A DNA stretch of 64,000 nt from Companilactobacillus ginsenosidimutans. Lineage in GTDB: Bacteria > Bacillota > Bacilli > Lactobacillales > Lactobacillaceae. The notes beneath the pieces are model-generated. The model had not been told where the DNA came from. It did no database searches and saw only the letters and a list, made by a program, of their open reading frames with translations. Location: the NCBI RefSeq assembly GCF_001050475.1, contig NZ_CP012034.1, positions 1,364,001 through 1,428,000 of the forward strand, written 5' to 3'. The position numbers and the translations under genes are program-made. Shown in pieces: positions 1-64,000 of this stretch. Positions within the stretch are counted from its first letter, which is position 1, and each line of letters starts with the position of its first letter.

Positions 1-594
1 TATCCTCTTATTGGGATTAAAATGGGTGAACTTCAAAAGATTGGGAAATCTATTAGTAAAGGTAATCCAAAGGAATTCTTGAAGGTAGCTGGTTCGGAGA
101 ATTATGAAGTTGTGATTATTCAGGGTTATGTTCTTGCCAACTTAAAGTTACCTCTTGAGGCGTTTGAACAATATTGTACTGAATATTTGTCCAAGGCTAA
201 CGCTTGGTCGATTGTTGATATGGTTGTGCATTTTAAATTGATTTTGAAATTTCGAGATGAATTTTTAGTCGTTGTTAAAAAGTATTTGAAGAGCGACAAC
301 TTCTGGTTCCAACGTACTGGGCTGGTTTTTCTTTTGAAATTTTATCTCACTCCTGATTATATTGATGAATCTCTTCAGCTGACTCTAAGTGTTAAGAGTG
401 ATGAATATTACGTACAAATGGCTCAAGCCTGGTTATTCTCAGCTGCTTTCCCAAAAGATCCGGGTAAAATCTATTCGATAATATCGGATGATCCGCTATC
501 AAAACTTTCTAAACTAACGGTTCGCCGGATTAAATCACTTACTCACACGACTGCTGATGAAAAAGACAAATTGCAGTCATTAATAAATAATTAG
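1..594 (+). CDS. DNA alkylation repair protein, AlkD-like (5' end missing)
   Basis: The frame is open to the left edge: the codons before the first Met (position 22) read YPLIGIK, which matches the PLIGVR-type N-terminal segment of AlkD-family proteins, so the true start lies outside the window. The family consists of all-helical HEAT-like repeat DNA glycosylases that remove bulky or cationic alkylated bases without base flipping. Visible here are repeated amphipathic helices and the segment FWFQRTGLVFLLKFY, corresponding to the family's W..R helix. About 197 residues are present, against about 220-235 for the family, so only a short piece is missing. It converges on the next gene and shares a two-way terminator with it. 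The family call is by eye. Confidence 0.8.
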   Translation, partial: YPLIGIKMGELQKIGKSISKGNPKEFLKVAGSENYEVVIIQGYVLANLKLPLEAFEQYCTEYLSKANAWSIVDMVVHFKLILKFRDEFLVVVKKYLKSDNFWFQRTGLVFLLKFYLTPDYIDESLQLTLSVKSDEYYVQMAQAWLFSAAFPKDPGKIYSIISDDPLSKLSKLTVRRIKSLTHTTADEKDKLQSLINN

Positions 595-600
595 ACACGA

Positions 601-633
601 AAAAAGGCCAGGACATTTGTCCTGACCTTTTCT
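601..633. terminator. Bidirectional terminator
   Basis: A hairpin with arms AGGCCAGGACA and TGTCCTGACCT and loop TTTG is flanked by A and T runs. It lies between the convergent AlkD-like gene and the small membrane protein gene, so it can serve both. Confidence 0.85.
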
Positions 634-645
634 TGTGAGATTGAT

Positions 646-831
646 TTAACTTAGTTTAAGCAATCCTTTTCTGGCGATTCTACCTGTTGCATATACGGCA
701 AAGACTACCGCGAAGATAGCTGCCAAAGGTAGGGTGTATCGGCTTTGAATCACGAAAAATAATAATGTGATTGCAACGAAAATTGCTGCCAATGCTAATT
801 TGATCAATGAAGTAATAACTTGTGTTGTCAT
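646..831 (-). CDS. Small two-helix membrane protein, unknown function
   Basis: The product is about 61 residues (MTTQVITSLIK...). ATG at 829-831 is preferred over the upstream in-frame GTG at 838-840, because AGAGGCGG lies about 9 bases before the ATG but would touch the GTG. Two hydrophobic segments (about residues 10-30 and 35-52) are followed by a basic tail (GRIARKGLLKLS), suggesting a small integral membrane protein with a cytosolic positive C-terminus. I do not recognise a family. The gene stands alone, with the shared terminator behind it and a long gene-free stretch in front. Confidence 0.6.
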   Translation of the reverse strand: MTTQVITSLIKLALAAIFVAITLLFFVIQSRYTLPLAAIFAVVFAVYATGRIARKGLLKLS

Positions 832-939
832 AATATCCACCCGCCTCTATTTAAGTTTTTTTCCTACACCACTAAACTAACATGGAATTTCTTCACTTTC
901 AACAGCTTTTGACAAAGTTTTTTCAATAGTTTGAAAGCG

Positions 940-1138
940 CTCGAGAACTGTTAAAATAGGGTTTCTAGTATATGAAGAATTATTAGAAAGTGATTGTGAA
1001 AAAACATAGTGTTTCGTAGTGTTTATGAGATTTAGTTTCATTTATATGATGATAAAATTAAATCTAATTAAGTTTTATCTAATGTTTGAGATCAGACGTA
1101 AAGAAACCAGTGCTTGGAGGGCACTGGTTTCTTTTTTT
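940..1138 (+). ncRNA. Candidate small RNA ending in a strong terminator
   Basis: No plausible gene lies between 832 and 1271 on either strand, yet a strong intrinsic terminator (1099-1138) ends on the plus strand with nothing coding upstream. A possible -10 (TAAAAT, 952-957) and a partial cre-like motif (TTGAAAGCGCTCGAG, 931-945) lie in front. A transcript of about 175 nt from near 963 would be AU-rich with a stable 3' hairpin. There is no direct evidence that it is transcribed; the terminator could instead be a relic of a lost gene. Confidence 0.3.
1099..1138 (+). terminator. Intrinsic terminator with nested outer stem
   Basis: Arms AAGAAACCAGTGC and GCACTGGTTTCTT enclose loop TTGGAGG, followed by a T run. 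An outer GAGATCA...TGATCTC pair (about 1088-1144) surrounds it. It is oriented for plus-strand transcription, for which no gene is visible. Confidence 0.75.
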
Positions 1139-1271
1139 GATCTCGATTGGAGATCTATTTTGTATTGGAGTATGTATTTATTGGTTTTAACAAATGTGGT
1201 GCGGGGTTTGAGGTGGAATATTGGTTACACCTCTGTTTTGGAGATAGAGTTTCGCATCCTACCTTTTGTGG

Positions 1272-1404
1272 TGGAAACGCGAAAAATTGAACTAACCCCT
1301 ACTGCACAAGTCGTGTCAACACTGCGGACGCCTGACGGGCGCCACTCCGTGCTGCCCCGTCTTATGCTCCGGGGTTAAGTGCGTTCGATTTTACGCTCTA
1401 TTTT
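1272..1404 (-). repeat. Family A structured repeat, copy A1
   Basis: This is the second, divergent copy, head to tail behind copy A2 downstream of xpkA. Read on the minus strand it has the AGAGCG start tag, outer arms about AAATCGAAC/GTTCAATTT, a second helix TAACCCC/GGGGTTA and a third CATAAG/CTTGTG. The central hairpin (GGCGCC...) differs from the common GGGGTG...CACCCC form. The helices pair although the sequences differ from the other copies. Confidence 0.75.
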
Positions 1405-1532
1405 GAAACGCGAAAACTCACACTAAACACTGCACACAAGTCGTCCAGAGCTGCGGGGGTGTTACGCACCCCTCTCCGCTATGGCCGTCTTGTGCTCCGT
1501 GTTTAAGAGCGTGTGAGTTTACGCTCTATTTT
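1405..1532 (-). repeat. Family A structured repeat, copy A2, abutting the xpkA stop
   Basis: On the minus strand the element begins immediately after the xpkA TAA with AAAAATAGAGC. Helices: AACTCACAC/GTGTGAGTT, TAAACAC/GTGTTTA, CACAAG/CTTGTG, then a central hairpin with arms GGGGTG and CACCCC inside a GCGGAG...CTCCGC-like context. It would form a very stable 3' end on the phosphoketolase mRNA. No protein is likely to be encoded here. Confidence 0.85.
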
Positions 1533-3890
1533 TTATTCTTGATCCCATTTCCAGTTATTTACTTCTGGAAGGTCGTCTCCGTATTCGCGGATGTACTTGT
1601 TGTGTTTATCAACCATTGCTTCCATTTCGTTGGCAAAGTCACTAGCTGCGGCACCTTGTACGGCGTTTGCTACTTCTTCTGCTAAGTGGAAACGGTCCAT
1701 TTGGTTTACTACACGCATGTCAAATGGTGTTGTGATGTCACCATTTTCACGGTATCCGTGTACGTAAAGGTTGTGGTTGTCGCGATCGAAGAAGATTTCT
1801 TTGATGATATCTTCGAAACCGTGGAATGCGAATAGTACTGGTTTGTCTACTGTGAAGATTTCGTTGAATTCTTGATCTGTTAATCCTCTTGGATCAACTT
1901 TTGGTGAACGCAACTTGAGTAGATCTACTACATTTACAAATCTGATCTTAATGTCAGGTTTTTGTCTACGTAGAATGTCGATTGCGGCAAGTGATTCCAT
2001 TGTTGGTTCTGTACCAGCAGCAGCGATAACGATATCAGGATCTTCATTACCATTTGATGCCCAGTCGATTACCTTGTAACCTTTGTCAGCTAACTCTTCA
2101 GCTTCATCCATGTTAAAGAATTGTGGACGTAGTTGTTTTGAAGTAACTAACAAGTTGATTTTTTCTTGGTCATTTAAGATTTGTGGCATAACAGCTAACA
2201 ATGAGTTTGTGTCAGCTGGGAAGTACTCACGGATAAATGCAGGTTTCTTTTCAGCTAAGTGAGTAATGATACCTGGATCTTGGTGAGTGTAACCATTGTG
2301 ATCTTGTTGGAAAGCTGTTGATGTTGCTAGAACTGTCAATGAAGGATACTTGTTTCTCCATGATAATTCATCAGCTTTTCTTAACCACTTGAAGTGTTGT
2401 GTGAGCATTGAATCCACAACTCTTAAGAATGATTCGTATGATGCAAAGATACCGTGACGACCAGTCAATGTGTATCCTTCAAGGAATCCTTCAGCTTGGT
2501 GTTCTGAAAGTTGTGAATCAATGATACGGCCAGCTGGTGCTTCAAATTGATCATTAGGTTCATGTGTTGGTTCCATCCATTGACGAGGTGAAGCATCAAA
2601 TGCGCCATATAGACGGTTTGACATTGTTTCATCAGGTCCGAACATTCTAAATGTTTGTTCGTTGTCACGGATAACATCGCCAAGATATTTACCTAATTCA
2701 ATCATATCTTGAGCATCAAATTGACCAGGCTTGTCAATCTTCAATGCGTAGTTTTTGTAATCTGGTAATTTAAGAGGTTTTGGATCAAGACCACCATTAA
2801 CAACAGGGTTTGATGCCATTCTCATTTTATCAGCAGGAATTGTTTCCTTAATATCATCTTTTAGTGAACCATCATCATTGAACAATTCTTCTGGCTTGTA
2901 TGACTTCATCCAGTCAAGCAAGGCATCAACATGTTCCATGTGATTTTGGTCTACAGGAATTGGAATTTGGTGAGCTCTAAATGAACCTTCAATAGGAACA
3001 CCATCCCATTCTTTAGGACCAGTCCAGCCCTTAGGAGCACGGAAAATAATTACAGGCCAGTTAGGCATCTTAGCTTCTTCAGCTGAGTGTTTTCTAGCTT
3101 CTGTTTGAATTGATTGAATTTTCTCGATTGCTTCGTCAAAAGCTTTAGCAGTTTCAGGATGCATCTTCTCAGGGTCATCGCCTTCAACAAAGATAGGATC
3201 CCAACCCATACCAGTAAAGTATTCCTTCAATTGTTCGTCAGATTTACGTGACAAAATTGTAGGGTTAGAAATCTTGAATCCATTTAAGTCAAGGATAGGC
3301 AATACAGCACCATCATTAACTGGATTAATAAATGTGTTTGAGAACCATGATGCAGCAAGTGGACCAGTTTCTGATTCACCATCACCGATAACAACAGCAG
3401 CGATTTGATCAGGGTTATCAAGGATAGCACCAACACCGTGAGAAAGTGAGTAACCTAATTCTCCACCTTCGTGCATTGATCCTGGAGTTTCAGGAGCGGC
3501 ATGAGAAGCTACACCACCTGGGAATGAAAATTGTTTGAACAATTTTTGCATACCCTTTTCGTCTTGTGTAATTTCAGGATAAGCTTCAGTGTAACTACCA
3601 TCCAAGTATGAGTTAGAAACCATAACTTGGCCACCATGACCTGGTCCTTCAATATAAAACATGTTTACGTTGTACTTGTTGATGATACGGTTCAAGTGAG
3701 CATAAATAAAGTTTTGACCAGCAATAGTTCCCCAGTGTCCGATTGGGTGAACCTTAATGTCGTCCGCTTTAACTTCACGTTTTAATAATGGATTATCTTT
3801 AAAATAAAGTTGTCCTACAGAAATGTAGTTGGCTGCGCGCCAATATTTATCTACTAAGTTTAAATATTCTTTAGATGAATAGTCTGTCAT
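1533..3890 (-). CDS. xpkA: Xylulose-5-phosphate/fructose-6-phosphate phosphoketolase
   Basis: This TPP-dependent cytosolic enzyme cleaves xylulose 5-phosphate (and often fructose 6-phosphate) with phosphate to acetyl phosphate plus glyceraldehyde 3-phosphate (or erythrose 4-phosphate); it is the key step of the pentose phosphoketolase pathway. The 785 residues match the usual 780-800. Visible are IGHWGT (residues 50-55), GPGHGG (82-87), GDGESETG (169-176, the TPP/metal GDG motif) and [11 protein letters not shown] near residue 550. The ATG has AAGGAG at a good distance. A 17-bp-spaced promoter and a palindrome lie directly upstream, followed by a GntR/UTRA gene on the same strand. Two family A repeats follow the stop codon. 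Confidence 0.97.
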
Positions 3891-3920
3891 TAGTACACGC
3901 TCCTTATGTATTTATCTAGT

Positions 3921-3949
3921 ATAATATACGGTTTCTTTATAAAAGTCAA
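3921..3949 (-). promoter_or_regulatory. xpkA promoter
   Basis: On the minus strand -35 TTGACT (3944-3949), a 17-bp spacer and -10 TATTAT (3921-3926) lie about 30 bases before the xpkA start codon. A palindromic operator candidate sits just upstream of the -35 box. Confidence 0.8.
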
Positions 3950-3956
3950 CCATTTA

Positions 3957-3980
3957 ATTAATTGGACCGTCCCAATTAAT
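3957..3980. promoter_or_regulatory. Palindromic operator upstream of xpkA
   Basis: Perfect arms ATTAATTGG and CCAATTAAT are separated by ACCGTC. The core TTGG-N6-CCAA recurs at 4730-4743 in front of the GntR gene. This suggests that the GntR protein binds both sites (inference). The site is one base beyond the gntR stop codon and eight bases upstream of the xpkA -35 box. Confidence 0.65.
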
Positions 3981-3981
3981 A

Positions 3982-4710
3982 TTATCGGCTGCCAAGGTCA
4001 ACAAATGAATCATATTTGAAATATTTATAGTGTAATTTCATCGTAGAAAATTCGAATGGAGTACCGTCGTTCAGGAAGAAAATACCTTCCATCAATCCAA
4101 CCGGTTCATTAGCTTTCAAACTCAAAAGTTTCTGACCTTCCTCATCAGAAGGAGCCGCAGAAATAGTCAAATAAGTCTTATTAACCTCTTGATCTAATTC
4201 AGATTCTACATAATTAAAAATAGATTCTGAAGCAACATCTTCAGATAATTCCGGCGCCAATTTGATTGGAATATAACCAGTCTCAATCATAAATGGAACA
4301 TCATCAATCAAGCGCAAGCGCTTGAAGGAGTATACGAACTCACTAGGCTTCAGGAATAAGTTATCTTGCAATTCAGCATCAGGACGAACAACATCAAAAC
4401 TCAAAACCTTAATTCCAGGCTTCTGACCCTTAACCTTAAAACTGTCAGTAATACCCAAATTTTTTCCACTATAATTAAAGTAAGAATCTTGCTTCAAATA
4501 GAGCGGATTAATAAACGTACCCGAACCCCTCTTTTTGAAAATTATTCCTTGTTCAGCCATAGTGCCAAGTGCGCGCTTAATCGAACTCCGACTTACACTA
4601 TAATTTTCAGCTAATGATCGTTCATCAGGCAATCTCATGTCAGGAAATTTACCCTGATCGATTTCTTTTTTAAGCGAATCTATTATTTTTTTATATATTA
4701 AATCAGCCAC
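3982..4710 (-). CDS. GntR-family regulator with UTRA effector domain (HutC type)
   Basis: A cytosolic transcription factor of about 242 residues. The N-terminal winged helix (about residues 5-70) includes LPDERSLAENYSVSRSSIKR and the GSGTFI turn; the rest is a UTRA ligand domain (YIPIKLAPELSEDV). UTRA proteins usually sense sugar phosphates or related metabolites. GTG at 4708-4710 is preferred because AGGGAG precedes it by about 7 bases and the protein then begins MADLIYKKI, as the family does. A longer frame to 4743 would include the operator. It lies 92 bp upstream of xpkA on the same strand, so control of phosphoketolase is likely but inferred. Confidence 0.85.
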   Translation of the reverse strand: MADLIYKKIIDSLKKEIDQGKFPDMRLPDERSLAENYSVSRSSIKRALGTMAEQGIIFKKRGSGTFINPLYLKQDSYFNYSGKNLGITDSFKVKGQKPGIKVLSFDVVRPDAELQDNLFLKPSEFVYSFKRLRLIDDVPFMIETGYIPIKLAPELSEDVASESIFNYVESELDQEVNKTYLTISAAPSDEEGQKLLSLKANEPVGLMEGIFFLNDGTPFEFSTMKLHYKYFKYDSFVDLGSR

Positions 4711-4729
4711 ATTTTTTCTCCCTAATTTA

Positions 4730-4743
4730 TTGGGTCGTACCAA
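4730..4743. promoter_or_regulatory. Second TTGG-N6-CCAA site, gntR leader
   Basis: TTGG GTCGTA CCAA lies about 20 bases upstream of the gntR GTG start. It has the same arms and spacing as the xpkA site, consistent with autoregulation. Confidence 0.5.
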
Positions 4744-4860
4744 ATTTTGTTTTGGGTTCTTTTTGTTGGTGTCATTGTATCTTATATTTGATTGTTTTTC
4801 CAGTCCAGTTGGTGTTAGCGTTTTCTTTTTTTGTAGTGGTGAGTTTGGAGTGTGGTGGAT

Positions 4861-5033
4861 AAACTGCCGCCTTCCGGTCTGGCGCTACCGGGGCCGTGGT
4901 CGCTGTGAACACGATTCCAAGCCTTTTCAAGACCGGAAAAGTCTTGGAACTCGGTTTTATCGTAACCTTGCCCTATGGCAAGCTAACGATAACTCCACGG
5001 CTTGGGCCCCGGTAGCGCCAGACCTCCAGGCTA
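4861..5033 (+). repeat. Family B structured element, copy B1
   Basis: It opens with ACTGCCGCC, an unpaired TTCCGG, then a long GC-rich arm (about 4877-4899) that pairs with 4995-5022 (GGGGCCGTGG against CCACGGCTTGGGCCCC). Inside are two side arms: one with seven-base loop AAGACCG (about 4909-4952) and one with internal AA/CTA bulges and loop CTAT (about 4957-4992). It closes with CCTCCA, GGC and TAA. It differs from the other copies in having no same-strand gene just upstream. Confidence 0.8.
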
Positions 5034-5312
5034 ATTTGAGTTAATGACCAGCCCTTTTTTGTTTTTCCTATGCTTGAGCATTGGTCTTTGTTTGCAGCAC
5101 TTTGGCTTCATGGTTGCAGCCCAGCAAACAAAAATAGTGCTAAAAAAATAGGAAACTCGATTTTTTCTCGAATTTCCTATTATTAGTTTCTATTCTCTAT
5201 TTTCTGAACACATATATGTTCAGTTTGCGAGCTCACATTATACTAACTCGTCATCCTCATGAGTAATACCAGTGAACTGCCACCACCCACCAAAAAAGAT
5301 ATTAGAGGTAAA
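5034..5312. other. Gene-free stretch with several hairpins
   Basis: No gene is seen. It holds a GTTTGC...GCAAAC pairing inside a CCTAT...ATAGG pairing (about 5063-5155), an A/T-flanked hairpin at 5147-5183 (AATAGGAAA...TTTCCTATT) that could be a terminator, and a short dyad CTGAACA-CATATA-TGTTCAG (5204-5223). The first structure may be a degraded relative of the other intergenic elements. Confidence 0.45.
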
Positions 5313-5477
5313 TCCAGCCGGAAGAAGCAAAAAATTTAGGTAGCAGTGAAAGTGGCGTTAGGGCGAAAGCCCTAACACCACGGGACGATTTTGAAATTTG
5401 AGCGAACTTCTCAAAGTTCAAAATCGAGGTTGGAGACCGCACTGAGGCTCCAACCGGTCCCCACTGAGATACTTACG
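5313..5477 (-). repeat. Family B element B2, left part (split by the IS)
   Basis: This is the larger part of a family B element in minus orientation. Its long outer arm (about 5318-5350, GCAAAAAATTTAGGTAGCAG) pairs with 7152-7176 on the far side of the IS. Internal hairpins: GTTAGGGC-GAAA-GCCCTAAC, CGATTTTG...CAAAATCG with loop around CGAACTT, and GTTGGAG...CTCCAAC. On the minus strand the last has the seven-base loop TCAGTGC flanked by CC/GG as in B5 and B6. Confidence 0.75.
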
Positions 5478-5529
5478 ATGTGGTTGACATTTGAAATGTA
5501 ATAATTTTGATCACTTCGGAGGTATTAAT

Positions 5530-6204
5530 ATGTGGAAATATACTCAAAAAGAAAAATATAACCTTATCAAGGAATTTGAAAAATCTGATTTACCTCGACA
5601 GACATTTGCGAAAACCAAAGGAATCAGTCCCGAAACGTTTAGGGACTGGAATAATTACTACAAAGAGAATGGTTATGAAGGACTAAGGAATAGTAAATCA
5701 CGTACGTTTTATAGTGCTGAAACAAAGATCAACTCTGTTCGTGCATATGCGAATGGTGAAGGTAATCTAAAGCAAGTATGTGAAAAATTCGGAGTGAAAT
5801 CATCTAAACAACTCAGAATGTGGTTGATACAGTATAATAATGGCAAGACTCTTAAGGCTACGCCTGTCAGGAAGAAGGTCACTGCTGTGCCAAGAAAAAC
5901 AACGATAGATGAAAGAATTGAAGTTGTAGAATTCATTCTTAATAAACATCATTCCTATTCAGAAGCATCTGAACGATTTGATGTTTCTTATCAACAAGCT
6001 CGGCTTTGGGTTATGAAAGTCCAAGGTGATGGCTATAAAGCTCTCGTAGATGAGCGTGGCCATAGGATTCATCATAAAGCAGAAGAGATTAGTGAACTAG
6101 AGAAATTGAAACTTGAAAACCGTGAAATCAAAGCAAAATTGAATGAACAAGAAGCCATTGCGGCGTTTGAAAAAAAATTAAACGAACTTCAGCACAGGGG
6201 GTGA
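5530..6204 (+). CDS. IS3-family transposase OrfA
   Basis: About 224 residues from ATG 5530 (MWKYTQKEKY...), preceded by CGGAGGT; an upstream in-frame ATG at 5491 has no good ribosome site. At least two helix-turn-helix units are visible (LPRQTFAKTKGISPETFRDW and YSEASERFDVSYQQARLW), then a C-terminal leucine/charge-rich coiled segment (EISELEKLKLENREIKAKL) typical of IS3 OrfA multimerisation zippers. It would bind the IS ends and regulate transposition. A run of A residues (6170-6177) near its end offers a -1 frameshift site into OrfB. It overlaps OrfB by 4 bp. Confidence 0.9.
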   Translation: MWKYTQKEKYNLIKEFEKSDLPRQTFAKTKGISPETFRDWNNYYKENGYEGLRNSKSRTFYSAETKINSVRAYANGEGNLKQVCEKFGVKSSKQLRMWLIQYNNGKTLKATPVRKKVTAVPRKTTIDERIEVVEFILNKHHSYSEASERFDVSYQQARLWVMKVQGDGYKALVDERGHRIHHKAEEISELEKLKLENREIKAKLNEQEAIAAFEKKLNELQHRG

Positions 6205-7100
6205 ATTCACAACGAAAGCTGTCTTACCAGGCAATAATGGAGGTCAGCGAAGGTAATCATGGATGGAAATCTATTCTATTAGACCATATAGGTGTTTCTA
6301 GACAAGCGTTAAATAAGTTCTTACATCATAGGAAGACAGATTGGGAACACAAAAATGATTTATTGACTGAAGTTGTTCTTAAGACATATAAAGATCATTT
6401 TCAAAGAATTGGTGCGGGAAAGATTCTTTCTCATATTACAAAGGAACACCTTCTAGATTTTGAGGTCACGTACTACCAAGTTAGGCGTGTAATGAGAAGT
6501 GAAGGTATTAGTTGTAAATCAAAAGCAAAAAAGCGAAGTCGTAAAGATGACAATGATCAGCATGAAAAAGACAATGTATTAAACCAGAATTTTGAAGTGG
6601 AAAAACCAAACATGGTTTGGCTATCTGATTCAACCCAATTGGAATTTGGAATCAAAGAAACACACAAAGTAAAACTCAGTGGAATACTAGATTTGTGCAG
6701 TCGTAAAATAATTGGATCTTTTATAAGTCCATCAGAGACTGCAGAAGCTGAAATTGCGATGTTCAAAGAAACTTTTGAGGAAATGGGCGACGTTCATCCA
6801 ATGGTACATACTGATCGTGGACCTGCATTCACAGCCGTTAGCTTTAATAAATTGTTGGATGAACACAAAGTAATAAGAAGTTTTTCAAGACCAGGCACCC
6901 CATATGATAATTCACCAATGGAGAGCTGGTGGAGTAATTTTAAGGGAATCTGGATGGATAGTCATCCAAGACCAGCAACTTTAGAAGCACTGATTAAGCT
7001 AGTACAAGATGGAATTGATTATTTCAATAACATTGATAGATTGCCAACAAAAAATGGCCTTACTCCAGAAGAATGCTGGAATAAAGCCATTGCAAAGTAG
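6201..7100 (+). CDS. IS3-family transposase OrfB (DDE integrase domain)
   Basis: About 299 residues. The retroviral-integrase-type catalytic core is complete: first Asp in VWLSDSTQLEFG, second Asp in HTDRGPAF, and Glu in NSPMESWWSNFKG, each in the expected context. An HTH_21-like segment precedes it. The GTG at 6201 overlaps the OrfA TGA, but as in other IS3 elements the active transposase is probably an OrfAB fusion made by -1 frameshifting: from the A run at 6171-6177 the -1 frame is open right into OrfB. No inactivating change is seen, so the element may still be mobile. Confidence 0.92.
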   Translation: MNSQRKLSYQAIMEVSEGNHGWKSILLDHIGVSRQALNKFLHHRKTDWEHKNDLLTEVVLKTYKDHFQRIGAGKILSHITKEHLLDFEVTYYQVRRVMRSEGISCKSKAKKRSRKDDNDQHEKDNVLNQNFEVEKPNMVWLSDSTQLEFGIKETHKVKLSGILDLCSRKIIGSFISPSETAEAEIAMFKETFEEMGDVHPMVHTDRGPAFTAVSFNKLLDEHKVIRSFSRPGTPYDNSPMESWWSNFKGIWMDSHPRPATLEALIKLVQDGIDYFNNIDRLPTKNGLTPEECWNKAIAK

Positions 7101-7137
7101 TTTATAATATTTTAATTGTTTAAATGTCAACTTGACA

Positions 7138-7190
7138 ACGCAAGTTCACACAGCAACCTAAATTTTCTTGTTTCTGCAGGCGGCAGTGAA
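7138..7190 (-). repeat. Family B element B2, right part
   Basis: Minus-strand reading begins with TTCACTGCCG (7181-7190), the 5' tag of family B, about 28 bp behind the stop codon of the hydrolase gene. GCC here pairs with GGC at the far left end and the arm CAAGAAAATTTAGGTTGC pairs with the left part. The IS sits between. Confidence 0.75.
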
Positions 7191-7217
7191 CCTCCAAACA
7201 AACAATCCAATATAACT

Positions 7218-8228
7218 CTATGCTTTAACATCTTCTTCGTTCAAATCGACGAATTGTTGCTCAGGCTCTACGATAAACTCCTTAGGTTCAGTCTGATTCT
7301 CCAACAAATCGTTAGTCATATCAGTCTTGTATACAGTTCTGTTTCCATAAGGAATAAAGTAGCAAGATCTGTGTGAAATATCCATAATCATTTGATATTG
7401 AGTAAAATCCGAATCACCGTTGTCTTTAACTTTTACACCCTTAGGAATTGTGACACCATCAAGCATATGCATAATTGAATTAACTGATTCAGTTGCATTG
7501 GCTGCTTGTGGCATATTTTCACGTGTAAATACTGTTCTGACAAATCTGTCTGGTGATGTGTAGCTTCCTGGCCATACTTCTAGTCCGTTGACACCATTTG
7601 GTTCTACTGTATATGTTCCAAATGTTTGTGCTTCGTATGACTTTGGTTTCATGGCTAAGAAGTTTGAAAGGTTCTTCAAATGCCAACCAAATTCTGGTGC
7701 ATTTGTCATTACGTTTACTGGATCTTCTTCTAATTCTAGGCGGTGTCCTGCTCTTGGCTCGATGACATATGTTTTACCAGATACATCAGTAACTACCCAG
7801 TGTAGTGGTTGGTTCTTACCCATCACGCCCTTATCAGATTGGATAATGTGAACGTTCTTCAAGTTTTCGCGAAGTTCATCGATTGTCTTGTTGTTTCCTA
7901 GCATCCACAAAATGAATTCTTCTGAAACTACATTGATTGCGCCTTCTGTTGGTTCTGTTTCATATTCAGCTTCACCAGCAAAATATAATTCTGCTGTTGC
8001 TAATCCATATTCATTGAAGCCGTCAGCAACCATATAGTTATCACGATACTTTGCGCCTGTACCCATGATTCCATATTTGTTCTTATAAGTTTTTTTATCG
8101 AGTGAATTAATCCATTGGTAGTCCCTAGGAAGAAATGTTGGATTTCCGTTTAATACAAATGCGAAATCCATAGTTCTTGCTAAAAATTTTGTTCCATCTA
8201 ATGCTTCATAACTTAGACTTGTACACAT
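7218..8228 (-). CDS. Choloylglycine hydrolase family protein, penicillin V acylase-like
   Basis: An Ntn-type amide hydrolase of 336 residues. The start is ATG 8226-8228: after Met removal Cys2 (MCTSLSYEA) becomes the nucleophile, and GGAAGGATG lies just upstream; longer starts would bury the Cys. Other catalytic residues fit: R18 and D21 (LARTMDF), the Asn in VMTNAPEFGW, and the Arg in SPDRFVRT. NEYGLATAELYF resembles the YxeI/PVA branch more than classical bile salt hydrolases (AGLNYP). Substrates may be penicillin V, acyl-homoserine lactones or conjugated bile acids; activity cannot be settled from sequence. No signal peptide. A family B element follows the stop. Confidence 0.88.
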   Translation of the reverse strand: MCTSLSYEALDGTKFLARTMDFAFVLNGNPTFLPRDYQWINSLDKKTYKNKYGIMGTGAKYRDNYMVADGFNEYGLATAELYFAGEAEYETEPTEGAINVVSEEFILWMLGNNKTIDELRENLKNVHIIQSDKGVMGKNQPLHWVVTDVSGKTYVIEPRAGHRLELEEDPVNVMTNAPEFGWHLKNLSNFLAMKPKSYEAQTFGTYTVEPNGVNGLEVWPGSYTSPDRFVRTVFTRENMPQAANATESVNSIMHMLDGVTIPKGVKVKDNGDSDFTQYQMIMDISHRSCYFIPYGNRTVYKTDMTNDLLENQTEPKEFIVEPEQQFVDLNEEDVKA

Positions 8229-8396
8229 ATTCGTCATCCTTCCGTTTTCAACATGTATATTACATTGTCTACTTAACCACATATTGTGTAACAAAATTGG
8301 CTCAAAATCAATAAATTAAACATTTGATATTTAAACTACCAACGTTTTTGTTATATAGTAATATCGTAAGATAAATATGTTTGCGGAGGTTATTTT

Positions 8397-9341
8397 ATGT
8401 CAATAAATATCAAAGATGCACAAGATGTATATAAGGATGCTGGTGAAAGTGTTACTTTCGTTACTTTAAATTTGAAAAAAGATGATTTAGATAAGGATCG
8501 TGAAGTTATCGCTGAATTTGCTGACATGTCTAATTCAATCATCAATAGTATGCGCATCAGAAACCAAAACGACCAACTCGCTGTTGCTTGGGGATTTAGC
8601 TCAGATGCTTGGGATTACTTATTTCCAAACGCTCCAAAGCCAAAGGAACTAACTACTTTTAAAGAAATCAAGGGACCTAAATATACTGCACCTTCAACTC
8701 CTGGTGATATTTTCTTGCATGTTCGTGCCAAAGTTGAGTCTGTTACATATGAAGTTCTTGACCAATTTATGGAAATTCTTCGTCCAATTACTACTGTTGA
8801 AGATGAAACTCATGGATTTAGGTATCTTGAAGGACGTGCGATTGTTGGATTTATCGATGGCACTGAAAATCCAGCTGGTGTTGAATCAATGGATTACACT
8901 TTGATTGATAGTGATGAGGACAAAGAATTTGCTGACGGATCATATGCGTTTTCACAAAAATATATGCACAATATGGATGCTTGGAAGAGTCTTCCTACTG
9001 ACGAACAAGAAAAAACTATTGGACGTCGCAAATTCTCTGACCGTGAATTAGATGACGACGAAAAATCGCCTAATGCTCACAACATCGTTTCCAAAGATGA
9101 AGAAGGAGGCGTCGAGCACAAGATTGTTAGAATGAATGTGCCATTTTCAAATCCTTCTAAAGATGAAACTGGTACTTACTTTATTGGTTATTCGAAGAGT
9201 TTCCACATTACTAATAATATGTTGACTAACATGTTTACTAAGAGTGATCGTCTTCTCGATTTCAGTACTCCTATTTCAGGCACCTTATTCTTCATTCCAT
9301 CAAAAACAACTTTGGATATAATTGCCGAAGGTGAATATTAA
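8397..9341 (+). CDS. DyP-type heme peroxidase
   Basis: 314 residues, the usual size of cytosolic class B-like DyPs. The signature FIDGTENPAG (GXXDG with the distal Asp) is near residue 155, the proximal heme histidine is in SPNAHN, and a distal Arg is in VRMNVPF. It reduces hydrogen peroxide or organic peroxides using dyes or other donors. No Tat signal and no encapsulin neighbour are seen. GCGGAGGT precedes the ATG. It is monocistronic, with a hairpin terminator behind it and the acylase gene divergent in front. Heme must be acquired, since most lactobacilli do not make it. Confidence 0.92.
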   Translation: MSINIKDAQDVYKDAGESVTFVTLNLKKDDLDKDREVIAEFADMSNSIINSMRIRNQNDQLAVAWGFSSDAWDYLFPNAPKPKELTTFKEIKGPKYTAPSTPGDIFLHVRAKVESVTYEVLDQFMEILRPITTVEDETHGFRYLEGRAIVGFIDGTENPAGVESMDYTLIDSDEDKEFADGSYAFSQKYMHNMDAWKSLPTDEQEKTIGRRKFSDRELDDDEKSPNAHNIVSKDEEGGVEHKIVRMNVPFSNPSKDETGTYFIGYSKSFHITNNMLTNMFTKSDRLLDFSTPISGTLFFIPSKTTLDIIAEGEY

Positions 9342-9353
9342 AAACCATAACAA

Positions 9354-9383
9354 AAAACGATATCCAGCGGATATCGTTTTTTT
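9354..9383. terminator. Bidirectional terminator
   Basis: ACGATATCC-AGC-GGATATCGT flanked by A6 and T7, between the convergent dyp and ydbT-like genes. Confidence 0.9.
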
Positions 9384-10848
9384 AGTGCTTATACCAATTA
9401 ACAATTTGTTCAATGTCAGAATCATTTTGATAATTAACTTTAATCTTCTTTTGAGTGGCTCCTGAGCGAACATTGACATTCAAACTAGACATATCCTTGT
9501 GTTTTAGCCAAATGCTTTGACGCTTCTCAATGAATTGAACGCTCGACCTAGGTATGAAGAATACCTGATTTGTTAAAACTTTGTTGTTCCTGATAACTAG
9601 AAAGTCGTCCGTGACTACTTCAACTTTAGATCGTTTGGCCGAAAAATATGCCGGAGTGTACCAGAACAATAATTCAGCAATGACCAAAGTTACCCAGAGC
9701 CAAGTTATCGAATGTAAAAATCCGATAGTCAATACAACGGTTACCAATGCAAAATATGTTGCGTTGCGTAAATCGTAAAAGAATGTGCGATGATCCGGAC
9801 TAAAGGCTGACACTTGTTCTGCAGGTATCTTTGGAAAGAATTGTTTCAAAAATTTATTTACATCACGCTGAGCGATTACTGGCATGACGATGATATCTTT
9901 TTCCGAATCACCCTTTTTCGAATTGGAAATTATTACTAATTGCACGGTGACAATTTTCAGAAAGCTTCTGAGTAGCGGTTGTTTCAGCATTACTGCTTGA
10001 ACACGATCCATTTTGATGGTAGTTTTGCGTGTCCGTAGCAATCCGCGTTCGGTTATAAATTGTCCGTCTTTTTCAGTTAATTTGAAGTGATAATACTGAA
10101 TTATCAATGCGATTACGGAGCCAATGTAAAATACAAGAAGTATTGCAACCAATATTCCGATAATGATTAGGACACCAATGTGAGAGGCTTGTTGGGCAAT
10201 ATTCTTATATAGCGTTTGGCTGATTCCATTCTGAATTTTTCCATATGCGGCCAAAACCACCACAATTCCGGTCAGAAATGCTGGTGATGTTAGTGCAAAT
10301 TTGACTAAATCTCGCCAACTGATTGTATACGTATTGCCAATATTCTCAGTAATTTTGTCTGGTTTTTCTTGAACATTTTCATTAACCTCAGAAGTTTTGA
10401 GTTTTACTGACTCATTTCGTCTATGATGATTGATCTCATCCTTCAATGTTATTGGGACAGCCTTCAGCTGAACCTCGGGCTTATCTGAATGACCAGCCGT
10501 CTCGATTTCCAGTTCTTCTAAGTTGAACGGCTTTAGGAAAAACCATTGGTTAGTCGTGATATTTTGAATTCTTTCGTAAGGTACATGATTGACCTTTTTT
10601 ACGAACACACCATATTTTACAATTATTTCATCATCCAAAATTTGATAGGTGAAAAAGATAAACTTTAGCACCGTTATCGCGATGATAAATAGTACTAACA
10701 CCACGACTATCCAGATCATCAATACGTCATCATCCGAGCTAGTCGCCCCAAACAAACCGGCAGCAAAAGGTATGACCATTTGTTTTATTGTGTCGAATAG
10801 GAAAAATAATAATGCGGCTATATGAAGGTGTCGAGGCTTAGATATCAT
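9382..10848 (-). CDS. YdbT-like membrane protein with bacterial PH (bPH2) domains
   Basis: 488 residues with several membrane segments alternating with bPH2 domains; the recurring pattern (VKYGVFVKKVNHVPYERIQN, GLLRTRKTTIKMDRVQ, RNNKVLTNQVFFIPRSSVQF) shows three such domains. Homologues work with YdbS and in Bacillus are linked to protection against certain bacteriocins/antibiotics; the biochemical role is unknown. The start overlaps the end of the ydbS-like gene by 11 bp, indicating translational coupling, and GGGAGG precedes the ATG. Confidence 0.88.
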   Translation of the reverse strand: MISKPRHLHIAALLFFLFDTIKQMVIPFAAGLFGATSSDDDVLMIWIVVVLVLFIIAITVLKFIFFTYQILDDEIIVKYGVFVKKVNHVPYERIQNITTNQWFFLKPFNLEELEIETAGHSDKPEVQLKAVPITLKDEINHHRRNESVKLKTSEVNENVQEKPDKITENIGNTYTISWRDLVKFALTSPAFLTGIVVVLAAYGKIQNGISQTLYKNIAQQASHIGVLIIIGILVAILLVFYIGSVIALIIQYYHFKLTEKDGQFITERGLLRTRKTTIKMDRVQAVMLKQPLLRSFLKIVTVQLVIISNSKKGDSEKDIIVMPVIAQRDVNKFLKQFFPKIPAEQVSAFSPDHRTFFYDLRNATYFALVTVVLTIGFLHSITWLWVTLVIAELLFWYTPAYFSAKRSKVEVVTDDFLVIRNNKVLTNQVFFIPRSSVQFIEKRQSIWLKHKDMSSLNVNVRSGATQKKIKVNYQNDSDIEQIVNWYKH

Positions 10849-11323
10849 TTCTAGCCTCCCGAGCCAACTTCATGATTATCTCTTTCAAGTTGTCCGCTTC
10901 ATCAGTTTTCAAGCCACTAATTTCACTATGTCCGGCGGCTGTAACAATGTTAACTTTTTGTAAATCTTTCCAACGCAAGATGGGTCCTTGTTTTAAGGTG
11001 ACGTTTTGAACTCTAGCAATTGGAATAATAATTTGTTTTCTGAAAAAGAATCCGTGATGAAGTTCCACTTGTCTATCATCGATATAATAAGTCCAAAAAT
11101 TCCATCGATATTCGACCAAGGCCAATTCAAAGATATAGTCGAGAATACCAAATGCTAGAATAATCATCGATATCGTCATCAAGGTGTTTTTCATCCCTAC
11201 TGGAGCTGCTGCATACCAAAATAAAAATGCAGCCATCACTAATAAAACTATTACAAAATCAAAGGTAGCCGAAAGACGCCAAATCTTTTTAACATCCTTT
11301 GGTAGTTTCTTTATATTATCCAT
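10838..11323 (-). CDS. YdbS-like membrane protein with one bPH2 domain
   Basis: 161 residues: two N-terminal membrane segments (about 20-40 and 48-68) followed by a bPH2 domain (YYIDDRQVELHHGFFFRKQI, IPIARVQNVTLKQGPILRW). It is the small partner of the YdbS/YdbT pair and is translated first in the two-gene operon. GAGGTTGGGAT precedes the ATG. Confidence 0.88.
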   Translation of the reverse strand: MDNIKKLPKDVKKIWRLSATFDFVIVLLVMAAFLFWYAAAPVGMKNTLMTISMIILAFGILDYIFELALVEYRWNFWTYYIDDRQVELHHGFFFRKQIIIPIARVQNVTLKQGPILRWKDLQKVNIVTAAGHSEISGLKTDEADNLKEIIMKLAREARNDI

Positions 11324-11374
11324 ATCCCAACCTCATGATATTTTCTATAAGCATATCAATATTAGAGATATTAT

Positions 11375-11412
11375 AAAAGCCGCCCAATTTATTTTGAACG
11401 GCTCTATTTTTA
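11375..11412 (-). terminator. Terminator of the small membrane protein gene
   Basis: On the minus strand GCCGTTC and GGGCGGC (with G-T pairs) enclose an A/T loop and are followed by TTTTAT. It separates the 11429-11620 gene from ydbST. Confidence 0.65.
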
Positions 11413-11428
11413 TATTCATTTTTTACAT

Positions 11429-11620
11429 TTAGTGTTTCTTAATCTTTTCTGGTTCCAAACGCCAATTTTGTCTAATAAACATTAGTACAAATACTACTAG
11501 TGAAGCAACCGACAGTCCTAGGAAAATCCGGCCAACGTAAAACGAAGGATCAACTGTCATTTCAATAATCGTTAGAATCATTGAGGCTAAAATAAATAAG
11601 GCAATACGGAATATATTCAT
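11429..11620 (-). CDS. Small membrane protein, unknown function
   Basis: 63 residues with two membrane segments (about 4-22 and 31-49) and a charged C-terminus (RQNWRLEPEKIKKH). AAAGGGGGAC precedes the ATG, a strong ribosome site, which supports a real gene. I recognise no family. It has its own terminator, so it is not part of the ydbST operon unless there is read-through. Confidence 0.65.
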   Translation of the reverse strand: MNIFRIALFILASMILTIIEMTVDPSFYVGRIFLGLSVASLVVFVLMFIRQNWRLEPEKIKKH

Positions 11621-11793
11621 AATCTTTGTCCCCCTTTTGGCACTTTAATTATACCAATCGTTGTTTCATTTTAAAACTGAAAATGCTCTACATTAATACT
11701 TTCATCAATATGGCAAAATAATCATAATCATTGTAATCAAATTGTATAATATGACATTTTTGTTAAGCATGAAACAAAATTTTATAAATATCA

Positions 11794-11836
11794 TTGACTT
11801 TGTATATTATTTTGTTCATTATGTAAACGGTTACTG
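11794..11836 (+). promoter_or_regulatory. glpT promoter with overlapping cre-like site
   Basis: -35 TTGACT (11794-11799), 17-bp spacer, -10 CATTAT (11817-11822), overlapped by ATGTAAACGGTTACTG (11821-11836), close to the CcpA cre consensus WTGNAANCGNWNNCW. Binding here would block transcription, consistent with catabolite repression of glycerol phosphate uptake. Confidence 0.65.
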
Positions 11837-11878
11837 TTTTCAACAGTTATTCAATATATTTTTATAGGGGGGAACACT

Positions 11879-13237
11879 ATGGGCTTTTTGACACCACCAA
11901 CTGCCAAAAAGATGGTACCAAAGGATAAAATTGATCCAACATATAAGAAATTACGTTGGCAAGTATTCTTAGGTATTTTCATTGGTTACGCTGGTTATTA
12001 TTTATTACGCAATAATTTCTCTTTGGTAATTCCTAAGTTAGTAAACGAAGGATTTTCCAAGACGCAATTGGGGGTAGCATTTTCAGCCGTCTCCATCGCC
12101 TACGGGTTCAGTAAATTCTTTAGTGGAATAATTTCTGACCGTAGTAATGCACGAATATTTCTACCACTTGGGTTGATTCTTACAGCTATCATTAATTTGA
12201 TGTTTGGTTTCATTCCTGCTCTTACTCAATCAATTACCGCAATGTTTATTTTGCTATTCTTGATTGGTTGGTTTGAAGGTATGGGTTGGCCACCTTCAGG
12301 TCGTGTTTTAACTCACTGGTACTCAGTTTCAGAACGTGGTGGTTGGACATCTGTTTGGAACGTTGCACATAATGTCGGTGGTGGTCTTATGGCCCCACTT
12401 GCTGCCGGTGGTATTGCATTCTTCGCCGCACATGTTACTGGTATGAAATCATATACTGGTGCATTTATCATCCCTGCTATCGTTGGTATAATCGTTGCCA
12501 TCGCAGCTTACTTCTTAATTCGGGATACTCCGGAATCACAAGGTTTACCACCTATTGAAACTTACAAGGATGATTTCCCAAATGAAGAACATGAAATGTT
12601 TGAAACAGAGCTTTCTGCAAAAGAAATCTTGTTCCAACACGTTTTAAACAACAAATGGGTTTGGATTATTGCTTGTGCCAACATTTTCGTATATTTCGTA
12701 CGTTATGGTGTTGAAAACTGGGCTCCTGCTTTCTTAACTGAAATGAGACATATTTCTTTAGCAGGTTCTTCAAATTCATACATGATTTACGAATTAGCTG
12801 GTATTCCAGGAACAATCTTTGCTGGTTGGGTATCAGATAAACTATTCCATGGGCGTCGTGGACCTGCTGGCTTCTGTTTCATGCTAGTTGTTAGTATCTT
12901 CGTTATCATGTACTGGAAAGCTACAAACTTAGTTATGATCAACATTTCTCTATTCATGATTGGATTCTTAATTTATGGACCAGTTATGTTAATTGGACTA
13001 CAAGCACTTGATTCAGTACCTAAGAAGGCCGCTGGTACAGCTGCTGGACTAACAGGACTGTTTGGTTACCTATTCGGTTCAGTTGCTGCTAACGCCATTA
13101 TGGGTGTCATAGTTGACCACCTTGGCTGGACAGCCGGATTCATTACAATCTTCGCATCATGTCTAATTGCTGCAGCATTATTCGCAGTAACTTGGAATTT
13201 ACGTGGTCAAGAAGTTGTTCCAAAAGACGGAAAATAA
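11879..13237 (+). CDS. glpT: Glycerol-3-phosphate transporter GlpT (MFS)
   Basis: 452 residues, 12 predicted membrane helices, organophosphate:phosphate antiporter family. The two substrate-binding arginines of GlpT are recognisable: GYYLLRNNFS (equivalent to R45) and FVRYGVENWAP (equivalent to R269). The motif GMGWPPSGRVLTHWYS and SVWNVAHNVGGG follow GlpT rather than UhpT. It exchanges glycerol 3-phosphate (or related phosphodiester products) for internal phosphate. A strong GGGGGG ribosome site precedes the ATG. It is monocistronic, with a promoter/cre region in front and a terminator behind. Confidence 0.93.
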   Translation: MGFLTPPTAKKMVPKDKIDPTYKKLRWQVFLGIFIGYAGYYLLRNNFSLVIPKLVNEGFSKTQLGVAFSAVSIAYGFSKFFSGIISDRSNARIFLPLGLILTAIINLMFGFIPALTQSITAMFILLFLIGWFEGMGWPPSGRVLTHWYSVSERGGWTSVWNVAHNVGGGLMAPLAAGGIAFFAAHVTGMKSYTGAFIIPAIVGIIVAIAAYFLIRDTPESQGLPPIETYKDDFPNEEHEMFETELSAKEILFQHVLNNKWVWIIACANIFVYFVRYGVENWAPAFLTEMRHISLAGSSNSYMIYELAGIPGTIFAGWVSDKLFHGRRGPAGFCFMLVVSIFVIMYWKATNLVMINISLFMIGFLIYGPVMLIGLQALDSVPKKAAGTAAGLTGLFGYLFGSVAANAIMGVIVDHLGWTAGFITIFASCLIAAALFAVTWNLRGQEVVPKDGK

Positions 13238-13243
13238 ATTCCC

Positions 13244-13276
13244 AGAGATTGCCTAATTGGTAATCTCTTTTTTTAT
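13244..13276 (+). terminator. glpT terminator
   Basis: AGAGATTGCC-TAATT-GGTAATCTCT followed by seven T residues. Confidence 0.88.
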
Positions 13277-13465
13277 TTCCTATAATTATTTAAATATTAG
13301 GTTTATTGCTGTTGACCCCTCACCTTCTAAAGTTCACAATGAATATTGGATTTTATTCAGCTAGTTATTATAAATAAAAATCAATATCATTATGTATAAT
13401 ATAGGCAACGCTATTTTTTTTACACTAATTTTATAGAGGGTACATTTCCTAGGGGAAGAACATAT

Positions 13466-14575
13466 ATGAATGTCTTAAAACGAGTTTTCTCGGACAAGGT
13501 GTTGTGGATTGCTGGTGCTGCGGCGATTATCACATCGTTCATCAGTCCACCGCAGCTTTCAGATATTAACTGGAAAACTATTACCTCATTGTTATCAATG
13601 ATGATAATTATCCAGATTTATGATTACCTTGATTTATTGAAGTACTACGCCGCATATCTAACCAGACGAGCTAAAACACAGCAACAGCTCGTTTTTATGC
13701 TTGCTAATTTAGCTTTTTTCGGAGCAATGTTCTTAACTAACGATGTCACGATTCTGACATTGGTTCCACTATTCTACAAAATAACCAAGAGTTTGAAGAT
13801 CAATCCTGTATATCCTGTCATCCTAATTGCGTTGGCATCCAACTTAGGTAGTATCTTCACACCATTTGGTAATACGCATAATCTATTCTTACTAACTCAT
13901 TTCAACTTAGGAATTAGTCAATTTTTCATTATGTCTCTTCCAATTACGATAATTAACTACATCGCCGTGTTTGGAGTAACCAAGTTTTTTCCAAAAGATA
14001 AAATTGAATTACACAAATTACCAGAAGTTGATCTGAACATCCCACATCTAACATTGACTCTAGGTGTCACCGTGGTGATTTTCTTAGGGATTTTCTCAGC
14101 TATTCCAATGTGGGCCTCACTTGTCGCAGCACTATTATTGGTAGTATTCATCAATCCAAAAATTTTACAAGTCGTGGATTACTCGATTGTACTGATATTC
14201 ATGTGTTTCTTCATTGCAGTTGGTAATATCAACCGTGATCCTTCAATTGTTAACCACTTGTCAGGATTGATTCAAACTAAAACTGGTACATACTTAACTT
14301 CTATTATCACCAGTCAATTCATTAGTAACGTTCCAACAACAATTTTGATGTCAAAATTTTCAACTAATATCCATGCAATTTTCTTAGGTACTAATATTGG
14401 TGGATTGGGTACTGTTGTTGCATCACTAGCTAACTTACTAGCCTTTAAGCAATACCGTTATTACTTCAAGGGAAATGCCGGGAAATATATGGCATCATTC
14501 TCAATCGTCAACTTTACATTATTAATAATTCTCGGAACGATTGGGTTCTTCCTGATTGACTTAATTCCGACCTAA
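13466..14575 (+). CDS. SLC13/ArsB-like (YbiR-type) anion permease
   Basis: 369 residues with about ten hydrophobic helices. Two pseudo-symmetric motifs typical of the ion-transporter superfamily are visible: FLTNDVTILTLVPLF with ASNLGSIFTPFGNTHNL in the first half, and QFISNVPTTILMS with GTNIGGLGTVVASLAN in the second. Such proteins move dicarboxylates, arsenite or other anions, usually with sodium or protons; the substrate here is unknown. It is somewhat short for the family (400-450) but not visibly truncated. AGGGGAAG precedes the ATG. It is monocistronic. Confidence 0.82.
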   Translation: MNVLKRVFSDKVLWIAGAAAIITSFISPPQLSDINWKTITSLLSMMIIIQIYDYLDLLKYYAAYLTRRAKTQQQLVFMLANLAFFGAMFLTNDVTILTLVPLFYKITKSLKINPVYPVILIALASNLGSIFTPFGNTHNLFLLTHFNLGISQFFIMSLPITIINYIAVFGVTKFFPKDKIELHKLPEVDLNIPHLTLTLGVTVVIFLGIFSAIPMWASLVAALLLVVFINPKILQVVDYSIVLIFMCFFIAVGNINRDPSIVNHLSGLIQTKTGTYLTSIITSQFISNVPTTILMSKFSTNIHAIFLGTNIGGLGTVVASLANLLAFKQYRYYFKGNAGKYMASFSIVNFTLLIILGTIGFFLIDLIPT

Positions 14576-14577
14576 AC

Positions 14578-14642
14578 AAAAAAACACTTCTGAAAAAATA
14601 AAAGTACAAAACTTGTACTTAATTTTCTCAGAAGTGTTTTTG
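14578..14642. terminator. Long bidirectional terminator
   Basis: Outer arms AAAACACTTCTGA and TCAGAAGTGTTTT enclose an inner AAGTAC...GTACTT hairpin, between convergent genes. Confidence 0.85.
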
Positions 14643-14662
14643 ATTTAACCTAAAAAAACTAC

Positions 14663-15190
14663 TTAGTTTGCAGCTTTTTGACGCAATGTAAAGTTTTTCC
14701 ATTTGCGTACTTGTCGGCTGTAATTTGTAAATGGGGAAATGGCATTAATCCTAATCCATTTAGCTACAGGCCACATTGCCTTAGTTGTTGCCCATTTTCT
14801 TTGACCGGGTTTTAACAACTCATCCTCTGGCATCTTATCGACCCATTCTACTAATTCTTTGACTAGGGTGCCTAATTCTTTTTCCTCATTAACTAATCCT
14901 TCAGCGCCATATTTAACGTTGAAGTCCTCATACAGCTGTCTCATTTGATCCCACTTGTAACCTGGGGTTGGTGTTGTAATTTCTTGTCCACTTTCCTCTG
15001 CTTGTTCCCAGGCCAGAATCATATGGAGCCACCCGACTTGATACGAAAGCATCTCACGAGGTGTTTTATCTACTTGAGCTATTTTGTCGTCCGCCACGTT
15101 ATCTGTGATTCCTTCGTACTCGTCAATGAATTTGTGATAACTTGATTTCAAATTCTCGATTAAATCAGCTGAATTTTTATATCCCTGCAT
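14663..15190 (-). CDS. ClbS/DfsB family four-helix protein
   Basis: 175 residues from ATG 15188-15190, chosen over an upstream ATG (15208) because AAGGGTGG lies between them at proper distance. It matches the ClbS/DfsB (DUF1706) family: N-terminal helix with LIENLKSSYHKFIDEYEG, the DKTPREMLSYQVGWLHMILAW segment, and a C-terminal WIRINAISPFTNYSRQVRKW. ClbS itself detoxifies the cyclopropane warhead of colibactin, but most members have unknown roles and resemble the DinB fold. It is monocistronic on the minus strand. Confidence 0.8.
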   Translation of the reverse strand: MQGYKNSADLIENLKSSYHKFIDEYEGITDNVADDKIAQVDKTPREMLSYQVGWLHMILAWEQAEESGQEITTPTPGYKWDQMRQLYEDFNVKYGAEGLVNEEKELGTLVKELVEWVDKMPEDELLKPGQRKWATTKAMWPVAKWIRINAISPFTNYSRQVRKWKNFTLRQKAAN

Positions 15191-15314
15191 ATTTTCGCCA
15201 CCCTTCATTGAAATTGAAAGACTTCAGACCAGACTCCCACAGAATCTATTATAGTCCTGTTAAAAGGTAATAGTAGAAAATATGCTCATAGCATATATTT
15301 TTATAAAAATATCG

Positions 15315-15803
15315 TTATACAAATTTCAAAAAATTGCCATTCCATATATCTTCAAAAAATTCAATTGTTTGCGTTGCGGTCATAAAATCATTGTCATATG
15401 TGGTTGTCATTTCTGGCTGCATGGTAATCTGGTAACCTAGTCCGTGAGCCATCGTGATAGTAGCGTTACAACAGTACTCAGTTTGTAACCCACAAATTTC
15501 TAATTGATCTAAATTATTTTCTGTTAATAAATCATTTAATTCAGTTTTATAAAAAGCATTTAGATGTGTCTTTTGGACAGTTAGATCATCAGGTTTAGCA
15601 TTTAAATTATCTGCCAGTTCCCAATCTTTTGTTCCTTGAGTTAGTCCCTTTTCGTTGTGTTGAATGAAGATTACCGGCTTATCAGAATCTTTGTAGTCTT
15701 TTATACGGTCGTTGATTCTATCTACTAGTTCATTGAAATAGTACGCGTCGGAAAATCCTTTTTGCATATCCATTACTATTAGTACTTGTGCTTCTCTTGG
15801 CAT
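15315..15803 (-). CDS. Isochorismatase-family cysteine hydrolase
   Basis: 162 residues, the usual size of the nicotinamidase-like subgroup. The catalytic triad is visible: Asp in LIVMDMQKGF (about D12), Lys in VQKTHLNAF, and Cys in GLQTEYCCNAT. The substrate is not predictable; nicotinamidase, isochorismatase and other amide hydrolases share the fold. It is a single gene on the minus strand behind its own upstream region. Confidence 0.88.
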   Translation of the reverse strand: MPREAQVLIVMDMQKGFSDAYYFNELVDRINDRIKDYKDSDKPVIFIQHNEKGLTQGTKDWELADNLNAKPDDLTVQKTHLNAFYKTELNDLLTENNLDQLEICGLQTEYCCNATITMAHGLGYQITMQPEMTTTYDNDFMTATQTIEFFEDIWNGNFLKFV

Positions 15804-15929
15804 TTTTTGGTCACCTCTGGTGTTTATTGTAGCAAAAAACAGGAACTGCTGGGTTAGCGTGTCCCTGTTTTTGAGGTGGTTGGATTTGATTCTATTTGTT
15901 TGTTTTTAATTTCAAGTTGGTGGGATTAA

Positions 15930-16109
15930 TGTTGAACAACTTTTTGAATATGATTTCGTTTTCTTGGTTCATTTTTATCTAGCGGAAACGCTAAAAACAA
16001 AACTGACCCACACATATAAGCTGTCCAGAGCTGCGGGGGTGTTACGCACCCCTCTCCGCTATGGCCATCTTATATGCATGGGTCAAGTGCGTTTTGTTTT
16101 TGGCTCTAT
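15930..16109 (-). repeat. Family A structured repeat, copy A3, with linker
   Basis: On the minus strand it begins right after the reductase TAA with ATAGAGCC. Helices: AAAAACAAAAC/GTTTTGTTTTT, TGACCCA/TGGGTCA, CATATAAG/CTTATATG, central GGGGTG...CACCCC hairpin, then a small TAGCG-TTTC-CGCTA hairpin and the AT-rich linker (about 15930-15980) shared with copies A4, A5 and A7. Confidence 0.85.
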
Positions 16110-17119
<1,010 letters not shown>

Positions 17120-17178
17120 TTGACATCCATCTAAATTGAACTATACTGAAGTTGCAGTTGAGATAGTGAGTACTCACT
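17120..17178 (+). promoter_or_regulatory. Promoter with palindromic TetR-type operator
   Basis: -35 TTGACA (17120-17125), 16-bp spacer, -10 TATACT (17142-17147). Just downstream, around the start of transcription, lies the perfect palindrome AGTGAGTACTCACT (17165-17178), a typical TetR-family operator. The TetR gene two positions downstream is the likely binder (inference). Confidence 0.75.
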
Positions 17179-17223
17179 GCGAATGTTATTAAGAAATTAT
17201 TTTAGGAATAGAGGTTGATTATT

Positions 17224-17505
17224 ATGTTTACAACAATGTTTTGGATCTTAGCAGTCTGGTTCGTAGTTAACGTTATCTGGATGTGGTTCGTGATGGACAA
17301 CTCAAATCTTGAGAAAACATTTGCATGGATTAATGTCGCAGCCATCGTTATTGGTTTCTGGGTATACTTTGCAGCAACAAAGACAGCTGGCATTGACACA
17401 TGGTTCAATGTTTTAAATTATGTAAATATCGTTGTCGCAGTTGTTCAATTCTACATTGGTTACCATGGCGTAAACAGCTCAAGTCACACCACTCACCAAG
17501 CTTAA
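17224..17505 (+). CDS. Small three-helix membrane protein, TetR-controlled
   Basis: 93 residues from ATG 17224; AGAGG lies 9 bases before it, while the in-frame TTG at 17215 would abut the site. Three hydrophobic segments (MFWILAVWFVVNVIWMW, INVAAIVIGFWVYFAA, VNIVVAVVQFYIGYHG) and a His/Ser-rich tail (SSSHTTHQA). I recognise no family. It has a strong promoter with an operator in front and a terminator behind, followed by the tetR gene, so it may be an inducible membrane stress or resistance protein; this is inference. Confidence 0.75.
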   Translation: MFTTMFWILAVWFVVNVIWMWFVMDNSNLEKTFAWINVAAIVIGFWVYFAATKTAGIDTWFNVLNYVNIVVAVVQFYIGYHGVNSSSHTTHQA

Positions 17506-17535
17506 TAAATCTATTTATAAGTTTTTCCTACCTAA

Positions 17536-17570
17536 GGGCTAAATAGCATGCTATTTGGCTCTTTTTGTTT
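17536..17570 (+). terminator. Terminator between small membrane gene and tetR
   Basis: AGGGCTAAATAGCATGCTATTTGGCTCT with TTTTTGTTT tail; the centre GCATGC is fully palindromic. Confidence 0.8.
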
Positions 17571-17609
17571 TAGACTATTAGTAACTGTCCAATAAGTGAG
17601 GAATTTACT

Positions 17610-18251
17610 ATGAACGATATTATAAGTATTTATCAAGGATCACCCGAAACACATGGACTAACCGAAAAGCAATTAAAGATTTTTAAATCAGCAATTCAAT
17701 TATTTGCTGCCAAAGGATATTCGAATACCAGCACTAAAGAAATCGCTGATAACGCTGGTGTTTCAGAAGGAAGTATCTTCAAAAAATTTAAAAACAAAGA
17801 AGAATTACTTTTCTCAATCTTAAATCCACTTTCCAGAAATATTTTGCCAAAAATTGTAAATGAATTTTCAAAGGAAACCTTACAAACTCACTACCCTACT
17901 GTTCACGATTTTGTAGCCACACTAATGAATAATAGAAATATCTTTGTTAAAAATAATCTTAACGTGGTGAAAATTTTCGTCGATGAATTTATTTATGATT
18001 TGCGCATTCGCGAGAAAATGGTAAAAGCTATTCCGTATGAATATATGAAGAGCTTCAATGACGTCTCCAATGACTTAAAAAAACGTAAGCTAATGGTCAA
18101 TTGGGATAATACTGAGATATTTAGATTTATTTTTTCAGCGTTATTCGGTTATATTGCTGAACATTATTTAATATTCCCTGATATGAAATTTAACGAGGAT
18201 AAAGAATTAGACCACACAATTAAATTTGTCACAAAAGGTCTGACTCCTTAG
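17610..18251 (+). CDS. TetR-family transcriptional regulator
   Basis: 213 residues. The N-terminal helix-turn-helix is clear (FKSAIQLFAAKGYSNTSTKE, IADNAGVSEGSIFKKFKNKE, residues about 25-70), and the rest is an all-helical ligand domain. It probably represses the upstream 93-residue membrane protein gene through the AGTGAGTACTCACT palindrome at 17165-17178. GAGG precedes the ATG. The ligand is unknown. Confidence 0.88.
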   Translation: MNDIISIYQGSPETHGLTEKQLKIFKSAIQLFAAKGYSNTSTKEIADNAGVSEGSIFKKFKNKEELLFSILNPLSRNILPKIVNEFSKETLQTHYPTVHDFVATLMNNRNIFVKNNLNVVKIFVDEFIYDLRIREKMVKAIPYEYMKSFNDVSNDLKKRKLMVNWDNTEIFRFIFSALFGYIAEHYLIFPDMKFNEDKELDHTIKFVTKGLTP

Positions 18252-18322
18252 CCTTATCGCTTTGGATTTGACATGTAAAGGCATACAATATTCCTAATGA
18301 CAAATTATGAGGGAGTGTTTTT

Positions 18323-19348
18323 ATGTTTTTCATCGATACATCAAGAGACGGTAAGCCTGTTTACAACGCAATTGTGAATCAATCTTTAGATAATTATTTG
18401 GTTAATGATCTTAAGTTACCTGGACACGGATTGATTATGTATATCAACAACCCATCTGTTATCGTTGGGGTCCATCAAAACGCCTACGCTGAAGTTAATT
18501 TCCCATATCTGAAGAAAAATAACATTCAACTAGTACGTAGAACTTCAGGTGGTGGTGCTGTATATCACGACTTTGGAAATCTTGTCTTCGAAAATATTAT
18601 TATTGATAACGACGACCATTTTGGTGACTACAGCTACTTTGCTCAACCTATCGTTGACGCTTTGCATGACATGGGTGCCAAGGGCGTTGAAATGCGCGGT
18701 CGTAATGATATCGTTGTTGATGACAAAAAGTTTTCTGGAATGACCATGTTTAAAGTTGGTCACTCATACGCTGCTGGTGGAACTTTGATGTTCGACTTGA
18801 GCATGGATACAGCCAGCGAAGTGCTGACTCCTGAACAAGATAAGCTTGAATCCAAGGGTGTTAAATCCGTCAACAAACGTATTACCAACATCAAGGATTA
18901 TTTGGATGAACCATTCAGAAGCATGTCAGCCGACGAATTTAAAGTTGAACTATTAAAACGTATTTTCAAAGCCGACTCATTAGATGATATCGAAACATAC
19001 AAACTAAACGATCATGACTGGGAAGTCATCGACTCACGCCTTCAAGGTAAATACGATACTGACGCTTGGAACTATGGTGAAAACCCCGGCTTCACCGATT
19101 ATGTATCAAAACACTTTGATATCGGTACCGTCGCCTTTAACTTCTCATTAAAAGACACAAAAATCTCAGACGTCAAAATCTACGGTGATTTCATTACCGG
19201 TGGTGACATCAGCCTAATTGAGAAAGCTTTATTAGGTGCAACATTTGATGAAGCTGGACTAACAGATGCCTTATCAAAAGTCGATTTGAAAGCCAATTTG
19301 GGCAACATCGAGCCTAAACCACTAGTCGATTTATTATTATCAAAATAA
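18323..19348 (+). CDS. lplA: Lipoate-protein ligase A
   Basis: 341 residues. It activates lipoate with ATP and transfers it to the E2 subunits of 2-oxoacid dehydrogenases or to GcvH. The catalytic domain shows RRTSGGGAVYHDFGN (residues about 72-86), RNDIVVDDKKFSG with the catalytic Lys, and the TLMFDLS strand; the C-terminal accessory domain (about 250-341) is present. GAGGGAG precedes the ATG. Salvage of scavenged lipoate is usual in lactobacilli. An unusual long hairpin starts directly after its stop codon, before a normal terminator. Confidence 0.94.
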   Translation: MFFIDTSRDGKPVYNAIVNQSLDNYLVNDLKLPGHGLIMYINNPSVIVGVHQNAYAEVNFPYLKKNNIQLVRRTSGGGAVYHDFGNLVFENIIIDNDDHFGDYSYFAQPIVDALHDMGAKGVEMRGRNDIVVDDKKFSGMTMFKVGHSYAAGGTLMFDLSMDTASEVLTPEQDKLESKGVKSVNKRITNIKDYLDEPFRSMSADEFKVELLKRIFKADSLDDIETYKLNDHDWEVIDSRLQGKYDTDAWNYGENPGFTDYVSKHFDIGTVAFNFSLKDTKISDVKIYGDFITGGDISLIEKALLGATFDEAGLTDALSKVDLKANLGNIEPKPLVDLLLSK

Positions 19349-19424
19349 AAAAGAGTGTAACAAAAGGCGTTCTGCCACCGAGCATAGCCTGTAGCTAAGC
19401 GGAGGTTGCAGCCTTTGGTTACAC
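19349..19424 (+). repeat. Structured element behind lplA (family C)
   Basis: Beginning about 8 bases after the lplA stop, GTGTAAC and AAAGGC pair with GCCTTT and GTTACAC (19354-19423), with an inner CCG...CGG region containing AGC/GCT pairings. There is no T tail of its own; a standard terminator follows. It resembles families A and B in position but not in sequence. Confidence 0.6.
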
Positions 19425-19433
19425 GTTTATAAA

Positions 19434-19470
19434 CAAAAGGGCGATATCCTAACGGATACCGCCCTTTTTG
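19434..19470. terminator. Bidirectional terminator
   Basis: AAAAGGGCGATATCC-TAAC-GGATACCGCCCTTTTT between convergent lplA and the DUF3923-like gene. Confidence 0.9.
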
Positions 19471-19479
19471 TACTTAAAT

Positions 19480-19725
19480 CTATTTATCTTTACCCTCAAG
19501 TTTATCCATATTCATTTTACTTTTAATGTAGTGGTAGAAAAGAACTTGTCCTACCCCAATAATTCCTGAGAAGTATAACAAAATTGCCAAAGCAACCATA
19601 CGCATTTGATAAACACGTACAGGTCCAGAAAGGACAATTTGTTTATTCATTATGAAGACAAATACTGATGCAAAAACAATTACCCAGAAAATATTCAATC
19701 CCCACCAAAACTTAAAATTTAGCAT
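19480..19725 (-). CDS. Small membrane protein, DUF3923-like
   Basis: 81 residues with two membrane segments (FWWGLNIFWVIVFASVFVFI and MRMVALAILLYFSGIIGVGQ) and a charged tail. The FWWGLNIFWVIVF start resembles the DUF3923 family of Firmicute membrane proteins, whose function is unknown. It lies downstream of the WxL-like genes on the same strand, 68 bp behind. Confidence 0.6.
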   Translation of the reverse strand: MLNFKFWWGLNIFWVIVFASVFVFIMNKQIVLSGPVRVYQMRMVALAILLYFSGIIGVGQVLFYHYIKSKMNMDKLEGKDK

Positions 19726-19792
19726 AGTATAGCCCCCGAAATATATAAAATAATTATATTAAGTATATATTCCTTTTTAGACTTATACAAGG

Positions 19793-21808
19793 CTATGGCG
19801 TATAACTTATCGTCCAAAGTAATGTTGACTGATATTGTCCGTCATCGAAGTCGCCGTGGTGGATAAATAGTTTAAGCCCATGATCTTTGTGCCATTGAAC
19901 CGAATTCATTTTTTCATCAAAGACTGTGTCACCAACTGTATAAACGTCATTCCCAATGGTAACGTGCTCGTCTTTACTCTTGAAGTATCTGAAACTAATA
20001 GGTGCAATTTTACTTGAATCATCAACATGTTTAAATTCATCGACTACTTGAATACCCAAAGTGGTCTTAGGCGGATGTCTGCGCTTATCCACTACATCTA
20101 ACACAGGATGAAATTCCTCTTCTGATGCTCTATGTACAAGCTTATTTCCAACTTTTAAGCTAGTCCCAAAATCAATTGGTAAAGCATTAATTTCTAAAGT
20201 GTTCTCGTTAAATTCAGATTTATTTATATTGAACTTCTCGTATAATTCCTCGTCGGTAATATTTACATAGGCATACTCCGGTTCATAAATATATTCCTTT
20301 ACTTTAGTTGAGGTAATTTTAGATCTAATCTCAACATCAACAGTTTCTTTATGAGGAATCACCACGTTTGTGATAGTTATTGATTGTTTCCCTTCATTAT
20401 CCTTAAACAGAACTTCATCCAAAGTTAGATCCTTCCCATTAACAGTTACACTCTCTATCTTTTCATTTTCAACAATAGGAAAATGTAATTCTCCGGGTCT
20501 CCCAGTAACATCCGTGCTGTACGAAACATCTACCAATTTTAAAGAATGTAATATTTCATCCCCAGGAACAACGTTATTGATCTTTTCATCTGACGAATCC
20601 GCATACGGGTGTGTAATATTTTTAATCGTCTGCCTAGTGTGAATGGAAGGATGTTTTTCTGTCCCGGAGACTTTAAGATTAATTACATTTGATTTCACAG
20701 ATTTTGTTTCACCATTAGTAGGATTCTTCCTAATAATTTCTGCATACACATCCGTATTATTATTTTTACGACTTACATTTGGAATGACAAATTTTGAATC
20801 TTTTCCAGATTTTTCTACTCTGTCATGATCAATGAAGAACGACCTTGTAACAGTATGCCAACGAATTATTGCCTGATTGTCTTTAGGAACGCCGTTCAAA
20901 TGATATTCAGCACTAGTACCGATTGCGGCATGTTCAGTTCCACTTAATAACCACCCTACTTCAATTTCTTTGCGACCTATTGCTGTCGTCCCGTCAGCAT
21001 TTTCTGCCAATGCTTCAATATAAAGTTTTCCAACATGATGATTTTGATTGACCGATATTTCACCCAGCTCTGAATCAACTGTTGCTAATTTTGTATCACT
21101 ACTTTTGAATTTTACTTTTGCAGTTGAGTCCTTTGGATTCAAATGAGCCTGCGCATGAGCTTTTTGGTTTTTAAAATCTTTGTTAACAAACAAATAATCC
21201 GCGTCGGTTGTAACGCTTACGGATGCCGCATTAATTGTCTCCGATGTGAAATGCAGAATTGCCATTTCAGAATAAATATAATCATCTGAAAACAGATGCC
21301 CATAGTGTGTACTTGCCTGTAAGTATACTGTCCTTGGCTTTTTGGATGACACCTCAATATTTTCCGAGGTCTCATCGGGAATCTCTTTCCACCCATAACT
21401 TTCGTTTTTGTCATACCACTTGTAATTTGGAGCAAATAATTCAAATGGATGAGTTTCTCTAGTCTGTATCAAATACTTTTCATTCGTGTGTAAATAATAT
21501 TCCTTTTTAGGTTGAATTCGATATCCAGATCGAAAAGTTAATCCAACAAAGTGAATTGGTGGTGGCGATGGCTCCCGATATGGATGAACCTTTGTCTGCT
21601 TACCATCGTCCTCCAGCGTTGAAACCTGAATTTCTTCACTATCTTCCTTACCTTCTACAACGGCGAAATCGTTTGTTTCAGCGTTTACTTTATCCCATTT
21701 AAAATGATCATTCTTAATCCAAATAAATGAAAATACAATAAGTACTAAGAACAATAATCTCAGCACTAATCTTGAATGATTAAAATTCATATTCATGTTA
21801 AATCTCAT
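19793..21808 (-). CDS. Secreted cell-surface protein with Big_2 and WxL-like domains (paralogue 1)
   Basis: 671 residues. An N-terminal hydrophobic stretch (LRLLFLVLIVFSFIWI) and VNA-ETND suggest a signal peptide or anchor. A bacterial Ig-like (Big_2) domain lies around residues 195-280 (SSDTKLATVDSELGEI). The last ~130 residues look WxL-like: IDFGTSLKVGN, DVVDKRRHPP, and YQSTLLWTISYTP at the very end. WxL domains bind peptidoglycan non-covalently, so the protein probably sits on the wall. The first W of the WxL motif is not evident. AAAGGA precedes the ATG. It is a tandem paralogue of the next gene and lies downstream of it. Confidence 0.75.
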   Translation of the reverse strand: MRFNMNMNFNHSRLVLRLLFLVLIVFSFIWIKNDHFKWDKVNAETNDFAVVEGKEDSEEIQVSTLEDDGKQTKVHPYREPSPPPIHFVGLTFRSGYRIQPKKEYYLHTNEKYLIQTRETHPFELFAPNYKWYDKNESYGWKEIPDETSENIEVSSKKPRTVYLQASTHYGHLFSDDYIYSEMAILHFTSETINAASVSVTTDADYLFVNKDFKNQKAHAQAHLNPKDSTAKVKFKSSDTKLATVDSELGEISVNQNHHVGKLYIEALAENADGTTAIGRKEIEVGWLLSGTEHAAIGTSAEYHLNGVPKDNQAIIRWHTVTRSFFIDHDRVEKSGKDSKFVIPNVSRKNNNTDVYAEIIRKNPTNGETKSVKSNVINLKVSGTEKHPSIHTRQTIKNITHPYADSSDEKINNVVPGDEILHSLKLVDVSYSTDVTGRPGELHFPIVENEKIESVTVNGKDLTLDEVLFKDNEGKQSITITNVVIPHKETVDVEIRSKITSTKVKEYIYEPEYAYVNITDEELYEKFNINKSEFNENTLEINALPIDFGTSLKVGNKLVHRASEEEFHPVLDVVDKRRHPPKTTLGIQVVDEFKHVDDSSKIAPISFRYFKSKDEHVTIGNDVYTVGDTVFDEKMNSVQWHKDHGLKLFIHHGDFDDGQYQSTLLWTISYTP

Positions 21809-21918
21809 ATTTATGTAATCCTTTCCATAAGATTTTTTCTATCGATATTATATCTATGGAACCATGGATTGAACACAGCAAGTTTGATATATAAATTCAT
21901 ATAAATTTTTTTCAAAAC

Positions 21919-21949
21919 AAAAAAGGCTGAATATTTTTCAGCCTTTATT
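21919..21949 (-). terminator. Terminator of WxL-like paralogue 2
   Basis: AAAGGCTGAA-TATT-TTCAGCCTTT; on the minus strand it is followed by TTTTTGTTTT, so the two paralogues have separate transcripts. Confidence 0.8.
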
Positions 21950-21956
21950 CCGAATA

Positions 21957-23960
21957 TTATTTAGTTTGTGAATTGATTGAGTCTTCAAGTGTCCAGTAAA
22001 GCGTTGTGTGATAGTCACCGTCAGGAAAATTTAGCTTGTTAAATTTTAGTTTTAGCCCTTGCTTTCGATTCCAAAAAACTGACTTTAACGGTGAATTATT
22101 CATTGAGCTTGCAACTTCGAAATAATTTCCTTTTGGAGAAATTTCTATCCCGTTTTCATCATAGTTTGCCAAAGTAATTGGAACGTTTCTAACAGGTGCT
22201 CCCTTCCTTTGGAATCCACTGCTTGAAACAAAAAGTGAAATAGGAGAATATTTAATTCTTTTGTCACGTATGTCCACAAATTTTTCATTATCCAGATCTT
22301 GTTCACGATTAACATCATCTTTTTCCAATTTAGAATGTTCCCCAAAATTGATGTCCTTTGGATTAATTTCAATAGTATTCGTGCTAAATTCAGCGTGAAC
22401 TGGCTTTCCAATGACGGTTTCATCAGTGTTAAAGAGGGTTCTGTATTTATAAACTGGATTGTAGTCAAAAGAAGAATCTATTATTTTATCAACTCTCGTA
22501 CTTACAATTAAATCAAAACCAAAATGTCGCTTAATCGGAAAGTTTTCAAAAATAATATCTTGGTGTAATCCGTCATTCTCAATACGATAATCGGGAACGT
22601 ATCCACTTGGAATAGACTCTATTTTTATGTTGGTTTCATTTATACTAATTGGAATTCTCAAATTTCCATCAACATTGTCATCATTATAGCCATATGTTTC
22701 GGAATCATCATTAAATGTAATTTTGTGCTTAAGTAATTGATGAACACCAATATTTTCTGAATTCCCGTAAATAGAAATATTGGACAACGATTGTCTAATA
22801 TGCACATTTCTATTAGCACCTGGTGGCATATCCTTAACCTGGATTTTCACATGATTTGATTCCGTAGCGTTGTTTGGTAGTGGCTTATCATCAATATCCA
22901 AGGGTGTAATCACAGCATAAATTTCAGAATTATTATCTTGTAATTTGATTTCCTTGCTAATTATCTGATCGGAAATATTAGTAAATTTATGTACTTGGTT
23001 ATCTAGTTTTTGAAACCATTCAATTTTTGATTTCGATAAATCAAAATCGGGATTTAGTCTGAACAGTACTGTATTTTGAAAATTTGTTTCCCCGTCGATT
23101 TCCAGCATTTTTTTTACTTGCAGTTCTTTATAACCAAAAACATTGCTGTTTCGCATATATCGTGGATTAATTATTTCCGCATTTATTTTCACAGTACCAG
23201 TTTTCCTGTTAGGATTTGCCGTAATTTTTCCAGTATATGGATCAACCGTTGCTAAATTTGTATCACTTGAACTCCAAATGACTCTTCCAGTAGCTCCCTT
23301 GGGTTGTGTTATGGCACTTGCCGAAATATATTGATCAAAGTTGGGATTGGAAACTAGATAATCTTTACTTGTATTTACTTTAATCTCTGTCGCATTAACG
23401 TCTCCCTTTATAAAATGAACAGTCGCAATTTCAGAATAAATCGGCTTGTTGAATACTTGAGGTTGAACCTCCGAATAAGCTTGATAATATCTGACTCCTT
23501 CTGTATCAGATGAATCAGTTAACACAGAGGTATCAATTGTATCGCGAGAATGTTTATTTTGACTGACTTTATCCCAGTTCACCCCATCTGAAGAAACGAA
23601 CCATGAGAAATAATTTCCACCAAACCCACTACTGGCAGTATTATTCAAACCAACTTTAGCCGTAATTTGAAAATCATTTTTTAAATGGACATTATATTCC
23701 TTCATTGGTTGAGTAATAAACCCCGGGACAAAATACCAACCAGGAACATGTACAGGATTGGGTGAAATAGGTCTATTAAAATTGACCACATCAATCTCAC
23801 TTTCTCCATTAGTCTGTTCAGAAACTTCATTATTATTTTGATTAATTTCTTCCGTTTGACCAGCAAAAACATTATTAGCAATTAATTTGTTTTGAAACAA
23901 TATGTAACAGCCAAAAGTCGCTAACAATCCAACGGTTACTTTAAATGTAATGTTAATCAT
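21957..23960 (-). CDS. Secreted cell-surface protein with Big_2 and WxL-like domains (paralogue 2)
   Basis: 667 residues with a signal peptide (hydrophobic FKVTVGLLATFGCYILF, possible cleavage after NNVFA). It shares layout with paralogue 1: an N-terminal domain with PISPNPVHVPGWYFVPGF (PPPIHFVGLTFRSGY in the other), a Big_2 domain (VIWSSSDTNLATVDPYTG), a second Ig-like region, and a C-terminal WxL-like domain ending in YHTTLYWTLED. INFGEHSKLEKDD and FVDIRDKRIKY correspond to family landmarks. Probably a wall-bound adhesin or scaffold. No DUF916/DUF3324 partner is present nearby, unlike classic WxL clusters. Confidence 0.75.
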   Translation of the reverse strand: MINITFKVTVGLLATFGCYILFQNKLIANNVFAGQTEEINQNNNEVSEQTNGESEIDVVNFNRPISPNPVHVPGWYFVPGFITQPMKEYNVHLKNDFQITAKVGLNNTASSGFGGNYFSWFVSSDGVNWDKVSQNKHSRDTIDTSVLTDSSDTEGVRYYQAYSEVQPQVFNKPIYSEIATVHFIKGDVNATEIKVNTSKDYLVSNPNFDQYISASAITQPKGATGRVIWSSSDTNLATVDPYTGKITANPNRKTGTVKINAEIINPRYMRNSNVFGYKELQVKKMLEIDGETNFQNTVLFRLNPDFDLSKSKIEWFQKLDNQVHKFTNISDQIISKEIKLQDNNSEIYAVITPLDIDDKPLPNNATESNHVKIQVKDMPPGANRNVHIRQSLSNISIYGNSENIGVHQLLKHKITFNDDSETYGYNDDNVDGNLRIPISINETNIKIESIPSGYVPDYRIENDGLHQDIIFENFPIKRHFGFDLIVSTRVDKIIDSSFDYNPVYKYRTLFNTDETVIGKPVHAEFSTNTIEINPKDINFGEHSKLEKDDVNREQDLDNEKFVDIRDKRIKYSPISLFVSSSGFQRKGAPVRNVPITLANYDENGIEISPKGNYFEVASSMNNSPLKSVFWNRKQGLKLKFNKLNFPDGDYHTTLYWTLEDSINSQTK

Positions 23961-24085
23961 TTTTTACCGCCTATTATCAATTTCAATTGGTATATTCCAT
24001 TTAGAATTCAATATAGTATACGAAATTATGAAACTATTTAACAGTACAAAATTAGTATAAAAATATATTCGAATTCTTTTGGAAA

Positions 24086-24120
24086 TAAAAAAATACTGAG
24101 AAAAATCTCAGTATTTTTTG
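24086..24120 (-). terminator. Terminator of esterase 1
   Basis: AAAAAATACTGAGA-AAAA-TCTCAGTATTTTTT, directly behind the 24135 stop on the minus strand. Confidence 0.88.
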
Positions 24121-24134
24121 TTAGAAATATTTTA

Positions 24135-25571
24135 TTATTTCCAGTTGGTTTTCTTTGTCTGTTGACTGACCCAGCTTAGCACTGTAGTTGGTGTGCCATC
24201 AGGATTCTCAGACTGCGAACCGTCATAATCTGGTGCTGGATAATCATCTAGCACATCGATCCAAGAAAAATGTCCGAGATATTGATATGGCAATCCGTCT
24301 TTACCTTTATACAAGCCAGTTCTGTCATGAACGTCATCCATAAATGTGAAATGAACATTCTTTGAACCGGCAGCCATTAACCGTTTATATGTTGGAACTG
24401 TGCTCGTTTGTGGATTTACTATCGGATCATTTCTAGATTGAGTAAACCAAATATTCTCATTTTTAATAGTAGAAATTTGTTTATTTGAAATATTTTTATC
24501 AAGATAAGCTTCACATGTTGGGAAAGCTGCTGAGAACTTATCAGGATGAATAATCATCATTCTCAACGCCATATAGCCACCATTTGAGCATCCCCCAATA
24601 TAAATTTTATTCTGATCGATGTTGGGATGACTCTTGATATATTCTTTGATTAATTCAGTCAAACCTGACTCATAACGTGAACGCTGCTGGTTGCCATCAA
24701 CAGTGTTTGGATAGCCCAAAGTCGTGCTGTTACTCCCTAAAGCACCGAAATCATCAGCACCAGCTTCATTAGCAGTTCTCGTGTCGAGCCAATAAGTTCT
24801 CGCCTGAGGAACCAAAATATCAGCACCATTGCCAAAATAACTTTGAATCTTATTTTGAGCCAAAGTAACCGCCTTGCTACCAAGAAGTGAGACAGGCTTA
24901 GGCTGCCAGCCACCCTCACCAGCACCATGAAGCCAAATAATCAGCGCATGCTTCTGATCGGTTGGAGCTTGGTAATAAGTGTATTGCATCTTCGTCGTCC
25001 CAAAATGTTTATCTTGGTACGTGAACGAATAATTTTTGGAAAATTTATCTAATTCTGGATATGAAACATCCGTCGTTCTTGGAGTTGGAGCAATCTTTGT
25101 TATTTCTGCACCTGATGAGGTAAACAGAGGACTATTTTGCGTAATTTGAAATTGTACGGAAACAGGAATATTTAACTGCGAATCCTGGTGAAAATAAAAT
25201 GGATTTGAAACGGTTAAATCTGGGTCAACTTGTAAATTCAGTGTAATGAATCTACTACTGGCGAAATCGACCGGATTCCCTTTTGCATCAGACACATAAG
25301 CCTTGGTAACAGTTCTTTTTGTACTAGGAATATAGGTATCGCTATTACTTACATTAAATGTATCCGTGCTTAACTTTTGTGAGTTAATTGGCGTACTGGT
25401 ATTAATGACCACCTGGTCTATGGCTGGTCCCCAGTCATATCCGTGAGCAACCATTTGGTAATTTGAGTTCACTGAATCGGCGTGGACTGATTCATAATTC
25501 CCCATGAATTGTAGCCCACAAATTGAAGCTATGAATGCGACTAAAACTAGAAATACTTTTTTAAATCTCAT
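24135..25571 (-). CDS. Secreted esterase with EstA-type Ig-like N-terminal domain (paralogue 1)
   Basis: 478 residues: signal peptide (VFLVLVAFIASICGLQFM, cleavage near VHA-DS), an Ig-like domain of the EstA type (GYDWGPAIDQVVINTSTPI, to about residue 180), then an alpha/beta hydrolase domain. The oxyanion region is IWLHGAGEGG, the nucleophile elbow is GGCSNGGYMAL, the acid is probably Asp in RNDPIV, and the His is in GHFSWIDVLDDYP. It would act outside the cell on esters, perhaps feruloyl or acetyl esters of plant polymers; the substrate is not known. It is 49 bp behind a paralogue. Confidence 0.85.
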   Translation of the reverse strand: MRFKKVFLVLVAFIASICGLQFMGNYESVHADSVNSNYQMVAHGYDWGPAIDQVVINTSTPINSQKLSTDTFNVSNSDTYIPSTKRTVTKAYVSDAKGNPVDFASSRFITLNLQVDPDLTVSNPFYFHQDSQLNIPVSVQFQITQNSPLFTSSGAEITKIAPTPRTTDVSYPELDKFSKNYSFTYQDKHFGTTKMQYTYYQAPTDQKHALIIWLHGAGEGGWQPKPVSLLGSKAVTLAQNKIQSYFGNGADILVPQARTYWLDTRTANEAGADDFGALGSNSTTLGYPNTVDGNQQRSRYESGLTELIKEYIKSHPNIDQNKIYIGGCSNGGYMALRMMIIHPDKFSAAFPTCEAYLDKNISNKQISTIKNENIWFTQSRNDPIVNPQTSTVPTYKRLMAAGSKNVHFTFMDDVHDRTGLYKGKDGLPYQYLGHFSWIDVLDDYPAPDYDGSQSENPDGTPTTVLSWVSQQTKKTNWK

Positions 25572-25620
25572 TGCTTAACCCCCTATATTACTTTTGTCGA
25601 AAATTGTAGAGTATCAATAA

Positions 25621-27048
25621 TTATTTCCAAGATGTTACTTTATGTTGCTTTGCTAACCAACTAAACACTGTAGTGTCTGTTCCGTTACTATTCTTTGTCT
25701 GTGTTCCGTCGAATTCTGTGGCGGGATAATCATCCAAAACATTTAGCCATGAGAAGTGATCATTATATTGATATGGTTTGCCAGTATCCAAATCTTTAAA
25801 TTGACCGGTTTCATCATAAACACCATTTAATAGTGTAAAGTGAACGTTTTTAGCATCGGCAGCAACTAACCGTTTATAAGTTGGAATTCCATTTTGTTGC
25901 GAATCGATAACTTTGTCTCCAGCCGATTGTGTGAACCAAATTGGTGTATCTTTGATAGCTGAGATATCAGAATCGCTGATATTTTTATCAAGATAACCTT
26001 CGCAAATAGGAAATACTGCCGAATACTTGCTTGGATCCTTCACTAACATTCTCATTGCTAAATAACCACCATTTGAACATCCACCAATGTAAATCCGACT
26101 TCGATCAACCTTAGGATGGCTGGCCAAATAATCCTGAATCAGTGCATCAAGCGCATCCTCGTAACGAGTGTGTTGAGTAATGGCATCTTCAGACGTGGTA
26201 TCTTTAGTCCCCAAGCCACCAATATCATCCCTATTCTCAACAGTAGTTTTCCTAGAATCCATCCAATAAGTCTTAGCTTGTGGAATCAAAATATCAAAAC
26301 CACCGTCGAAATATTTTTGGAACTTATTTGTTGCAAGGTCAACTAAGTTTGTTCCATATAATCCAACTTGATTGTTGTCATAACCACCCTCACCAGCACC
26401 GTGAAGCCAAATAACCAAGGCATGCTTTTGCTCATTTTTAGGTGAATAAGTTGTGTAATTCATATACTGTGTTCCAAAATGTTTGTCCTGGTAAGTAAAT
26501 GAACGCTCTGGCGAGAAAACTTTTGCCTGCGGAGCTTTAACTTGGGTGTCAGTTTGGATTGGTGCAATATCATCAATCACTTGTCCCGACTGTGTATAAA
26601 GCTTGTGTTCCTGAGTGATTTGGTACTGCATTTTCACTGGAATGCTTAATCCGGAGTCATTCCTATACGACAGAGCTCTGGCAACATTCAAGGTTGGATG
26701 CACAGTCATGTTTAACGTTATAAATCTGCTACTAGTGGAATCAACTTTTTTTCCATCAATATCTGATAAATAAGCTTTCGTGACTGTTCTTGGGGTACTG
26801 TCAATATACTCGTTGCTGTTGCTAACACTGAACGTTTTTGCGTTTAAATCTGTCCCCTTGATTGGTTGATTAACTCGTATCACCACCTGATCAACGGCCG
26901 GTCCCCAATCATATGCGTGTTCGATCATCAGATAATCTGAATTAATGAGTTGCGCATGAACCGTCGCTGTATTTGTGACAAGCTGAGCGCCACAAACTAA
27001 TGCAATTACAAAAGTCAGCCACGCAAAAAGTCTCCCCATTTTATGCAT
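25621..27048 (-). CDS. Secreted esterase with EstA-type Ig-like N-terminal domain (paralogue 2)
   Basis: 475 residues from ATG 27046-27048, placed 7 bases behind AGGAGGGG; an upstream ATG would include the ribosome site. The same layout as the downstream paralogue: signal peptide (LFAWLTFVIALVCGAQL, cleavage near VHA), EYDWGP-type Ig domain, WLHGAGEGGY, GGCSNGGYLAMRM, AGDKVID and DHFSWLNVLDDYP. The two products look more than half identical by eye, so a tandem duplication made them. They may be co-transcribed, since no terminator lies between them. Confidence 0.85.
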   Translation of the reverse strand: MHKMGRLFAWLTFVIALVCGAQLVTNTATVHAQLINSDYLMIEHAYDWGPAVDQVVIRVNQPIKGTDLNAKTFSVSNSNEYIDSTPRTVTKAYLSDIDGKKVDSTSSRFITLNMTVHPTLNVARALSYRNDSGLSIPVKMQYQITQEHKLYTQSGQVIDDIAPIQTDTQVKAPQAKVFSPERSFTYQDKHFGTQYMNYTTYSPKNEQKHALVIWLHGAGEGGYDNNQVGLYGTNLVDLATNKFQKYFDGGFDILIPQAKTYWMDSRKTTVENRDDIGGLGTKDTTSEDAITQHTRYEDALDALIQDYLASHPKVDRSRIYIGGCSNGGYLAMRMLVKDPSKYSAVFPICEGYLDKNISDSDISAIKDTPIWFTQSAGDKVIDSQQNGIPTYKRLVAADAKNVHFTLLNGVYDETGQFKDLDTGKPYQYNDHFSWLNVLDDYPATEFDGTQTKNSNGTDTTVFSWLAKQHKVTSWK

Positions 27049-27150
27049 AATAAAACCCCTCCTGTACAACAATGTAACCGTTAACGTACAATCACAGTTT
27101 ACTACACAAATAATGGATTTTTTTATGCTCTTTTACAAAGAAAATCTATC

Positions 27151-27192
27151 AAAAAAAAGGCTTGAATTTCTAATTAAGTAGAAATTCAAGTC
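27151..27192 (-). terminator. Terminator of the VIT transporter pair
   Basis: GACTTGAATTTCTA and TAGAAATTCAAGCC enclose CTTAAT, followed on the minus strand by eight T residues. Confidence 0.88.
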
Positions 27193-27205
27193 TATGATTA
27201 TTCAA

Positions 27206-27910
27206 TTATCTTAATAATAATCCGACTCCGTAGTGAATAAACATTGTGATGATACCAACGATGACATTTCTGATGATGGCTGTTTTGACTAATCCATCAC
27301 CTAATTTGGCACTCAAGTAACCCGTCAAAGCAACTGAAGCAATAACCGCTAAAATTGTACCTTGCCACTGCCATCCAATTGGCAACAAAGTCATTGCAGC
27401 AAGTGGGAAAATACCACCTGAAGATGCTGCGATTAGTGATGAGAACGCTGCATTCCAAGGACTCATGTAGTGGCCTAATTCTAGATCGTATTTAACTCTG
27501 ATAACAGTTCCTAAAGCGTCTTTTTTCATTAGTGCATTTGCAATGTCGTAGGAAGTTGCCTGAGTGACACCACGATTGACATAAAATTCAGCAACTGCAT
27601 CAAGTTCACTTTGGAAATCAGTCTTCAATAATTCTTTTTCTTGTTCAACGACAGCTTTTTCCGTATCCTTCTGTGAACTGACTGAGGCATACTCGCCTGA
27701 TGCCATTGAGAAGGCACATGCTAGTAAATCGGAAAGGCCGGCGATAAATATTGTGAATTGATTGGTTGTTGCTACGGCGACTGAGAATAGAACACCGACA
27801 ACGGTTAGGATTCCGTCATTAGAACCTAAGACTCCGGCACGTAAGGTATTTGACCGTTCTGCCATTGTTTGTTTGCGTTTTTTTGGCTTTGGAATACTCA
27901 TTGTTTTCAT
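27206..27910 (-). CDS. VIT1/CCC1-family metal transporter (1)
   Basis: 234 residues. The family exports or stores Fe2+/Mn2+ and has five membrane helices plus a cytosolic metal-binding helical hairpin. Visible: ERSNTLRAGVLGSNDGILTV, LLACAFSMASGEYASVSSQKDTEK (the GEYxSVxSQ signature), and three C-terminal helices. It lies 21 bp behind a paralogue, so the two form an operon, and heterodimers are possible. They are divergent from a perR gene, which fits control of iron or manganese under peroxide stress. Confidence 0.92.
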   Translation of the reverse strand: MKTMSIPKPKKRKQTMAERSNTLRAGVLGSNDGILTVVGVLFSVAVATTNQFTIFIAGLSDLLACAFSMASGEYASVSSQKDTEKAVVEQEKELLKTDFQSELDAVAEFYVNRGVTQATSYDIANALMKKDALGTVIRVKYDLELGHYMSPWNAAFSSLIAASSGGIFPLAAMTLLPIGWQWQGTILAVIASVALTGYLSAKLGDGLVKTAIIRNVIVGIITMFIHYGVGLLLR

Positions 27911-27931
27911 CCTGTATTTATCCCTTTCCTA

Positions 27932-28621
27932 TTAGTGTGCGAACAACAATCCAATTCCATATGTGACGATCATTGTTAATAATCCTGAAACTACATTTCT
28001 CAAGACGGCACGAGATTTATTTGCATTACCTAATGCTGCGGCTGAATATCCGGTAATTACTAATGCGATAACGACGGCAATTACTGTCGCAACTAATTTA
28101 ATTCTCTCTGGAAAAAGTGTAATTGATAATAGTGGGAGTAATGATCCGGTTGGAAATGAAATCATTGACGCTAAAGCTGCGGCGATGGCGCTAGTTTTTT
28201 CTTTAGGATTAAATCCATAACGTTCTCTGACTGCTGTGTCAAGTTGATCTCCGTCTAACATCTCGGTTGTAGCTTTCGCGGCGAGTTCACCTGGGATTCC
28301 AGTATTCTGATATTTATTTTTAATAAAATCAAATTCCTCTTGATAATGTGAATCGAGAGCAGATTTTTCTTTTAAAACAGCCATTTTCTCTGAATCTCTT
28401 TGGGTACTTACTGATACCCATTCGCCCATTGCCATTGAAATTGTTCCGGCTAACATTCCGGCGATCCCGGCTAAAAATATTGCATAATTATTATTTGTGG
28501 CACCGGCAACACCGATGACAATACCTGCTACTGAAACAATGCCATCATTAGCACCCATAACACTGGCACGCATAACATTAATTTTTTCAGCAAGGCTTCT
28601 ATTCTTCTTGGCTTTTTCCAT
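27932..28621 (-). CDS. VIT1/CCC1-family metal transporter (2)
   Basis: 229 residues, first gene of the pair. INVMRASVMGANDGIVSVAG and MAMGEWVSVSTQRDSEK are the family signatures, and the central cytosolic region (about 80-150) is acidic and helical. AAAGGGGCG precedes the ATG. Paired VIT genes are common in lactobacilli. Regulation by the divergent PerR is likely, given the AT-rich palindromes in the shared upstream region. Confidence 0.92.
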   Translation of the reverse strand: MEKAKKNRSLAEKINVMRASVMGANDGIVSVAGIVIGVAGATNNNYAIFLAGIAGMLAGTISMAMGEWVSVSTQRDSEKMAVLKEKSALDSHYQEEFDFIKNKYQNTGIPGELAAKATTEMLDGDQLDTAVRERYGFNPKEKTSAIAAALASMISFPTGSLLPLLSITLFPERIKLVATVIAVVIALVITGYSAAALGNANKSRAVLRNVVSGLLTMIVTYGIGLLFAH

Positions 28622-28844
28622 TTTTCTCGCCCCTTTACACCGTTAATCTTATTTGAGTTCGAATAAAATTGAATTGATTCTAATCAAGTTTTAAAGCTAC
28701 ATTGGAATGGTTCTTATCTGTTAGCGACTCTATATTAACCTTATGACCAATAAATGTAAACTATTAATCACTGGTTTATAAAAGATTTTTCTGATAAATA
28801 AACATTAAAGTGTACTGACTTACAATTAAGAAGTATAATCATCT

Positions 28845-28889
28845 TGTAATCATTATCGATAAGAAAAATTAATAATCATTGATAATAAG
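28845..28889. promoter_or_regulatory. Possible PerR/Fur boxes upstream of perR
   Basis: Two AT-rich imperfect dyads: TAATCATTATCGATAA (28847-28863, containing palindrome TTATCGATAA) and TTAATAATCATTGATAA (28869-28885), partially matching the PerR consensus TTATAATNATTATAA. They lie in the perR leader between divergent genes. Confidence 0.4.
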
Positions 28890-28904
28890 AAAGGAAGTAC
28901 TCTT

Positions 28905-29366
28905 ATGGCTACGAAGAATGTTGCAGACGAGACTTTAAAGGTTTTAAAAGACAACAAGTTGCGTGTCACTCCACAGCGTCATGTAATTTTGTCATATCTT
29001 GCTAGTCATCATAATCATCCATCAGTTGACACGATTCACGCTGCTTTAAATAAGGAGCTTCCCAATTTAGGTGCATCAACCATTTACAACACATTGAATA
29101 CATTCGTTGAACGAGGACTCGTCATTGAACTTCAAAATGGCGATGGAAGTACTCATTACGATTATTTCGGAACTCCCCACTACCACGCTATTTGTACTAA
29201 CTGTGGAAAAATTGTTGATGTTTCATATGAGGGATTTGGCAAAGATGAGAAGGAATTCGAAAAGAAAACTGCTGAGTTATCTGGGTATATGATCTCTGGT
29301 AATCATATGGAGGTTTACGGTTTGTGTCCTGAGTGTCAGATTAAGCTTGGAATTTCTCGAGGTTAG
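28905..29366 (+). CDS. perR: Fur-family peroxide-sensing repressor PerR
   Basis: 153 residues. The winged helix covers about residues 10-85 (VTPQRHVILSYLASHHNHPS, GASTIYNTLNTFVERG). The metal-sensing loop HYDYFGTPHYHAICTNCGKI has the Asp expected of PerR (FDF in Bacillus), followed by two CxxC pairs (CTNC, CPEC) for structural zinc. PerR is a metal-dependent repressor inactivated by oxidation of His ligands, controlling peroxide defence and metal genes. Divergence from the VIT transporter operon supports that role. A family B element begins about 28 bp behind the stop. Confidence 0.9.
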   Translation: MATKNVADETLKVLKDNKLRVTPQRHVILSYLASHHNHPSVDTIHAALNKELPNLGASTIYNTLNTFVERGLVIELQNGDGSTHYDYFGTPHYHAICTNCGKIVDVSYEGFGKDEKEFEKKTAELSGYMISGNHMEVYGLCPECQIKLGISRG

Positions 29367-29393
29367 GTTGGTGTTAAAAGCAGATGTGCGAAA

Positions 29394-29567
29394 ACTGCCG
29401 GTTCCGGAAGGAAATAGATTTTTTGGCTGGAACGCTGCCGGGATCGTTTGAAGCTATTTCAAAGTTCGAAATATCTCCAAAGCGACCCTTTCACTAAGCT
29501 GACTTCGTCAGCAAAGTGAAATTTGGCGGCTGAGCCAAAATCTATTTCCTTCCTCCACCTAGTTCTC
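29394..29567 (+). repeat. Family B structured element, copy B3, behind perR
   Basis: ACTGCC-GGT-TCCGG, then arm AAGGAAATAGATTTT (29408-29422) pairing with AAAATCTATTTCCTT (about 29536-29551), closing with CCTCC-ACC-TAG. Side arms: TTTGAAGCTATTTC with loop AAAGTTC (29461-29467) and a TTTCACT...AGTGAAA arm with inner GCTGAC-TTC-GTCAGC and AA bulges. GGT and ACC form the outermost helix. Confidence 0.82.
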
Positions 29568-29656
29568 ACTCTGTTTATAAGCTTGGTGGTATTCTAAGCT
29601 TTATCTTTTTGGGTGTGGATTTGGTTTTTATATGTAAATTTGTTAAAAATTGAGTA

Positions 29657-29708
29657 CAAAAAAAATAAGGTCGAAAACAAAATTTATTGTTTTCGACCTT
29701 ATTTTTTG
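29657..29708. terminator. Bidirectional terminator
   Basis: AAATAAGGTCGAAAAC and GTTTTCGACCTTATTT with flanking A and T runs, between perR/B3 and the convergent azoR-like gene. Confidence 0.9.
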
Positions 29709-29721
29709 TTCTATTTCATAT

Positions 29722-30360
29722 TCACTTTGTTACGCTACCCTCTGGTACTTCATCCCTCGCTAACGCATCGGTTAGATAGTGTGTTATTTCTTGCATTGCT
29801 TTTTCTACTATTGCTGATCTGTTACTTCCTACTAGATCCATGCCCTGGGCTCTTATTAATTTCATTTGTATTATTCCCATGAAATTCATTATGGTTCTTA
29901 TGTAGTTTGGGGCGAAGTCGGCGTTTACGTATTTTAAATCATGCTCATAGTCACTTCCGCTGGATTGGATGTAGGCTACTTTTTGATGTCCGTCTAATAG
30001 GCCTACCGATCCCTCTGCCGTGTATTTGAAGGTTTTCTTCGCTATGAATATGTTATCTATGTAATCTTTTAATTTTGTTACTACATTGAAATTGTGTAGT
30101 GGCATCATTATTAGGATTAAGTCGGATCTTTTCCATTGGTTTATTAGTTTATCTTGGATTGGCTCGACTATTTCTGGATGATTTAATGTTTCTGCTGAAA
30201 TTTCCGGAATATTGTTTTTAGGATTGTAAAGTTCTAACTCTTCAATTTCGTCTTCTGGAGCAAGTTTGTTAATCATTTCGATGCTGTGTTTTTCTAGTTT
30301 ATTAATCGTTCTAGCTGGATTATTGTAATCTGGATGTGCATTTATAATTAAAACCTTCAT
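29722..30360 (-). CDS. FMN-dependent NADH:quinone oxidoreductase/azoreductase (AzoR-like)
   Basis: 212 residues, flavodoxin-like fold. MKVLIINAHPDYNNPARTI is the FMN-phosphate loop, MMPLHNFNVVTKLKDYIDNI the second FMN contact, and IQSSGSDYE with the FMGI stretch complete the site. Such enzymes reduce quinones and azo dyes with two electrons and protect against electrophilic stress. The gene diverges from a MocR-type regulator with only 45 bp between, so that regulator probably controls it. Confidence 0.88.
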   Translation of the reverse strand: MKVLIINAHPDYNNPARTINKLEKHSIEMINKLAPEDEIEELELYNPKNNIPEISAETLNHPEIVEPIQDKLINQWKRSDLILIMMPLHNFNVVTKLKDYIDNIFIAKKTFKYTAEGSVGLLDGHQKVAYIQSSGSDYEHDLKYVNADFAPNYIRTIMNFMGIIQMKLIRAQGMDLVGSNRSAIVEKAMQEITHYLTDALARDEVPEGSVTK

Positions 30361-30405
30361 ATTGTTATTACCTTTCTAGTACAATTTATTTGAGGTGGTG
30401 ATCTA

Positions 30406-31758
30406 ATGTTCCATATTAACCGAGATAGTCATGAACAAATTTATCTACAATTGTATCGACAATTACGTGCGGAAATTGAAACTGGTGTCCGTCTTCCTAC
30501 GCAAGCTGTACCGAGCACTCGATTTTTGGCAAAGTCTCTTTCCGTCAGTCGAAATACTGTCGACCATGCATTCCAAGACTTAGTAGCTGAAGGTTATTTG
30601 GAAAGTAGGCCGGGTGCTGGATATCATGTCGCCACTCACCTTCCAATTTTTTCAGCTCAGTCCAACATTACTGATCAAGAGCCTCTTCAAGAAAAATTTA
30701 TATACGATTTCACTGATGATTATGATCGCATGACTTTATTTCCAAAACGAGCTTGGCTTGATGCTGAACAAAGTATGATGCTCGGTGGTTTGACTCATAT
30801 TCAACCAGCAAATGGAGATTTACAATATCGAGAGCAACTAGTAAATTACTTGGCACGATTGAAAAATATTGATGTTGACGCTGACCAAATTGTTGTTACG
30901 AATGGATTCAACGAAGCTGCGGGAATTATTGCGAATCTAATTCCTAACTTGGCTGAAAATAAAATTGCTGTGGCAAATCCAATTGCTCCAAATGCTAGTG
31001 GCATCTGGAATCGGCTAGGTGTCGATGTCATAGACTTTGACGATATCGATTGTTTGCCTGAAGCATCAGCATACGTAATTTGTCCGACTCATAATTTTCC
31101 AGATGGGCATGGTCTTGATAACGATGAGCGTCAAACTTTTTCAAAATGGCTGATTAAAAATAACCGTTACTTGATTGAACTCGATACTGATGGAACACTG
31201 ATTTATGATGGTAATCAGACTCCAGCAATCCATCACTTTTTGGATGGTCGAAAGAGTTTCTACTATACTAATTACGACGATACTTTAGGATCTGCTCTAT
31301 GCATGGGGATTCTTGTTTTGCCAAAAGAACTGCTCCCCATTTATAAAGAAAAGTATGGAAAACTTCCCAATCGAAATTCTTTATGGCAGCAACAAATTCT
31401 TAGTCGTATGATTGCTAACGATTCTTTGGAAAGGTATATTCGACAATTAACAATTGTTTATCGTAACCGACGTGAGTTATTAATTGCTTCTTTAAAAAAG
31501 AGTCTGGGGTCAAAAATTGAATTTACTGGCACGAATACTGGTACATTTATTGTGGCTAAGCTTCAAACAGACCAATCAATCTCCAAACTAATTCGGTCTG
31601 CCAGTGAAGTTGGTGTTGGAATTGTTAATCCCGACCGATGTTGGCATAACCAGCCTAAAGATGATAAAAGCATCATCATGAGTTTCCGACAAGTTGACGA
31701 TGATAAAATTATCGATGGAGTCAAGGCTTTGGCAGAAGTTTGGGACCAGTTGCTTTGA
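30406..31758 (+). CDS. MocR-type regulator (GntR HTH plus aminotransferase-like domain)
   Basis: 450 residues. The N-terminal winged helix (QIYLQLYRQLRAEIETG, VPSTRFLAKSLSVSRNTVDH) is intact. The C-terminal two-thirds is a fold-type I aminotransferase-like domain, but the segment that normally holds the PLP lysine (SKTL in the family) reads NYDDTLGSALCMG, with Asp in place of Lys, and the usual EDDYDSEF segment is IELDTDGTLIYDG. PLP therefore probably cannot form the internal aldimine here, and the domain may sense something else. It is divergent from azoR, which it likely regulates. GAGGTGG precedes the ATG. Confidence 0.88.
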   Translation: MFHINRDSHEQIYLQLYRQLRAEIETGVRLPTQAVPSTRFLAKSLSVSRNTVDHAFQDLVAEGYLESRPGAGYHVATHLPIFSAQSNITDQEPLQEKFIYDFTDDYDRMTLFPKRAWLDAEQSMMLGGLTHIQPANGDLQYREQLVNYLARLKNIDVDADQIVVTNGFNEAAGIIANLIPNLAENKIAVANPIAPNASGIWNRLGVDVIDFDDIDCLPEASAYVICPTHNFPDGHGLDNDERQTFSKWLIKNNRYLIELDTDGTLIYDGNQTPAIHHFLDGRKSFYYTNYDDTLGSALCMGILVLPKELLPIYKEKYGKLPNRNSLWQQQILSRMIANDSLERYIRQLTIVYRNRRELLIASLKKSLGSKIEFTGTNTGTFIVAKLQTDQSISKLIRSASEVGVGIVNPDRCWHNQPKDDKSIIMSFRQVDDDKIIDGVKALAEVWDQLL

Positions 31759-31848
31759 ACACAAGTACTAGTTTAGATTGTTTAAGGGATTTTCAAAGGT
31801 CCAGTTAGTAAATTATTCAGGGTGCCAGTTTTGAAAATATTACTCAAT

Positions 31849-31878
31849 TTGCTTTCCTGGTACAAAATATTCTATAAT
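31849..31878 (+). promoter_or_regulatory. Promoter of the LCP gene
   Basis: -35 TTGCTT and -10 TATAAT with an 18-bp spacer, about 45 bases upstream of the ATG. Confidence 0.55.
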
Positions 31879-31921
31879 TACATCTTCAGATGACACGTTA
31901 ATTTAAGGTGGGAATATTTAT

Positions 31922-32944
31922 ATGAAACACATAAAAAGAATTCTAATTGCTCTTGGAGTTGTTATTGTTATTGCTCTGATTGCTGGATTCAGTTATTACA
32001 AGAGTATCGACAACGCCCTTGATGGTATTCATACTAGTAAAACTAGTGCTTCAAATAAGATTCAAAATGGTAAACCTTTTTCAATTTTACTTTTAGGTGC
32101 CGATACTGGTGCTGATGGTCGTACTGACCGTGGAATGTCCGATACTATTATTGTTATTACAGTTAATCCAAAAACTGATAAAGCTACTATGTATTCTGTT
32201 CCTCGTGACACTTTGGCCGAAATGGTTGGTGACAAGAAGAAAAATGTTCAAAAAATCAACGCCGCGTACAATATTGGTAAGAGCACCATGGCAAAAAATT
32301 CTATTAGTGAATTATTGAATGTTCCCATCGATTACAGTATGGCAGTTGATATGAACGCTATTAAAACCACTGTCGATTATGTCGGTGGAATCGATGTCGA
32401 TTCTCCAATGAAGGTTAGTTTTGACGGAGTAACTATTCAAAAAGGTAAGCATCATTTGAATGGTAAAGAAGCTCTCACTTATGCACGTATGAGATATCAA
32501 GATCCCCGTGGCGACTATGGTCGTCAACAACGTCAACAACAAGTTTTGAAAGCCGTTGTTAAGAAACTTAAGACTCCTGAATATCTGGTAAAATTGCCCG
32601 GTCTGATTAAAAAATTAGGTGTTGACGTCAATACCGACTTAACGGATAAGGAAATCAGACAAATACCAATGAAATATCACAGTGTTTCAACTGATTTCGA
32701 TACTGGTCACTTGCAAGGTAAGACCGCTTGGATCAACGGTAGTTCTTATCAAGTTGCTCCAACTAATAATCTTCAAGATGGTTCTGACACATTGAGAACA
32801 TCCCTCGGATTATCTACTGAAACAATTAGTAATACTGAAACCACTTTGAACAAGTTGAATGGTAAATTCTTTAAAAATAATGACGATACTGATTATGATA
32901 CAAATGGTTTGAATACTACTTATTACACAAATAATACTCATTAG
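31922..32944 (+). CDS. LytR-CpsA-Psr (LCP) family cell-wall ligase
   Basis: 340 residues: a short cytosolic N-terminus, one membrane helix (ILIALGVVIVIALIAGFSYY), and an extracellular LCP domain. Motifs: LLLGADTGADGRTDRGMSDT, MYSVPRDT with the catalytic Arg, GGIDVDSPM, and ALTYARMRYQDPRGDYGRQQRQ. LCP enzymes attach wall teichoic acid or polysaccharide from undecaprenyl carriers to peptidoglycan. The C-terminal Thr/Asn-rich tail (about 285-340) is not part of the core. It is monocistronic, with a terminator. Confidence 0.94.
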   Translation: MKHIKRILIALGVVIVIALIAGFSYYKSIDNALDGIHTSKTSASNKIQNGKPFSILLLGADTGADGRTDRGMSDTIIVITVNPKTDKATMYSVPRDTLAEMVGDKKKNVQKINAAYNIGKSTMAKNSISELLNVPIDYSMAVDMNAIKTTVDYVGGIDVDSPMKVSFDGVTIQKGKHHLNGKEALTYARMRYQDPRGDYGRQQRQQQVLKAVVKKLKTPEYLVKLPGLIKKLGVDVNTDLTDKEIRQIPMKYHSVSTDFDTGHLQGKTAWINGSSYQVAPTNNLQDGSDTLRTSLGLSTETISNTETTLNKLNGKFFKNNDDTDYDTNGLNTTYYTNNTH

Positions 32945-32947
32945 ACA

Positions 32948-32983
32948 CAAAAACAGCCGAGAAAATTTTCTCGACTGTTTTTT
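32948..32983 (+). terminator. LCP gene terminator
   Basis: AAACAGCCGAGAAAATTTTCTCGACTGTTTTTT hairpin described as arms ACAGCCGAGAA/TTCTCGACTGT with a T run. Confidence 0.88.
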
Positions 32984-33258
32984 ATTAATTAGCTTTATAT
33001 ACATCATTCCTTTTTGATGCTTTAACCACACCAATTTTGACTTAACAAAACGATAAGTGTTTGGCATTGACCGTGCGAATATAACTGTTGCATAATCAGT
33101 AATCGAATTGAAGCATCTGCGTTTGGGGTTAGAGTCTGTATCTACTTTGAATACTGCAGCAAGACTTTGAGATGTTAGGGAGAATCCAATTTTTGAAAAT
33201 AGCAGTACCTCCTGAACATTATAATAATTTCGATATCATTTACACCCACTATAGTCTA

Positions 33259-34266
33259 TTAGTCTGAAACTTTTATTAAAACTTTTCCCTTTGGACGACC
33301 AGAGGTAATTAGTTTGAGGGCATCATTAATATCATCTAAAGTAAATTCAGTTGGATCAACTGCTGGAACAATATTGTTATCTTCAATTATTTTGGTAATT
33401 TTCTTAAGTTGTTCGCCATCACTGCGGACAAATATAAATCTATAACTAGCACCCTTTTTAGCAGCAGCATTATCAAATTTCTTACCATTCATTGAGAATA
33501 AAAAGCTTTTGACAAATCCAAAATCACGATCTTTTGCAAACTGTTTGTTTGGTCCCATGATTAGAGAAAGCAAACGTCCACCTGGTTTGATTACCGAAAG
33601 TTCGTGGTTAAGTTCTTGAACACCACGTGTATCAATAACTAAATCAACATCTTTCAATTTTTCCCAGTAGTTTTCAGTTTTATAATCTAGATATTCATCA
33701 GCGCCAATCGCAATTGTGCGTTCTTTTTGTGCACCACTACCTGTGACGATAACGTGCAGTCCCATGTCTTTAGCAATGGGAATTGCCATTTGACCAAATG
33801 AACCTGACCCACCGGGAATAAGCACCGTTTGACCAGCATGGGCGTTGAGTTCTTCATGTAATCCTTGATAAGCTGTTAATCCGGTTAAAGGCGCCGCAGC
33901 ACCGTTTTGTGGATTTAAATTCTTAGGTAATAAAGCAATTGCATCGCTATCAACGGCAACAAATTCGGCAAAGCCACCACCAGTTTTAATTGGTAATCGA
34001 CTATAAATCACATCCCCAACTTTGAAGGCATTAACCTTCGAACCAATTTCTACAATTTCACCTGTTATTTCATTTCCCATTGTATGTGGCATTTTATAGT
34101 TTTGAATAATTTTGACGCTACCAGTACCAATCAAGTTTTCCAGCGGATTGACAGCAGCGTATTTCACTTGAACCAATGCTTCTGTATCGGAAATTTTTGG
34201 TGTAGGTATATCTCTAACAGTCAATTGATAATTTTTATTATACGAATCTAATTGTGCAGCTTTCAT
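33259..34266 (-). CDS. NADP-dependent quinone oxidoreductase (zinc-less MDR)
   Basis: 335 residues from ATG 34264-34266, which follows GGAGAG at the right distance; a longer frame to 34299 has no site. Domains: GroES-like (AALVQVKYAAVNPLENLIG, GNEITGEIVEIG) and Rossmann (VLIPGGSGSFGQMAIPIAK). There are no zinc-ligand Cys residues, as in the QOR group. It reduces quinones or enones with NADPH. It is divergent from an XRE-TPR regulator, and its promoter (-35 TTGTGA, -10 TATATT, 17 bp apart) overlaps the 30-bp dyad between the genes. Confidence 0.88.
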   Translation of the reverse strand: MKAAQLDSYNKNYQLTVRDIPTPKISDTEALVQVKYAAVNPLENLIGTGSVKIIQNYKMPHTMGNEITGEIVEIGSKVNAFKVGDVIYSRLPIKTGGGFAEFVAVDSDAIALLPKNLNPQNGAAAPLTGLTAYQGLHEELNAHAGQTVLIPGGSGSFGQMAIPIAKDMGLHVIVTGSGAQKERTIAIGADEYLDYKTENYWEKLKDVDLVIDTRGVQELNHELSVIKPGGRLLSLIMGPNKQFAKDRDFGFVKSFLFSMNGKKFDNAAAKKGASYRFIFVRSDGEQLKKITKIIEDNNIVPAVDPTEFTLDDINDALKLITSGRPKGKVLIKVSD

Positions 34267-34330
34267 GGGCTCTCCTTCATTTGGTGACAAACTAGTCATT
34301 ATGTTACTTGTTGAAACAAATATACACCTT

Positions 34331-34360
34331 CTGGTTACAAATCACAATATTTGTTACCAG
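34331..34360. promoter_or_regulatory. 30-bp dyad between divergent oxidoreductase and regulator
   Basis: Arms CTGGTTACAAAT and ATTTGTTACCAG with CACAAT between, one mismatch per arm pair. On the minus strand it contains -35 TTGTGA of the oxidoreductase promoter; on the plus strand TTGTTA (34351) with TAAACT 17 bp later could drive the regulator. It is a probable operator for both genes. Confidence 0.75.
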
Positions 34361-34410
34361 TAAGTTTCTATGATAAACTTCGATTAATTACAAAACACAG
34401 AGGCTGTATA

Positions 34411-35229
34411 TTGGAAAAATTAGGAACACTTCTTAAATCAATTAGACATGACCAGCATCAGACTCAGAAATCTGTCGCTAGTGGTATTTGCTCACAATCA
34501 ATGTTGTCAGCTATTGAAAATAACGAATACTTACCAAACGCTGCGATTTTTATTCAGTTGGCGAAAAGATTGAATATCGATCTCAACCAAATTGGTTTGG
34601 CTAATAATTTTGATATTAGCTCCCAAAAAAATTTTAACGACACCCTATCCAAATTGTGTGGAGAACATAAGTATCAACAGTTACTGGATTTTCTTCAACA
34701 AGATGAGGTCATTGACCAACTCGAAGAAGGTACCCAAACTCAAGCCTACTATTACTATTTGGCGGTTGCGCAAATGCAAACTGGCCACACGGATGACGCC
34801 TTTACCTCTGGAAAACTTTCCATAGCTGAAGCTAATGATCGTGAACCCAGTACTCTTACGCGCTTGGCATATATTTCTTTGGCGTATGCGCACGCAACTC
34901 AACATAAGGGTAAATTGGCGCGTGCAAATCAAGACTTAGCTTTCAATAATTTGGAAAAATTGAAATATGACGAAGATCAGAACATCTTGTTCTACTTGGC
35001 GGCATTAATTGATTATGAGCTGCAGGATTATGAAGGCTCTGCAAACAAGCTCAAGGACGGCATCAAGTTTATCACTAGTCACAACTCACATTACATGCTG
35101 GCTAACTCATATTATTTGCTGTCACTGATTGCCGAGAAATTGAACAACGATGTCGAGAAGATTGAAGCTTCAAAGCGTTCAAACTTATTCACAGATTTAT
35201 ATGAGGAAAATGTTTTTGAAGATATATAA
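34411..35229 (+). CDS. XRE-family regulator with TPR-like C-terminal domain (Rgg/PlcR-like)
   Basis: About 272 residues from TTG 34411, preceded by AGAGG at 7 bases; upstream starts would run through the operator. An N-terminal helix-turn-helix (LGTLLKSIRHDQHQTQKSVA, SQSMLSAIENNEYLPN) is followed by helical TPR-like repeats (YYYYLAVAQMQTGHTDDAF and so on). This architecture is that of RRNPP-type peptide-responsive regulators, but no pheromone gene is visible next to it, so peptide sensing is only a possibility. It is divergent from the quinone oxidoreductase and likely controls it through the 30-bp dyad. Confidence 0.82.
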   Translation: MEKLGTLLKSIRHDQHQTQKSVASGICSQSMLSAIENNEYLPNAAIFIQLAKRLNIDLNQIGLANNFDISSQKNFNDTLSKLCGEHKYQQLLDFLQQDEVIDQLEEGTQTQAYYYYLAVAQMQTGHTDDAFTSGKLSIAEANDREPSTLTRLAYISLAYAHATQHKGKLARANQDLAFNNLEKLKYDEDQNILFYLAALIDYELQDYEGSANKLKDGIKFITSHNSHYMLANSYYLLSLIAEKLNNDVEKIEASKRSNLFTDLYEENVFEDI

Positions 35230-35263
35230 ACCAAAATCGTCGTCCTATAGTTAGGTCTGGAAA

Positions 35264-35299
35264 CGAAAAAAAGGTCGTGACATTGTCACAACCTTTTTG
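35264..35299. terminator. Bidirectional terminator
   Basis: AAAAAAGGTCGTGACA-TTGTCACAACCTTTTT between the convergent XRE-TPR and SDR genes. Confidence 0.85.
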
Positions 35300-35902
35300 T
35301 TATTTCCTATTAATTCCTAAGCTATCACGCAATCCTAGTTTTGGATCATGTGCCAATCTCACTACTAAATCAGCGATACTGGTAATTGAAACATCATGTC
35401 CACCAAAGGGTTCACCCTTCTTAGTGATTTCATAATCGGTGTCGTCACTGTTATCAAACCAACCAGGACGGATAACTGTGTAGTCCAAATCTGAAGCTTC
35501 AATAATATCTGCAGCTTTACGATACGAGCTGAGCATTGGGTTAGAATTCAAGTTTCCTCCACCCATTGAAGCAGGAATCTCGTTGTAAATTCCCATTGAT
35601 GTGATGAACAAAAGACGTTTAACGTCTGACTTGTCCATGGCAGTAACGATTGATTGTGCCATCGTACCCAAATTTCCACTTAAGGCTGCGAATACAACAT
35701 CCTGTCCCTCTAAGGCTTGTGCTAGAACAGCTTGATCAGTTACATCACCAGAAATAGTTTTCTCACGATCTGGATTCACCTTACGCAATCTGGCTGCATG
35801 TCTAGCCATTAAAGTTAGCTTGTCATCTGTGTTTTGCAAAAAATAACTTCTAGTTGTGCTACCTACGGAACCAGTGGCTCCAATAATCAATACATTAGTC
35901 AT
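35300..35902 (-). CDS. Atypical SDR, NAD(P)-binding (NmrA/SDR_a5-like)
   Basis: 200 residues from ATG 35900-35902, 7 bases behind AGGAGGT. NVLIIGATGSVGS is the nucleotide-binding loop; AALSGNLGTMAQSIV, LLFITSMGIYNEIP and YTVIRPGWFDN follow the NAD(P)H-binding (SDR atypical) pattern. It is short (200 against 210-280) but complete. The substrate is unknown; such proteins act as reductases or redox sensors. The promoter has a 19-bp spacer with a dyad, and a merR gene is divergent, so MerR-type activation is likely. Confidence 0.85.
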   Translation of the reverse strand: MTNVLIIGATGSVGSTTRSYFLQNTDDKLTLMARHAARLRKVNPDREKTISGDVTDQAVLAQALEGQDVVFAALSGNLGTMAQSIVTAMDKSDVKRLLFITSMGIYNEIPASMGGGNLNSNPMLSSYRKAADIIEASDLDYTVIRPGWFDNSDDTDYEITKKGEPFGGHDVSITSIADLVVRLAHDPKLGLRDSLGINRK

Positions 35903-35932
35903 AATCATGACCTCCTCTTATTAACAAAATTC

Positions 35933-35963
35933 ATTATATTACCTTATAGTTGGTGTAAGGCAA
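35933..35963 (-). promoter_or_regulatory. MerR-type promoter of the 35300-35902 SDR gene
   Basis: On the minus strand -35 TTGCCT (35958-35963), a 19-bp spacer holding dyad CCTTA...TAAGG, and -10 TATAAT (35933-35938). A 19-bp spacer with a central dyad is the hallmark of MerR-activated promoters. The merR gene starts about 125 bp away, divergent. Confidence 0.82.
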
Positions 35964-36086
35964 CAGTTATTTTAAATATTTTTGAAAAAAGTTTTATTTA
36001 CTTATGCCACCATATTGACATCACATATATCAGTTGTACAATTACTTCATTATTACAGTTAGTCGAAGTAGAAAGAAGTGTTTAAT

Positions 36087-36506
36087 TTGGCAACATATAC
36101 TGTTCAACAAGTAGCTAAAAAAATGGATCTTACAACTTATACTGTTCGTTATTATCATGATCACGGGTTACTTCCTTTTGTAAAACGTGATAAGAACAAC
36201 AATCGTGTTTTTGATGATGCAGATCTTGAATGGGTTAAATTGATTACGTGTTTGCGTGCAACTGGTATGCCTTTGGACCAAATCAAGCAATATTTTGACT
36301 TGGTTATTGAGGGTGAAGATACTGTTCCTGAGCGTTATCAGATTATGCTTAAGCAACAACAGAAAACTCTTGATGAGATTAATGAGTTACAAAATCATTT
36401 GAAAACTATTAATTTCAAGGTTGCTCATTATGCGGATTTGTTGATTAATCATCAGCCCGATTCGTTTGAGCCTTCTAACATTCGAGAAAAATCTGCCGAA
36501 AAATAG
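36087..36506 (+). CDS. MerR-family transcriptional activator
   Basis: About 139 residues from TTG 36087 (MATYTVQQVAKKMDLTTYTV); an in-frame GTG at 36078 is less well placed. The MerR helix-turn-helix (YTVQQVAKKMDLTTYTVRYY), wing (GLLPFVKRDKNNNRVFDDAD) and a dimerisation coiled coil (about 80-120) are clear. No Cys pair for metals is present, so it is likely a drug- or redox/aldehyde-responsive MerR. The divergent SDR gene and two more reductase genes have matching 19-bp-spacer promoters and could form its regulon. A family B element follows. Confidence 0.9.
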   Translation: MATYTVQQVAKKMDLTTYTVRYYHDHGLLPFVKRDKNNNRVFDDADLEWVKLITCLRATGMPLDQIKQYFDLVIEGEDTVPERYQIMLKQQQKTLDEINELQNHLKTINFKVAHYADLLINHQPDSFEPSNIREKSAEK

Positions 36507-36518
36507 GTTTTGGGGCGG

Positions 36519-36697
36519 TTCACTGTCGACTGCGAAGGGAAATCGATTTCTGACCTGGAACGTGGTGGGCACAATTTGAAACCATCTCATAGTGCGAGAT
36601 GTTTCCAAACTTGGCCTTTGAGGTAAGTCGGGACGGTTCCCCGACTAACTCAAATTTCACCACTGAGGTCAAATCGATTTCCCTTCTCCGTCTGGTT
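36519..36697 (+). repeat. Family B structured element, copy B4, behind merR
   Basis: TTCACTGTC-GAC-TGCGA, arm GAAGGGAAATCGATTT (36534-36549) pairing with AAATCGATTTCCCTTC (36671-36686), closing TCTCC-GTC-TGG. Side arms: TTTGAAACCATCTC with loop ATAGTGC (36589-36595), and TTTGAGGTAAGTCGGG...CCCGACTAACTCAAA. It starts about 13 bp behind the merR stop. Confidence 0.82.
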
Positions 36698-37052
36698 CTC
36701 CGCGTAACTTTTTTTCTGGTATTTTCTGGATGTTTGTTTATTTTGTTTTATGTAATATTTTGGTTTTTTATTTGATATCGATATCTTTTATTTGAAAATA
36801 TCAAAAGATTCAGGAATTTAAATCATTATTTCACGTTCCTGGAGACTGCCCTTCGGTGGTCTCCTCTTTTTTTATTCATTTTTTCAATTTTTTTGGAACA
36901 TATGATTTCGATTACATATTCGCATAAGCTTATTAATATTATAATAAATTACAACCATGTGAACATCACTTTACAATACGTCGTGTTCTGTTGAAGCTGG
37001 CTTTAAATTTTTGTATTCTGTAACAGCAAAGAAATGCAGGAGGAGAAATTAA
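36698..37052 (+). other. Gene-free stretch with a terminator hairpin
   Basis: No gene is seen. A clear terminator lies at 36841-36873 (GGAGAC-TGCCCTTCGGTG-GTCTCC plus T run) and probably ends read-through from merR and B4. The rest is AT-rich leader of the glucosaminidase gene, with AGGAGGAG just before its start. Confidence 0.55.
36841..36873 (+). terminator. Intrinsic terminator downstream of merR/B4
   Basis: GGAGACTGCC-CTTC-GGTGGTCTCC followed by TCTTTTTTT. Confidence 0.8.
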
Positions 37053-38351
37053 ATGCGTAAAAACTTGCTACTAACTAGTGTTGCGGTGTTAAATACTTTA
37101 GCAACAGTGGCTGTACCTAGTGTTGTTTCTGCTGAAACTACTGATACAGATCAAAATACAAATAATGAAACTGAAGTTACACCTACTAAGGAAGATACTT
37201 CTGACAGTGATGCTGTTATTACTGAGGCTTCTGAAGATCCAGATGTGGCTACTGGTAATGGTGCGGCTAATACTATTGTGGGACCTCATGTTGATAAAGC
37301 TGATCCTACTGTGGCTCACTCTATGGATATGGAAGGTCTTGAAGCTGCTGAAGCTAATGTTTTATCACGTTCATGGTCTTCTCAACAACGTTGGGCTGAA
37401 TCAGTTGGACCTATGGCTCAACGTTCAGCTCAAAGATATAACTTATATGCTTCAGTTATGATGGCTCAAGCTATTATTGAATCTGGCTGGGGTGGATCAG
37501 CTTTAGCGTTGCCACCTAACCATAACCTTTTCGGTATTAAAGGTAGTTACAATGGCCAATCAGTTTATATGAGAACAGCTGAATATAGTTCAACTTATGG
37601 TTGGTACTATATCAATGCTGCTTTTGCCAAATACCCTACTTATGAAGAATCATTCAACGATAACGGTGTAAAACTTCGTTATGGTTTAACTTGGAATGGT
37701 GCTTTCTACAAAGGTACTTGGAAAGAAAATACTCGTTCATACCGTGATGCTACTGCTTGGTTGCAAGGTCGTTACGCTACTGCACCTAACTATGCTTCAG
37801 TATTGAATAACATCATCGACTCATATGATTTAACAAGATGGGACTCTAAACCAGTTCCTCAAGAACCAGAAGTTGATGCGGGTATGGATGCACCACTTAA
37901 TGGTGAATTCTTCAACTATGAAGATATCGGTACAATCAAAAACGCTAATGGCGCCAAAATGTATGTTCAGGCTGACCCAAATTATCCTACAAAACGTACA
38001 TTACCAAATGGATCAAACTGGCGTGTAACTGGTAAAGTTCTTTCAAACCAAGGTGAACTTTACTTCCGTGTTTCAACTAAAGAATACGTTAAGGCTGCAG
38101 ATATTCAATTGAAATCTTCAACTGAAGGCGAGACAACACACAAGATTATCAAGGCTACTAACCCTGATAGTTATGCCGTTCCACTCGTATCTTTCCATGA
38201 AAACAACAAGATGAAAGATAGTAATCGTGGTTTAGCTAACGACAATTACTGGGCTGTTGATAAGACTCGTGTCGTAGATGGTCACACTTATTATCGTGTT
38301 TCTACTAATGAATGGATCAAAGATACATACGCTACAATTACACAAGGTTAA
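37053..38351 (+). CDS. Secreted glucosaminidase (peptidoglycan hydrolase) with C-terminal surface-binding repeats
   Basis: 432 residues: signal peptide (LLLTSVAVLNTLATVAVPSVVSA is the hydrophobic region, cleaved near SAETT), an acidic Asp/Glu/Thr-rich linker (about 28-110), and a glucosaminidase/LytG domain (about 115-270) with MMAQAIIESGWGGS holding the catalytic Glu and HNLFGIKGSYNG. The C-terminal part (about 280-432) has two SH3/SLAP-like repeats, each ending YFRVSTKEYVKAADI or YYRVSTNEWIKDTY, for wall attachment. It cleaves glycan strands during growth or separation. AGGAGGAG precedes the ATG. Confidence 0.92.
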   Translation: MRKNLLLTSVAVLNTLATVAVPSVVSAETTDTDQNTNNETEVTPTKEDTSDSDAVITEASEDPDVATGNGAANTIVGPHVDKADPTVAHSMDMEGLEAAEANVLSRSWSSQQRWAESVGPMAQRSAQRYNLYASVMMAQAIIESGWGGSALALPPNHNLFGIKGSYNGQSVYMRTAEYSSTYGWYYINAAFAKYPTYEESFNDNGVKLRYGLTWNGAFYKGTWKENTRSYRDATAWLQGRYATAPNYASVLNNIIDSYDLTRWDSKPVPQEPEVDAGMDAPLNGEFFNYEDIGTIKNANGAKMYVQADPNYPTKRTLPNGSNWRVTGKVLSNQGELYFRVSTKEYVKAADIQLKSSTEGETTHKIIKATNPDSYAVPLVSFHENNKMKDSNRGLANDNYWAVDKTRVVDGHTYYRVSTNEWIKDTYATITQG

Positions 38352-38353
38352 GA

Positions 38354-38400
38354 TAAAAAAAATTCGACTTAGATCATTTGATCTAGTCGAATTTTTTTAT
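38354..38400. terminator. Bidirectional terminator
   Basis: AAAATTCGACTTAGATC-ATTT-GATCTAGTCGAATTTT between convergent genes; its end overlaps the YdcF-like stop. Confidence 0.9.
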
Positions 38401-39173
38401 GCAAACTTTGGATTTGCTGTTCTGATTAAATTTGGATATATCAAGGAAAGACGCTTGTATGCCGCATCGACATCACTTGGAATGTCCACGTGTAAGATGA
38501 AGTTCTCACCTTTTGGACCATATCCATTTTCATCGTCTGTTAACCTGGATATTTCTCCAAGTAAAAGACTGATATAGTGCTCCATTGACCACATGCCAGG
38601 AATCTTTTCGGTAAATTGAAGTTCTCCATTTACTTCTTCAACCTCTGCTTGATACGTTGAGAAATCAGTCACTAAGACATTGGGAGCCATTTTGTTCATT
38701 CTGGCTGTCATTCTCAACATCATCGTTGAATCTTGCATCATTAAAATCGTCTGTAGGTTTATTTTGTGTACGTCTAGGAGACTGAGCAAATTATCTATAT
38801 TGTTACCACAGTTAGTCGACTTTGTTTCTAAACAATCTGCTTGAACATTATATTTATGTTGGATATACCTCTGAAAAATTTCCGCTTCTGACATCCCTGT
38901 TATATCTAGTTCGGGATATAGTTCGTTTACCACTTTAATCAAATCGGGTGTTGTGTGACCTGCGCCCCCTACTATTACGTAGTGCTTTGCAATTTGATTT
39001 TTGATTGCTTGAGCAAATAGATTTCCGCCAGTTATGATACTGCCACCAAACAGTACACAGACATCGAATCTTGTTACTCCGTATTGAGATTTTAGAGTTT
39101 CAACTTCTAGATTTGGGATATCTCTTTGGGATAGAAAGTTGGCTATTTTGTTGATGTCTTGGGATTTTGTCAT
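38397..39173 (-). CDS. YdcF/SanA/ElyC-family (DUF218) protein
   Basis: 258 residues from ATG 39171-39173, with AAAGGAG upstream; a longer frame has no supporting site. The DUF218 fold is seen in FDVCVLFGGSIITGGNLFAQ, HYVIVGGAGHTTPDLIK, ETKSTNCGNNIDNLLSLL and QTILMMQDSTMMLRM. Family members are linked to envelope or undecaprenyl-carrier metabolism, or have unknown function. No membrane segment is present, so this one is cytosolic. Confidence 0.82.
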   Translation of the reverse strand: MTKSQDINKIANFLSQRDIPNLEVETLKSQYGVTRFDVCVLFGGSIITGGNLFAQAIKNQIAKHYVIVGGAGHTTPDLIKVVNELYPELDITGMSEAEIFQRYIQHKYNVQADCLETKSTNCGNNIDNLLSLLDVHKINLQTILMMQDSTMMLRMTARMNKMAPNVLVTDFSTYQAEVEEVNGELQFTEKIPGMWSMEHYISLLLGEISRLTDDENGYGPKGENFILHVDIPSDVDAAYKRLSLIYPNLIRTANPKFA

Positions 39174-39394
39174 GGGTTTGGTGGCTCCTTTGGGGTTTTG
39201 TACACTATAGCAGATTTTGGGTATGAAAAACCAAGATTGTGGTTTGGACAATCTTGACTTTTGTTTGGGTGGTTGGTTAATTTTAAACTATAGCTTTGGT
39301 TTACACTATTCTGAGTTTGTTGTGAACTCCAAATAATCTTCTTGTGCTGAACATTTTTTTGACTATGATTATTTTCTCTTGGTTCACTTTCATG

Positions 39395-39474
39395 TAGCGG
39401 AAACGTTAAAAACAAAACTGACCCACACATATAAGTCGTCCAGAGCTGCGGGGGTGTTACGCACCCCTCTGCTT
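39395..39474 (-). repeat. Half copy of family A, A4
   Basis: It contains the stop-distal half only: TAGCG-GAAA-CGTTA, AAAAACAAAACTG, ACCCACACATATAAG and the GGGGTG...CACCCC hairpin on the plus strand, then breaks off. The AT-rich linker precedes it (about 39300-39394). It is a decayed tandem copy behind A5. Confidence 0.8.
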
Positions 39475-39691
39475 GAATTTTTAAGTGAAATCTTGATTGG
39501 TGATATCGGTTTTGAGCGACTTTTTGAATATGATTATATTCTCTTGGTTCACTTTCATGTAGCGGAAACGCTAAAAAACAAACTGGACACTGCGTGTAAG
39601 CTGGACAAAGCTGCGGGGCGTTACGCGCCCTCTCCGCTGTGTCGCATCTTACACTCCGTGCCCAAGTGCGTTTGTTTTTTGGCTCTATTTT
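39475..39691 (-). repeat. Family A structured repeat, copy A5, with linker
   Basis: On the minus strand it starts directly at the stop of the SDR gene (AAAATAGAGCC). Helices: AAAAAACAAAC/GTTTGTTTTTT, TGGGCAC/GTGTCCA, TGTAAG/CTTACA, and hairpin GGGCG-CGTAA-CGCCC. The linker at about 39475-39560 matches those of A3, A4 and A7. Confidence 0.85.
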
Positions 39692-40495
<804 letters not shown>

Positions 40496-40577
40496 TTACT
40501 TGGTATGTTCGGTTCTATTAGATGATATGCCGGCTGTTTTGTCAACGAAATTGCCACATATCTTTTGAACGAAGCTT

Positions 40578-40608
40578 ATAGTAGACCTTCCAGTTAGGTC
40601 GAAGGCAA
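40578..40608 (-). promoter_or_regulatory. MerR-type promoter of the glucose dehydrogenase-like gene
   Basis: On the minus strand -35 TTGCCT, a 19-bp spacer holding dyad GACCT...AGGTC, and -10 TACTAT (40578-40583). The leader to the ATG is about 95 nt. Confidence 0.75.
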
Positions 40609-40679
40609 CAACTTTTTTGAAAAAAGTTTTATTTGCTTGGAATTTAGTTTTGCGGTGGTGAGTTTTTGTTGTGATAGTC

Positions 40680-40712
40680 AAAAAGACATTCAAAGTTCGA
40701 ATGTCTTTTTTT
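40680..40712. terminator. Bidirectional hairpin terminator, unknown partner
   Basis: AAAAAGACATTC with loop AAAGTTC and GAATGTCTTTTT. No gene ends here on either strand. The loop is the same as in family B copy B3. Confidence 0.65.
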
Positions 40713-40816
40713 CGTGATTAAATTCGTATTTATCGGTCACTTGAGTTTGTAGGTGTTAGTTGTGACTGTTTTAATGATTGTTAATTTTAGTTTAGTGATT
40801 CGCTCCCCTTGATTAC

Positions 40817-40890
40817 TGTGGAAACGCTAAAAACAAAACTGGGGCACACATATAAGTCGTCCAGAGCTTCGGGGGTGTTACGTACTCCTA
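40817..40890 (-). repeat. Half copy of family A, A6
   Basis: Only the stop-distal half is present (GGAAACGCTAAAAAC, ACACATATAAG, GGGGGTGTTACG), and it breaks off after the central hairpin, nearly where A4 does. Confidence 0.78.
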
Positions 40891-41110
40891 TGATTGGAAA
40901 TTGAGGTGAACTTATTATTTGTGGGATTGGTTTTGAATGATTTTTTGAGTATGATTGGTTTTACTTTGTTCACTTTTATGTAGCGGAAACGCTAAAAATC
41001 ACACTCAACACTGCACACAAGGCGCCCAGAGCTGCGGGGGTGTTACGCACCCCTCTCCGCTATGGTCGTCTTGTGCTCCGTGTTGAAGGGCGTGTGATTT
41101 TTGGCTCTTT
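40891..41110 (-). repeat. Family A structured repeat, copy A7, with linker
   Basis: It abuts the stop codon of the aldo-keto reductase (AAAGAGCC on the minus strand). Helices: AAAAATCACAC/GTGTGATTTTT, TCAACAC/GTGTTGA, CACAAG/CTTGTG, and hairpin GGGGTG...CACCCC; then TAGCG-TTTC-CGCTA and the AT-rich linker (about 40891-40980). Confidence 0.85.
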
Positions 41111-41974
41111 TTATTCTTGGTGTCCATTATGCCACATGTCAACGGCGGTATCTGATAAGCTATTTAGTTTTTCCATATCTTCCTCAGAAATCTTGAAGTC
41201 GAGTTTTGCGTTGTCGAGGATGTGTTCTTTGTGGGTTGCCTTTGGCAGTGGTAGAGCTCCGTTTTGAATTACAAATTGGATTGCTAGTTGAGCTACACTG
41301 GCTTTATATTTTTCTGCGATGCGTTCTACTGTTGGGTTGCTTAGCATTCTACCTGTTGCTAGTGGTGAATATGCTTCTACTAGAATGTCGTTTTCTTTAG
41401 CATATGCAGAAATCTTTGGTTCTGTGTATCCTACGTAATATTGGATTTGGTCAACTGCTGGTTTTACGTTTGAGTTGTCGATCAATGCTTTCATGTCTCT
41501 GACATTAAAGTTTGACACGCCGATTGACTTAACTTTTCCTGTTGCTAGGATTTCTTCCATTGCTTTCCAAATTTCTTGGTTGGCTTTGTCATATTTTGCA
41601 GGATCAGCTGGTACGTTACCCATTTCTTGCCATGGGAATGGTGCGTGAATTAAGTACAAGTCAAGGTAGTCGATATCTAGATTGTTGAAAGTTGTTTCAA
41701 AATCCTTCTTGGCACCTTCATATGTCTTTGTTTCACCAGGCAATTTTGATGTGACGTAAATTTGGTCACGGGGAATTCCTGAGTCACGGACAGCTTGTCC
41801 CACTTCTTTTTCATTTCCATATGCTAAAGCAGTATCGATATGACGATATCCGGCTTCCAAGGCGTCAAGAACTGATTGGCGAGTCTTTTCAGCAGGCATT
41901 TGCCATGTACCAAAAGCTACTTTAGGAATTTCTAAACCATTGTTTAATGTGTATGTTTCATCTAATTTTGTCAT
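41111..41974 (-). CDS. Aldo/keto reductase (YvgN/2,5-diketogluconate reductase type) 1
   Basis: 287 residues, TIM-barrel NADPH-dependent reductase. The catalytic tetrad is visible: Asp in HIDTALAYGNE, Tyr in the same motif, Lys in YVTSKLPGE and His in YLIHAPFPWQ. GVSNFNVRDM and PLPKATHKEHI bind the cofactor. It reduces aldehydes such as methylglyoxal. It carries a MerR-type promoter just upstream and a family A element abutting its stop. Confidence 0.92.
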   Translation of the reverse strand: MTKLDETYTLNNGLEIPKVAFGTWQMPAEKTRQSVLDALEAGYRHIDTALAYGNEKEVGQAVRDSGIPRDQIYVTSKLPGETKTYEGAKKDFETTFNNLDIDYLDLYLIHAPFPWQEMGNVPADPAKYDKANQEIWKAMEEILATGKVKSIGVSNFNVRDMKALIDNSNVKPAVDQIQYYVGYTEPKISAYAKENDILVEAYSPLATGRMLSNPTVERIAEKYKASVAQLAIQFVIQNGALPLPKATHKEHILDNAKLDFKISEEDMEKLNSLSDTAVDMWHNGHQE

Positions 41975-42007
41975 TTATTAACCCTCTTTCGATCAATTTC
42001 AATATCA

Positions 42008-42038
42008 ATCGTATACCTTCGACCATACTCGAACGCAA
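42008..42038 (-). promoter_or_regulatory. MerR-type promoter of aldo/keto reductase 1
   Basis: On the minus strand -35 TTGCGT, a 19-bp spacer holding dyad TTCGA...TCGAA, and -10 TACGAT (42008-42013), with a leader of about 27 nt. Confidence 0.75.
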
Positions 42039-42112
42039 CATTTATTTCAAAAATATATTTTTTCTCATTTATCGAATCCTTTATTTTTATAAAATTTAGC
42101 GTAAAATTGATG

Positions 42113-42129
42113 TTGTAAAGGTTTTCACA
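42113..42129 (+). promoter_or_regulatory. cre-like site upstream of the flavin reductase gene
   Basis: TTGTAAAGGTTTTCACA matches the CcpA consensus except for one central base, about 40 bp before the start codon. Confidence 0.45.
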
Positions 42130-42166
42130 AACTGTGAATTCAAGAATATTTTTTGGAGGAATTATA

Positions 42167-44008
42167 ATGGTTAGTCAACATGATATAGGTCGTTGGGACG
42201 CTTCCTACGACGTTGTAGTTTTAGGATTTGGTGGAGCAGGTGCCACTGCTGCCCGTTTTGCAGCGGATGATGGAGCAAAGACACTATTAGTCGATTCAGC
42301 CCCAGAAGGCCACGAAGGTGGTAACACTCGTTACGCCGCACAACTAATTAACTGCGGTGACAATTTTGACGGTGAAAAAGAATATTATAAGAACTTAACT
42401 AAGCCAATGGACTTAGATGAAGACATGATCGACACATACGTTGAGGGTATGGTCGATATGCCAAATTATTTAACAAAATATCTCGGTGTCGAATCCCCAA
42501 TCAACGCCAAAGACAAATTTTCAGCCGACTCAATCTTTGCTTCAATGATTGCTGAATACCCCGAATATGGCGGCAGTGAAGCCAACAATTACTTGATGGT
42601 TCATGACGGGATTTTCGATGCTGCCCTATGGAAAATTTTGCGTCAAAAAGTATTGGACCGTGCGGATATGATTGATGTTTGGTATAAGTCTCCAGCTCAA
42701 CATTTGATTCAAGATCCTATCACAAAAGAAGTTATTGGTGTTCAAATTGAGCGTGAGCATGTTGTCCGTAATATCCGTGCTAAGAATGGTGTCATTATGA
42801 CCATGGGTGGTTTCGAAAACAACAAGCAAATGATGCAAGATTATACTGGCGCATTTAAGGCCGCACCACTTGGCTCAATTTACAATAAGGGTGACGGTGT
42901 CAAAATGGCTGAGGAAATCGGTGCAGACATGTGGCACATGCACAACTATGAATCACTAGGATTGCTTCACGGACTAGCATTTGATGTTCCTGAAGGAACT
43001 CGCGCACAGTTAATCCTCAGCTTCCCAGAAATTGTTAATGGTAGTGTAATTACTGTTGGTGATGATGGTAGCCGTTACTTCGACGAAAGTACATCAAATC
43101 GTCACGGTCACATTTTCCAAAATGGTCACTGGCGTGTTCCTGCAACAAATGTACATCCCTACTTAATTTTCGATCAAGCACAATACGATAGAATTAAAGC
43201 TGCTAAAGATTTACCATACAAGGACTTCTTTAACGTACTGACAAAAGCCGATAGCATCAAAGATTTAGCAAAACTAATTGATGTTAACCCTAAGACATTG
43301 AACAAGACAGTTAAAAACTTCAATCAATTCGCCGAAAATGGCACAGATTATGCTTGGGGACGTGATCCAGAATCAATGATTGCCTTCTCAGATGGTCCTT
43401 TCTATGCCGCACCATTGACACACAACGTTTTGAACACACAAGGTGGAGCTCGTCGTAATACACACGCCGAAGTTCTCGACCCAAGTGGCAACTTAATTCC
43501 ACATCTATACAGTGCCGGTGAATTTGGTGGTATCAACGCCAACGAATATCAAGGTGGTCAAAACCTTGCTGAATGCCTTATTTTCGGTAAAATAGCTGGA
43601 GAAAACGCTGCTGTACCAAAGGCAACTTATCAAACGACTGCACCTGCAGAAAATAATCAACCTGCAGAACCAGTCGCTGTAGCAGTCAACTTAGGTAGTG
43701 ATGCCAAGCCTAACAACGAAGAATTCACAACTGCTGACAACCAATACTTAGGTAAAAGTAATTCTGGTATGGGTGGCGAAGTAGTCGTCAGAGTCACAGT
43801 TGATGATGGTAGCAACATCCAAAATGTTGAAATCCTTCAACAAAGCGAAAGCGATGATGTTGCCTCAGACGCACTTGCAGAACTACCAAAGAGAATCGTT
43901 GATCAAAATACTTACGATGTTGATTCAATTTCCGGAGCATCAGCCTCAAGTCGTGCTATTAAAGACGCTGTAAAAGATGCACTATCAAAAGCAAATCAAC
44001 CTGCATAA
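42167..44008 (+). CDS. FAD-dependent fumarate/urocanate reductase-like flavoprotein with C-terminal FMN_bind domain
   Basis: 613 residues from ATG 42167, after TTTGGAGGAATT; an upstream ATG at 42134 has no site. The N-terminal FAD_binding_2 domain has VVLGFGGAGATAARFAADDG, GGNTRYAAQL, and the C-terminal cap GEFGGINANEYQGGQNLAECL. An FMN_bind domain (about 520-613) contains DSISGASASS, the kind of site where ApbE attaches FMN through Ser/Thr. No signal peptide or heme motif is present, so it is cytosolic. It probably reduces fumarate, urocanate or another enoate as an electron sink; the substrate is open. Confidence 0.88.
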   Translation: MVSQHDIGRWDASYDVVVLGFGGAGATAARFAADDGAKTLLVDSAPEGHEGGNTRYAAQLINCGDNFDGEKEYYKNLTKPMDLDEDMIDTYVEGMVDMPNYLTKYLGVESPINAKDKFSADSIFASMIAEYPEYGGSEANNYLMVHDGIFDAALWKILRQKVLDRADMIDVWYKSPAQHLIQDPITKEVIGVQIEREHVVRNIRAKNGVIMTMGGFENNKQMMQDYTGAFKAAPLGSIYNKGDGVKMAEEIGADMWHMHNYESLGLLHGLAFDVPEGTRAQLILSFPEIVNGSVITVGDDGSRYFDESTSNRHGHIFQNGHWRVPATNVHPYLIFDQAQYDRIKAAKDLPYKDFFNVLTKADSIKDLAKLIDVNPKTLNKTVKNFNQFAENGTDYAWGRDPESMIAFSDGPFYAAPLTHNVLNTQGGARRNTHAEVLDPSGNLIPHLYSAGEFGGINANEYQGGQNLAECLIFGKIAGENAAVPKATYQTTAPAENNQPAEPVAVAVNLGSDAKPNNEEFTTADNQYLGKSNSGMGGEVVVRVTVDDGSNIQNVEILQQSESDDVASDALAELPKRIVDQNTYDVDSISGASASSRAIKDAVKDALSKANQPA

Positions 44009-44025
44009 GATGTAAAATTGCTCGA

Positions 44026-44052
44026 TAAGCCTAGCTTACCGGGCTTTTTATT
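44026..44052 (+). terminator. Weak terminator behind the flavin reductase gene
   Basis: AAGCC...GGCTT with a TTTTTATTTT tail; the stem is only about 5 bp. Confidence 0.5.
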
Positions 44053-44162
44053 TTCTCCAAAATAATTTATATACATGATATATATAGTGCTATATTTATA
44101 GTATCTTGATCAACAAATAAATTACTATCGACTTATCATATTAAAACTATTAGGATATAACC

Positions 44163-45812
44163 ATGAATAATTTAATGCAGAAATTAAATCAAAAAAGATA
44201 CCTATATTCGATTTTTTTATTAATAAGTATTTTGGTCGTTCTCCTCGTCAATTGGCATCCGGGCTATGCATTTTCGACCGGAGACTATCGTTTCCACATT
44301 AATCGAATAGGAGCACTGACAACTTCGATTCAACATTTCAATTTCCTACCCAAAGTAGACGAGTATTTCGCAGGTGGATATGGATACGCTGCAAGTTTAT
44401 TTTATCCTGATATATTTTTATACCCAGCTGCCATTCTTAGACTGCTCGGGGTTCCAGTCCTTGTGACCTACTTATTAACCCAAGTGGGAATAAATTTCTT
44501 CACACTGTTTATTACTTACATTGCTGGAAAAAGGTTGAATTTTTCAACCAAGAATAACTTGATTTTCACCTTCATATACTTCCTTAGTACATATCGCCTT
44601 CAAGTACTTTATAGTCGTCAAGATCTAGGAGAGTTAATGGGAATGATTTTCTTCCCACTCGTACTGTCCGAACTATTAAAATTCAAAAAAGGTGACACAA
44701 ATGAGTGGTATATTTTCTCGTTCGCGATGATTGGGATTGGATTGTCTCACCTAATTTCACTGTTCATGATTCTTTGTTTCTGTGTTCTATTCGTTTTATT
44801 GAACATTAAATATTTCTGGAACAAAAATGCAATTCGAAATATTCTCAAAGCCGCCGGGCTGACAATCGGAATTGTATTTGGAATTTACGCACCGATCCTA
44901 GAACAAATGATCAGTCAAGATTTCACCGTCTCAACTGACCCTTTAATTCGAATTTATGAAGAAACACAGCCGCTTACAGAACTAGTGGCACATTCGTTCT
45001 CAAACCAAGTATTTCACGCGGGCACTGTAAACATTGGATTCGTAATATTCATCGGGCTCGTGGTTTACACCATCTACAACTTCATCAAATGTAAGAATAT
45101 TAGTTTGACACTAATTGCGCTCTTTCTTTTCATATCCTGCACACAATTTTTCCCATGGTATTCCATTCGAAATTCAATCTTTGCATCATTCCAATTTCCA
45201 TGGAGATTTTTCTCACTGATTTCATTGATTGTCGCCTACTTTATTGCTAACGACGACCTCAATTTATTCAAAATTAAATATGCGACGACTGCTTTAATGG
45301 TTGGATTGATGGGTCTTACTGTTGCGTTTGCACAATTCACGACCCAAGCTTCACCATGGCGCATGAATCAATACTCGACTTACAACAATATCAGCACTTA
45401 TTTGATTGGCGCTGGCCACGAATATTTACCTTGCGAGATCAACTACAATGAAATCAAGACTGACGAACCCAGGTTGCTCGGCTATGATTCAACTGATGTT
45501 TCAGTCTCACATAAAGAAATTACGAATAATAACGTTAAATTCTCTTTCAATACTAAAAATAAAGATGCAAAAGTCGTTTTACCCCTATTTTTCTACAAGG
45601 GATATCAAGCAAAGGTCACTGGCACCGGTAGTTCAACTACTCCAGTCTTAAACAACGACAACGGGCAAACCAAAATTTACCTTAACGGTTCCGGAACAGT
45701 TTCAGTTCAATATCATTACACAACAGTTCAAAAATTGAGTTTGACTGTTTCACTCATTTCAACACTTTACTGCTTTTTCATCATCTGGCGTCGCAAACAA
45801 ACGATGCCGTAA
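44163..45812 (+). CDS. Polytopic membrane protein, GT-C glycosyltransferase-like
   Basis: 549 residues with about 11-12 hydrophobic helices and a soluble C-terminal part (about 400-520) before a last helix. The first extracellular loop has STGDYRFHINRIGAL, an acidic motif as in GT-C enzymes that use polyprenyl-phosphate sugars, and YSRQDLGELMGMIFFPL follows. It resembles uncharacterised YfhO/6-pyruvoyl-type membrane proteins of lactobacilli. A role in decorating a wall polymer is possible but unproven. It is monocistronic, with AGGATAT before the ATG. Confidence 0.65.
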   Translation: MNNLMQKLNQKRYLYSIFLLISILVVLLVNWHPGYAFSTGDYRFHINRIGALTTSIQHFNFLPKVDEYFAGGYGYAASLFYPDIFLYPAAILRLLGVPVLVTYLLTQVGINFFTLFITYIAGKRLNFSTKNNLIFTFIYFLSTYRLQVLYSRQDLGELMGMIFFPLVLSELLKFKKGDTNEWYIFSFAMIGIGLSHLISLFMILCFCVLFVLLNIKYFWNKNAIRNILKAAGLTIGIVFGIYAPILEQMISQDFTVSTDPLIRIYEETQPLTELVAHSFSNQVFHAGTVNIGFVIFIGLVVYTIYNFIKCKNISLTLIALFLFISCTQFFPWYSIRNSIFASFQFPWRFFSLISLIVAYFIANDDLNLFKIKYATTALMVGLMGLTVAFAQFTTQASPWRMNQYSTYNNISTYLIGAGHEYLPCEINYNEIKTDEPRLLGYDSTDVSVSHKEITNNNVKFSFNTKNKDAKVVLPLFFYKGYQAKVTGTGSSTTPVLNNDNGQTKIYLNGSGTVSVQYHYTTVQKLSLTVSLISTLYCFFIIWRRKQTMP

Positions 45813-45816
45813 AAAT

Positions 45817-45848
45817 AGAGCATAGGATTAATTTCCTATGCTCTTTTG
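45817..45848. terminator. Bidirectional terminator
   Basis: GAGCATAGGA-TTAAT-TTCCTATGCTC with flanking A and T runs; it overlaps the end of the next minus-strand gene. Confidence 0.85.
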
Positions 45849-46261
45849 TGTGTGAAATTTCCCATGCCTTGACATGTTTTAACAATACGCTGATTGAAAT
45901 GATCTTTCTGAACTTGTTCAATCATCAAACGTTGTTCTTCCGGAATCAAATCCAACACTTTTTCATATTCTCCGGAGGAGATTCTTTCGTGTAATTTGAC
46001 ATGATCTTGAATGCTCAAACTATAAACAACCGCTTTAAAATCTATGGTATTTAACAGGCTTTTCAAATACCAATAACAATATCCATTCCAAATTAATATT
46101 TTTGAAAACATATATTGTTTAATGATTTTATACAAACAATATACATATGCTGCTCCTATTAAAATTTGTACGATTGGTGGAACCCCAAGTATAAATATCA
46201 CCACAAATGCTGGTACAAAAATTGTACTCAATATCGTCAAAACATTGCCGACACTTTTCAT
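45836..46261 (-). CDS. Membrane protein of unknown function
   Basis: 141 residues from ATG 46259-46261, after CAGGGGAG. Two adjacent membrane segments (VLTILSTIFVPAFVVIFILG and VQILIGAAYVYCLYKII) are followed by a soluble C-terminal region (about 60-141) with charged helices. I recognise no family. It converges on the GT-C-like gene. Confidence 0.6.
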   Translation of the reverse strand: MKSVGNVLTILSTIFVPAFVVIFILGVPPIVQILIGAAYVYCLYKIIKQYMFSKILIWNGYCYWYLKSLLNTIDFKAVVYSLSIQDHVKLHERISSGEYEKVLDLIPEEQRLMIEQVQKDHFNQRIVKTCQGMGNFTHKRA

Positions 46262-46535
46262 AATAATCTCCCCTGAACCTTTTTCTAGCATCAGAATAAC
46301 AGCTCAACCACGGGGTGTATACAACTAATTAGCAGTCATATTCAGAAATAATTTTTGGTAAAAATATAATTTTATTATCTTATTACTCAGGAAATTCGAT
46401 CATTTTATTCAATTTGATTGATTATCAAATCTAACAAATAACCACATTTTAGAAATATGTGGTGTTTAACAATATTTTGGTGGATTTGTGTTCTCAAACC
46501 ATTCTGAAATCGTTTTAACCTATAATTATTTTATA

Positions 46536-46546
46536 AAAGCGCTTTC
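46536..46546 (+). promoter_or_regulatory. cre-like palindrome in front of cobT
   Basis: AAAGCGCTTTC lies between a -10-like TATAAT (46521-46526) and the start codon. It matches the core of a CcpA site, with two mismatches in the flanks. A separate hairpin ACCACAT...ATGTGGT lies at 46441-46463. Confidence 0.4.
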
Positions 46547-46558
46547 GAAAGGTCGAAC

Positions 46559-47596
46559 ATGATACAAATATCACCTGTAAACATTGATCACAATACGGAA
46601 ATCAATATGCAAAAACTGTTAGATGGACTTGCCAAACCCATTGCTGGACTGGGTAATTTAGAGGACTTAGCCGTAAAAATAGCCGGTATCGAACGAACAA
46701 CTCACATCAATGTCAGCAAGCGATGCTGTCTACTTTTTGCTGCAGATCACGGAGTTGTTGAAGAAGGCGTTTCCGCTACACCTAAAGAAGTCACTGCTCT
46801 TCAATCCATTAACTCAGTCAAAAGAACCACAACAATCGGAGTTTTGACCAAGTTAAATCATTGCGACTTGAAAGTTACCGATGTTGGAGTTGATTACACC
46901 TTTCACGACTCCAGAATCATTGACTGTAAAATCTCAAATGGAACTAAAAATATGGTTCACGAGGACGCCATGACGCGTGACCAAGCCGAAACATCAATCA
47001 AAATTGGCATGGCTTGCGCTAAACAAGCAATCGACGAAGGTAACGATATTTTACTAATAGGCGAGTTAGGCATCGCCAACACAAGCTCAGCCAGTGCCAT
47101 CATTGCCGCAGCCTTAAATCTACCAGCCGAAAAAGTAGTCGGTCGTGGATCAAACATTTCTGACGAACGATTGGTACACAAAATCGAAGTTGTAAAAACT
47201 GCATTGAAAAACAGAAATTGCGACTCAGATGATGCCATTGATATCCTAAGCAAAGTAGGCGGATTCGAAATTGGAGCCATGGCCGGAGCAATAATTGAAG
47301 CAGCAAACTCAGGAGTACCAATAGTACTAGACGGATTCCTAACCTACTCATCATGCATCCTAGCCCAGAAGTTCATCCCCGGGATCGGAAAACACGTAAT
47401 AGCCTCACACGCATCACACGAATTAGGAACAAAATTAGCATTAGAAGCACTCAATCTAGAAGCAAATTACAACCTAGATTTAGCTGTAGGAGAAGGATCA
47501 GGCGCAGCACTATTACTACCCTGGTTAGACGCAATAGATCAACTAATAAAAAATATGGCAACACTCAAAGATTTAAACGTACACTTTGCAAAATAA
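46559..47596 (+). CDS. cobT: Nicotinate-nucleotide--dimethylbenzimidazole phosphoribosyltransferase CobT (orphan)
   Basis: 345 residues. It transfers the phosphoribosyl group of nicotinate mononucleotide to 5,6-dimethylbenzimidazole or a related base for the lower ligand of cobamides. Motifs: LFAADHGVVEEGVSATPKEV, LIGELGIANTSSASAI, and the C-terminal AVGEGSGAALLLPWLD with the catalytic Glu. GAAAGG precedes the ATG. No other cobalamin gene and no B12 riboswitch are nearby, so it stands alone; it may activate alternative bases or salvage corrinoids. The overall sequence looks intact. Confidence 0.93.
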   Translation: MIQISPVNIDHNTEINMQKLLDGLAKPIAGLGNLEDLAVKIAGIERTTHINVSKRCCLLFAADHGVVEEGVSATPKEVTALQSINSVKRTTTIGVLTKLNHCDLKVTDVGVDYTFHDSRIIDCKISNGTKNMVHEDAMTRDQAETSIKIGMACAKQAIDEGNDILLIGELGIANTSSASAIIAAALNLPAEKVVGRGSNISDERLVHKIEVVKTALKNRNCDSDDAIDILSKVGGFEIGAMAGAIIEAANSGVPIVLDGFLTYSSCILAQKFIPGIGKHVIASHASHELGTKLALEALNLEANYNLDLAVGEGSGAALLLPWLDAIDQLIKNMATLKDLNVHFAK

Positions 47597-47607
47597 CCTC
47601 AATACCA

Positions 47608-47645
47608 AAAAAGAAGCTTATTCCAGACGGAGTAAGCTTCTTTTT
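47608..47645 (+). terminator. cobT terminator
   Basis: AAGAAGCTTATTCC-AGAC-GGAGTAAGCTTCTT with a T run. Confidence 0.88.
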
Positions 47646-47780
47646 GAAACCATCATTTCTCAATTTTCCAAATTTTTACTAAGAACACTATAAAGTGAAC
47701 CCCAAACCCACCAACTAAAAATAAGTAAGCAAATGGCAGCAGTCAACTAATAACCCCACCAACTAAAGAGTTTAGTACCA

Positions 47781-47948
47781 ATTCAGCACGGAGGTAAGGT
47801 TTCGCGGGGGCCCAAGCCGTGAATTTATTGTTGACGAGCCAAAAGGCTCGTTTACAATAAGCTCGCTTCGGGATACCGCACTATGGATTCCGAACGAGCC
47901 ACAGCGTCCACGGCCCCCGCGGAACCTTACCGGAGTGCGGCAGTGAAC
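47781..47948 (-). repeat. Family B structured element, copy B5, behind icd
   Basis: On the minus strand TTCACTGCC-GCAC-TCCGG begins 4 bases behind the icd stop. The arm TAAGGTTCCGCGGGGGCC pairs with GGGCCCCCGCGAAACCTTA, closing CCTCC-GTGC-TGA. Side arms: TTCGGAATCC with loop ATAGTGC and GGTATCCCGAA, and TTATTGT-AA-ACGAGCC with loop TTTT. It shares large parts with B6. Confidence 0.85.
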
Positions 47949-47951
47949 CCC

Positions 47952-49229
47952 CTACACTCGAGTTTTCTCTATATTCTTAGCAACAAAATCACCAAACCCA
48001 CTAGTACTTAACTCTTCAGAACCCCTGACATTGCGGGCAAAATCCATCGTAGTATGCTTCTCAGCAATAGCATCCCCGATGCCCTGCTCAATCAATGTAG
48101 CAACTTCATGCCAGCCAATATAATCAAACATCATAGCGCCCGACAACATTAAAGAAGTAGGGTTCAATTTATTTTGACCAGCAAATTGAGGGGCAGTTCC
48201 GTGAGTGGCCTCAAAAATAGCCTGACCAGTCTGATAATTAATATTGCCACCAGGTGAAATTCCAATACCGCCAACTTGTGCAGCCAAGGCATCAGAAATA
48301 TAATCACCATTCAAATTCATCGTAACAACCACGTCAAAGTTTTCCGGATGTAACAAAGCTTGTTGGAAGAAATTGTCGGTTATCACGTCATTTACAATTA
48401 ACCTTCCAGCAAACTCAGCAGCCGTCAAAGCCTCATCAGCCTTTTCTTGACCTTTTTCTGCTTTAATTTCAGCGTATTCATTCATGGTAAATACATTATC
48501 ACCATACGTTTCAGCCTCTTCGTATCCCCACTGTTTGAAGCCACCTTCTGTTTTTTTCATAATATTACCCTTATGAACCAAAGTAAGTTTCTTCAAATTG
48601 TGTCGGAAGGCATAATCCAGTGCCGCGTGGACAATTCGTTTTGATCCTTCGGAAGATACAGGTTTTATCGCAAAATTTGAAGTCTTAGGGAATCTAACTT
48701 TATCTAATTGGTTATTTTCTTTCAATAAATTTAGCAATCCAGTTGCCTCATCACTACCTGCCGAAAAATCAATTCCAGCATAAATGTCTTCAGTATTTTC
48801 TCGGAAGACCGCGATATCAACATTTTCAGGATGTGTTACTGGTGATGGTACACCTTTAAAATATTTAACCGGCCTGAAGCAAGCGTAAAGATCCAATTTT
48901 TGACGTAATGTAACATTAATGGACCTGTGGCCTTTGCCAATTGGAGTCGTCAAGGGACCTTTAATCGCAACCAAGTTATCAACTAAAGTATCGAGTGTCT
49001 CTTGAGGTAACCATTCGCCAGTTTTTTTGTATGCAACTTCACCGGCTAAAAGTGGCTTCCAGTCAACTTTTTTATTCCCGTTATAAGCTTGTTTTACGGC
49101 TGCATCGAAGACTACTTTTGCTGCTGACCAAATTTCTGGACCAATTCCATCCCCTGCTATAAAAGGGATAGTTGGTTCATCAGGTGTGACAAGTTTTCCA
49201 TTTTGCATAGTAATTTTTTCTGAACTCAC
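47952..49229 (-). CDS. icd: NADP-dependent isocitrate dehydrogenase
   Basis: 425 residues from GTG 49227-49229, preceded by AAGGAGG; it overlaps the citZ stop codon by one base (TAGTG), showing translational coupling. Motifs: IPFIAGDGIGPEIW, RSINVTLRQKLDLYACFRPV with the phosphorylatable Ser and Arg ligands of isocitrate, ENTEDIYAGIDF, and the NADP-type KLNPTSLMLSGAMMF with GTAPQFAGQ. It oxidatively decarboxylates isocitrate to 2-oxoglutarate with NADPH. It is the last gene of acnA-citZ-icd. A family B element follows. Confidence 0.95.
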   Translation of the reverse strand: MSSEKITMQNGKLVTPDEPTIPFIAGDGIGPEIWSAAKVVFDAAVKQAYNGNKKVDWKPLLAGEVAYKKTGEWLPQETLDTLVDNLVAIKGPLTTPIGKGHRSINVTLRQKLDLYACFRPVKYFKGVPSPVTHPENVDIAVFRENTEDIYAGIDFSAGSDEATGLLNLLKENNQLDKVRFPKTSNFAIKPVSSEGSKRIVHAALDYAFRHNLKKLTLVHKGNIMKKTEGGFKQWGYEEAETYGDNVFTMNEYAEIKAEKGQEKADEALTAAEFAGRLIVNDVITDNFFQQALLHPENFDVVVTMNLNGDYISDALAAQVGGIGISPGGNINYQTGQAIFEATHGTAPQFAGQNKLNPTSLMLSGAMMFDYIGWHEVATLIEQGIGDAIAEKHTTMDFARNVRGSEELSTSGFGDFVAKNIEKTRV

Positions 49230-50338
49230 TATAGAACCTCCTTGATGCAAGTATCATCTATATAACTTCTATCCGTTGGTCCCACATATTCAGAATTCGG
49301 ACGAATCAAAGTTTTTTCACGTCGTTGTTCCATGACGTGAGCTAACCAACCAGATGTCCGACAAGCTGCAAATACCAAAGTGAAAGTTTCCTTTTCAAGC
49401 CCTAAGCAGTGATAAATCAAAGCAGTGTAATAGTCGACATTTGGATGTAGACCAGTTTTCTCGAGCATGTAGTCAGCCAAAGTCTGTTGGATATTGTACA
49501 AATCAATATTCCCAGTTTCTTCAGCAAGTTTTTCAGCAATACCTTTTAGAATACAGGCTCTAGGGTCACCATGCTTGTAAATTCTGTGGCCAAATCCCAT
49601 AATCTTGCGACCTTGCGCCATCTGATCCTTAACAAAATCGATTGGATCTTGGTCGCCTTGAACGATGTCCATCAGCATTTCGAAAACACGCTCATTTGCA
49701 CCGCCGTGTAGAGGTCCTTTCAATGCACAGACTGCAGCAGTTAGACATGAATAATAATCTGAAAAAGTTGAAGCGACAACTCTGGCGGTGAATGTCGAGG
49801 CATTGAATTCGTGGTCCGCGTGCAAAATCATAACTGTATTAAACATTTGAGATAATTCAGAATCTGGCTTTTTCCCAGTCATCATGTAGAGAAAATTGTC
49901 AGCAACTCCAAGATCTGGATCAACCTCGAGAAATGGCTTATCATCACGAATCCGAATAATTGCAGCGATTGCCGTTAACATTTTCGCCAAAATCTTGGGC
50001 GGTTCATCGTGATCAACATCATTGGTTGTCCCAAGTAGCGAAGTAGTTGTACGCAAAATACTCATCGGATGCTGTGGCTCTCTAGCGATATACAGCAAAA
50101 GACGAATTGTTTCAGCTGGCAAGACCATTTTGCTTACCAAATCCTTGCGAAAATCTTCCAGTTCTTCTCTATTAGGAAGGTGTGTCTTCCAGAGCAAATA
50201 CACCACTTCTTCAAAACTCGCGTGTGCTTTGGCCATTTCTTCTACAGAATAACCCGCATAAGTTAATCGTTCATTTTTTGTTGAACTGATATGAGTTTCA
50301 TCAACAACAATCCCTGCTAATCCTTTTGGATGATCCAT
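49229..50338 (-). CDS. citZ: Citrate synthase
   Basis: 370 residues from ATG 50336-50338, preceded by AGGAGGT. It condenses oxaloacetate with acetyl-CoA. Catalytic residues: His in LHADHEFNASTF, His in MGFGHRIYKHGDP, and Asp in NVDYYTALIY; KGPLHGGANE is the active-site loop. The size and layout fit the Gram-positive type II-short enzyme. It is the middle gene of the operon, 33 bp behind acnA and overlapping icd by one base. Confidence 0.95.
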   Translation of the reverse strand: MDHPKGLAGIVVDETHISSTKNERLTYAGYSVEEMAKAHASFEEVVYLLWKTHLPNREELEDFRKDLVSKMVLPAETIRLLLYIAREPQHPMSILRTTTSLLGTTNDVDHDEPPKILAKMLTAIAAIIRIRDDKPFLEVDPDLGVADNFLYMMTGKKPDSELSQMFNTVMILHADHEFNASTFTARVVASTFSDYYSCLTAAVCALKGPLHGGANERVFEMLMDIVQGDQDPIDFVKDQMAQGRKIMGFGHRIYKHGDPRACILKGIAEKLAEETGNIDLYNIQQTLADYMLEKTGLHPNVDYYTALIYHCLGLEKETFTLVFAACRTSGWLAHVMEQRREKTLIRPNSEYVGPTDRSYIDDTCIKEVL

Positions 50339-50370
50339 CTTCAATACCTCCTTATCAATTTTTCAATTGT

Positions 50371-52983
50371 CTAAACTCCTAATTTGTTATCAACCATCAT
50401 CGGCAAAATACCGTGGGCTTGATAATATTTCTTATCAATTGGCGCATCAAATCTGACTTTAGTGTCGAATTTAATCGTATGATCATTATTCTTAGCTACG
50501 ACGTGCGCTGTTTTGTCATCACGTGTAATTGAAATTTGTTCGTCACCCTTTAATCCGAGTGATTTAGCACTGTCGCCTGGTTTATATTGCAAAGGTAAAA
50601 CACCCATCATAACCAAGTTTGAACGGTGAATTCTTTCATAGCTTTCCGCAATAACAGCTTTAACACCAAGAAGTTCCACACCCTTTGCGGCCCAGTCACG
50701 AGATGAACCCATCCCATAATCTTTACCAGCCAAAATTACAGTATCAACATTGTGTTTCTTGTAATCCATGGCAGCTTCATAAATAGTTGTATCTTCATCA
50801 GTCAACCATGAATGAGTAAAGCCACCTAATTTATCAGGTGTCAGTTCATTTTGGAGACGAACATTTCCAAGTGTCCCTCGCATCATAACTTCGTGGTTAC
50901 CACGGCGAGAACCGTATGAGTTAAAATCGGGCATTTGAACTCCGTGTGCCAACAAATATTTACCAGCAGGTGAAGTTTTTCCAATAAATCCAGCTGGTGA
51001 AATGTGGTCAGTTGTGATTGAATCGCCTAATTTAGCTAACACACGCATATCTTTCAAATCACTAGTTTCAGTGTTTTCAAACAATGGTGGATTAGCAATG
51101 TAAGTCGACTTTTCATCCCAAGGATAAGTAGTCGACTTAGCAGCGGGCAAATCATTCCAAGTTTTATTTTGATCAAAAATATTAGCATAGTTTGTTGAGA
51201 ATAATTGTGGACTGAGATATTTGTGTATAACAGAACTAATCTCATTTACATCTGGCCACAATTCCTTGAAGTAAACTGGTTTTCCATCTTTGTCATTCCC
51301 AAGGGGATCTTTCGTAATATCAATATCGACAGTTCCAGCAAGCGCGTAAGCCACAACTAGTGGTGGTGAAGCCAAGAAAGTATCTTTGGTCAATGGATTT
51401 ACACGACCTTCAAAGTTTCTATTTCCACTTTCAATCGCAGCGATTGGATAAGGATTGTCAGCCAATTTCGACTGCAGATTCTCCTTTAACTTACCTGAGT
51501 TACCAATACAAGTTGTACATCCGTAACCAACAATATTGAAGCCTAAGGCATCCAAATATTTTTGTAAGTCAGAAATTTCAAGATACTTAGTAACAACACG
51601 TGATCCGGGTGCAAATGAAGTCTTCACATACTTCGGAACTTTAAGACCCCTCTCGACCGCCTTTTGTGCGAGCAGTCCAGCGGCAATCAAAACTTCAGGA
51701 TTAGAAGTGTTGGTACAACTAGTAATAGCAGCAATTCCTAAGTCACCGGGACGAAGCTTAAAGTCAGTATCTTCAACGTTAACTGGGAAATCTCCCATTT
51801 CATCATATTGTCTAAAATGACTAGGCATATCCTTCAAATAAATAAGGTCTTGAGGACGCTTTGGACCAGCCAAACTGCTTTGAACAATACCTAAATCAAG
51901 CGATTCGTTCTCAGAGTAATGTCTGTAAGCATCTTCAGATTCATCGTAGAAAAAGCCATTTTCCTTGGCATATTTTTCAACGAATTCAATTTGTTCAGGT
52001 GATCTATCAGTCAATTTCATGTAAGCCAATGTTTGATCATCAATTGGGAAGAAACCACAAGTAGCACCGTATTCTGGCGCCATATTAGCAATAGTTGCAC
52101 GGTTTGCTAAAGGAAGGTTCTTCAAGCCAGGTCCATAGAATTCAACAAATTTTCCAACAACATTATGTTTTCTCAAAAGGTTAGTAATAGTTAACGCCAA
52201 ATCAGTAGCAGTAGCTGTATCAGGTAATTTACCCGTCAACTTAACACCGACAACATTAGGCATTGGAAAATATGATTCTTGCCCCAACATGCTAGCCTCA
52301 GCTTCAATTCCACCAACGCCCCAGCCTAGAACACCTAGTCCATTTATCATGGTCGTGTGTGAGTCAGTTCCAACTAATGTATCTGGAAAAGCAACCATCT
52401 TCCCGTTAACTTTTTCCTGACGAATTACTTCAGATAAGTATTCCAAATTAACTTGGTGAATAATTCCGGTATCAGGTGGAATTATCGTCAAGTTATCAAA
52501 ACTATTTTGCGCCCATTTCAAAAATGTATAACGCTCATGATTACGTTTGAACTCTTTCTTAACATTGAAATCGAATGCTTGTTCATTAGCTGCCATATCA
52601 ACTTGAACGGAGTGATCAATAACCAAGTGAACTGGCACATCCGGATTAATTTTATTTGGATCACCACCACGTTTCTTAACCTCATCACGCATAGCGGCGA
52701 GATCGACAAGTGCTGGAACACCGGTAAAATCTTGCAAGATTACACGTTCAGGTTTATAAGCAACATCTTCGTCATGATTCTTATCCCAATCGATAAACGA
52801 TGGTAGAAATTTTTTTATAATTGGTTTTGTGGCACTGTGGCGCAAAGTTAATTCCAAGAGAACTCGGATTGAATACGGCATCTTAGAAACTTGCTGGTGA
52901 TGTGCAGCCAAGTATCCCGCAATATCGTAAAAGGAATAAGTCCTTCCATTAACATGGAACTGTTTTTCGTAATTATCTTCCAT
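50371..52983 (-). CDS. acnA: Aconitate hydratase
   Basis: 870 residues, slightly short of the usual 890-905 but with all domains. The 4Fe-4S cluster Cys are in AAITSCTNTSNPE and VGYGCTTCIGNSG, and the active-site regions VGTDSHTTMINGLGVLGWGV and YGMGSSRDWAAKG are intact. It isomerises citrate to isocitrate and can act as an RNA-binding regulator when iron is low. First gene of acnA-citZ-icd, the oxidative half of the TCA cycle leading to 2-oxoglutarate for glutamate synthesis. ACGAGGTGCG precedes the ATG. Confidence 0.95.
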   Translation of the reverse strand: MEDNYEKQFHVNGRTYSFYDIAGYLAAHHQQVSKMPYSIRVLLELTLRHSATKPIIKKFLPSFIDWDKNHDEDVAYKPERVILQDFTGVPALVDLAAMRDEVKKRGGDPNKINPDVPVHLVIDHSVQVDMAANEQAFDFNVKKEFKRNHERYTFLKWAQNSFDNLTIIPPDTGIIHQVNLEYLSEVIRQEKVNGKMVAFPDTLVGTDSHTTMINGLGVLGWGVGGIEAEASMLGQESYFPMPNVVGVKLTGKLPDTATATDLALTITNLLRKHNVVGKFVEFYGPGLKNLPLANRATIANMAPEYGATCGFFPIDDQTLAYMKLTDRSPEQIEFVEKYAKENGFFYDESEDAYRHYSENESLDLGIVQSSLAGPKRPQDLIYLKDMPSHFRQYDEMGDFPVNVEDTDFKLRPGDLGIAAITSCTNTSNPEVLIAAGLLAQKAVERGLKVPKYVKTSFAPGSRVVTKYLEISDLQKYLDALGFNIVGYGCTTCIGNSGKLKENLQSKLADNPYPIAAIESGNRNFEGRVNPLTKDTFLASPPLVVAYALAGTVDIDITKDPLGNDKDGKPVYFKELWPDVNEISSVIHKYLSPQLFSTNYANIFDQNKTWNDLPAAKSTTYPWDEKSTYIANPPLFENTETSDLKDMRVLAKLGDSITTDHISPAGFIGKTSPAGKYLLAHGVQMPDFNSYGSRRGNHEVMMRGTLGNVRLQNELTPDKLGGFTHSWLTDEDTTIYEAAMDYKKHNVDTVILAGKDYGMGSSRDWAAKGVELLGVKAVIAESYERIHRSNLVMMGVLPLQYKPGDSAKSLGLKGDEQISITRDDKTAHVVAKNNDHTIKFDTKVRFDAPIDKKYYQAHGILPMMVDNKLGV

Positions 52984-53313
52984 TTCGCACCTCGTCCTAT
53001 AAATTAGATTATTTCTAATAAGTCTAACACCATCTTAATTTTTATGTTAATGAATCATCATTTTTTGAAGTGAGAATTTATTTAAAAATGGCAAAACAGC
53101 ATTTTAACTTTATTAAACAAAGTAAATATGATGCTTATGCTTAATAAAAATCATATATAGACACATTTTAAAAAAATAATTAATTTGGATATGATAATTC
53201 AATTCATGACCAATCCTATATTTTAGTCGAAATATTAAAATTAAATTAGAAAAATGTACAGTGATTACACTTGACCCAATATATTGCTTAACCGAAAAGG
53301 CGGACGTATACTA
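52984..53313. other. Intergenic region upstream of acnA
   Basis: No gene is seen. A dyad ATTAGA-TTATT-TCTAAT (53003-53019) lies about 20-36 bp before the acnA start and could be an operator. The rest is AT-rich promoter sequence for the divergent genes. Confidence 0.4.
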
Positions 53314-53841
53314 GTGGTTAAGAAACCAGAATTTACATTTTATGAACGAAAAAATGGTCATAATGAGGGATTAGAGTTTATGGACTCTTTGCCAAGGAAA
53401 GATCGAGGTAAGTTAATTTCTCAGCTAAAGTATATTAAGAGCGAGGGTATGTTGATCGCGATTAATAAGCAAATTGTAAAGAAACTCGATTCAAATATTT
53501 TCGAAATTAGATCTAGCTTAAATCACAACATCCAGCGACTGTTATATTTTAGTATTTCTAATAACTCTTACATCATCACCCACGGTTTTACAAAAAAGAC
53601 CCAGAGAACACCAATTAGACAAATTGATAGAGCAATAAAAATCAGAAGAGAATATTTTAGGAGTGAAAAAATGGCAAACGTTAAATTTGATGATTATTTA
53701 AAAGGACAATTAAAAGATCCAGTGGTTCGAAAAGCTTACGAAGAAGAAATGAAGAGATTAAAGGCTTTACCTATTTTAGAAAAATCAAGCTCTGATGACA
53801 CAAGTGTCATGCAGAAATCAAAAGATCAAAAGAGAGCCTGA
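53314..53841 (+). CDS. RelE/HigB-type toxin fused in frame to a truncated HigA-like antitoxin
   Basis: About 175 residues from GTG 53314, with AAAAGGCGG upstream. Residues 1-118 look like a HigB/Gp49 toxin (KKPEFTFYERKNGHNEGLEF, HNIQRLLYFSISNNSYIITH, HGFTKKTQRTPIRQIDRA). The frame continues without a stop into MANVKFDDYLKGQLKDPVVR, the usual start of the partner antitoxin. That part ends after about 57 residues with no helix-turn-helix. An AGGAGTG site precedes an internal ATG at 53671, so the short antitoxin could also be made alone. It is probably a decaying or self-neutralising toxin-antitoxin locus. Confidence 0.75.
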   Translation: MVKKPEFTFYERKNGHNEGLEFMDSLPRKDRGKLISQLKYIKSEGMLIAINKQIVKKLDSNIFEIRSSLNHNIQRLLYFSISNNSYIITHGFTKKTQRTPIRQIDRAIKIRREYFRSEKMANVKFDDYLKGQLKDPVVRKAYEEEMKRLKALPILEKSSSDDTSVMQKSKDQKRA

Positions 53842-53888
53842 ACAGATTTCATCGTTGAGTGATTGTTAACGCAAGTAAATGAAGAAAA

Positions 53889-53918
53889 TGGAAGCTACTA
53901 TCTAGCTTCCATTTTCTG
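53889..53918 (+). terminator. Terminator behind the toxin/antitoxin gene
   Basis: GGAAGCTA-CTATC-TAGCTTCC with TTTTC tail. Confidence 0.75.
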
Positions 53919-54019
53919 TGTCTATCTTTATTAAGTGATTTTGAATATATATACTTCTTGACCTAAAACACGTTTCAGAAGTTATTCTATTTCAGACATA
54001 ACACGAAAGGTAAAATTCT

Positions 54020-54829
54020 ATGATTAAACACATTTTTTCGGACATGGACGGGACTATTCTCAACGATGCAGGCAACATTACTGACACCAACGTCAGAATT
54101 ATCAAAGAGACCAACCTCCCCTTCACACTTGTATCAGCCAGAGCACCAATGGAAATGGACGATGTGATGACTAAGCTAAATCTAACCGCACCACAAATTG
54201 GATTTAATGGAGGACTGATTTTCCAAAAAGTTGATGGAGAAGTAAATGTTTTAAGTGAACGTCACATTGACTTGGATATTGCTGAAAAAGTTTTTAATAT
54301 TATACAGACAAAATTCGAGGACGTAAGTCTAAGTTGGTACAGTTTGAATGATTGGTATTCTGAAAGAATTGACGATGGAATCCGCCTTGAAGAAAACTAC
54401 ACAAACCGAAAACCAACAATCATGAATTCAAAAGAATTTTTCAACAATCCCGATGCAAAAATTTTCAAACTAATGATGATTATTTTTGATAAACAAACTA
54501 TGCACGATTTGAAAGTGTATTTAGAATCCCAACATTTAACAGGTGTCAGCATCCAGCAATCCAGCGATACCTATCTAGAAATAACCAGTGATCAAGCATT
54601 AAAATCTAGAGGAATTCAATTCGTAATTGATCAAGAAAAACTCAAGCCAGAAGAAATGTTAGCAATGGGCGATGGTCACAATGACTTACCAATGCTAAAT
54701 ATGGTAGCCCACCCAGTAGTTATGAAAAATGCACTGCCGGAGGTATTAAAAGTAGCAAGATTTGTTACCAAATCAAACGAGGAAGACGGAGTGGGATATG
54801 CTTTGGAACACTATTTACCGAAAATTTAG
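54020..54829 (+). CDS. Cof-type HAD-IIB phosphatase
   Basis: 269 residues. Motif I FSDMDGTILND, motif II LVSARAPMEM, the cap domain in the middle, and motif IV AMGDGHNDLPMLNMV are all present. Members dephosphorylate sugar phosphates, flavin mononucleotide or pyridoxal phosphate; the substrate is not known here. CGAAAGG precedes the ATG. It is a single gene with its own terminator. Confidence 0.92.
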   Translation: MIKHIFSDMDGTILNDAGNITDTNVRIIKETNLPFTLVSARAPMEMDDVMTKLNLTAPQIGFNGGLIFQKVDGEVNVLSERHIDLDIAEKVFNIIQTKFEDVSLSWYSLNDWYSERIDDGIRLEENYTNRKPTIMNSKEFFNNPDAKIFKLMMIIFDKQTMHDLKVYLESQHLTGVSIQQSSDTYLEITSDQALKSRGIQFVIDQEKLKPEEMLAMGDGHNDLPMLNMVAHPVVMKNALPEVLKVARFVTKSNEEDGVGYALEHYLPKI

Positions 54830-54835
54830 GGAAAT

Positions 54836-54879
54836 AAAAAAAGAGATTTAAGTCAAGAATGACTAAATCTCTTTTTTTA
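54836..54879 (+). terminator. Terminator of the HAD phosphatase gene
   Basis: AAAGAGATTTAAGTC-AAGAAT-GACTAAATCTCTTT with A and T runs. Confidence 0.88.
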
Positions 54880-54971
54880 ATATTTACCTGATATATTCTT
54901 ACTAACATCCGAGTATCGTGAAGACTAGAGTGAACATCATCACCAAAAAAGATAATGTTTTGGTACTCTAC

Positions 54972-55138
54972 CTTAGTCCGCAGGTCAGAATTTTTGGGGC
55001 CAAAGCCGTGAAATCCATGTTGGCATGCCGTGGGGCATGCTTACATGGAGGCCGCTTCGGGATACCGCACTATGGATTCCGAACGTGCCCACAGCGTCCA
55101 CGGCCCCAAAAATTCTGACCGGAGGACGGCAGTGAACC
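54972..55138 (-). repeat. Family B structured element, copy B6, behind the DUF1516 gene
   Basis: On the minus strand TTCACTGCC-GTCC-TCCGG starts 12-13 bp after the stop. The arm TCAGAATTTTTGGGGCC pairs with GGCCCCAAAAATTCTGA, closing CCTGC-GGAC-TAA. Side arms: TTCGGAATCC with loop ATAGTGC, and CTCCATGT-AA-GCATGCC with loop CCAC. It is close to B5. Confidence 0.85.
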
Positions 55139-55150
55139 GTTTTTTAACCC

Positions 55151-55507
55151 CTATTTAGTAACAAACGGATACCAGCCAGAAAGTGCAAATCCAACCAAAG
55201 CAACGACAATACAAAATACAACTACTGCCCAAATCAACTGAGTAGAAAGCATTCCTGTGTTTTTACGTGCAAAGGCGATTTCTGTTAATGCAATAAAGAT
55301 TAGTACTAAAATGATTTTTACAATTAATAACGTTGGTTCTACCTTCCAAGCGTTACCAAACATCAAAATACCAGTAACGATAATCACAATGTATCCTACT
55401 CTTGTGATCATTTCGTAAACTTTATTATGTGAATTAGTGAATAGTGCCATGCAAATCGTGATTGCCATTACTATCCAAGTAATTAAATGTGTCCATAAAA
55501 TAGCCAT
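55151..55507 (-). CDS. DUF1516/YisL-like membrane protein
   Basis: 118 residues with four membrane helices (WTHLITWIVMAITICMAL, VGYIVIIVTGILMF, LIVKIILVLIFIALTEIAF, QLIWAVVVFCIVVALVGFAL). It resembles the small YisL (DUF1516) family, whose role is unknown. CAGGAGGG precedes the ATG. The gene is alone, with a family B element behind it. Confidence 0.82.
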   Translation of the reverse strand: MAILWTHLITWIVMAITICMALFTNSHNKVYEMITRVGYIVIIVTGILMFGNAWKVEPTLLIVKIILVLIFIALTEIAFARKNTGMLSTQLIWAVVVFCIVVALVGFALSGWYPFVTK

Positions 55508-55554
55508 AAATATATCCCTCCTGAATATATTTAATCATAACATTAATAATTAAA

Positions 55555-55584
55555 AAGGCAGAATTCGTTGGAATTCTGCCTTAA
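55555..55584 (-). terminator. Terminator of the aldo/keto reductase 2 gene
   Basis: On the minus strand AAGGCAGAATTCC-AAC-GAATTCTGCCTT plus a T run, directly behind the 55592 stop. Confidence 0.85.
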
Positions 55585-55591
55585 ATAATAT

Positions 55592-56440
55592 TTAGTTACG
55601 TACACGCAACTTCAGAAGCATGTTAACAAAATCAGGATCTGAATAATCTGCAACACCCTTGTTCAAATCTAATGTAGCAATCTTATTCATATCGTCGTCC
55701 GAAAGTTTGAAGTCAAATACATCAATATTCTGAATCAAACGTTGTTCATGAGTACTCTTTGGAATTACAACAACACCGCGTTGCAATAACCAGCGAAGAA
55801 CCACTTGAGCAACGGATTTATTATATTTCTCACCAATTTCTTTCAAAATTGAATTGTTAAAAATATCGTGTGCTCCTTGAGCCAATGGACCCCAGGCTTC
55901 TGGAGTCACATTTTGACTCTTCATATATTCAACTTGATCTTTTTCTTGGAAGAATGGGTGTATCTCAACTTGATTAATGGAAGGAACTACTGAGCTATTG
56001 GCGATTAAGTCGGTCAAGCGTCCTGAATTCATATTAGAAACACCGATTGAACGAATCTTACCAGCTTTTTGAGCTTCCTCAAGAGCTCTCCAAGCACCAA
56101 AAATATCGCCAACTGGCTGATGTAACAAATACAAATCAAGATAATCGGTACCTAATTTTTCCAAAGAAGTATCGATACCCTTCTTGGCATCCTCATAGGC
56201 ATAATCTTGCCACCAAAGTTTTGATGTCAAGAAAATATCCTTACGAGCAACACCACTAGCTTTGATTCCTTCGCCAACACCTTCCTCATTGAAGTATGCT
56301 GAAGCTGTATCAATCAAGCGGTAGCCATTTTTCAAACCATCCATAACAGTTTGCTTTGTAACATTTTGATCATCGATTTGGTAAACACCCAAACCAAGTT
56401 GTGGCATCATCATGCCGTCATTTAAAGTAACGTAATCCAT
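55592..56440 (-). CDS. Aldo/keto reductase 2
   Basis: 282 residues. The tetrad appears as Asp/Tyr in LIDTASAYFNEE, Lys in FLTSKLWWQDY and His in YLLHQPVGD; GVSNMNSGRL and VVIPKSTHEQRL bind NADPH. It is about half as similar to the reductase at 41111 as family members usually are to each other, so it is not a recent duplicate. It lies 15 bp behind the tetR gene in one operon, whose promoter has a long palindromic operator; induction by an aldehyde or toxin is likely. Confidence 0.9.
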   Translation of the reverse strand: MDYVTLNDGMMMPQLGLGVYQIDDQNVTKQTVMDGLKNGYRLIDTASAYFNEEGVGEGIKASGVARKDIFLTSKLWWQDYAYEDAKKGIDTSLEKLGTDYLDLYLLHQPVGDIFGAWRALEEAQKAGKIRSIGVSNMNSGRLTDLIANSSVVPSINQVEIHPFFQEKDQVEYMKSQNVTPEAWGPLAQGAHDIFNNSILKEIGEKYNKSVAQVVLRWLLQRGVVVIPKSTHEQRLIQNIDVFDFKLSDDDMNKIATLDLNKGVADYSDPDFVNMLLKLRVRN

Positions 56441-56455
56441 AATTTCCTCCTCAAA

Positions 56456-57061
56456 TCATTTTTGTTCAGTTAGATAAGGCTCAATCAATTGCGGTAGTTG
56501 AACATCACAAAATCTTACGGTCCAATCAGTTGGAGTGAAATCTGCACCAGTCATGCACCAGACAGAAACCATTCCATATAATTCGGTACCAAGAATATTG
56601 GCTAAAGTCTCAACAGGGGTGTCTTCTTTCAACTCACGATGGTCAATACCGTCTTGTAAAATTTTTCGAATAGCTGCGGTGTCCGTATCCCATTTGGTAA
56701 ATTTATGATTCAAATATTTGGGGACAACTACGTAACTAACCCATTGACGAGCTAACTCAATTCCTTGTTTCTCAACAAGTTCCATAAAGTGAATAAAATA
56801 ATATCGCATTCGTTGCGAAATATCACTCTTGTTGAGATTTAAGCTCGAACTTTCTAGCTCAACGAAAGATTGTGATCCAAGAGTCAGAATAATATCTTCC
56901 TTCTTCTTGAAATATCGATAAAAAGTACCTTTGGCAACACCACTAGCATTCGTGATGTCCTCAACTGATAAATCAGCAAAACTATGTGTCTCAAGCAAAT
57001 TCATTGTTGTTTGCTTGATTTTTTCCTCTGTAGCTTTGGCTTGTTCTTGTCGTTTATTCAA
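56456..57061 (-). CDS. TetR-family regulator of the aldo/keto reductase operon
   Basis: 201 residues from TTG 57059-57061, nine bases behind AAAGGA; the upstream ATG (57082 frame) would place the ribosome site inside the gene. HTH: NLLETHSFADLSVEDITNAS and GVAKGTFYRYFKKKEDIILT (residues about 15-55). The rest is a ligand-binding helical domain. It almost certainly binds the 31-bp palindrome in its own promoter and represses itself and the reductase. Confidence 0.9.
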   Translation of the reverse strand: MNKRQEQAKATEEKIKQTTMNLLETHSFADLSVEDITNASGVAKGTFYRYFKKKEDIILTLGSQSFVELESSSLNLNKSDISQRMRYYFIHFMELVEKQGIELARQWVSYVVVPKYLNHKFTKWDTDTAAIRKILQDGIDHRELKEDTPVETLANILGTELYGMVSVWCMTGADFTPTDWTVRFCDVQLPQLIEPYLTEQK

Positions 57062-57072
57062 TAGGATCATTC

Positions 57073-57128
57073 CTTTCGACAAGTATATTAATTCTAAAGT
57101 GACTATAAGTCAATGACCGTGAGTCACT
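57073..57128 (-). promoter_or_regulatory. Promoter and 31-bp palindromic operator of the tetR-AKR operon
   Basis: The operator (57098-57128) reads AGTGACT-N4-GTCA-A-TGAC-N4-AGTCACT, perfectly symmetric in all arms. On the minus strand -35 TTGACT lies inside it (about 57108-57113), and a 17-bp spacer leads to -10 TAATAT (about 57085-57090). Binding would block RNA polymerase. Confidence 0.85.
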
Positions 57129-57178
57129 GAAATTATAAAAAAATAAACTTGGATAATTTCCAAGTTTGATTTTCTTAT

Positions 57179-57305
57179 CAGAAACGCGAAAAGAGGCATT
57201 GAATACTGCACACAAGGTGCCCAGAGCTGCGGGGTGTTACACACCCACTCCGCTTATGGTCGTCTTGTGTTCCGTATTTAAGACCATGCTTTTTTCGCTC
57301 TTTAA
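57179..57305 (-). repeat. Family A structured repeat, copy A8, behind the sugar transporter gene
   Basis: It follows the transporter stop directly (ATTAAAGAGCG on the minus strand). Helices: TAAATAC/GTATTCA, CACAAG/CTTGTG, hairpin GGGTG-TGTAA-CACCC; the outer helix has decayed to a few pairs (GCAT/ATGC). Confidence 0.82.
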
Positions 57306-58181
57306 TTATATAAATGCAGTCATAACACTACCGACAACGATAAGTGCTAATCCTGACAAGGTATAAGTTAACTCTTTTGGAGTTTTAACTTCATGCAAGA
57401 TGTACAACCCGCCGAGTGTTGCCACAACAACATTCAATTGAGTGATAACAAAGGCAGTTGCTACTCCGGCTGCTTGAGCTGCAAATAAGTATGCTAGTGA
57501 CGAAATACCAAAGTCTATTCCGATAAGACCATTCATCCAGCTTTCTTTTTGTACGAAACTCTTACCTTTCGTTGTAACCAAGTTGAAGATGATGGCTCCA
57601 ACGAAAATTCCCAACATTTCTGGGAAGAACAAGTGGATTCCCGAAGCATCGACTGCTTTAGGAAGTGCCCCGTATGCCCAATAACCAATAGTAGTTGGAA
57701 CCAAGACAGCCAAGGCTCTTGTCATTGAACCCTTAGCTGATGCGCCTTGTTGTTTTTCCTGAACAGCAGTAAATGTTACACCGATTACTACCAAAATAAT
57801 TGCTAGCAAGCCGATTAATTTAGCTGTCACACCAGTCCATTCGCCGAAAATGATAACCCCAATTAGTGAAGTACCTACCACCTGTAGACCTGTGGTAATA
57901 GGCATGGTCCGTGTCACACCTATTTGTGTGTAAGAAATGTACTGACCAACTTGGCCTAAAGACCAAAGGAATCCGGCACCAAAACTGATCCAGAAATTAA
58001 TTCCCGAAACACTTCCGTACATTGAATAAATAATTAAACCAATAATTGCTGAACCTAAACCTGTACCAAATATTTGGTTTGAAGGACTACCCCCTACCTT
58101 GCTGGCAATGAGGGGTTGAATACCCCAACCAAACGCTGGAATAAGCGCTAACAAAACACCCACTAAAATCACTCTTTTCAT
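57306..58181 (-). CDS. GRP-family sugar transporter (GlcU/RbsU-like)
   Basis: 291 residues with ten hydrophobic segments, as in the glucose/ribose porter family. The start ALIPAFGWGIQPLIASKVGG and repeated GxxLWSLGQ, GTSLIGVIIFGEW and VIGVTFTAVQEK fit GlcU/RbsU proteins, which import glucose or ribose by proton symport. The ATG at 58181 has only a poor ribosome site; a GTG 18 bases downstream (58163) follows AAAGAGTG and would begin at MGVLLALIP, and may be the true start. A family A repeat abuts the stop. Confidence 0.85.
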   Translation of the reverse strand: MKRVILVGVLLALIPAFGWGIQPLIASKVGGSPSNQIFGTGLGSAIIGLIIYSMYGSVSGINFWISFGAGFLWSLGQVGQYISYTQIGVTRTMPITTGLQVVGTSLIGVIIFGEWTGVTAKLIGLLAIILVVIGVTFTAVQEKQQGASAKGSMTRALAVLVPTTIGYWAYGALPKAVDASGIHLFFPEMLGIFVGAIIFNLVTTKGKSFVQKESWMNGLIGIDFGISSLAYLFAAQAAGVATAFVITQLNVVVATLGGLYILHEVKTPKELTYTLSGLALIVVGSVMTAFI

Positions 58182-58239
58182 TTGTAAGTTACGGATACAT
58201 AAAAAACATCATAAAACTCAAAATAATTTATTGCAAGAA

Positions 58240-58884
58240 TTATTCATTAATCCATTTTTGAAGATTAGTAACACTAATCTTTTTTGTGGTTAATTCTGTA
58301 ATGTGGTCTGACACCCAATCGATGTCTTTATTCCACCATGCTAATTTTTCCAAAAGCATTATTTCTTCAGCTGTAAAACGATACTTAATAAATCTAGCAG
58401 GATTACCACCGACTACTGCATAAGGTTCAACATCTTTTGTAACCGTACTATTTGCGGCGATTATAGCACCATCATGAATGTGAACACCTGGCATGACGGT
58501 GACATTTTGGCCGAACCAAACATCATTTCCAACGACTGTATCACCCTTAAGTGGGAGGTCTTCCAGTTCTGGAACTTTGTCAGCCCAATCGCCACCGAAA
58601 ATATTAAACGGATAGGTTGTGATACCCTTCATCACGTGATTAGCTCCGTTCATTATAAATTCAATTCCAGATGCAATTGAACAGAATTTTCCAATAAGCA
58701 GCTTGTCACCGAGAAATTCATAGTGATGTGTAACATGCTTCTCAAAATTTTCAGGATTATTAATATCATCATAATAGGTATAATCACCTACCTCGATATT
58801 AGGACGCGTGATCACATTTTTTACAAAAACCATCTCCCGCAAATTCTGGTTTGGATAAATCGAATTAGGATTTGGTAACGCCAT
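58240..58884 (-). CDS. Vat-like xenobiotic acetyltransferase (hexapeptide repeat)
   Basis: 214 residues, left-handed beta-helix acetyltransferase. NIEVGDYTYYDDINNPENFE, LLIGKFCSIASGIEFIMNGA with NHVMKGITTYPFNIFGG (catalytic His), GNDVWFGQNVTVMPGVHIHD and VVGGNPARFIKYRF are the Vat/CatB signatures. Family members acetylate streptogramin A or chloramphenicol; chromosomal copies such as this may have other substrates. GAGGGTG precedes the ATG. It is monocistronic. Confidence 0.9.
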   Translation of the reverse strand: MALPNPNSIYPNQNLREMVFVKNVITRPNIEVGDYTYYDDINNPENFEKHVTHHYEFLGDKLLIGKFCSIASGIEFIMNGANHVMKGITTYPFNIFGGDWADKVPELEDLPLKGDTVVGNDVWFGQNVTVMPGVHIHDGAIIAANSTVTKDVEPYAVVGGNPARFIKYRFTAEEIMLLEKLAWWNKDIDWVSDHITELTTKKISVTNLQKWINE

Positions 58885-58975
58885 AAAATCACCCTCTTGC
58901 TAATTAATTTTATCGTAACACAAACGCTTACATTTAATTGGTATAATAGATAAAAATGATGATTGGAGATTAATC

Positions 58976-59332
58976 ATGGCAGGCGAAAGACTCTATAAAA
59001 TGCCCTTCAGTAAAATTTATCCACTGTACGTTCAGAAAGTCGATCGAAAAAACCAAAATGTCGATGATCTGGATAAAGTCATTTATTGGTTAACTGGGTA
59101 TGATGAAGCATCGCTTCAGAAACAAATTGATAAGAACGTGACATTGACCGAATTTTTCGACCAAGCACCTGAAATAAATCCCAGTGCGTCGCTAATTACT
59201 GGAGTTATTTGTGGAGTAAGAGTTGAAAACATTGAAGATCCATTGATGCAGAAAATCCGTTACCTTGATAAATTAGTTGATGAAGTTGCTAAAGGTAAAA
59301 AGATGGAAAATATTTTGAGAAAACAAAAATGA
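58976..59332 (+). CDS. DUF2200 family protein
   Basis: 118 residues. RLYKMPFSKIYPLYVQKVDR and IYWLTGYDEASLQKQID match the DUF2200 family, small soluble proteins of unknown function. GGAGATTAATC precedes the ATG. It converges on the cyclophilin gene and shares a terminator with it. Confidence 0.88.
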   Translation: MAGERLYKMPFSKIYPLYVQKVDRKNQNVDDLDKVIYWLTGYDEASLQKQIDKNVTLTEFFDQAPEINPSASLITGVICGVRVENIEDPLMQKIRYLDKLVDEVAKGKKMENILRKQK

Positions 59333-59353
59333 TGCCTTTCGGCATCATTTTTT
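59330..59353. terminator. Bidirectional terminator
   Basis: GATGCC-TTTC-GGCATC with T run, between DUF2200 and cyclophilin genes. Confidence 0.85.
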
Positions 59354-59936
59354 ATTTGCTGATTTCAATTTCGTTTATTACAACATCGTCTTTAGGCTTG
59401 TCAGCTCCATCACGTTTAACACGGCTGATCTCTTGAACAACGTCCAATCCTTCAAAAACTTGACCAAAAACGGTATGTCTGTGATCCAACCAAGGTGTAC
59501 CACCCTTTTTATAACAAGCAATGATTTCTTCAGGATAGTTTGAACGAGCCATATCTTTTAACATACGCTTAGGCATATTCTCGTTTGAAACAATAAAGAA
59601 TTGACTGCCATTTGTGTTAGGACCAGCGTTAGCCATTGATAACGCACCGTCAAGATTGAAAAGTTCATCGCTGAACTCATCTTCAAATTGACCGCCGTAA
59701 ATACTTTCACCACCTGCACCAGTACCAGTTGGGTCGCCACCTTGGATCATAAAATCAGGAATTACACGATGGAAAATAACTCCGTTGTAATAACCTTTTT
59801 CTGCGAGTTCAACGAAGTTCTTAACGGTTTTAGGAACAATTTCGTCAAATAATTGAATCTTAATGTCACCGTGATTAGTCTTCATAGTGACTTTTGTTCC
59901 AGTTTGATTATCTAAATCTAATTGTGGATATGCCAT
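59352..59936 (-). CDS. Peptidyl-prolyl cis-trans isomerase, cyclophilin type
   Basis: 194 residues. Motifs: [20 protein letters not shown] (with catalytic Arg), [10 protein letters not shown], and [17 protein letters not shown]. No signal peptide is seen, so it is cytosolic. It is longer than the minimal 145-residue form by an insertion around [24 protein letters not shown] precedes the ATG. Confidence 0.95.
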
Positions 59937-60217
59937 TTATAATTTCTCCCTTAATTACTATATCAATATGATAATACTGTATTTCAAGAGCACAATCCAT
60001 CAAAAGACTTTGGGAAAATGATTTCTTCAATAAACCCATTGTTTGTTGGTATTTTAAAATAAAAAAATATTTTTTTATGTTTTGTGAAATTTGTTTGCTG
60101 TTTAGAAATTCATAATACATGACATATATTTAAACTAATCATTTTCAACAAATTTCATTTAAGACGGGCTAGTTATAGATGATATACATTTTATAATTTG
60201 TTTGGCGTTAATTTCAC

Positions 60218-60284
60218 AATCACAATGTTAATCCAATATAAATGGTGTCAGGCAACCGATTGCAGAGTTGCCTACGTTGTGATT
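60218..60284 (+). promoter_or_regulatory. Structured leader upstream of the alcohol dehydrogenase gene
   Basis: Outer arms AATCACAATGT (60218-60228) and ACGTTGTGATT (60274-60284, one G-T pair) enclose a hairpin AGGCAAC...GTTGCCT (60250-60273). A -10-like TATAAT lies at 60192-60197, so the structure would be in the 5' leader about 80 nt before the ATG. It could be an attenuator, a protein-binding site or a nested operator. The rest of 59937-60363 holds only AT-rich promoter sequence. Confidence 0.55.
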
Positions 60285-60363
60285 CACATTTGACTAATTG
60301 GTATATGGACATTATATTGAGAATGTAAGCGTTACCAAAATAAAAAATGGAGATGAAAGAGCC

Positions 60364-61491
60364 ATGTCAAATCAAATTAAAGCAGCAGTTCTTGAAGAAC
60401 TAAATGGTGAATTCAAACTAGAAACACTTAACTTAGCCCCAGAATTAGCGCCTCATGAGGTTAAAATCCATATCGTCGCAAGTGGTATCTGCCATACCGA
60501 TGAAGCTGTTAGAAATGGTCAAGGTGGGGATTATCCATTCCCTGGTGTCGTTGGTCATGAAGGTTCAGGTATTATTGAGGAAATTGGTACAGCTGTTCGT
60601 TCTTGTAAACCAGGCGATCACGTTATCCTTTGTTACGATTATGATGGCTACTGTAAAAACTGTCTAAATGGTCGTCCAGCAGCATGTCTTAACTGGAATG
60701 CTTTAAACATGGAAGGTGTTAACGGTGATGGTGGTACTCCATTTTCAAAATTAGACGGAACACCTGTACACAATTTCTTCAACCAATCAGCTTTCTCAAC
60801 AGAAACAATTGTTGATGATAGAAATATTACTGTAATTGATGACGATATTGACCTCAGAAAAGTTGGACCTCTCGGCTGTGGATTTGTTACCGGATCAGGA
60901 ACCGTCTTCAATGGATTGAAACCTGAAGTTGGTAGTTCACTAGTAATCTTCGGAACTGGTGCTGTTGGTTTAGGTGCCCTCATGGCTGGTAAAATCAGCG
61001 GTTGTTCCAAATTAATTTGTGTTGATGTTGTTCCTTCACGTTTGGAGACTGCTAAAGAAATCGGTGCAGACTACACTATCAATAGTAAAGAAGAAGATGC
61101 AGTCGCAAGAATCCGTGAGATTACAGGCGGTGGTGCCGATTATGCAATTGACACTACTGGTATTTCTCCTGTCATGCAACAAGCTTTCGATTCATTAACA
61201 TCTGGTGGTAAAGTTGCTCCACTAGCTGTTACAAGACATGAATTCAAGATTGAACATCCCTTTGCTGACTTAACAGCCTACGAAAAATCAGTTATCGGTG
61301 TCCTAATGGGAGATGCAGTTCCACAAAAATCAATTCCACAATTAATCGAATTCTGGAAAGATGGCAAATTCCCGTTTGATAAACTAGAGAAATTTTATAA
61401 ATTTGATGAAATAAATCAAGCAAATGCTGACTCTGCCAGTGGTAAAGTTATCAAACCAGTTCTCATTATCGACGAGGACTACACGGTTTAA
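60364..61491 (+). CDS. Zinc-dependent alcohol dehydrogenase (class III/aryl-alcohol type)
   Basis: 375 residues from ATG 60364, behind GGAGATGAAAGAG. Catalytic zinc ligands: Cys in SGICHTDEAVRNGQ, His/Glu in VVGHEGSGIIEEIG. The structural zinc region reads CYDYDGYCKNCLNGRPAACL, holding the four-Cys cluster in a slightly unusual spacing. The Rossmann motif is GTGAVGLGALMAGK. It interconverts alcohols and aldehydes with NAD(H). A structured leader precedes it and an extra hairpin plus a terminator follow. Confidence 0.9.
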   Translation: MSNQIKAAVLEELNGEFKLETLNLAPELAPHEVKIHIVASGICHTDEAVRNGQGGDYPFPGVVGHEGSGIIEEIGTAVRSCKPGDHVILCYDYDGYCKNCLNGRPAACLNWNALNMEGVNGDGGTPFSKLDGTPVHNFFNQSAFSTETIVDDRNITVIDDDIDLRKVGPLGCGFVTGSGTVFNGLKPEVGSSLVIFGTGAVGLGALMAGKISGCSKLICVDVVPSRLETAKEIGADYTINSKEEDAVARIREITGGGADYAIDTTGISPVMQQAFDSLTSGGKVAPLAVTRHEFKIEHPFADLTAYEKSVIGVLMGDAVPQKSIPQLIEFWKDGKFPFDKLEKFYKFDEINQANADSASGKVIKPVLIIDEDYTV

Positions 61492-61493
61492 TT

Positions 61494-61560
61494 CTAGCTG
61501 GGGCAACCTTTAGCCATCCCCCTGGTGAGCATCCTGTCCCCAGACAACTATTACCCCAAC
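61494..61560 (+). repeat. Structured element behind the alcohol dehydrogenase gene (family D)
   Basis: Within a few bases of the stop codon, GCTGGGGCAAC pairs with the ATTACCCCAAC end of the block, and CCCCCTGG with an inner TGTCCCCAG-type arm, giving a long G/C-rich hairpin without a T tail. A regular terminator follows at 61578. It is another case of a structure placed directly behind a stop codon. Confidence 0.5.
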
Positions 61561-61577
61561 TCTTCACATTTCTTAAC

Positions 61578-61615
61578 AAAAAAAGCGCTGAGATCCTCGT
61601 CTCAACGCTTTTTAT
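61578..61615. terminator. Bidirectional terminator
   Basis: AAAAAGCGCTGAGA-TCCTCG-TCTCAACGCTTTTT between convergent genes. Confidence 0.88.
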
Positions 61616-62064
61616 TTTTGTCCAAGTAACCAATCTAATAACAGATACATGAAAAATGTTAAATAAAATCCAGCTCCATAGGCTGTTAAAGTTGCACCTA
61701 TATCAACAACTATCGGTAATCTGAAACTTGGATGCAGGCAAAAGATAAAAATAATAACACCAACTAAAATTCCAATTCCACCCCAGAAACATAAATATTG
61801 ATGTTGCTCGGATTGGAAAATTGGTTGTCGATTGCTTACTTCATTGTCAGTCTTATATAGTGGATTAACCTGTAGGTGACTAATATAATTAACGATTGCC
61901 CACACTGCGGCGACAAGCGTTGCCAATACACATCCAATAATAAACAGGCTGACTGGCTTTTCACGTGGACTCATCAGATCAATTAGATACGTACTGAAAA
62001 AAATTACAACTGAAATTGCCAAGATCCACTTATGCTGAATTTGTTGAATCGAAAACCTCTTCAA
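61612..62064 (-). CDS. Four-helix membrane protein, unknown function
   Basis: About 150 residues. TTG 62062-62064 is placed 8 bases behind GAGGT; an alternative in-frame TTG at 62077-62079 lies upstream. Four hydrophobic segments (WILAISVVIFFSTYLIDL, SLFIIGCVLATLVAAVWAIV, CFWGGIGILVGVIIFIFCL, GAGFYLTFFMYLLLDWLLG). I recognise no family. It lies 79 bp behind yeiH on the same strand. Confidence 0.6.
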   Translation of the reverse strand: MKRFSIQQIQHKWILAISVVIFFSTYLIDLMSPREKPVSLFIIGCVLATLVAAVWAIVNYISHLQVNPLYKTDNEVSNRQPIFQSEQHQYLCFWGGIGILVGVIIFIFCLHPSFRLPIVVDIGATLTAYGAGFYLTFFMYLLLDWLLGQK

Positions 62065-62142
62065 AACACCATACCTCAACTTATTTGCGACTCGTAAAAT
62101 ATAAGTTTAGCCTAGAATTGTGAAGAAATATCGATGAATTAA

Positions 62143-63165
62143 TTAAAAGAATGATTTAGCTACGATTATCATGAATGCTAATAATATAACTGAAGATGAT
62201 AACGCTGCTATAACGGCATTTCTCCCACTACTTACGAACGCTTTGAAGTTGACTGACATTCCCAATGCAGCCATAGCCATACCTAGAACCAGATAAGCTA
62301 ATTTAACTAACCAACTCAACACATTGGCTGGCATAGGAACGAACGTGCCGATAACACTGGCCAATAAGAACCCAGCCATAAACCAAGGAATAGGTAATTT
62401 CTGTTTAGTATTATCAGTTGAATTTTTCTCAGAATGGTGATACCAAATTCCAATAATCAAGGCTGCTGGTGCAAGCATCAACACTCTAGAAAGCTTAGTA
62501 ATAATAGCTGCATCCAAACTAACTGGACCTGCAGCTCCACCGGTAGCAATTGCATGTGCAATTTCATGTAGTGAGCCACCAGCCATAACCCCAAATTGTG
62601 AAGGTGACATATGTAGCAACGGTTTAATCGATATTTCAATCAAAGTAAAGAGTGTCCCTAAAATTGCCACAATAGCAACGGCTAGCACTTCGTCATTTCG
62701 CTTATTATGTTCTTGATCCTTGCTAACTTTAATTTGCGGTGAAATCCCCATAACGGCCGCAGCTCCACAAATTCCAGTCCCACTAGCTGTCAAGATAGCC
62801 AGCTGTTTGTTCACACCAAGTTTTCGAGCGATATTGTACGTCAGAATTATGACACCTGTTACAACTACCATTGCAACAAGAATTGTTTTAACACCGGCGT
62901 GAGCCAAATCAATTAGGTTCAATTTAAATCCCAATAGGATAATTCCTAATCGTAAAAATTTATTGGAGATAAATCCGATTCCGACTTCAGCTTTTTGAAT
63001 TGCTGGTCGATATAATTGGAAAGCCATCCCGAGAATTAATGACATGACTAACGCCCCAATGATTGACAGGTAAGGCAATCCGCCTAAAAGTGTTCCTAAT
63101 ATTGAACATACCAGAGTCATTAATATTGCATAAATAAATCCACGTTCCATAAATTTAACAAACAT
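62143..63165 (-). CDS. yeiH: YeiH-family putative sulfate exporter
   Basis: 340 residues with ten or so membrane helices. LGMAFQLYRPAIQKAEVGIGF, LRLGIILLGFKLNL, ASGTGICGAAAVMGISPQIK and GVMAGGSLHEIAHAIATG are the signatures of the conserved YeiH (PF03601) family. Homologues are under the LysR regulator YeiE/CysL-type and are linked to sulfite/sulfate export. The adjacent divergent LysR gene repeats that arrangement. GGGGATGG precedes the ATG. Confidence 0.9.
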   Translation of the reverse strand: MFVKFMERGFIYAILMTLVCSILGTLLGGLPYLSIIGALVMSLILGMAFQLYRPAIQKAEVGIGFISNKFLRLGIILLGFKLNLIDLAHAGVKTILVAMVVVTGVIILTYNIARKLGVNKQLAILTASGTGICGAAAVMGISPQIKVSKDQEHNKRNDEVLAVAIVAILGTLFTLIEISIKPLLHMSPSQFGVMAGGSLHEIAHAIATGGAAGPVSLDAAIITKLSRVLMLAPAALIIGIWYHHSEKNSTDNTKQKLPIPWFMAGFLLASVIGTFVPMPANVLSWLVKLAYLVLGMAMAALGMSVNFKAFVSSGRNAVIAALSSSVILLAFMIIVAKSFF

Positions 63166-63236
63166 ATATCCATCCCCTTTGCGTAATTTAAATTGTAAAG
63201 TAAAATTAGTATAAGTAAAAATTAGTATTTATTGTA

Positions 63237-63258
63237 ATGATATAAGTTGTACTTATAA
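63237..63258. promoter_or_regulatory. Dyad in the yeiH-lysR intergenic region
   Basis: ATAAGT-TGT-ACTTAT, a 15-bp symmetric site in the 102-bp divergent region, of the T-N11-A type bound by LysR proteins. Confidence 0.6.
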
Positions 63259-63267
63259 GGAGAATAT

Positions 63268-64000
63268 ATGTTAGATAAAAGATTTCAAACTTTGATAGTC
63301 GTATCTGAAACACTTTCGTTCACTGCGACTGCCCGAAAACTATTTATCACTCAACCAGCGGTATCCCAACAAATTTATTCTTTGGAAGATGAACTAAATT
63401 TGAAACTAGTTGATTCTACCAATCACAAAATAAGTCTGACTAATGAGGGAAAAAAATTAGCTGCGTATTGTAAGCAAGTTGAAATTGAGGGTGGCCGAAT
63501 AATTGATATCCTTCAGCAAACAGACAATTCTAATCCATTCAAAATGGGCTGTACTCTATCACTGAGCTCAATTTTGCTACCGAAATTCATCCACCATTTG
63601 GCTGGGAAATCAAAGGTATTGACTACTAAAATCAATAATACTGAACATATTTTACAAGACATTCGTGACGGCAAAGTCGATTTTGGATTGATCGAAGGTA
63701 ATTTCAATAAAGATGAATTCGATTCTATCTTCATACAAAACGAGAATTTTATTTGTGTTGCTAATCCTCATTTGAGAATATCGAAGTATATAATAGAAGA
63801 ATTATTCTCACAAAATATTTTCGTAAGGGAACCAGGCTCTGGTAGTCGTGAAATTTTTGAACATTGGCTAGGAACACAAAATCACCAAATATCAGATTTT
63901 CAACACATCGTCGAAATTGCCAGTCCAAATGTCATAATCCAACTTTTGAAGCAAAGCCCTGGTATTAGTTTTATTTATGAATCATTGGTTAAAACTGAAC
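63268..64000 (+). CDS. LysR-family regulator, 3' end missing
   Basis: The frame from ATG 63268 (AAGGAG just upstream) stays open to the right edge, giving 244 residues of an expected ~300. HTH: FTATARKLFITQPAVSQQIY with SLEDELNLKLVDS (residues about 15-50). The effector domain begins with NPFKMGCTLSLSSILLPKF, and VREPGSGSREIFEHWL fits the CysL/YeiE branch. Divergence from yeiH and the intervening dyad suggest it controls that exporter in response to sulfite or a similar signal. Confidence 0.92.
   Translation, partial: MLDKRFQTLIVVSETLSFTATARKLFITQPAVSQQIYSLEDELNLKLVDSTNHKISLTNEGKKLAAYCKQVEIEGGRIIDILQQTDNSNPFKMGCTLSLSSILLPKFIHHLAGKSKVLTTKINNTEHILQDIRDGKVDFGLIEGNFNKDEFDSIFIQNENFICVANPHLRISKYIIEELFSQNIFVREPGSGSREIFEHWLGTQNHQISDFQHIVEIASPNVIIQLLKQSPGISFIYESLVKTE

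Follow-up and report, generated by a model that had tools for sequence, protein, structure and literature searches.

Cloverleaf elements of the window

The window is a stretch of 64,000 nucleotides from Companilactobacillus ginsenosidimutans (contig NZ_CP012034.1, positions 1,364,001 to 1,428,000). It carries five intact cloverleaf elements of one type, termed E1, and a sixth copy, of a sister type termed E2. A first-pass annotation had listed six copies of a single family. The five intact E1 copies are present, as are the outer helices and loops quoted for them, while the sixth proves to be an E2 copy on the minus strand that is split by an insertion sequence. The features are as follows.

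4863-5034, plus strand: E1-type element; fold z -9.3; model R1 177.2 bits
5035-5313, strand not applicable: facing-pair spacer, 279 nt between the E1 element at 4863 and the split E2 element
5314-5464, minus strand: E2-type element, larger piece; model R2 114.3 bits
5465-7148, plus strand: insertion sequence of 1,684 bp, not part of the element; interrupts the E2 element
7149-7187, minus strand: E2-type element, smaller piece, recognised by sequence; on the minus strand it ends in the tag ACTGCC
29394-29562, plus strand: E1-type element; fold z -7.4; R1 140.1 bits
36522-36695, plus strand: E1-type element; fold z -7.4; R1 129.3 bits
47783-47944, minus strand: E1-type element; fold z -6.7; R1 152.5 bits
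54973-55133, minus strand: E1-type element; fold z -8.8; R1 165.3 bits

The E1 copy at 4863-5034 faces the split E2 copy; it does not follow a stop codon but lies upstream of a GntR gene. The remaining E1 copies begin shortly past stop codons: 27 nt past that of a Fur-family gene (29394-29562), 15 nt past that of a MerR-family gene (36522-36695), 7 nt past that of the isocitrate dehydrogenase gene (47783-47944) and 17 nt past that of a DUF1516 gene (54973-55133). The R2 match to the split E2 copy covers genome positions 1369314-1369503, or window positions 5314-5503. The insertion sequence, which we take to be IS3-like, encodes proteins with HTH_Tnp_1 and rve domains and is bordered by a duplicated CAC (5462-5464 and 7149-7151).

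Fold and covariation

The elements are multibranched, 160-190 nt in size, and bear the tag ACTGYC. In each of the five intact window copies (fold z -6.7 to -9.3), none of 200 dinucleotide shuffles folded as well. Covariation was measured in an alignment of 22 copies from this genome, termed A2. Here, 95.9% of cells are paired compared to 73.3% in shuffles, both sides have changed in 49 of 53 pairs, and the covariation score is 0.598 compared to 0.167; no measure was reached by any of 500 shuffles. When the partner is shifted by 1 to 3 columns, pairing falls to 30-49%. Covariation is seen in all four helices. The signal is strong, and the earlier proposal of a selected structure is strongly supported for a single strand.

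It was considered that a single event might alter both arms together, and such events were looked for among paralogue pairs grouped by how far they have diverged, as well as among eight pairs of counterparts. Where counterparts are most alike (three cases, 93-95% identity), changes on one side exceed those on both sides 9 to 1, so ordinary compensatory evolution suffices and the concerted mechanism was rejected. The elements are mosaic in make-up, with arms exchanged and a module inserted. Outside the tags the flanks are also complementary, with sequences unique to each copy: a local-alignment score of at least 9 is found in 29% of 109 copies, compared to 2.8% of 1,200 mismatched flank pairs.

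Copy number, placement and facing pairs

The six copies of the window are real and are a mere sample of about 140 in this genome, comprising 105 of E1 type and 35 of E2 type. Homologues are also numerous in related genomes: of 36 genomes sampled from the genus, 34 showed the structure and no element was detected in the other 2, and across the Lactobacillaceae it turned up in 12 of the 40 genera sampled. Within this genome the copies are dispersed over intergenic sites, with no head-to-tail array, and are unevenly distributed (1 to 21 per 200 kb). No replication-strand bias is seen between genome halves taken without locating the origin (22 plus to 15 minus and 41 plus to 31 minus).

Relative to genes, 75 of 109 copies lie in sense behind a gene, and 53 of these 75 begin within 50 nt of the stop codon; the other 34 of the 109 adjoin a gene start instead. 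The neighbouring genes include those of central metabolism and regulation.

Facing pairs are absent from the first-pass annotation. Where neighbouring copies in this genome lie no more than 600 bp apart, all 21 of 21 pairs face each other, while 5.7 neighbours would be expected at random. The 21 pairs consist of 13 E1/E1, 6 mixed and 2 E2/E2, approximately as independent elements would combine, which argues that the pair is not a fixed unit in this genome; most copies here are unpaired. In Levilactobacillus tujiorum, 20 loci each carry a paired unit of about 440 nt whose outer ends are sharp and whose flanks are unrelated from locus to locus. Within these units E1 and E2 are conserved and the spacers, of 37-79 nt, change rapidly. 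Solo copies of either type also have sharp ends in this species. Neighbours in the same direction exist in other species (L306, L236), and no conserved promoter-bearing spacer was seen.

Which strand acts

The strand read in the first-pass annotation is probably not the acting one. Its complement folds more stably in 65 of 91 and in 60 of 68 copies, and an A.C mismatch on one strand corresponds to G.U on the complement. With three fixed columns left out, A.C outnumbers G.T on the originally read strand 81 to 45, and in Lv. tujiorum 35 to 13. By comparison, single mismatches in terminator-like hairpins at the same loci (n=139) are 42 G.T to 17 A.C. The preference is weak in part: the raw count with no columns left out is 115 G.T to 99 A.C (per-column sign test p 0.16), and the complement is more stable in 15 of 25 E2 copies (p 0.42) and in 36 of 60 shorter copies (p 0.16). 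Outer-stem wobble (49 G.T, 11 A.C) was set aside as mostly a matter of composition, as mismatched flank pairs give 193 to 89.

Two candidates are affected by these counts. An RNA element on the originally read strand is weakened, with wobble not clearly favoured there. A cruciform using both strands was dropped once the complement turned out to tolerate wobble better and to fold more stably.

Orthologous sites and turnover

Levilactobacillus was used for the comparison of empty sites because the intergenic DNA of congeners aligns poorly (the five congeners found by means of icd are 72-75% identical). In one orthologous intergenic region, an element is found in L. brevis and L. suantsaiihabitans and three elements in L. 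cerevisiae, while the region lacks an element in L. angrenensis (128 nt) and L. yonginensis (about 20 nt). At 3 of 6 sites the local copy is not the closest copy, as would be seen with turnover. Absence at 90% orthologous loci may reflect deletion rather than non-insertion; between L213 and L209, for example, the absent site keeps GCCGCCTGCGGC, a possible deletion. Three orthologous copies are 93-97% conserved compared to 85-89% in their 1-kb flanks, which suggests that some orthologous copies serve a local function.

Searches for a mobiliser and for known families

Neither a Y1 transposase nor a reverse transcriptase tracks the element, and both were rejected as mobiliser. Of the 36 genomes sampled from the genus, 18 carry Y1_Tnp (PF01797), which is missing from the element-rich genomes G014, G022, G026 and G031 and present in G006, where no element was detected. 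RVT_1 (PF00078) occurs in 12 of the 36 genomes and not in this one, which also speaks against a retroelement or group II intron derivative. Among the 25 largest clusters of genes recurring near the elements, inspected by eye, none looks like a mobiliser; they resemble ordinary host genes and a few transposases. One Companilactobacillus E1 copy and the Lv. tujiorum unit had no plasmid or phage match, a second E1 copy had none among plasmids, and one exact pattern had 0 matches in viral contigs.

Rfam 15 gave 0 gathering matches in the window, and when 17 element loci were searched permissively, no credible family match fell on an element. It had been proposed that no named class fits, and no known family was matched in the searches made. 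With numerous homologues and strong covariation as well, none of the outcomes named in the first-pass annotation as contrary to its proposal was seen. No description of such a repeat in lactobacilli was found in the open-licence literature, which is weak evidence of absence.

A proposed mobile element recognised by its fold

We favour, at a probability of about 0.5, the reading that E1 and E2 form a non-coding repeat family, a REPIN-like non-autonomous mobile element whose ends are recognised by their single-stranded fold and not by sequence. Of three options offered in the first-pass annotation, a "non-autonomous mobile palindrome" fits best. The reading is based on the dispersal of sharp-ended copies among loci that are otherwise unrelated, together with facing pairs, stop-codon placement, orthologous presence and absence, and four-helix covariation. 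Counting against it are the negative searches for a mobiliser and for target-site duplications, the three orthologous copies that are better conserved than their flanks, the independent combination of pair members and the many unpaired copies in this genome, the same-direction neighbours of other species and the partly weak strand preference. When active, the element would be single-stranded and folded, probably on the complement of the strand first read, and a putative enzyme would recognise its ends through the fold. Candidate protein contacts are the fixed loops and tags, namely GTTCACTG, the TCC/TCC-like loop, TGGAAC/TGA, TAA/AA and the 7-base loop; the arms would need only to pair, with their sequence free. 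Solo elements may be halves of former pairs or may have moved alone, and some copies may later have been held in place by selection.

REP, BIME and REPIN sequences are likewise high-copy, extragenic, non-coding and structured. REPINs, as outlined in PMC3116915, disperse as inverted doublets with a less conserved spacer and also occur as solo copies, an arrangement that the present element shows. A REP core measures about 20-40 nt and bears a tag resembling GTAG or CGTC (PMC3733652), which the size of the element and its tag ACTGYC do not fit. Each half here is 160-190 nt with several arms, while a REPIN half is a short hairpin; in addition, the arms covary freely, no Y1 transposase (RAYT) tracks the element, and the host belongs to the Lactobacillaceae.

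A more specific form of the mobile reading is tentative. The element may belong to a class of mobile DNA, coded by shape, that has not been described before. Its giant hairpins, with three to four arms, would be read at their fixed loops by a putative strand-specific enzyme, the helices being free to drift; they would have been inserted behind stop codons and would stand in facing pairs in at least 12 Lactobacillaceae genera, carrying a 65-nt inserted module of their own and outer stems that are specific to each locus. If the mobile reading is true, many members of a food and gut bacterial family carry a large population of DNA elements selected for shape over sequence, and the REPIN idea gains a lineage in which the mobiliser differs; the copies of this one genome, about 140, would provide a rich natural data set on the contacts of a structure-reading enzyme.

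The strongest rival, with perhaps one chance in four, is a cis-acting RNA element at gene ends that, for instance, protects 3′ ends or, on the complement, stops antisense transcripts running towards the gene, and that has spread by duplication and been kept by RNA-structure selection. Sense placement behind genes (75/109) and proximity to the stop codon (53 within 50 nt) agree with it, as do the three orthologous sites conserved above their flanks and the wobble tolerance on one strand. However, the strand that tolerates wobble runs antisense to its neighbouring gene, and no conserved promoter-bearing spacer was seen; 34 of 109 copies adjoin a gene start, Rfam gives no match, and presence varies among close relatives. 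If the RNA reading is true, gene ends carry a class of elements that is very large and as yet uncharacterised. Under either reading, the repeats matter for how lactobacillus genomes are annotated and assembled and for where transcripts end.

It is unlikely that the element is an attC-like structure-coded recombination site, in which a tyrosine-recombinase-like enzyme would act close behind stop codons by reading the bottom strand in its folded form. The R″ and R′ boxes of attC (RYYYAAC and GTTRRRY) lie at its two ends, and 0 of 109 copies have such boxes at the two ends; moreover, the copies are scattered and form no head-to-tail array, and the fold is three- or four-armed. What the element shares with attC, as described in PMC2727003, is location behind a stop codon, a favoured bottom strand and structure conserved over sequence, to which free arms with fixed unpaired bases may be added.

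Similarly improbable is a BIME-like chromosomal site at gene ends, acting as extruded double-stranded DNA and bound by gyrase, a BIME-binding protein, or by a nucleoid protein: facing pairs at gene ends and the mosaic make-up would suit it, yet extruded DNA would use both strands alike where one seems preferred, the spread along this genome is uneven, and no element was detected in 2 of 36 genomes of the genus. BIMEs are bound by several proteins, according to PMC2817692.

The element also differs from classical MITEs of DDE transposons. These are similarly small and non-autonomous with inverted ends, but the element showed no target-site duplication when 109 copies were scanned across offsets for lengths of 4-6 nt, and no matching transposon was found next to it. 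BOX elements of Streptococcus pneumoniae, set beside the element by description rather than by alignment, are likewise modular, structured, intergenic repeats of a Gram-positive genome.

Architecture and covariation

E1 and E2 are two related types of large cloverleaf repeat. Folding of each of the five intact window copies gives one common fold, whose parts are listed below from 5′ to 3′.

Parts of the common fold
5′ tag: ACTGYC, frequently with GGTGGTTC-like sequence before it
P1: 3–4 bp, then a TCC/TCC-like internal loop
P2: about 17–20 bp, then an internal loop of TGGAAC or GTGGNC against TGA or TTG
P3: 6 bp
P4: arm with a 7-base loop
P5: arm with a TAA/AA internal loop
3′ part: closing strands, then TRR

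The first-pass annotation proposed that the helices covary while loops and tags stay fixed, and the covariation is borne out by an alignment of 22 genomic copies. It extends to all four helices, with 49 of 53 pairs changed on both sides, and none of 500 shuffles equals the alignment on any measure. Changes in the tag seem to go along with changes at the 3′ end: in five variant copies (for example at genome positions 1155501, 1291563, 1995293 and 2456121), CTG replaces the 5′ CCG adjoining P1, and GAG, CAG or a similar sequence takes the place of the 3′ TRR. The flanks beyond the tags pair too, through sequence that is unique to each copy; an outer-flank pairing score of 9 is reached by 29% of 109 copies, whereas among 1,200 mismatched flank pairs the share is 2.8%. 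Some elements carry a nested module, about 65 nt long and with a pair of small hairpins, which lies either in the region of P4 or downstream of P5. Its 31-nt core (for example G000:C1:90866-90896, in the source genome) occurs at 12 genomic sites with up to 3 mismatches, all 12 within cloverleaf elements, and the module seems to be an insert confined to this repeat.

Copies, gene context and facing pairs

The E1 covariance model, R1, has 135 matches in the genome. R2, built from eight copies of E2, the related type that is longer and has an additional arm, has 105, many of which beyond the best 35 overlap E1 copies. Counting those best 35 as E2, the genome contains 140 distinct copies (105 E1 and 35 E2). 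Their density along the chromosome is uneven, with 1 to 5 copies per 200 kb at 0.2–1.0 Mb, rising to as many as 21 in other parts. One window copy is interrupted:

5314–5503, minus strand: split E2 element (R2 match)
5465–7148: insertion sequence inside the E2 element, encoding HTH_Tnp_1 and rve proteins and flanked by a CAC duplication; both ends start TGA

This copy had been reported as a split member of a single family; the interruption is real, but the element is an E2 on the minus strand, cut by the insertion sequence. The facing partner of this E2 is the E1 copy at 4863–5034, across a gap of 279 nt.

All 21 neighbour pairs no more than 600 bp apart in the genome face each other across gaps of 207–514 nt, where 5.7 neighbours are expected by chance, and up to 1,000 bp there are 22 facing pairs and one in the same direction. 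The 21 comprise 13 E1/E1, 6 mixed and 2 E2/E2 pairs, about as type frequencies predict. Same-direction neighbours also occur in other species (loci L306 and L236).

With genes taken as the longest non-overlapping, uncurated ORFs, 75 of 109 copies examined follow a gene in the sense orientation (p 1e-4). In 53 of the 75, the element starts no more than 50 nt from the stop codon of that gene; on the opposite side, a convergent stop is that near in only 3 of 72. Four of the five intact window copies lie 27, 15, 7 and 17 nt past a stop codon, and the fifth, at 4863, is upstream of a GntR gene.

Which strand acts

The strand on which the first-pass annotation read the element seems the less likely one to act, judging by most mismatch counts and by fold stability. 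With three fixed columns removed, the arms contain 45 G.T and 81 A.C (p 0.002), compared to 42 and 17 in terminator-like hairpins from the same loci; the raw count is 115 and 99, and a sign test by column (21 vs 12 columns) does not reach significance (p 0.16). In Levilactobacillus tujiorum, E1 and E2 pooled give 13 G.T and 35 A.C. Fold stability favours the complement in 65 of 91 E1 and 15 of 25 E2 copies of the source genome and in all 5 window copies. In other genomes it does so in 60 of 68 longer copies and 36 of 60 shorter ones; among random windows the figure is 57 of 120. We infer that the complement, rather than the strand first described, is the single strand that acts; RNA and single-stranded DNA look alike in this test.

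Distribution, dispersal and turnover

A covariance-model search of the Lactobacillaceae, the check proposed by the first-pass annotation, found homologous copies in 50 of 201 genomes and 12 of 40 genera at E ≤ 1e-4. At E ≤ 0.01, 34 of 36 Companilactobacillus genomes, the source included, contain a match, while the 24 other genomes searched alongside (23 from other families of the order) have none under strict filters. Among the matches listed in an exact-pattern scan, named genomes belong to Companilactobacillus, Levilactobacillus, Lacticaseibacillus, Schleiferilactobacillus and Lactiplantibacillus, with one Roseovarius MAG that has no covariance-model match. The plasmids, phages and viral contigs searched gave no match.

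From Lv. tujiorum, 20 loci each contribute a unit of about 440 nt, and these 20 units align over their whole length. Their E1 and E2 are conserved, similarity ends sharply outside, and the spacer of 37–79 nt evolves fast, with homology visible in a subset; solo E1 and solo E2 with sharp ends occur as well. One orthologous intergenic region holds an element in L. brevis and L. suantsaiihabitans, three in L. cerevisiae, 128 nt without a model match in L. angrenensis, and about 20 nt in L. yonginensis. An E2-like element of L. brevis (L236, 2605–2818) has dozens of matches at 83–91% identity in two related genomes, and the fold of its complement is more stable than that of the given strand by 16.6 kcal/mol.

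Both maintenance and turnover are seen. For three orthologous elements (L177/L199 E1 and E2, and L226/L230 E1), no copy among the loci compared matches better than the local counterpart. Its conservation, at 93–97%, exceeds that of the 1-kb flanks (85–89%), the spacer (71%) and the DNA after the element (67%). At three other sites (L174/L208 E1 and E2, and the L212 site) the closest copy is not the local counterpart, as if the element had been replaced. Three more diverged counterparts show lower element conservation (73–81%).

Mode of action and spread

Fixed loops and tags, free arms, strand preference, inverted doublets and dispersed non-coding copies are consistent with an element recognised by its shape. 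At roughly even odds (about 0.5), it is a REPIN-like non-autonomous mobile repeat that would act through a folded single strand. The main rival, an RNA element of gene ends, draws on the placement of copies and on local conservation at three sites; we consider it rather unlikely. Y1 transposases and reverse transcriptases were rejected as mobilisers of the repeat, their presence not tracking the element, and inspection by eye of the 25 largest clusters of genes recurring near elements showed none that resembles a mobiliser.

In the way it would work, the repeat comes closest to REPINs and integron attC sites. However, the repeat differs from REPIN/RAYT in size and transposase features, from attC in having no R-boxes, and from DDE MITEs in having no target duplication. 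It has no Rfam match, and no description of such a repeat was found in open-licence papers.

Other repeats and loci

A T-box leader match at L122 166–405 (82.3 bits, just below the gathering score of 93) is unrelated to the elements. A second repeat family is also present in the window. Its tip is fixed (AGAGCTGCGGGG...CCCCTCTCCGCTATGG), and its nested outer arms vary between copies yet remain complementary:

1380–1540, 15960–16120, 39375–39530, 40960–41120 and 57156–57300: second repeat family, with more copies near 39560 and 40816

The given strand folds better by at least 5 kcal/mol in 3 of 5 folded copies, and this family may be similar in nature to the cloverleaf elements.
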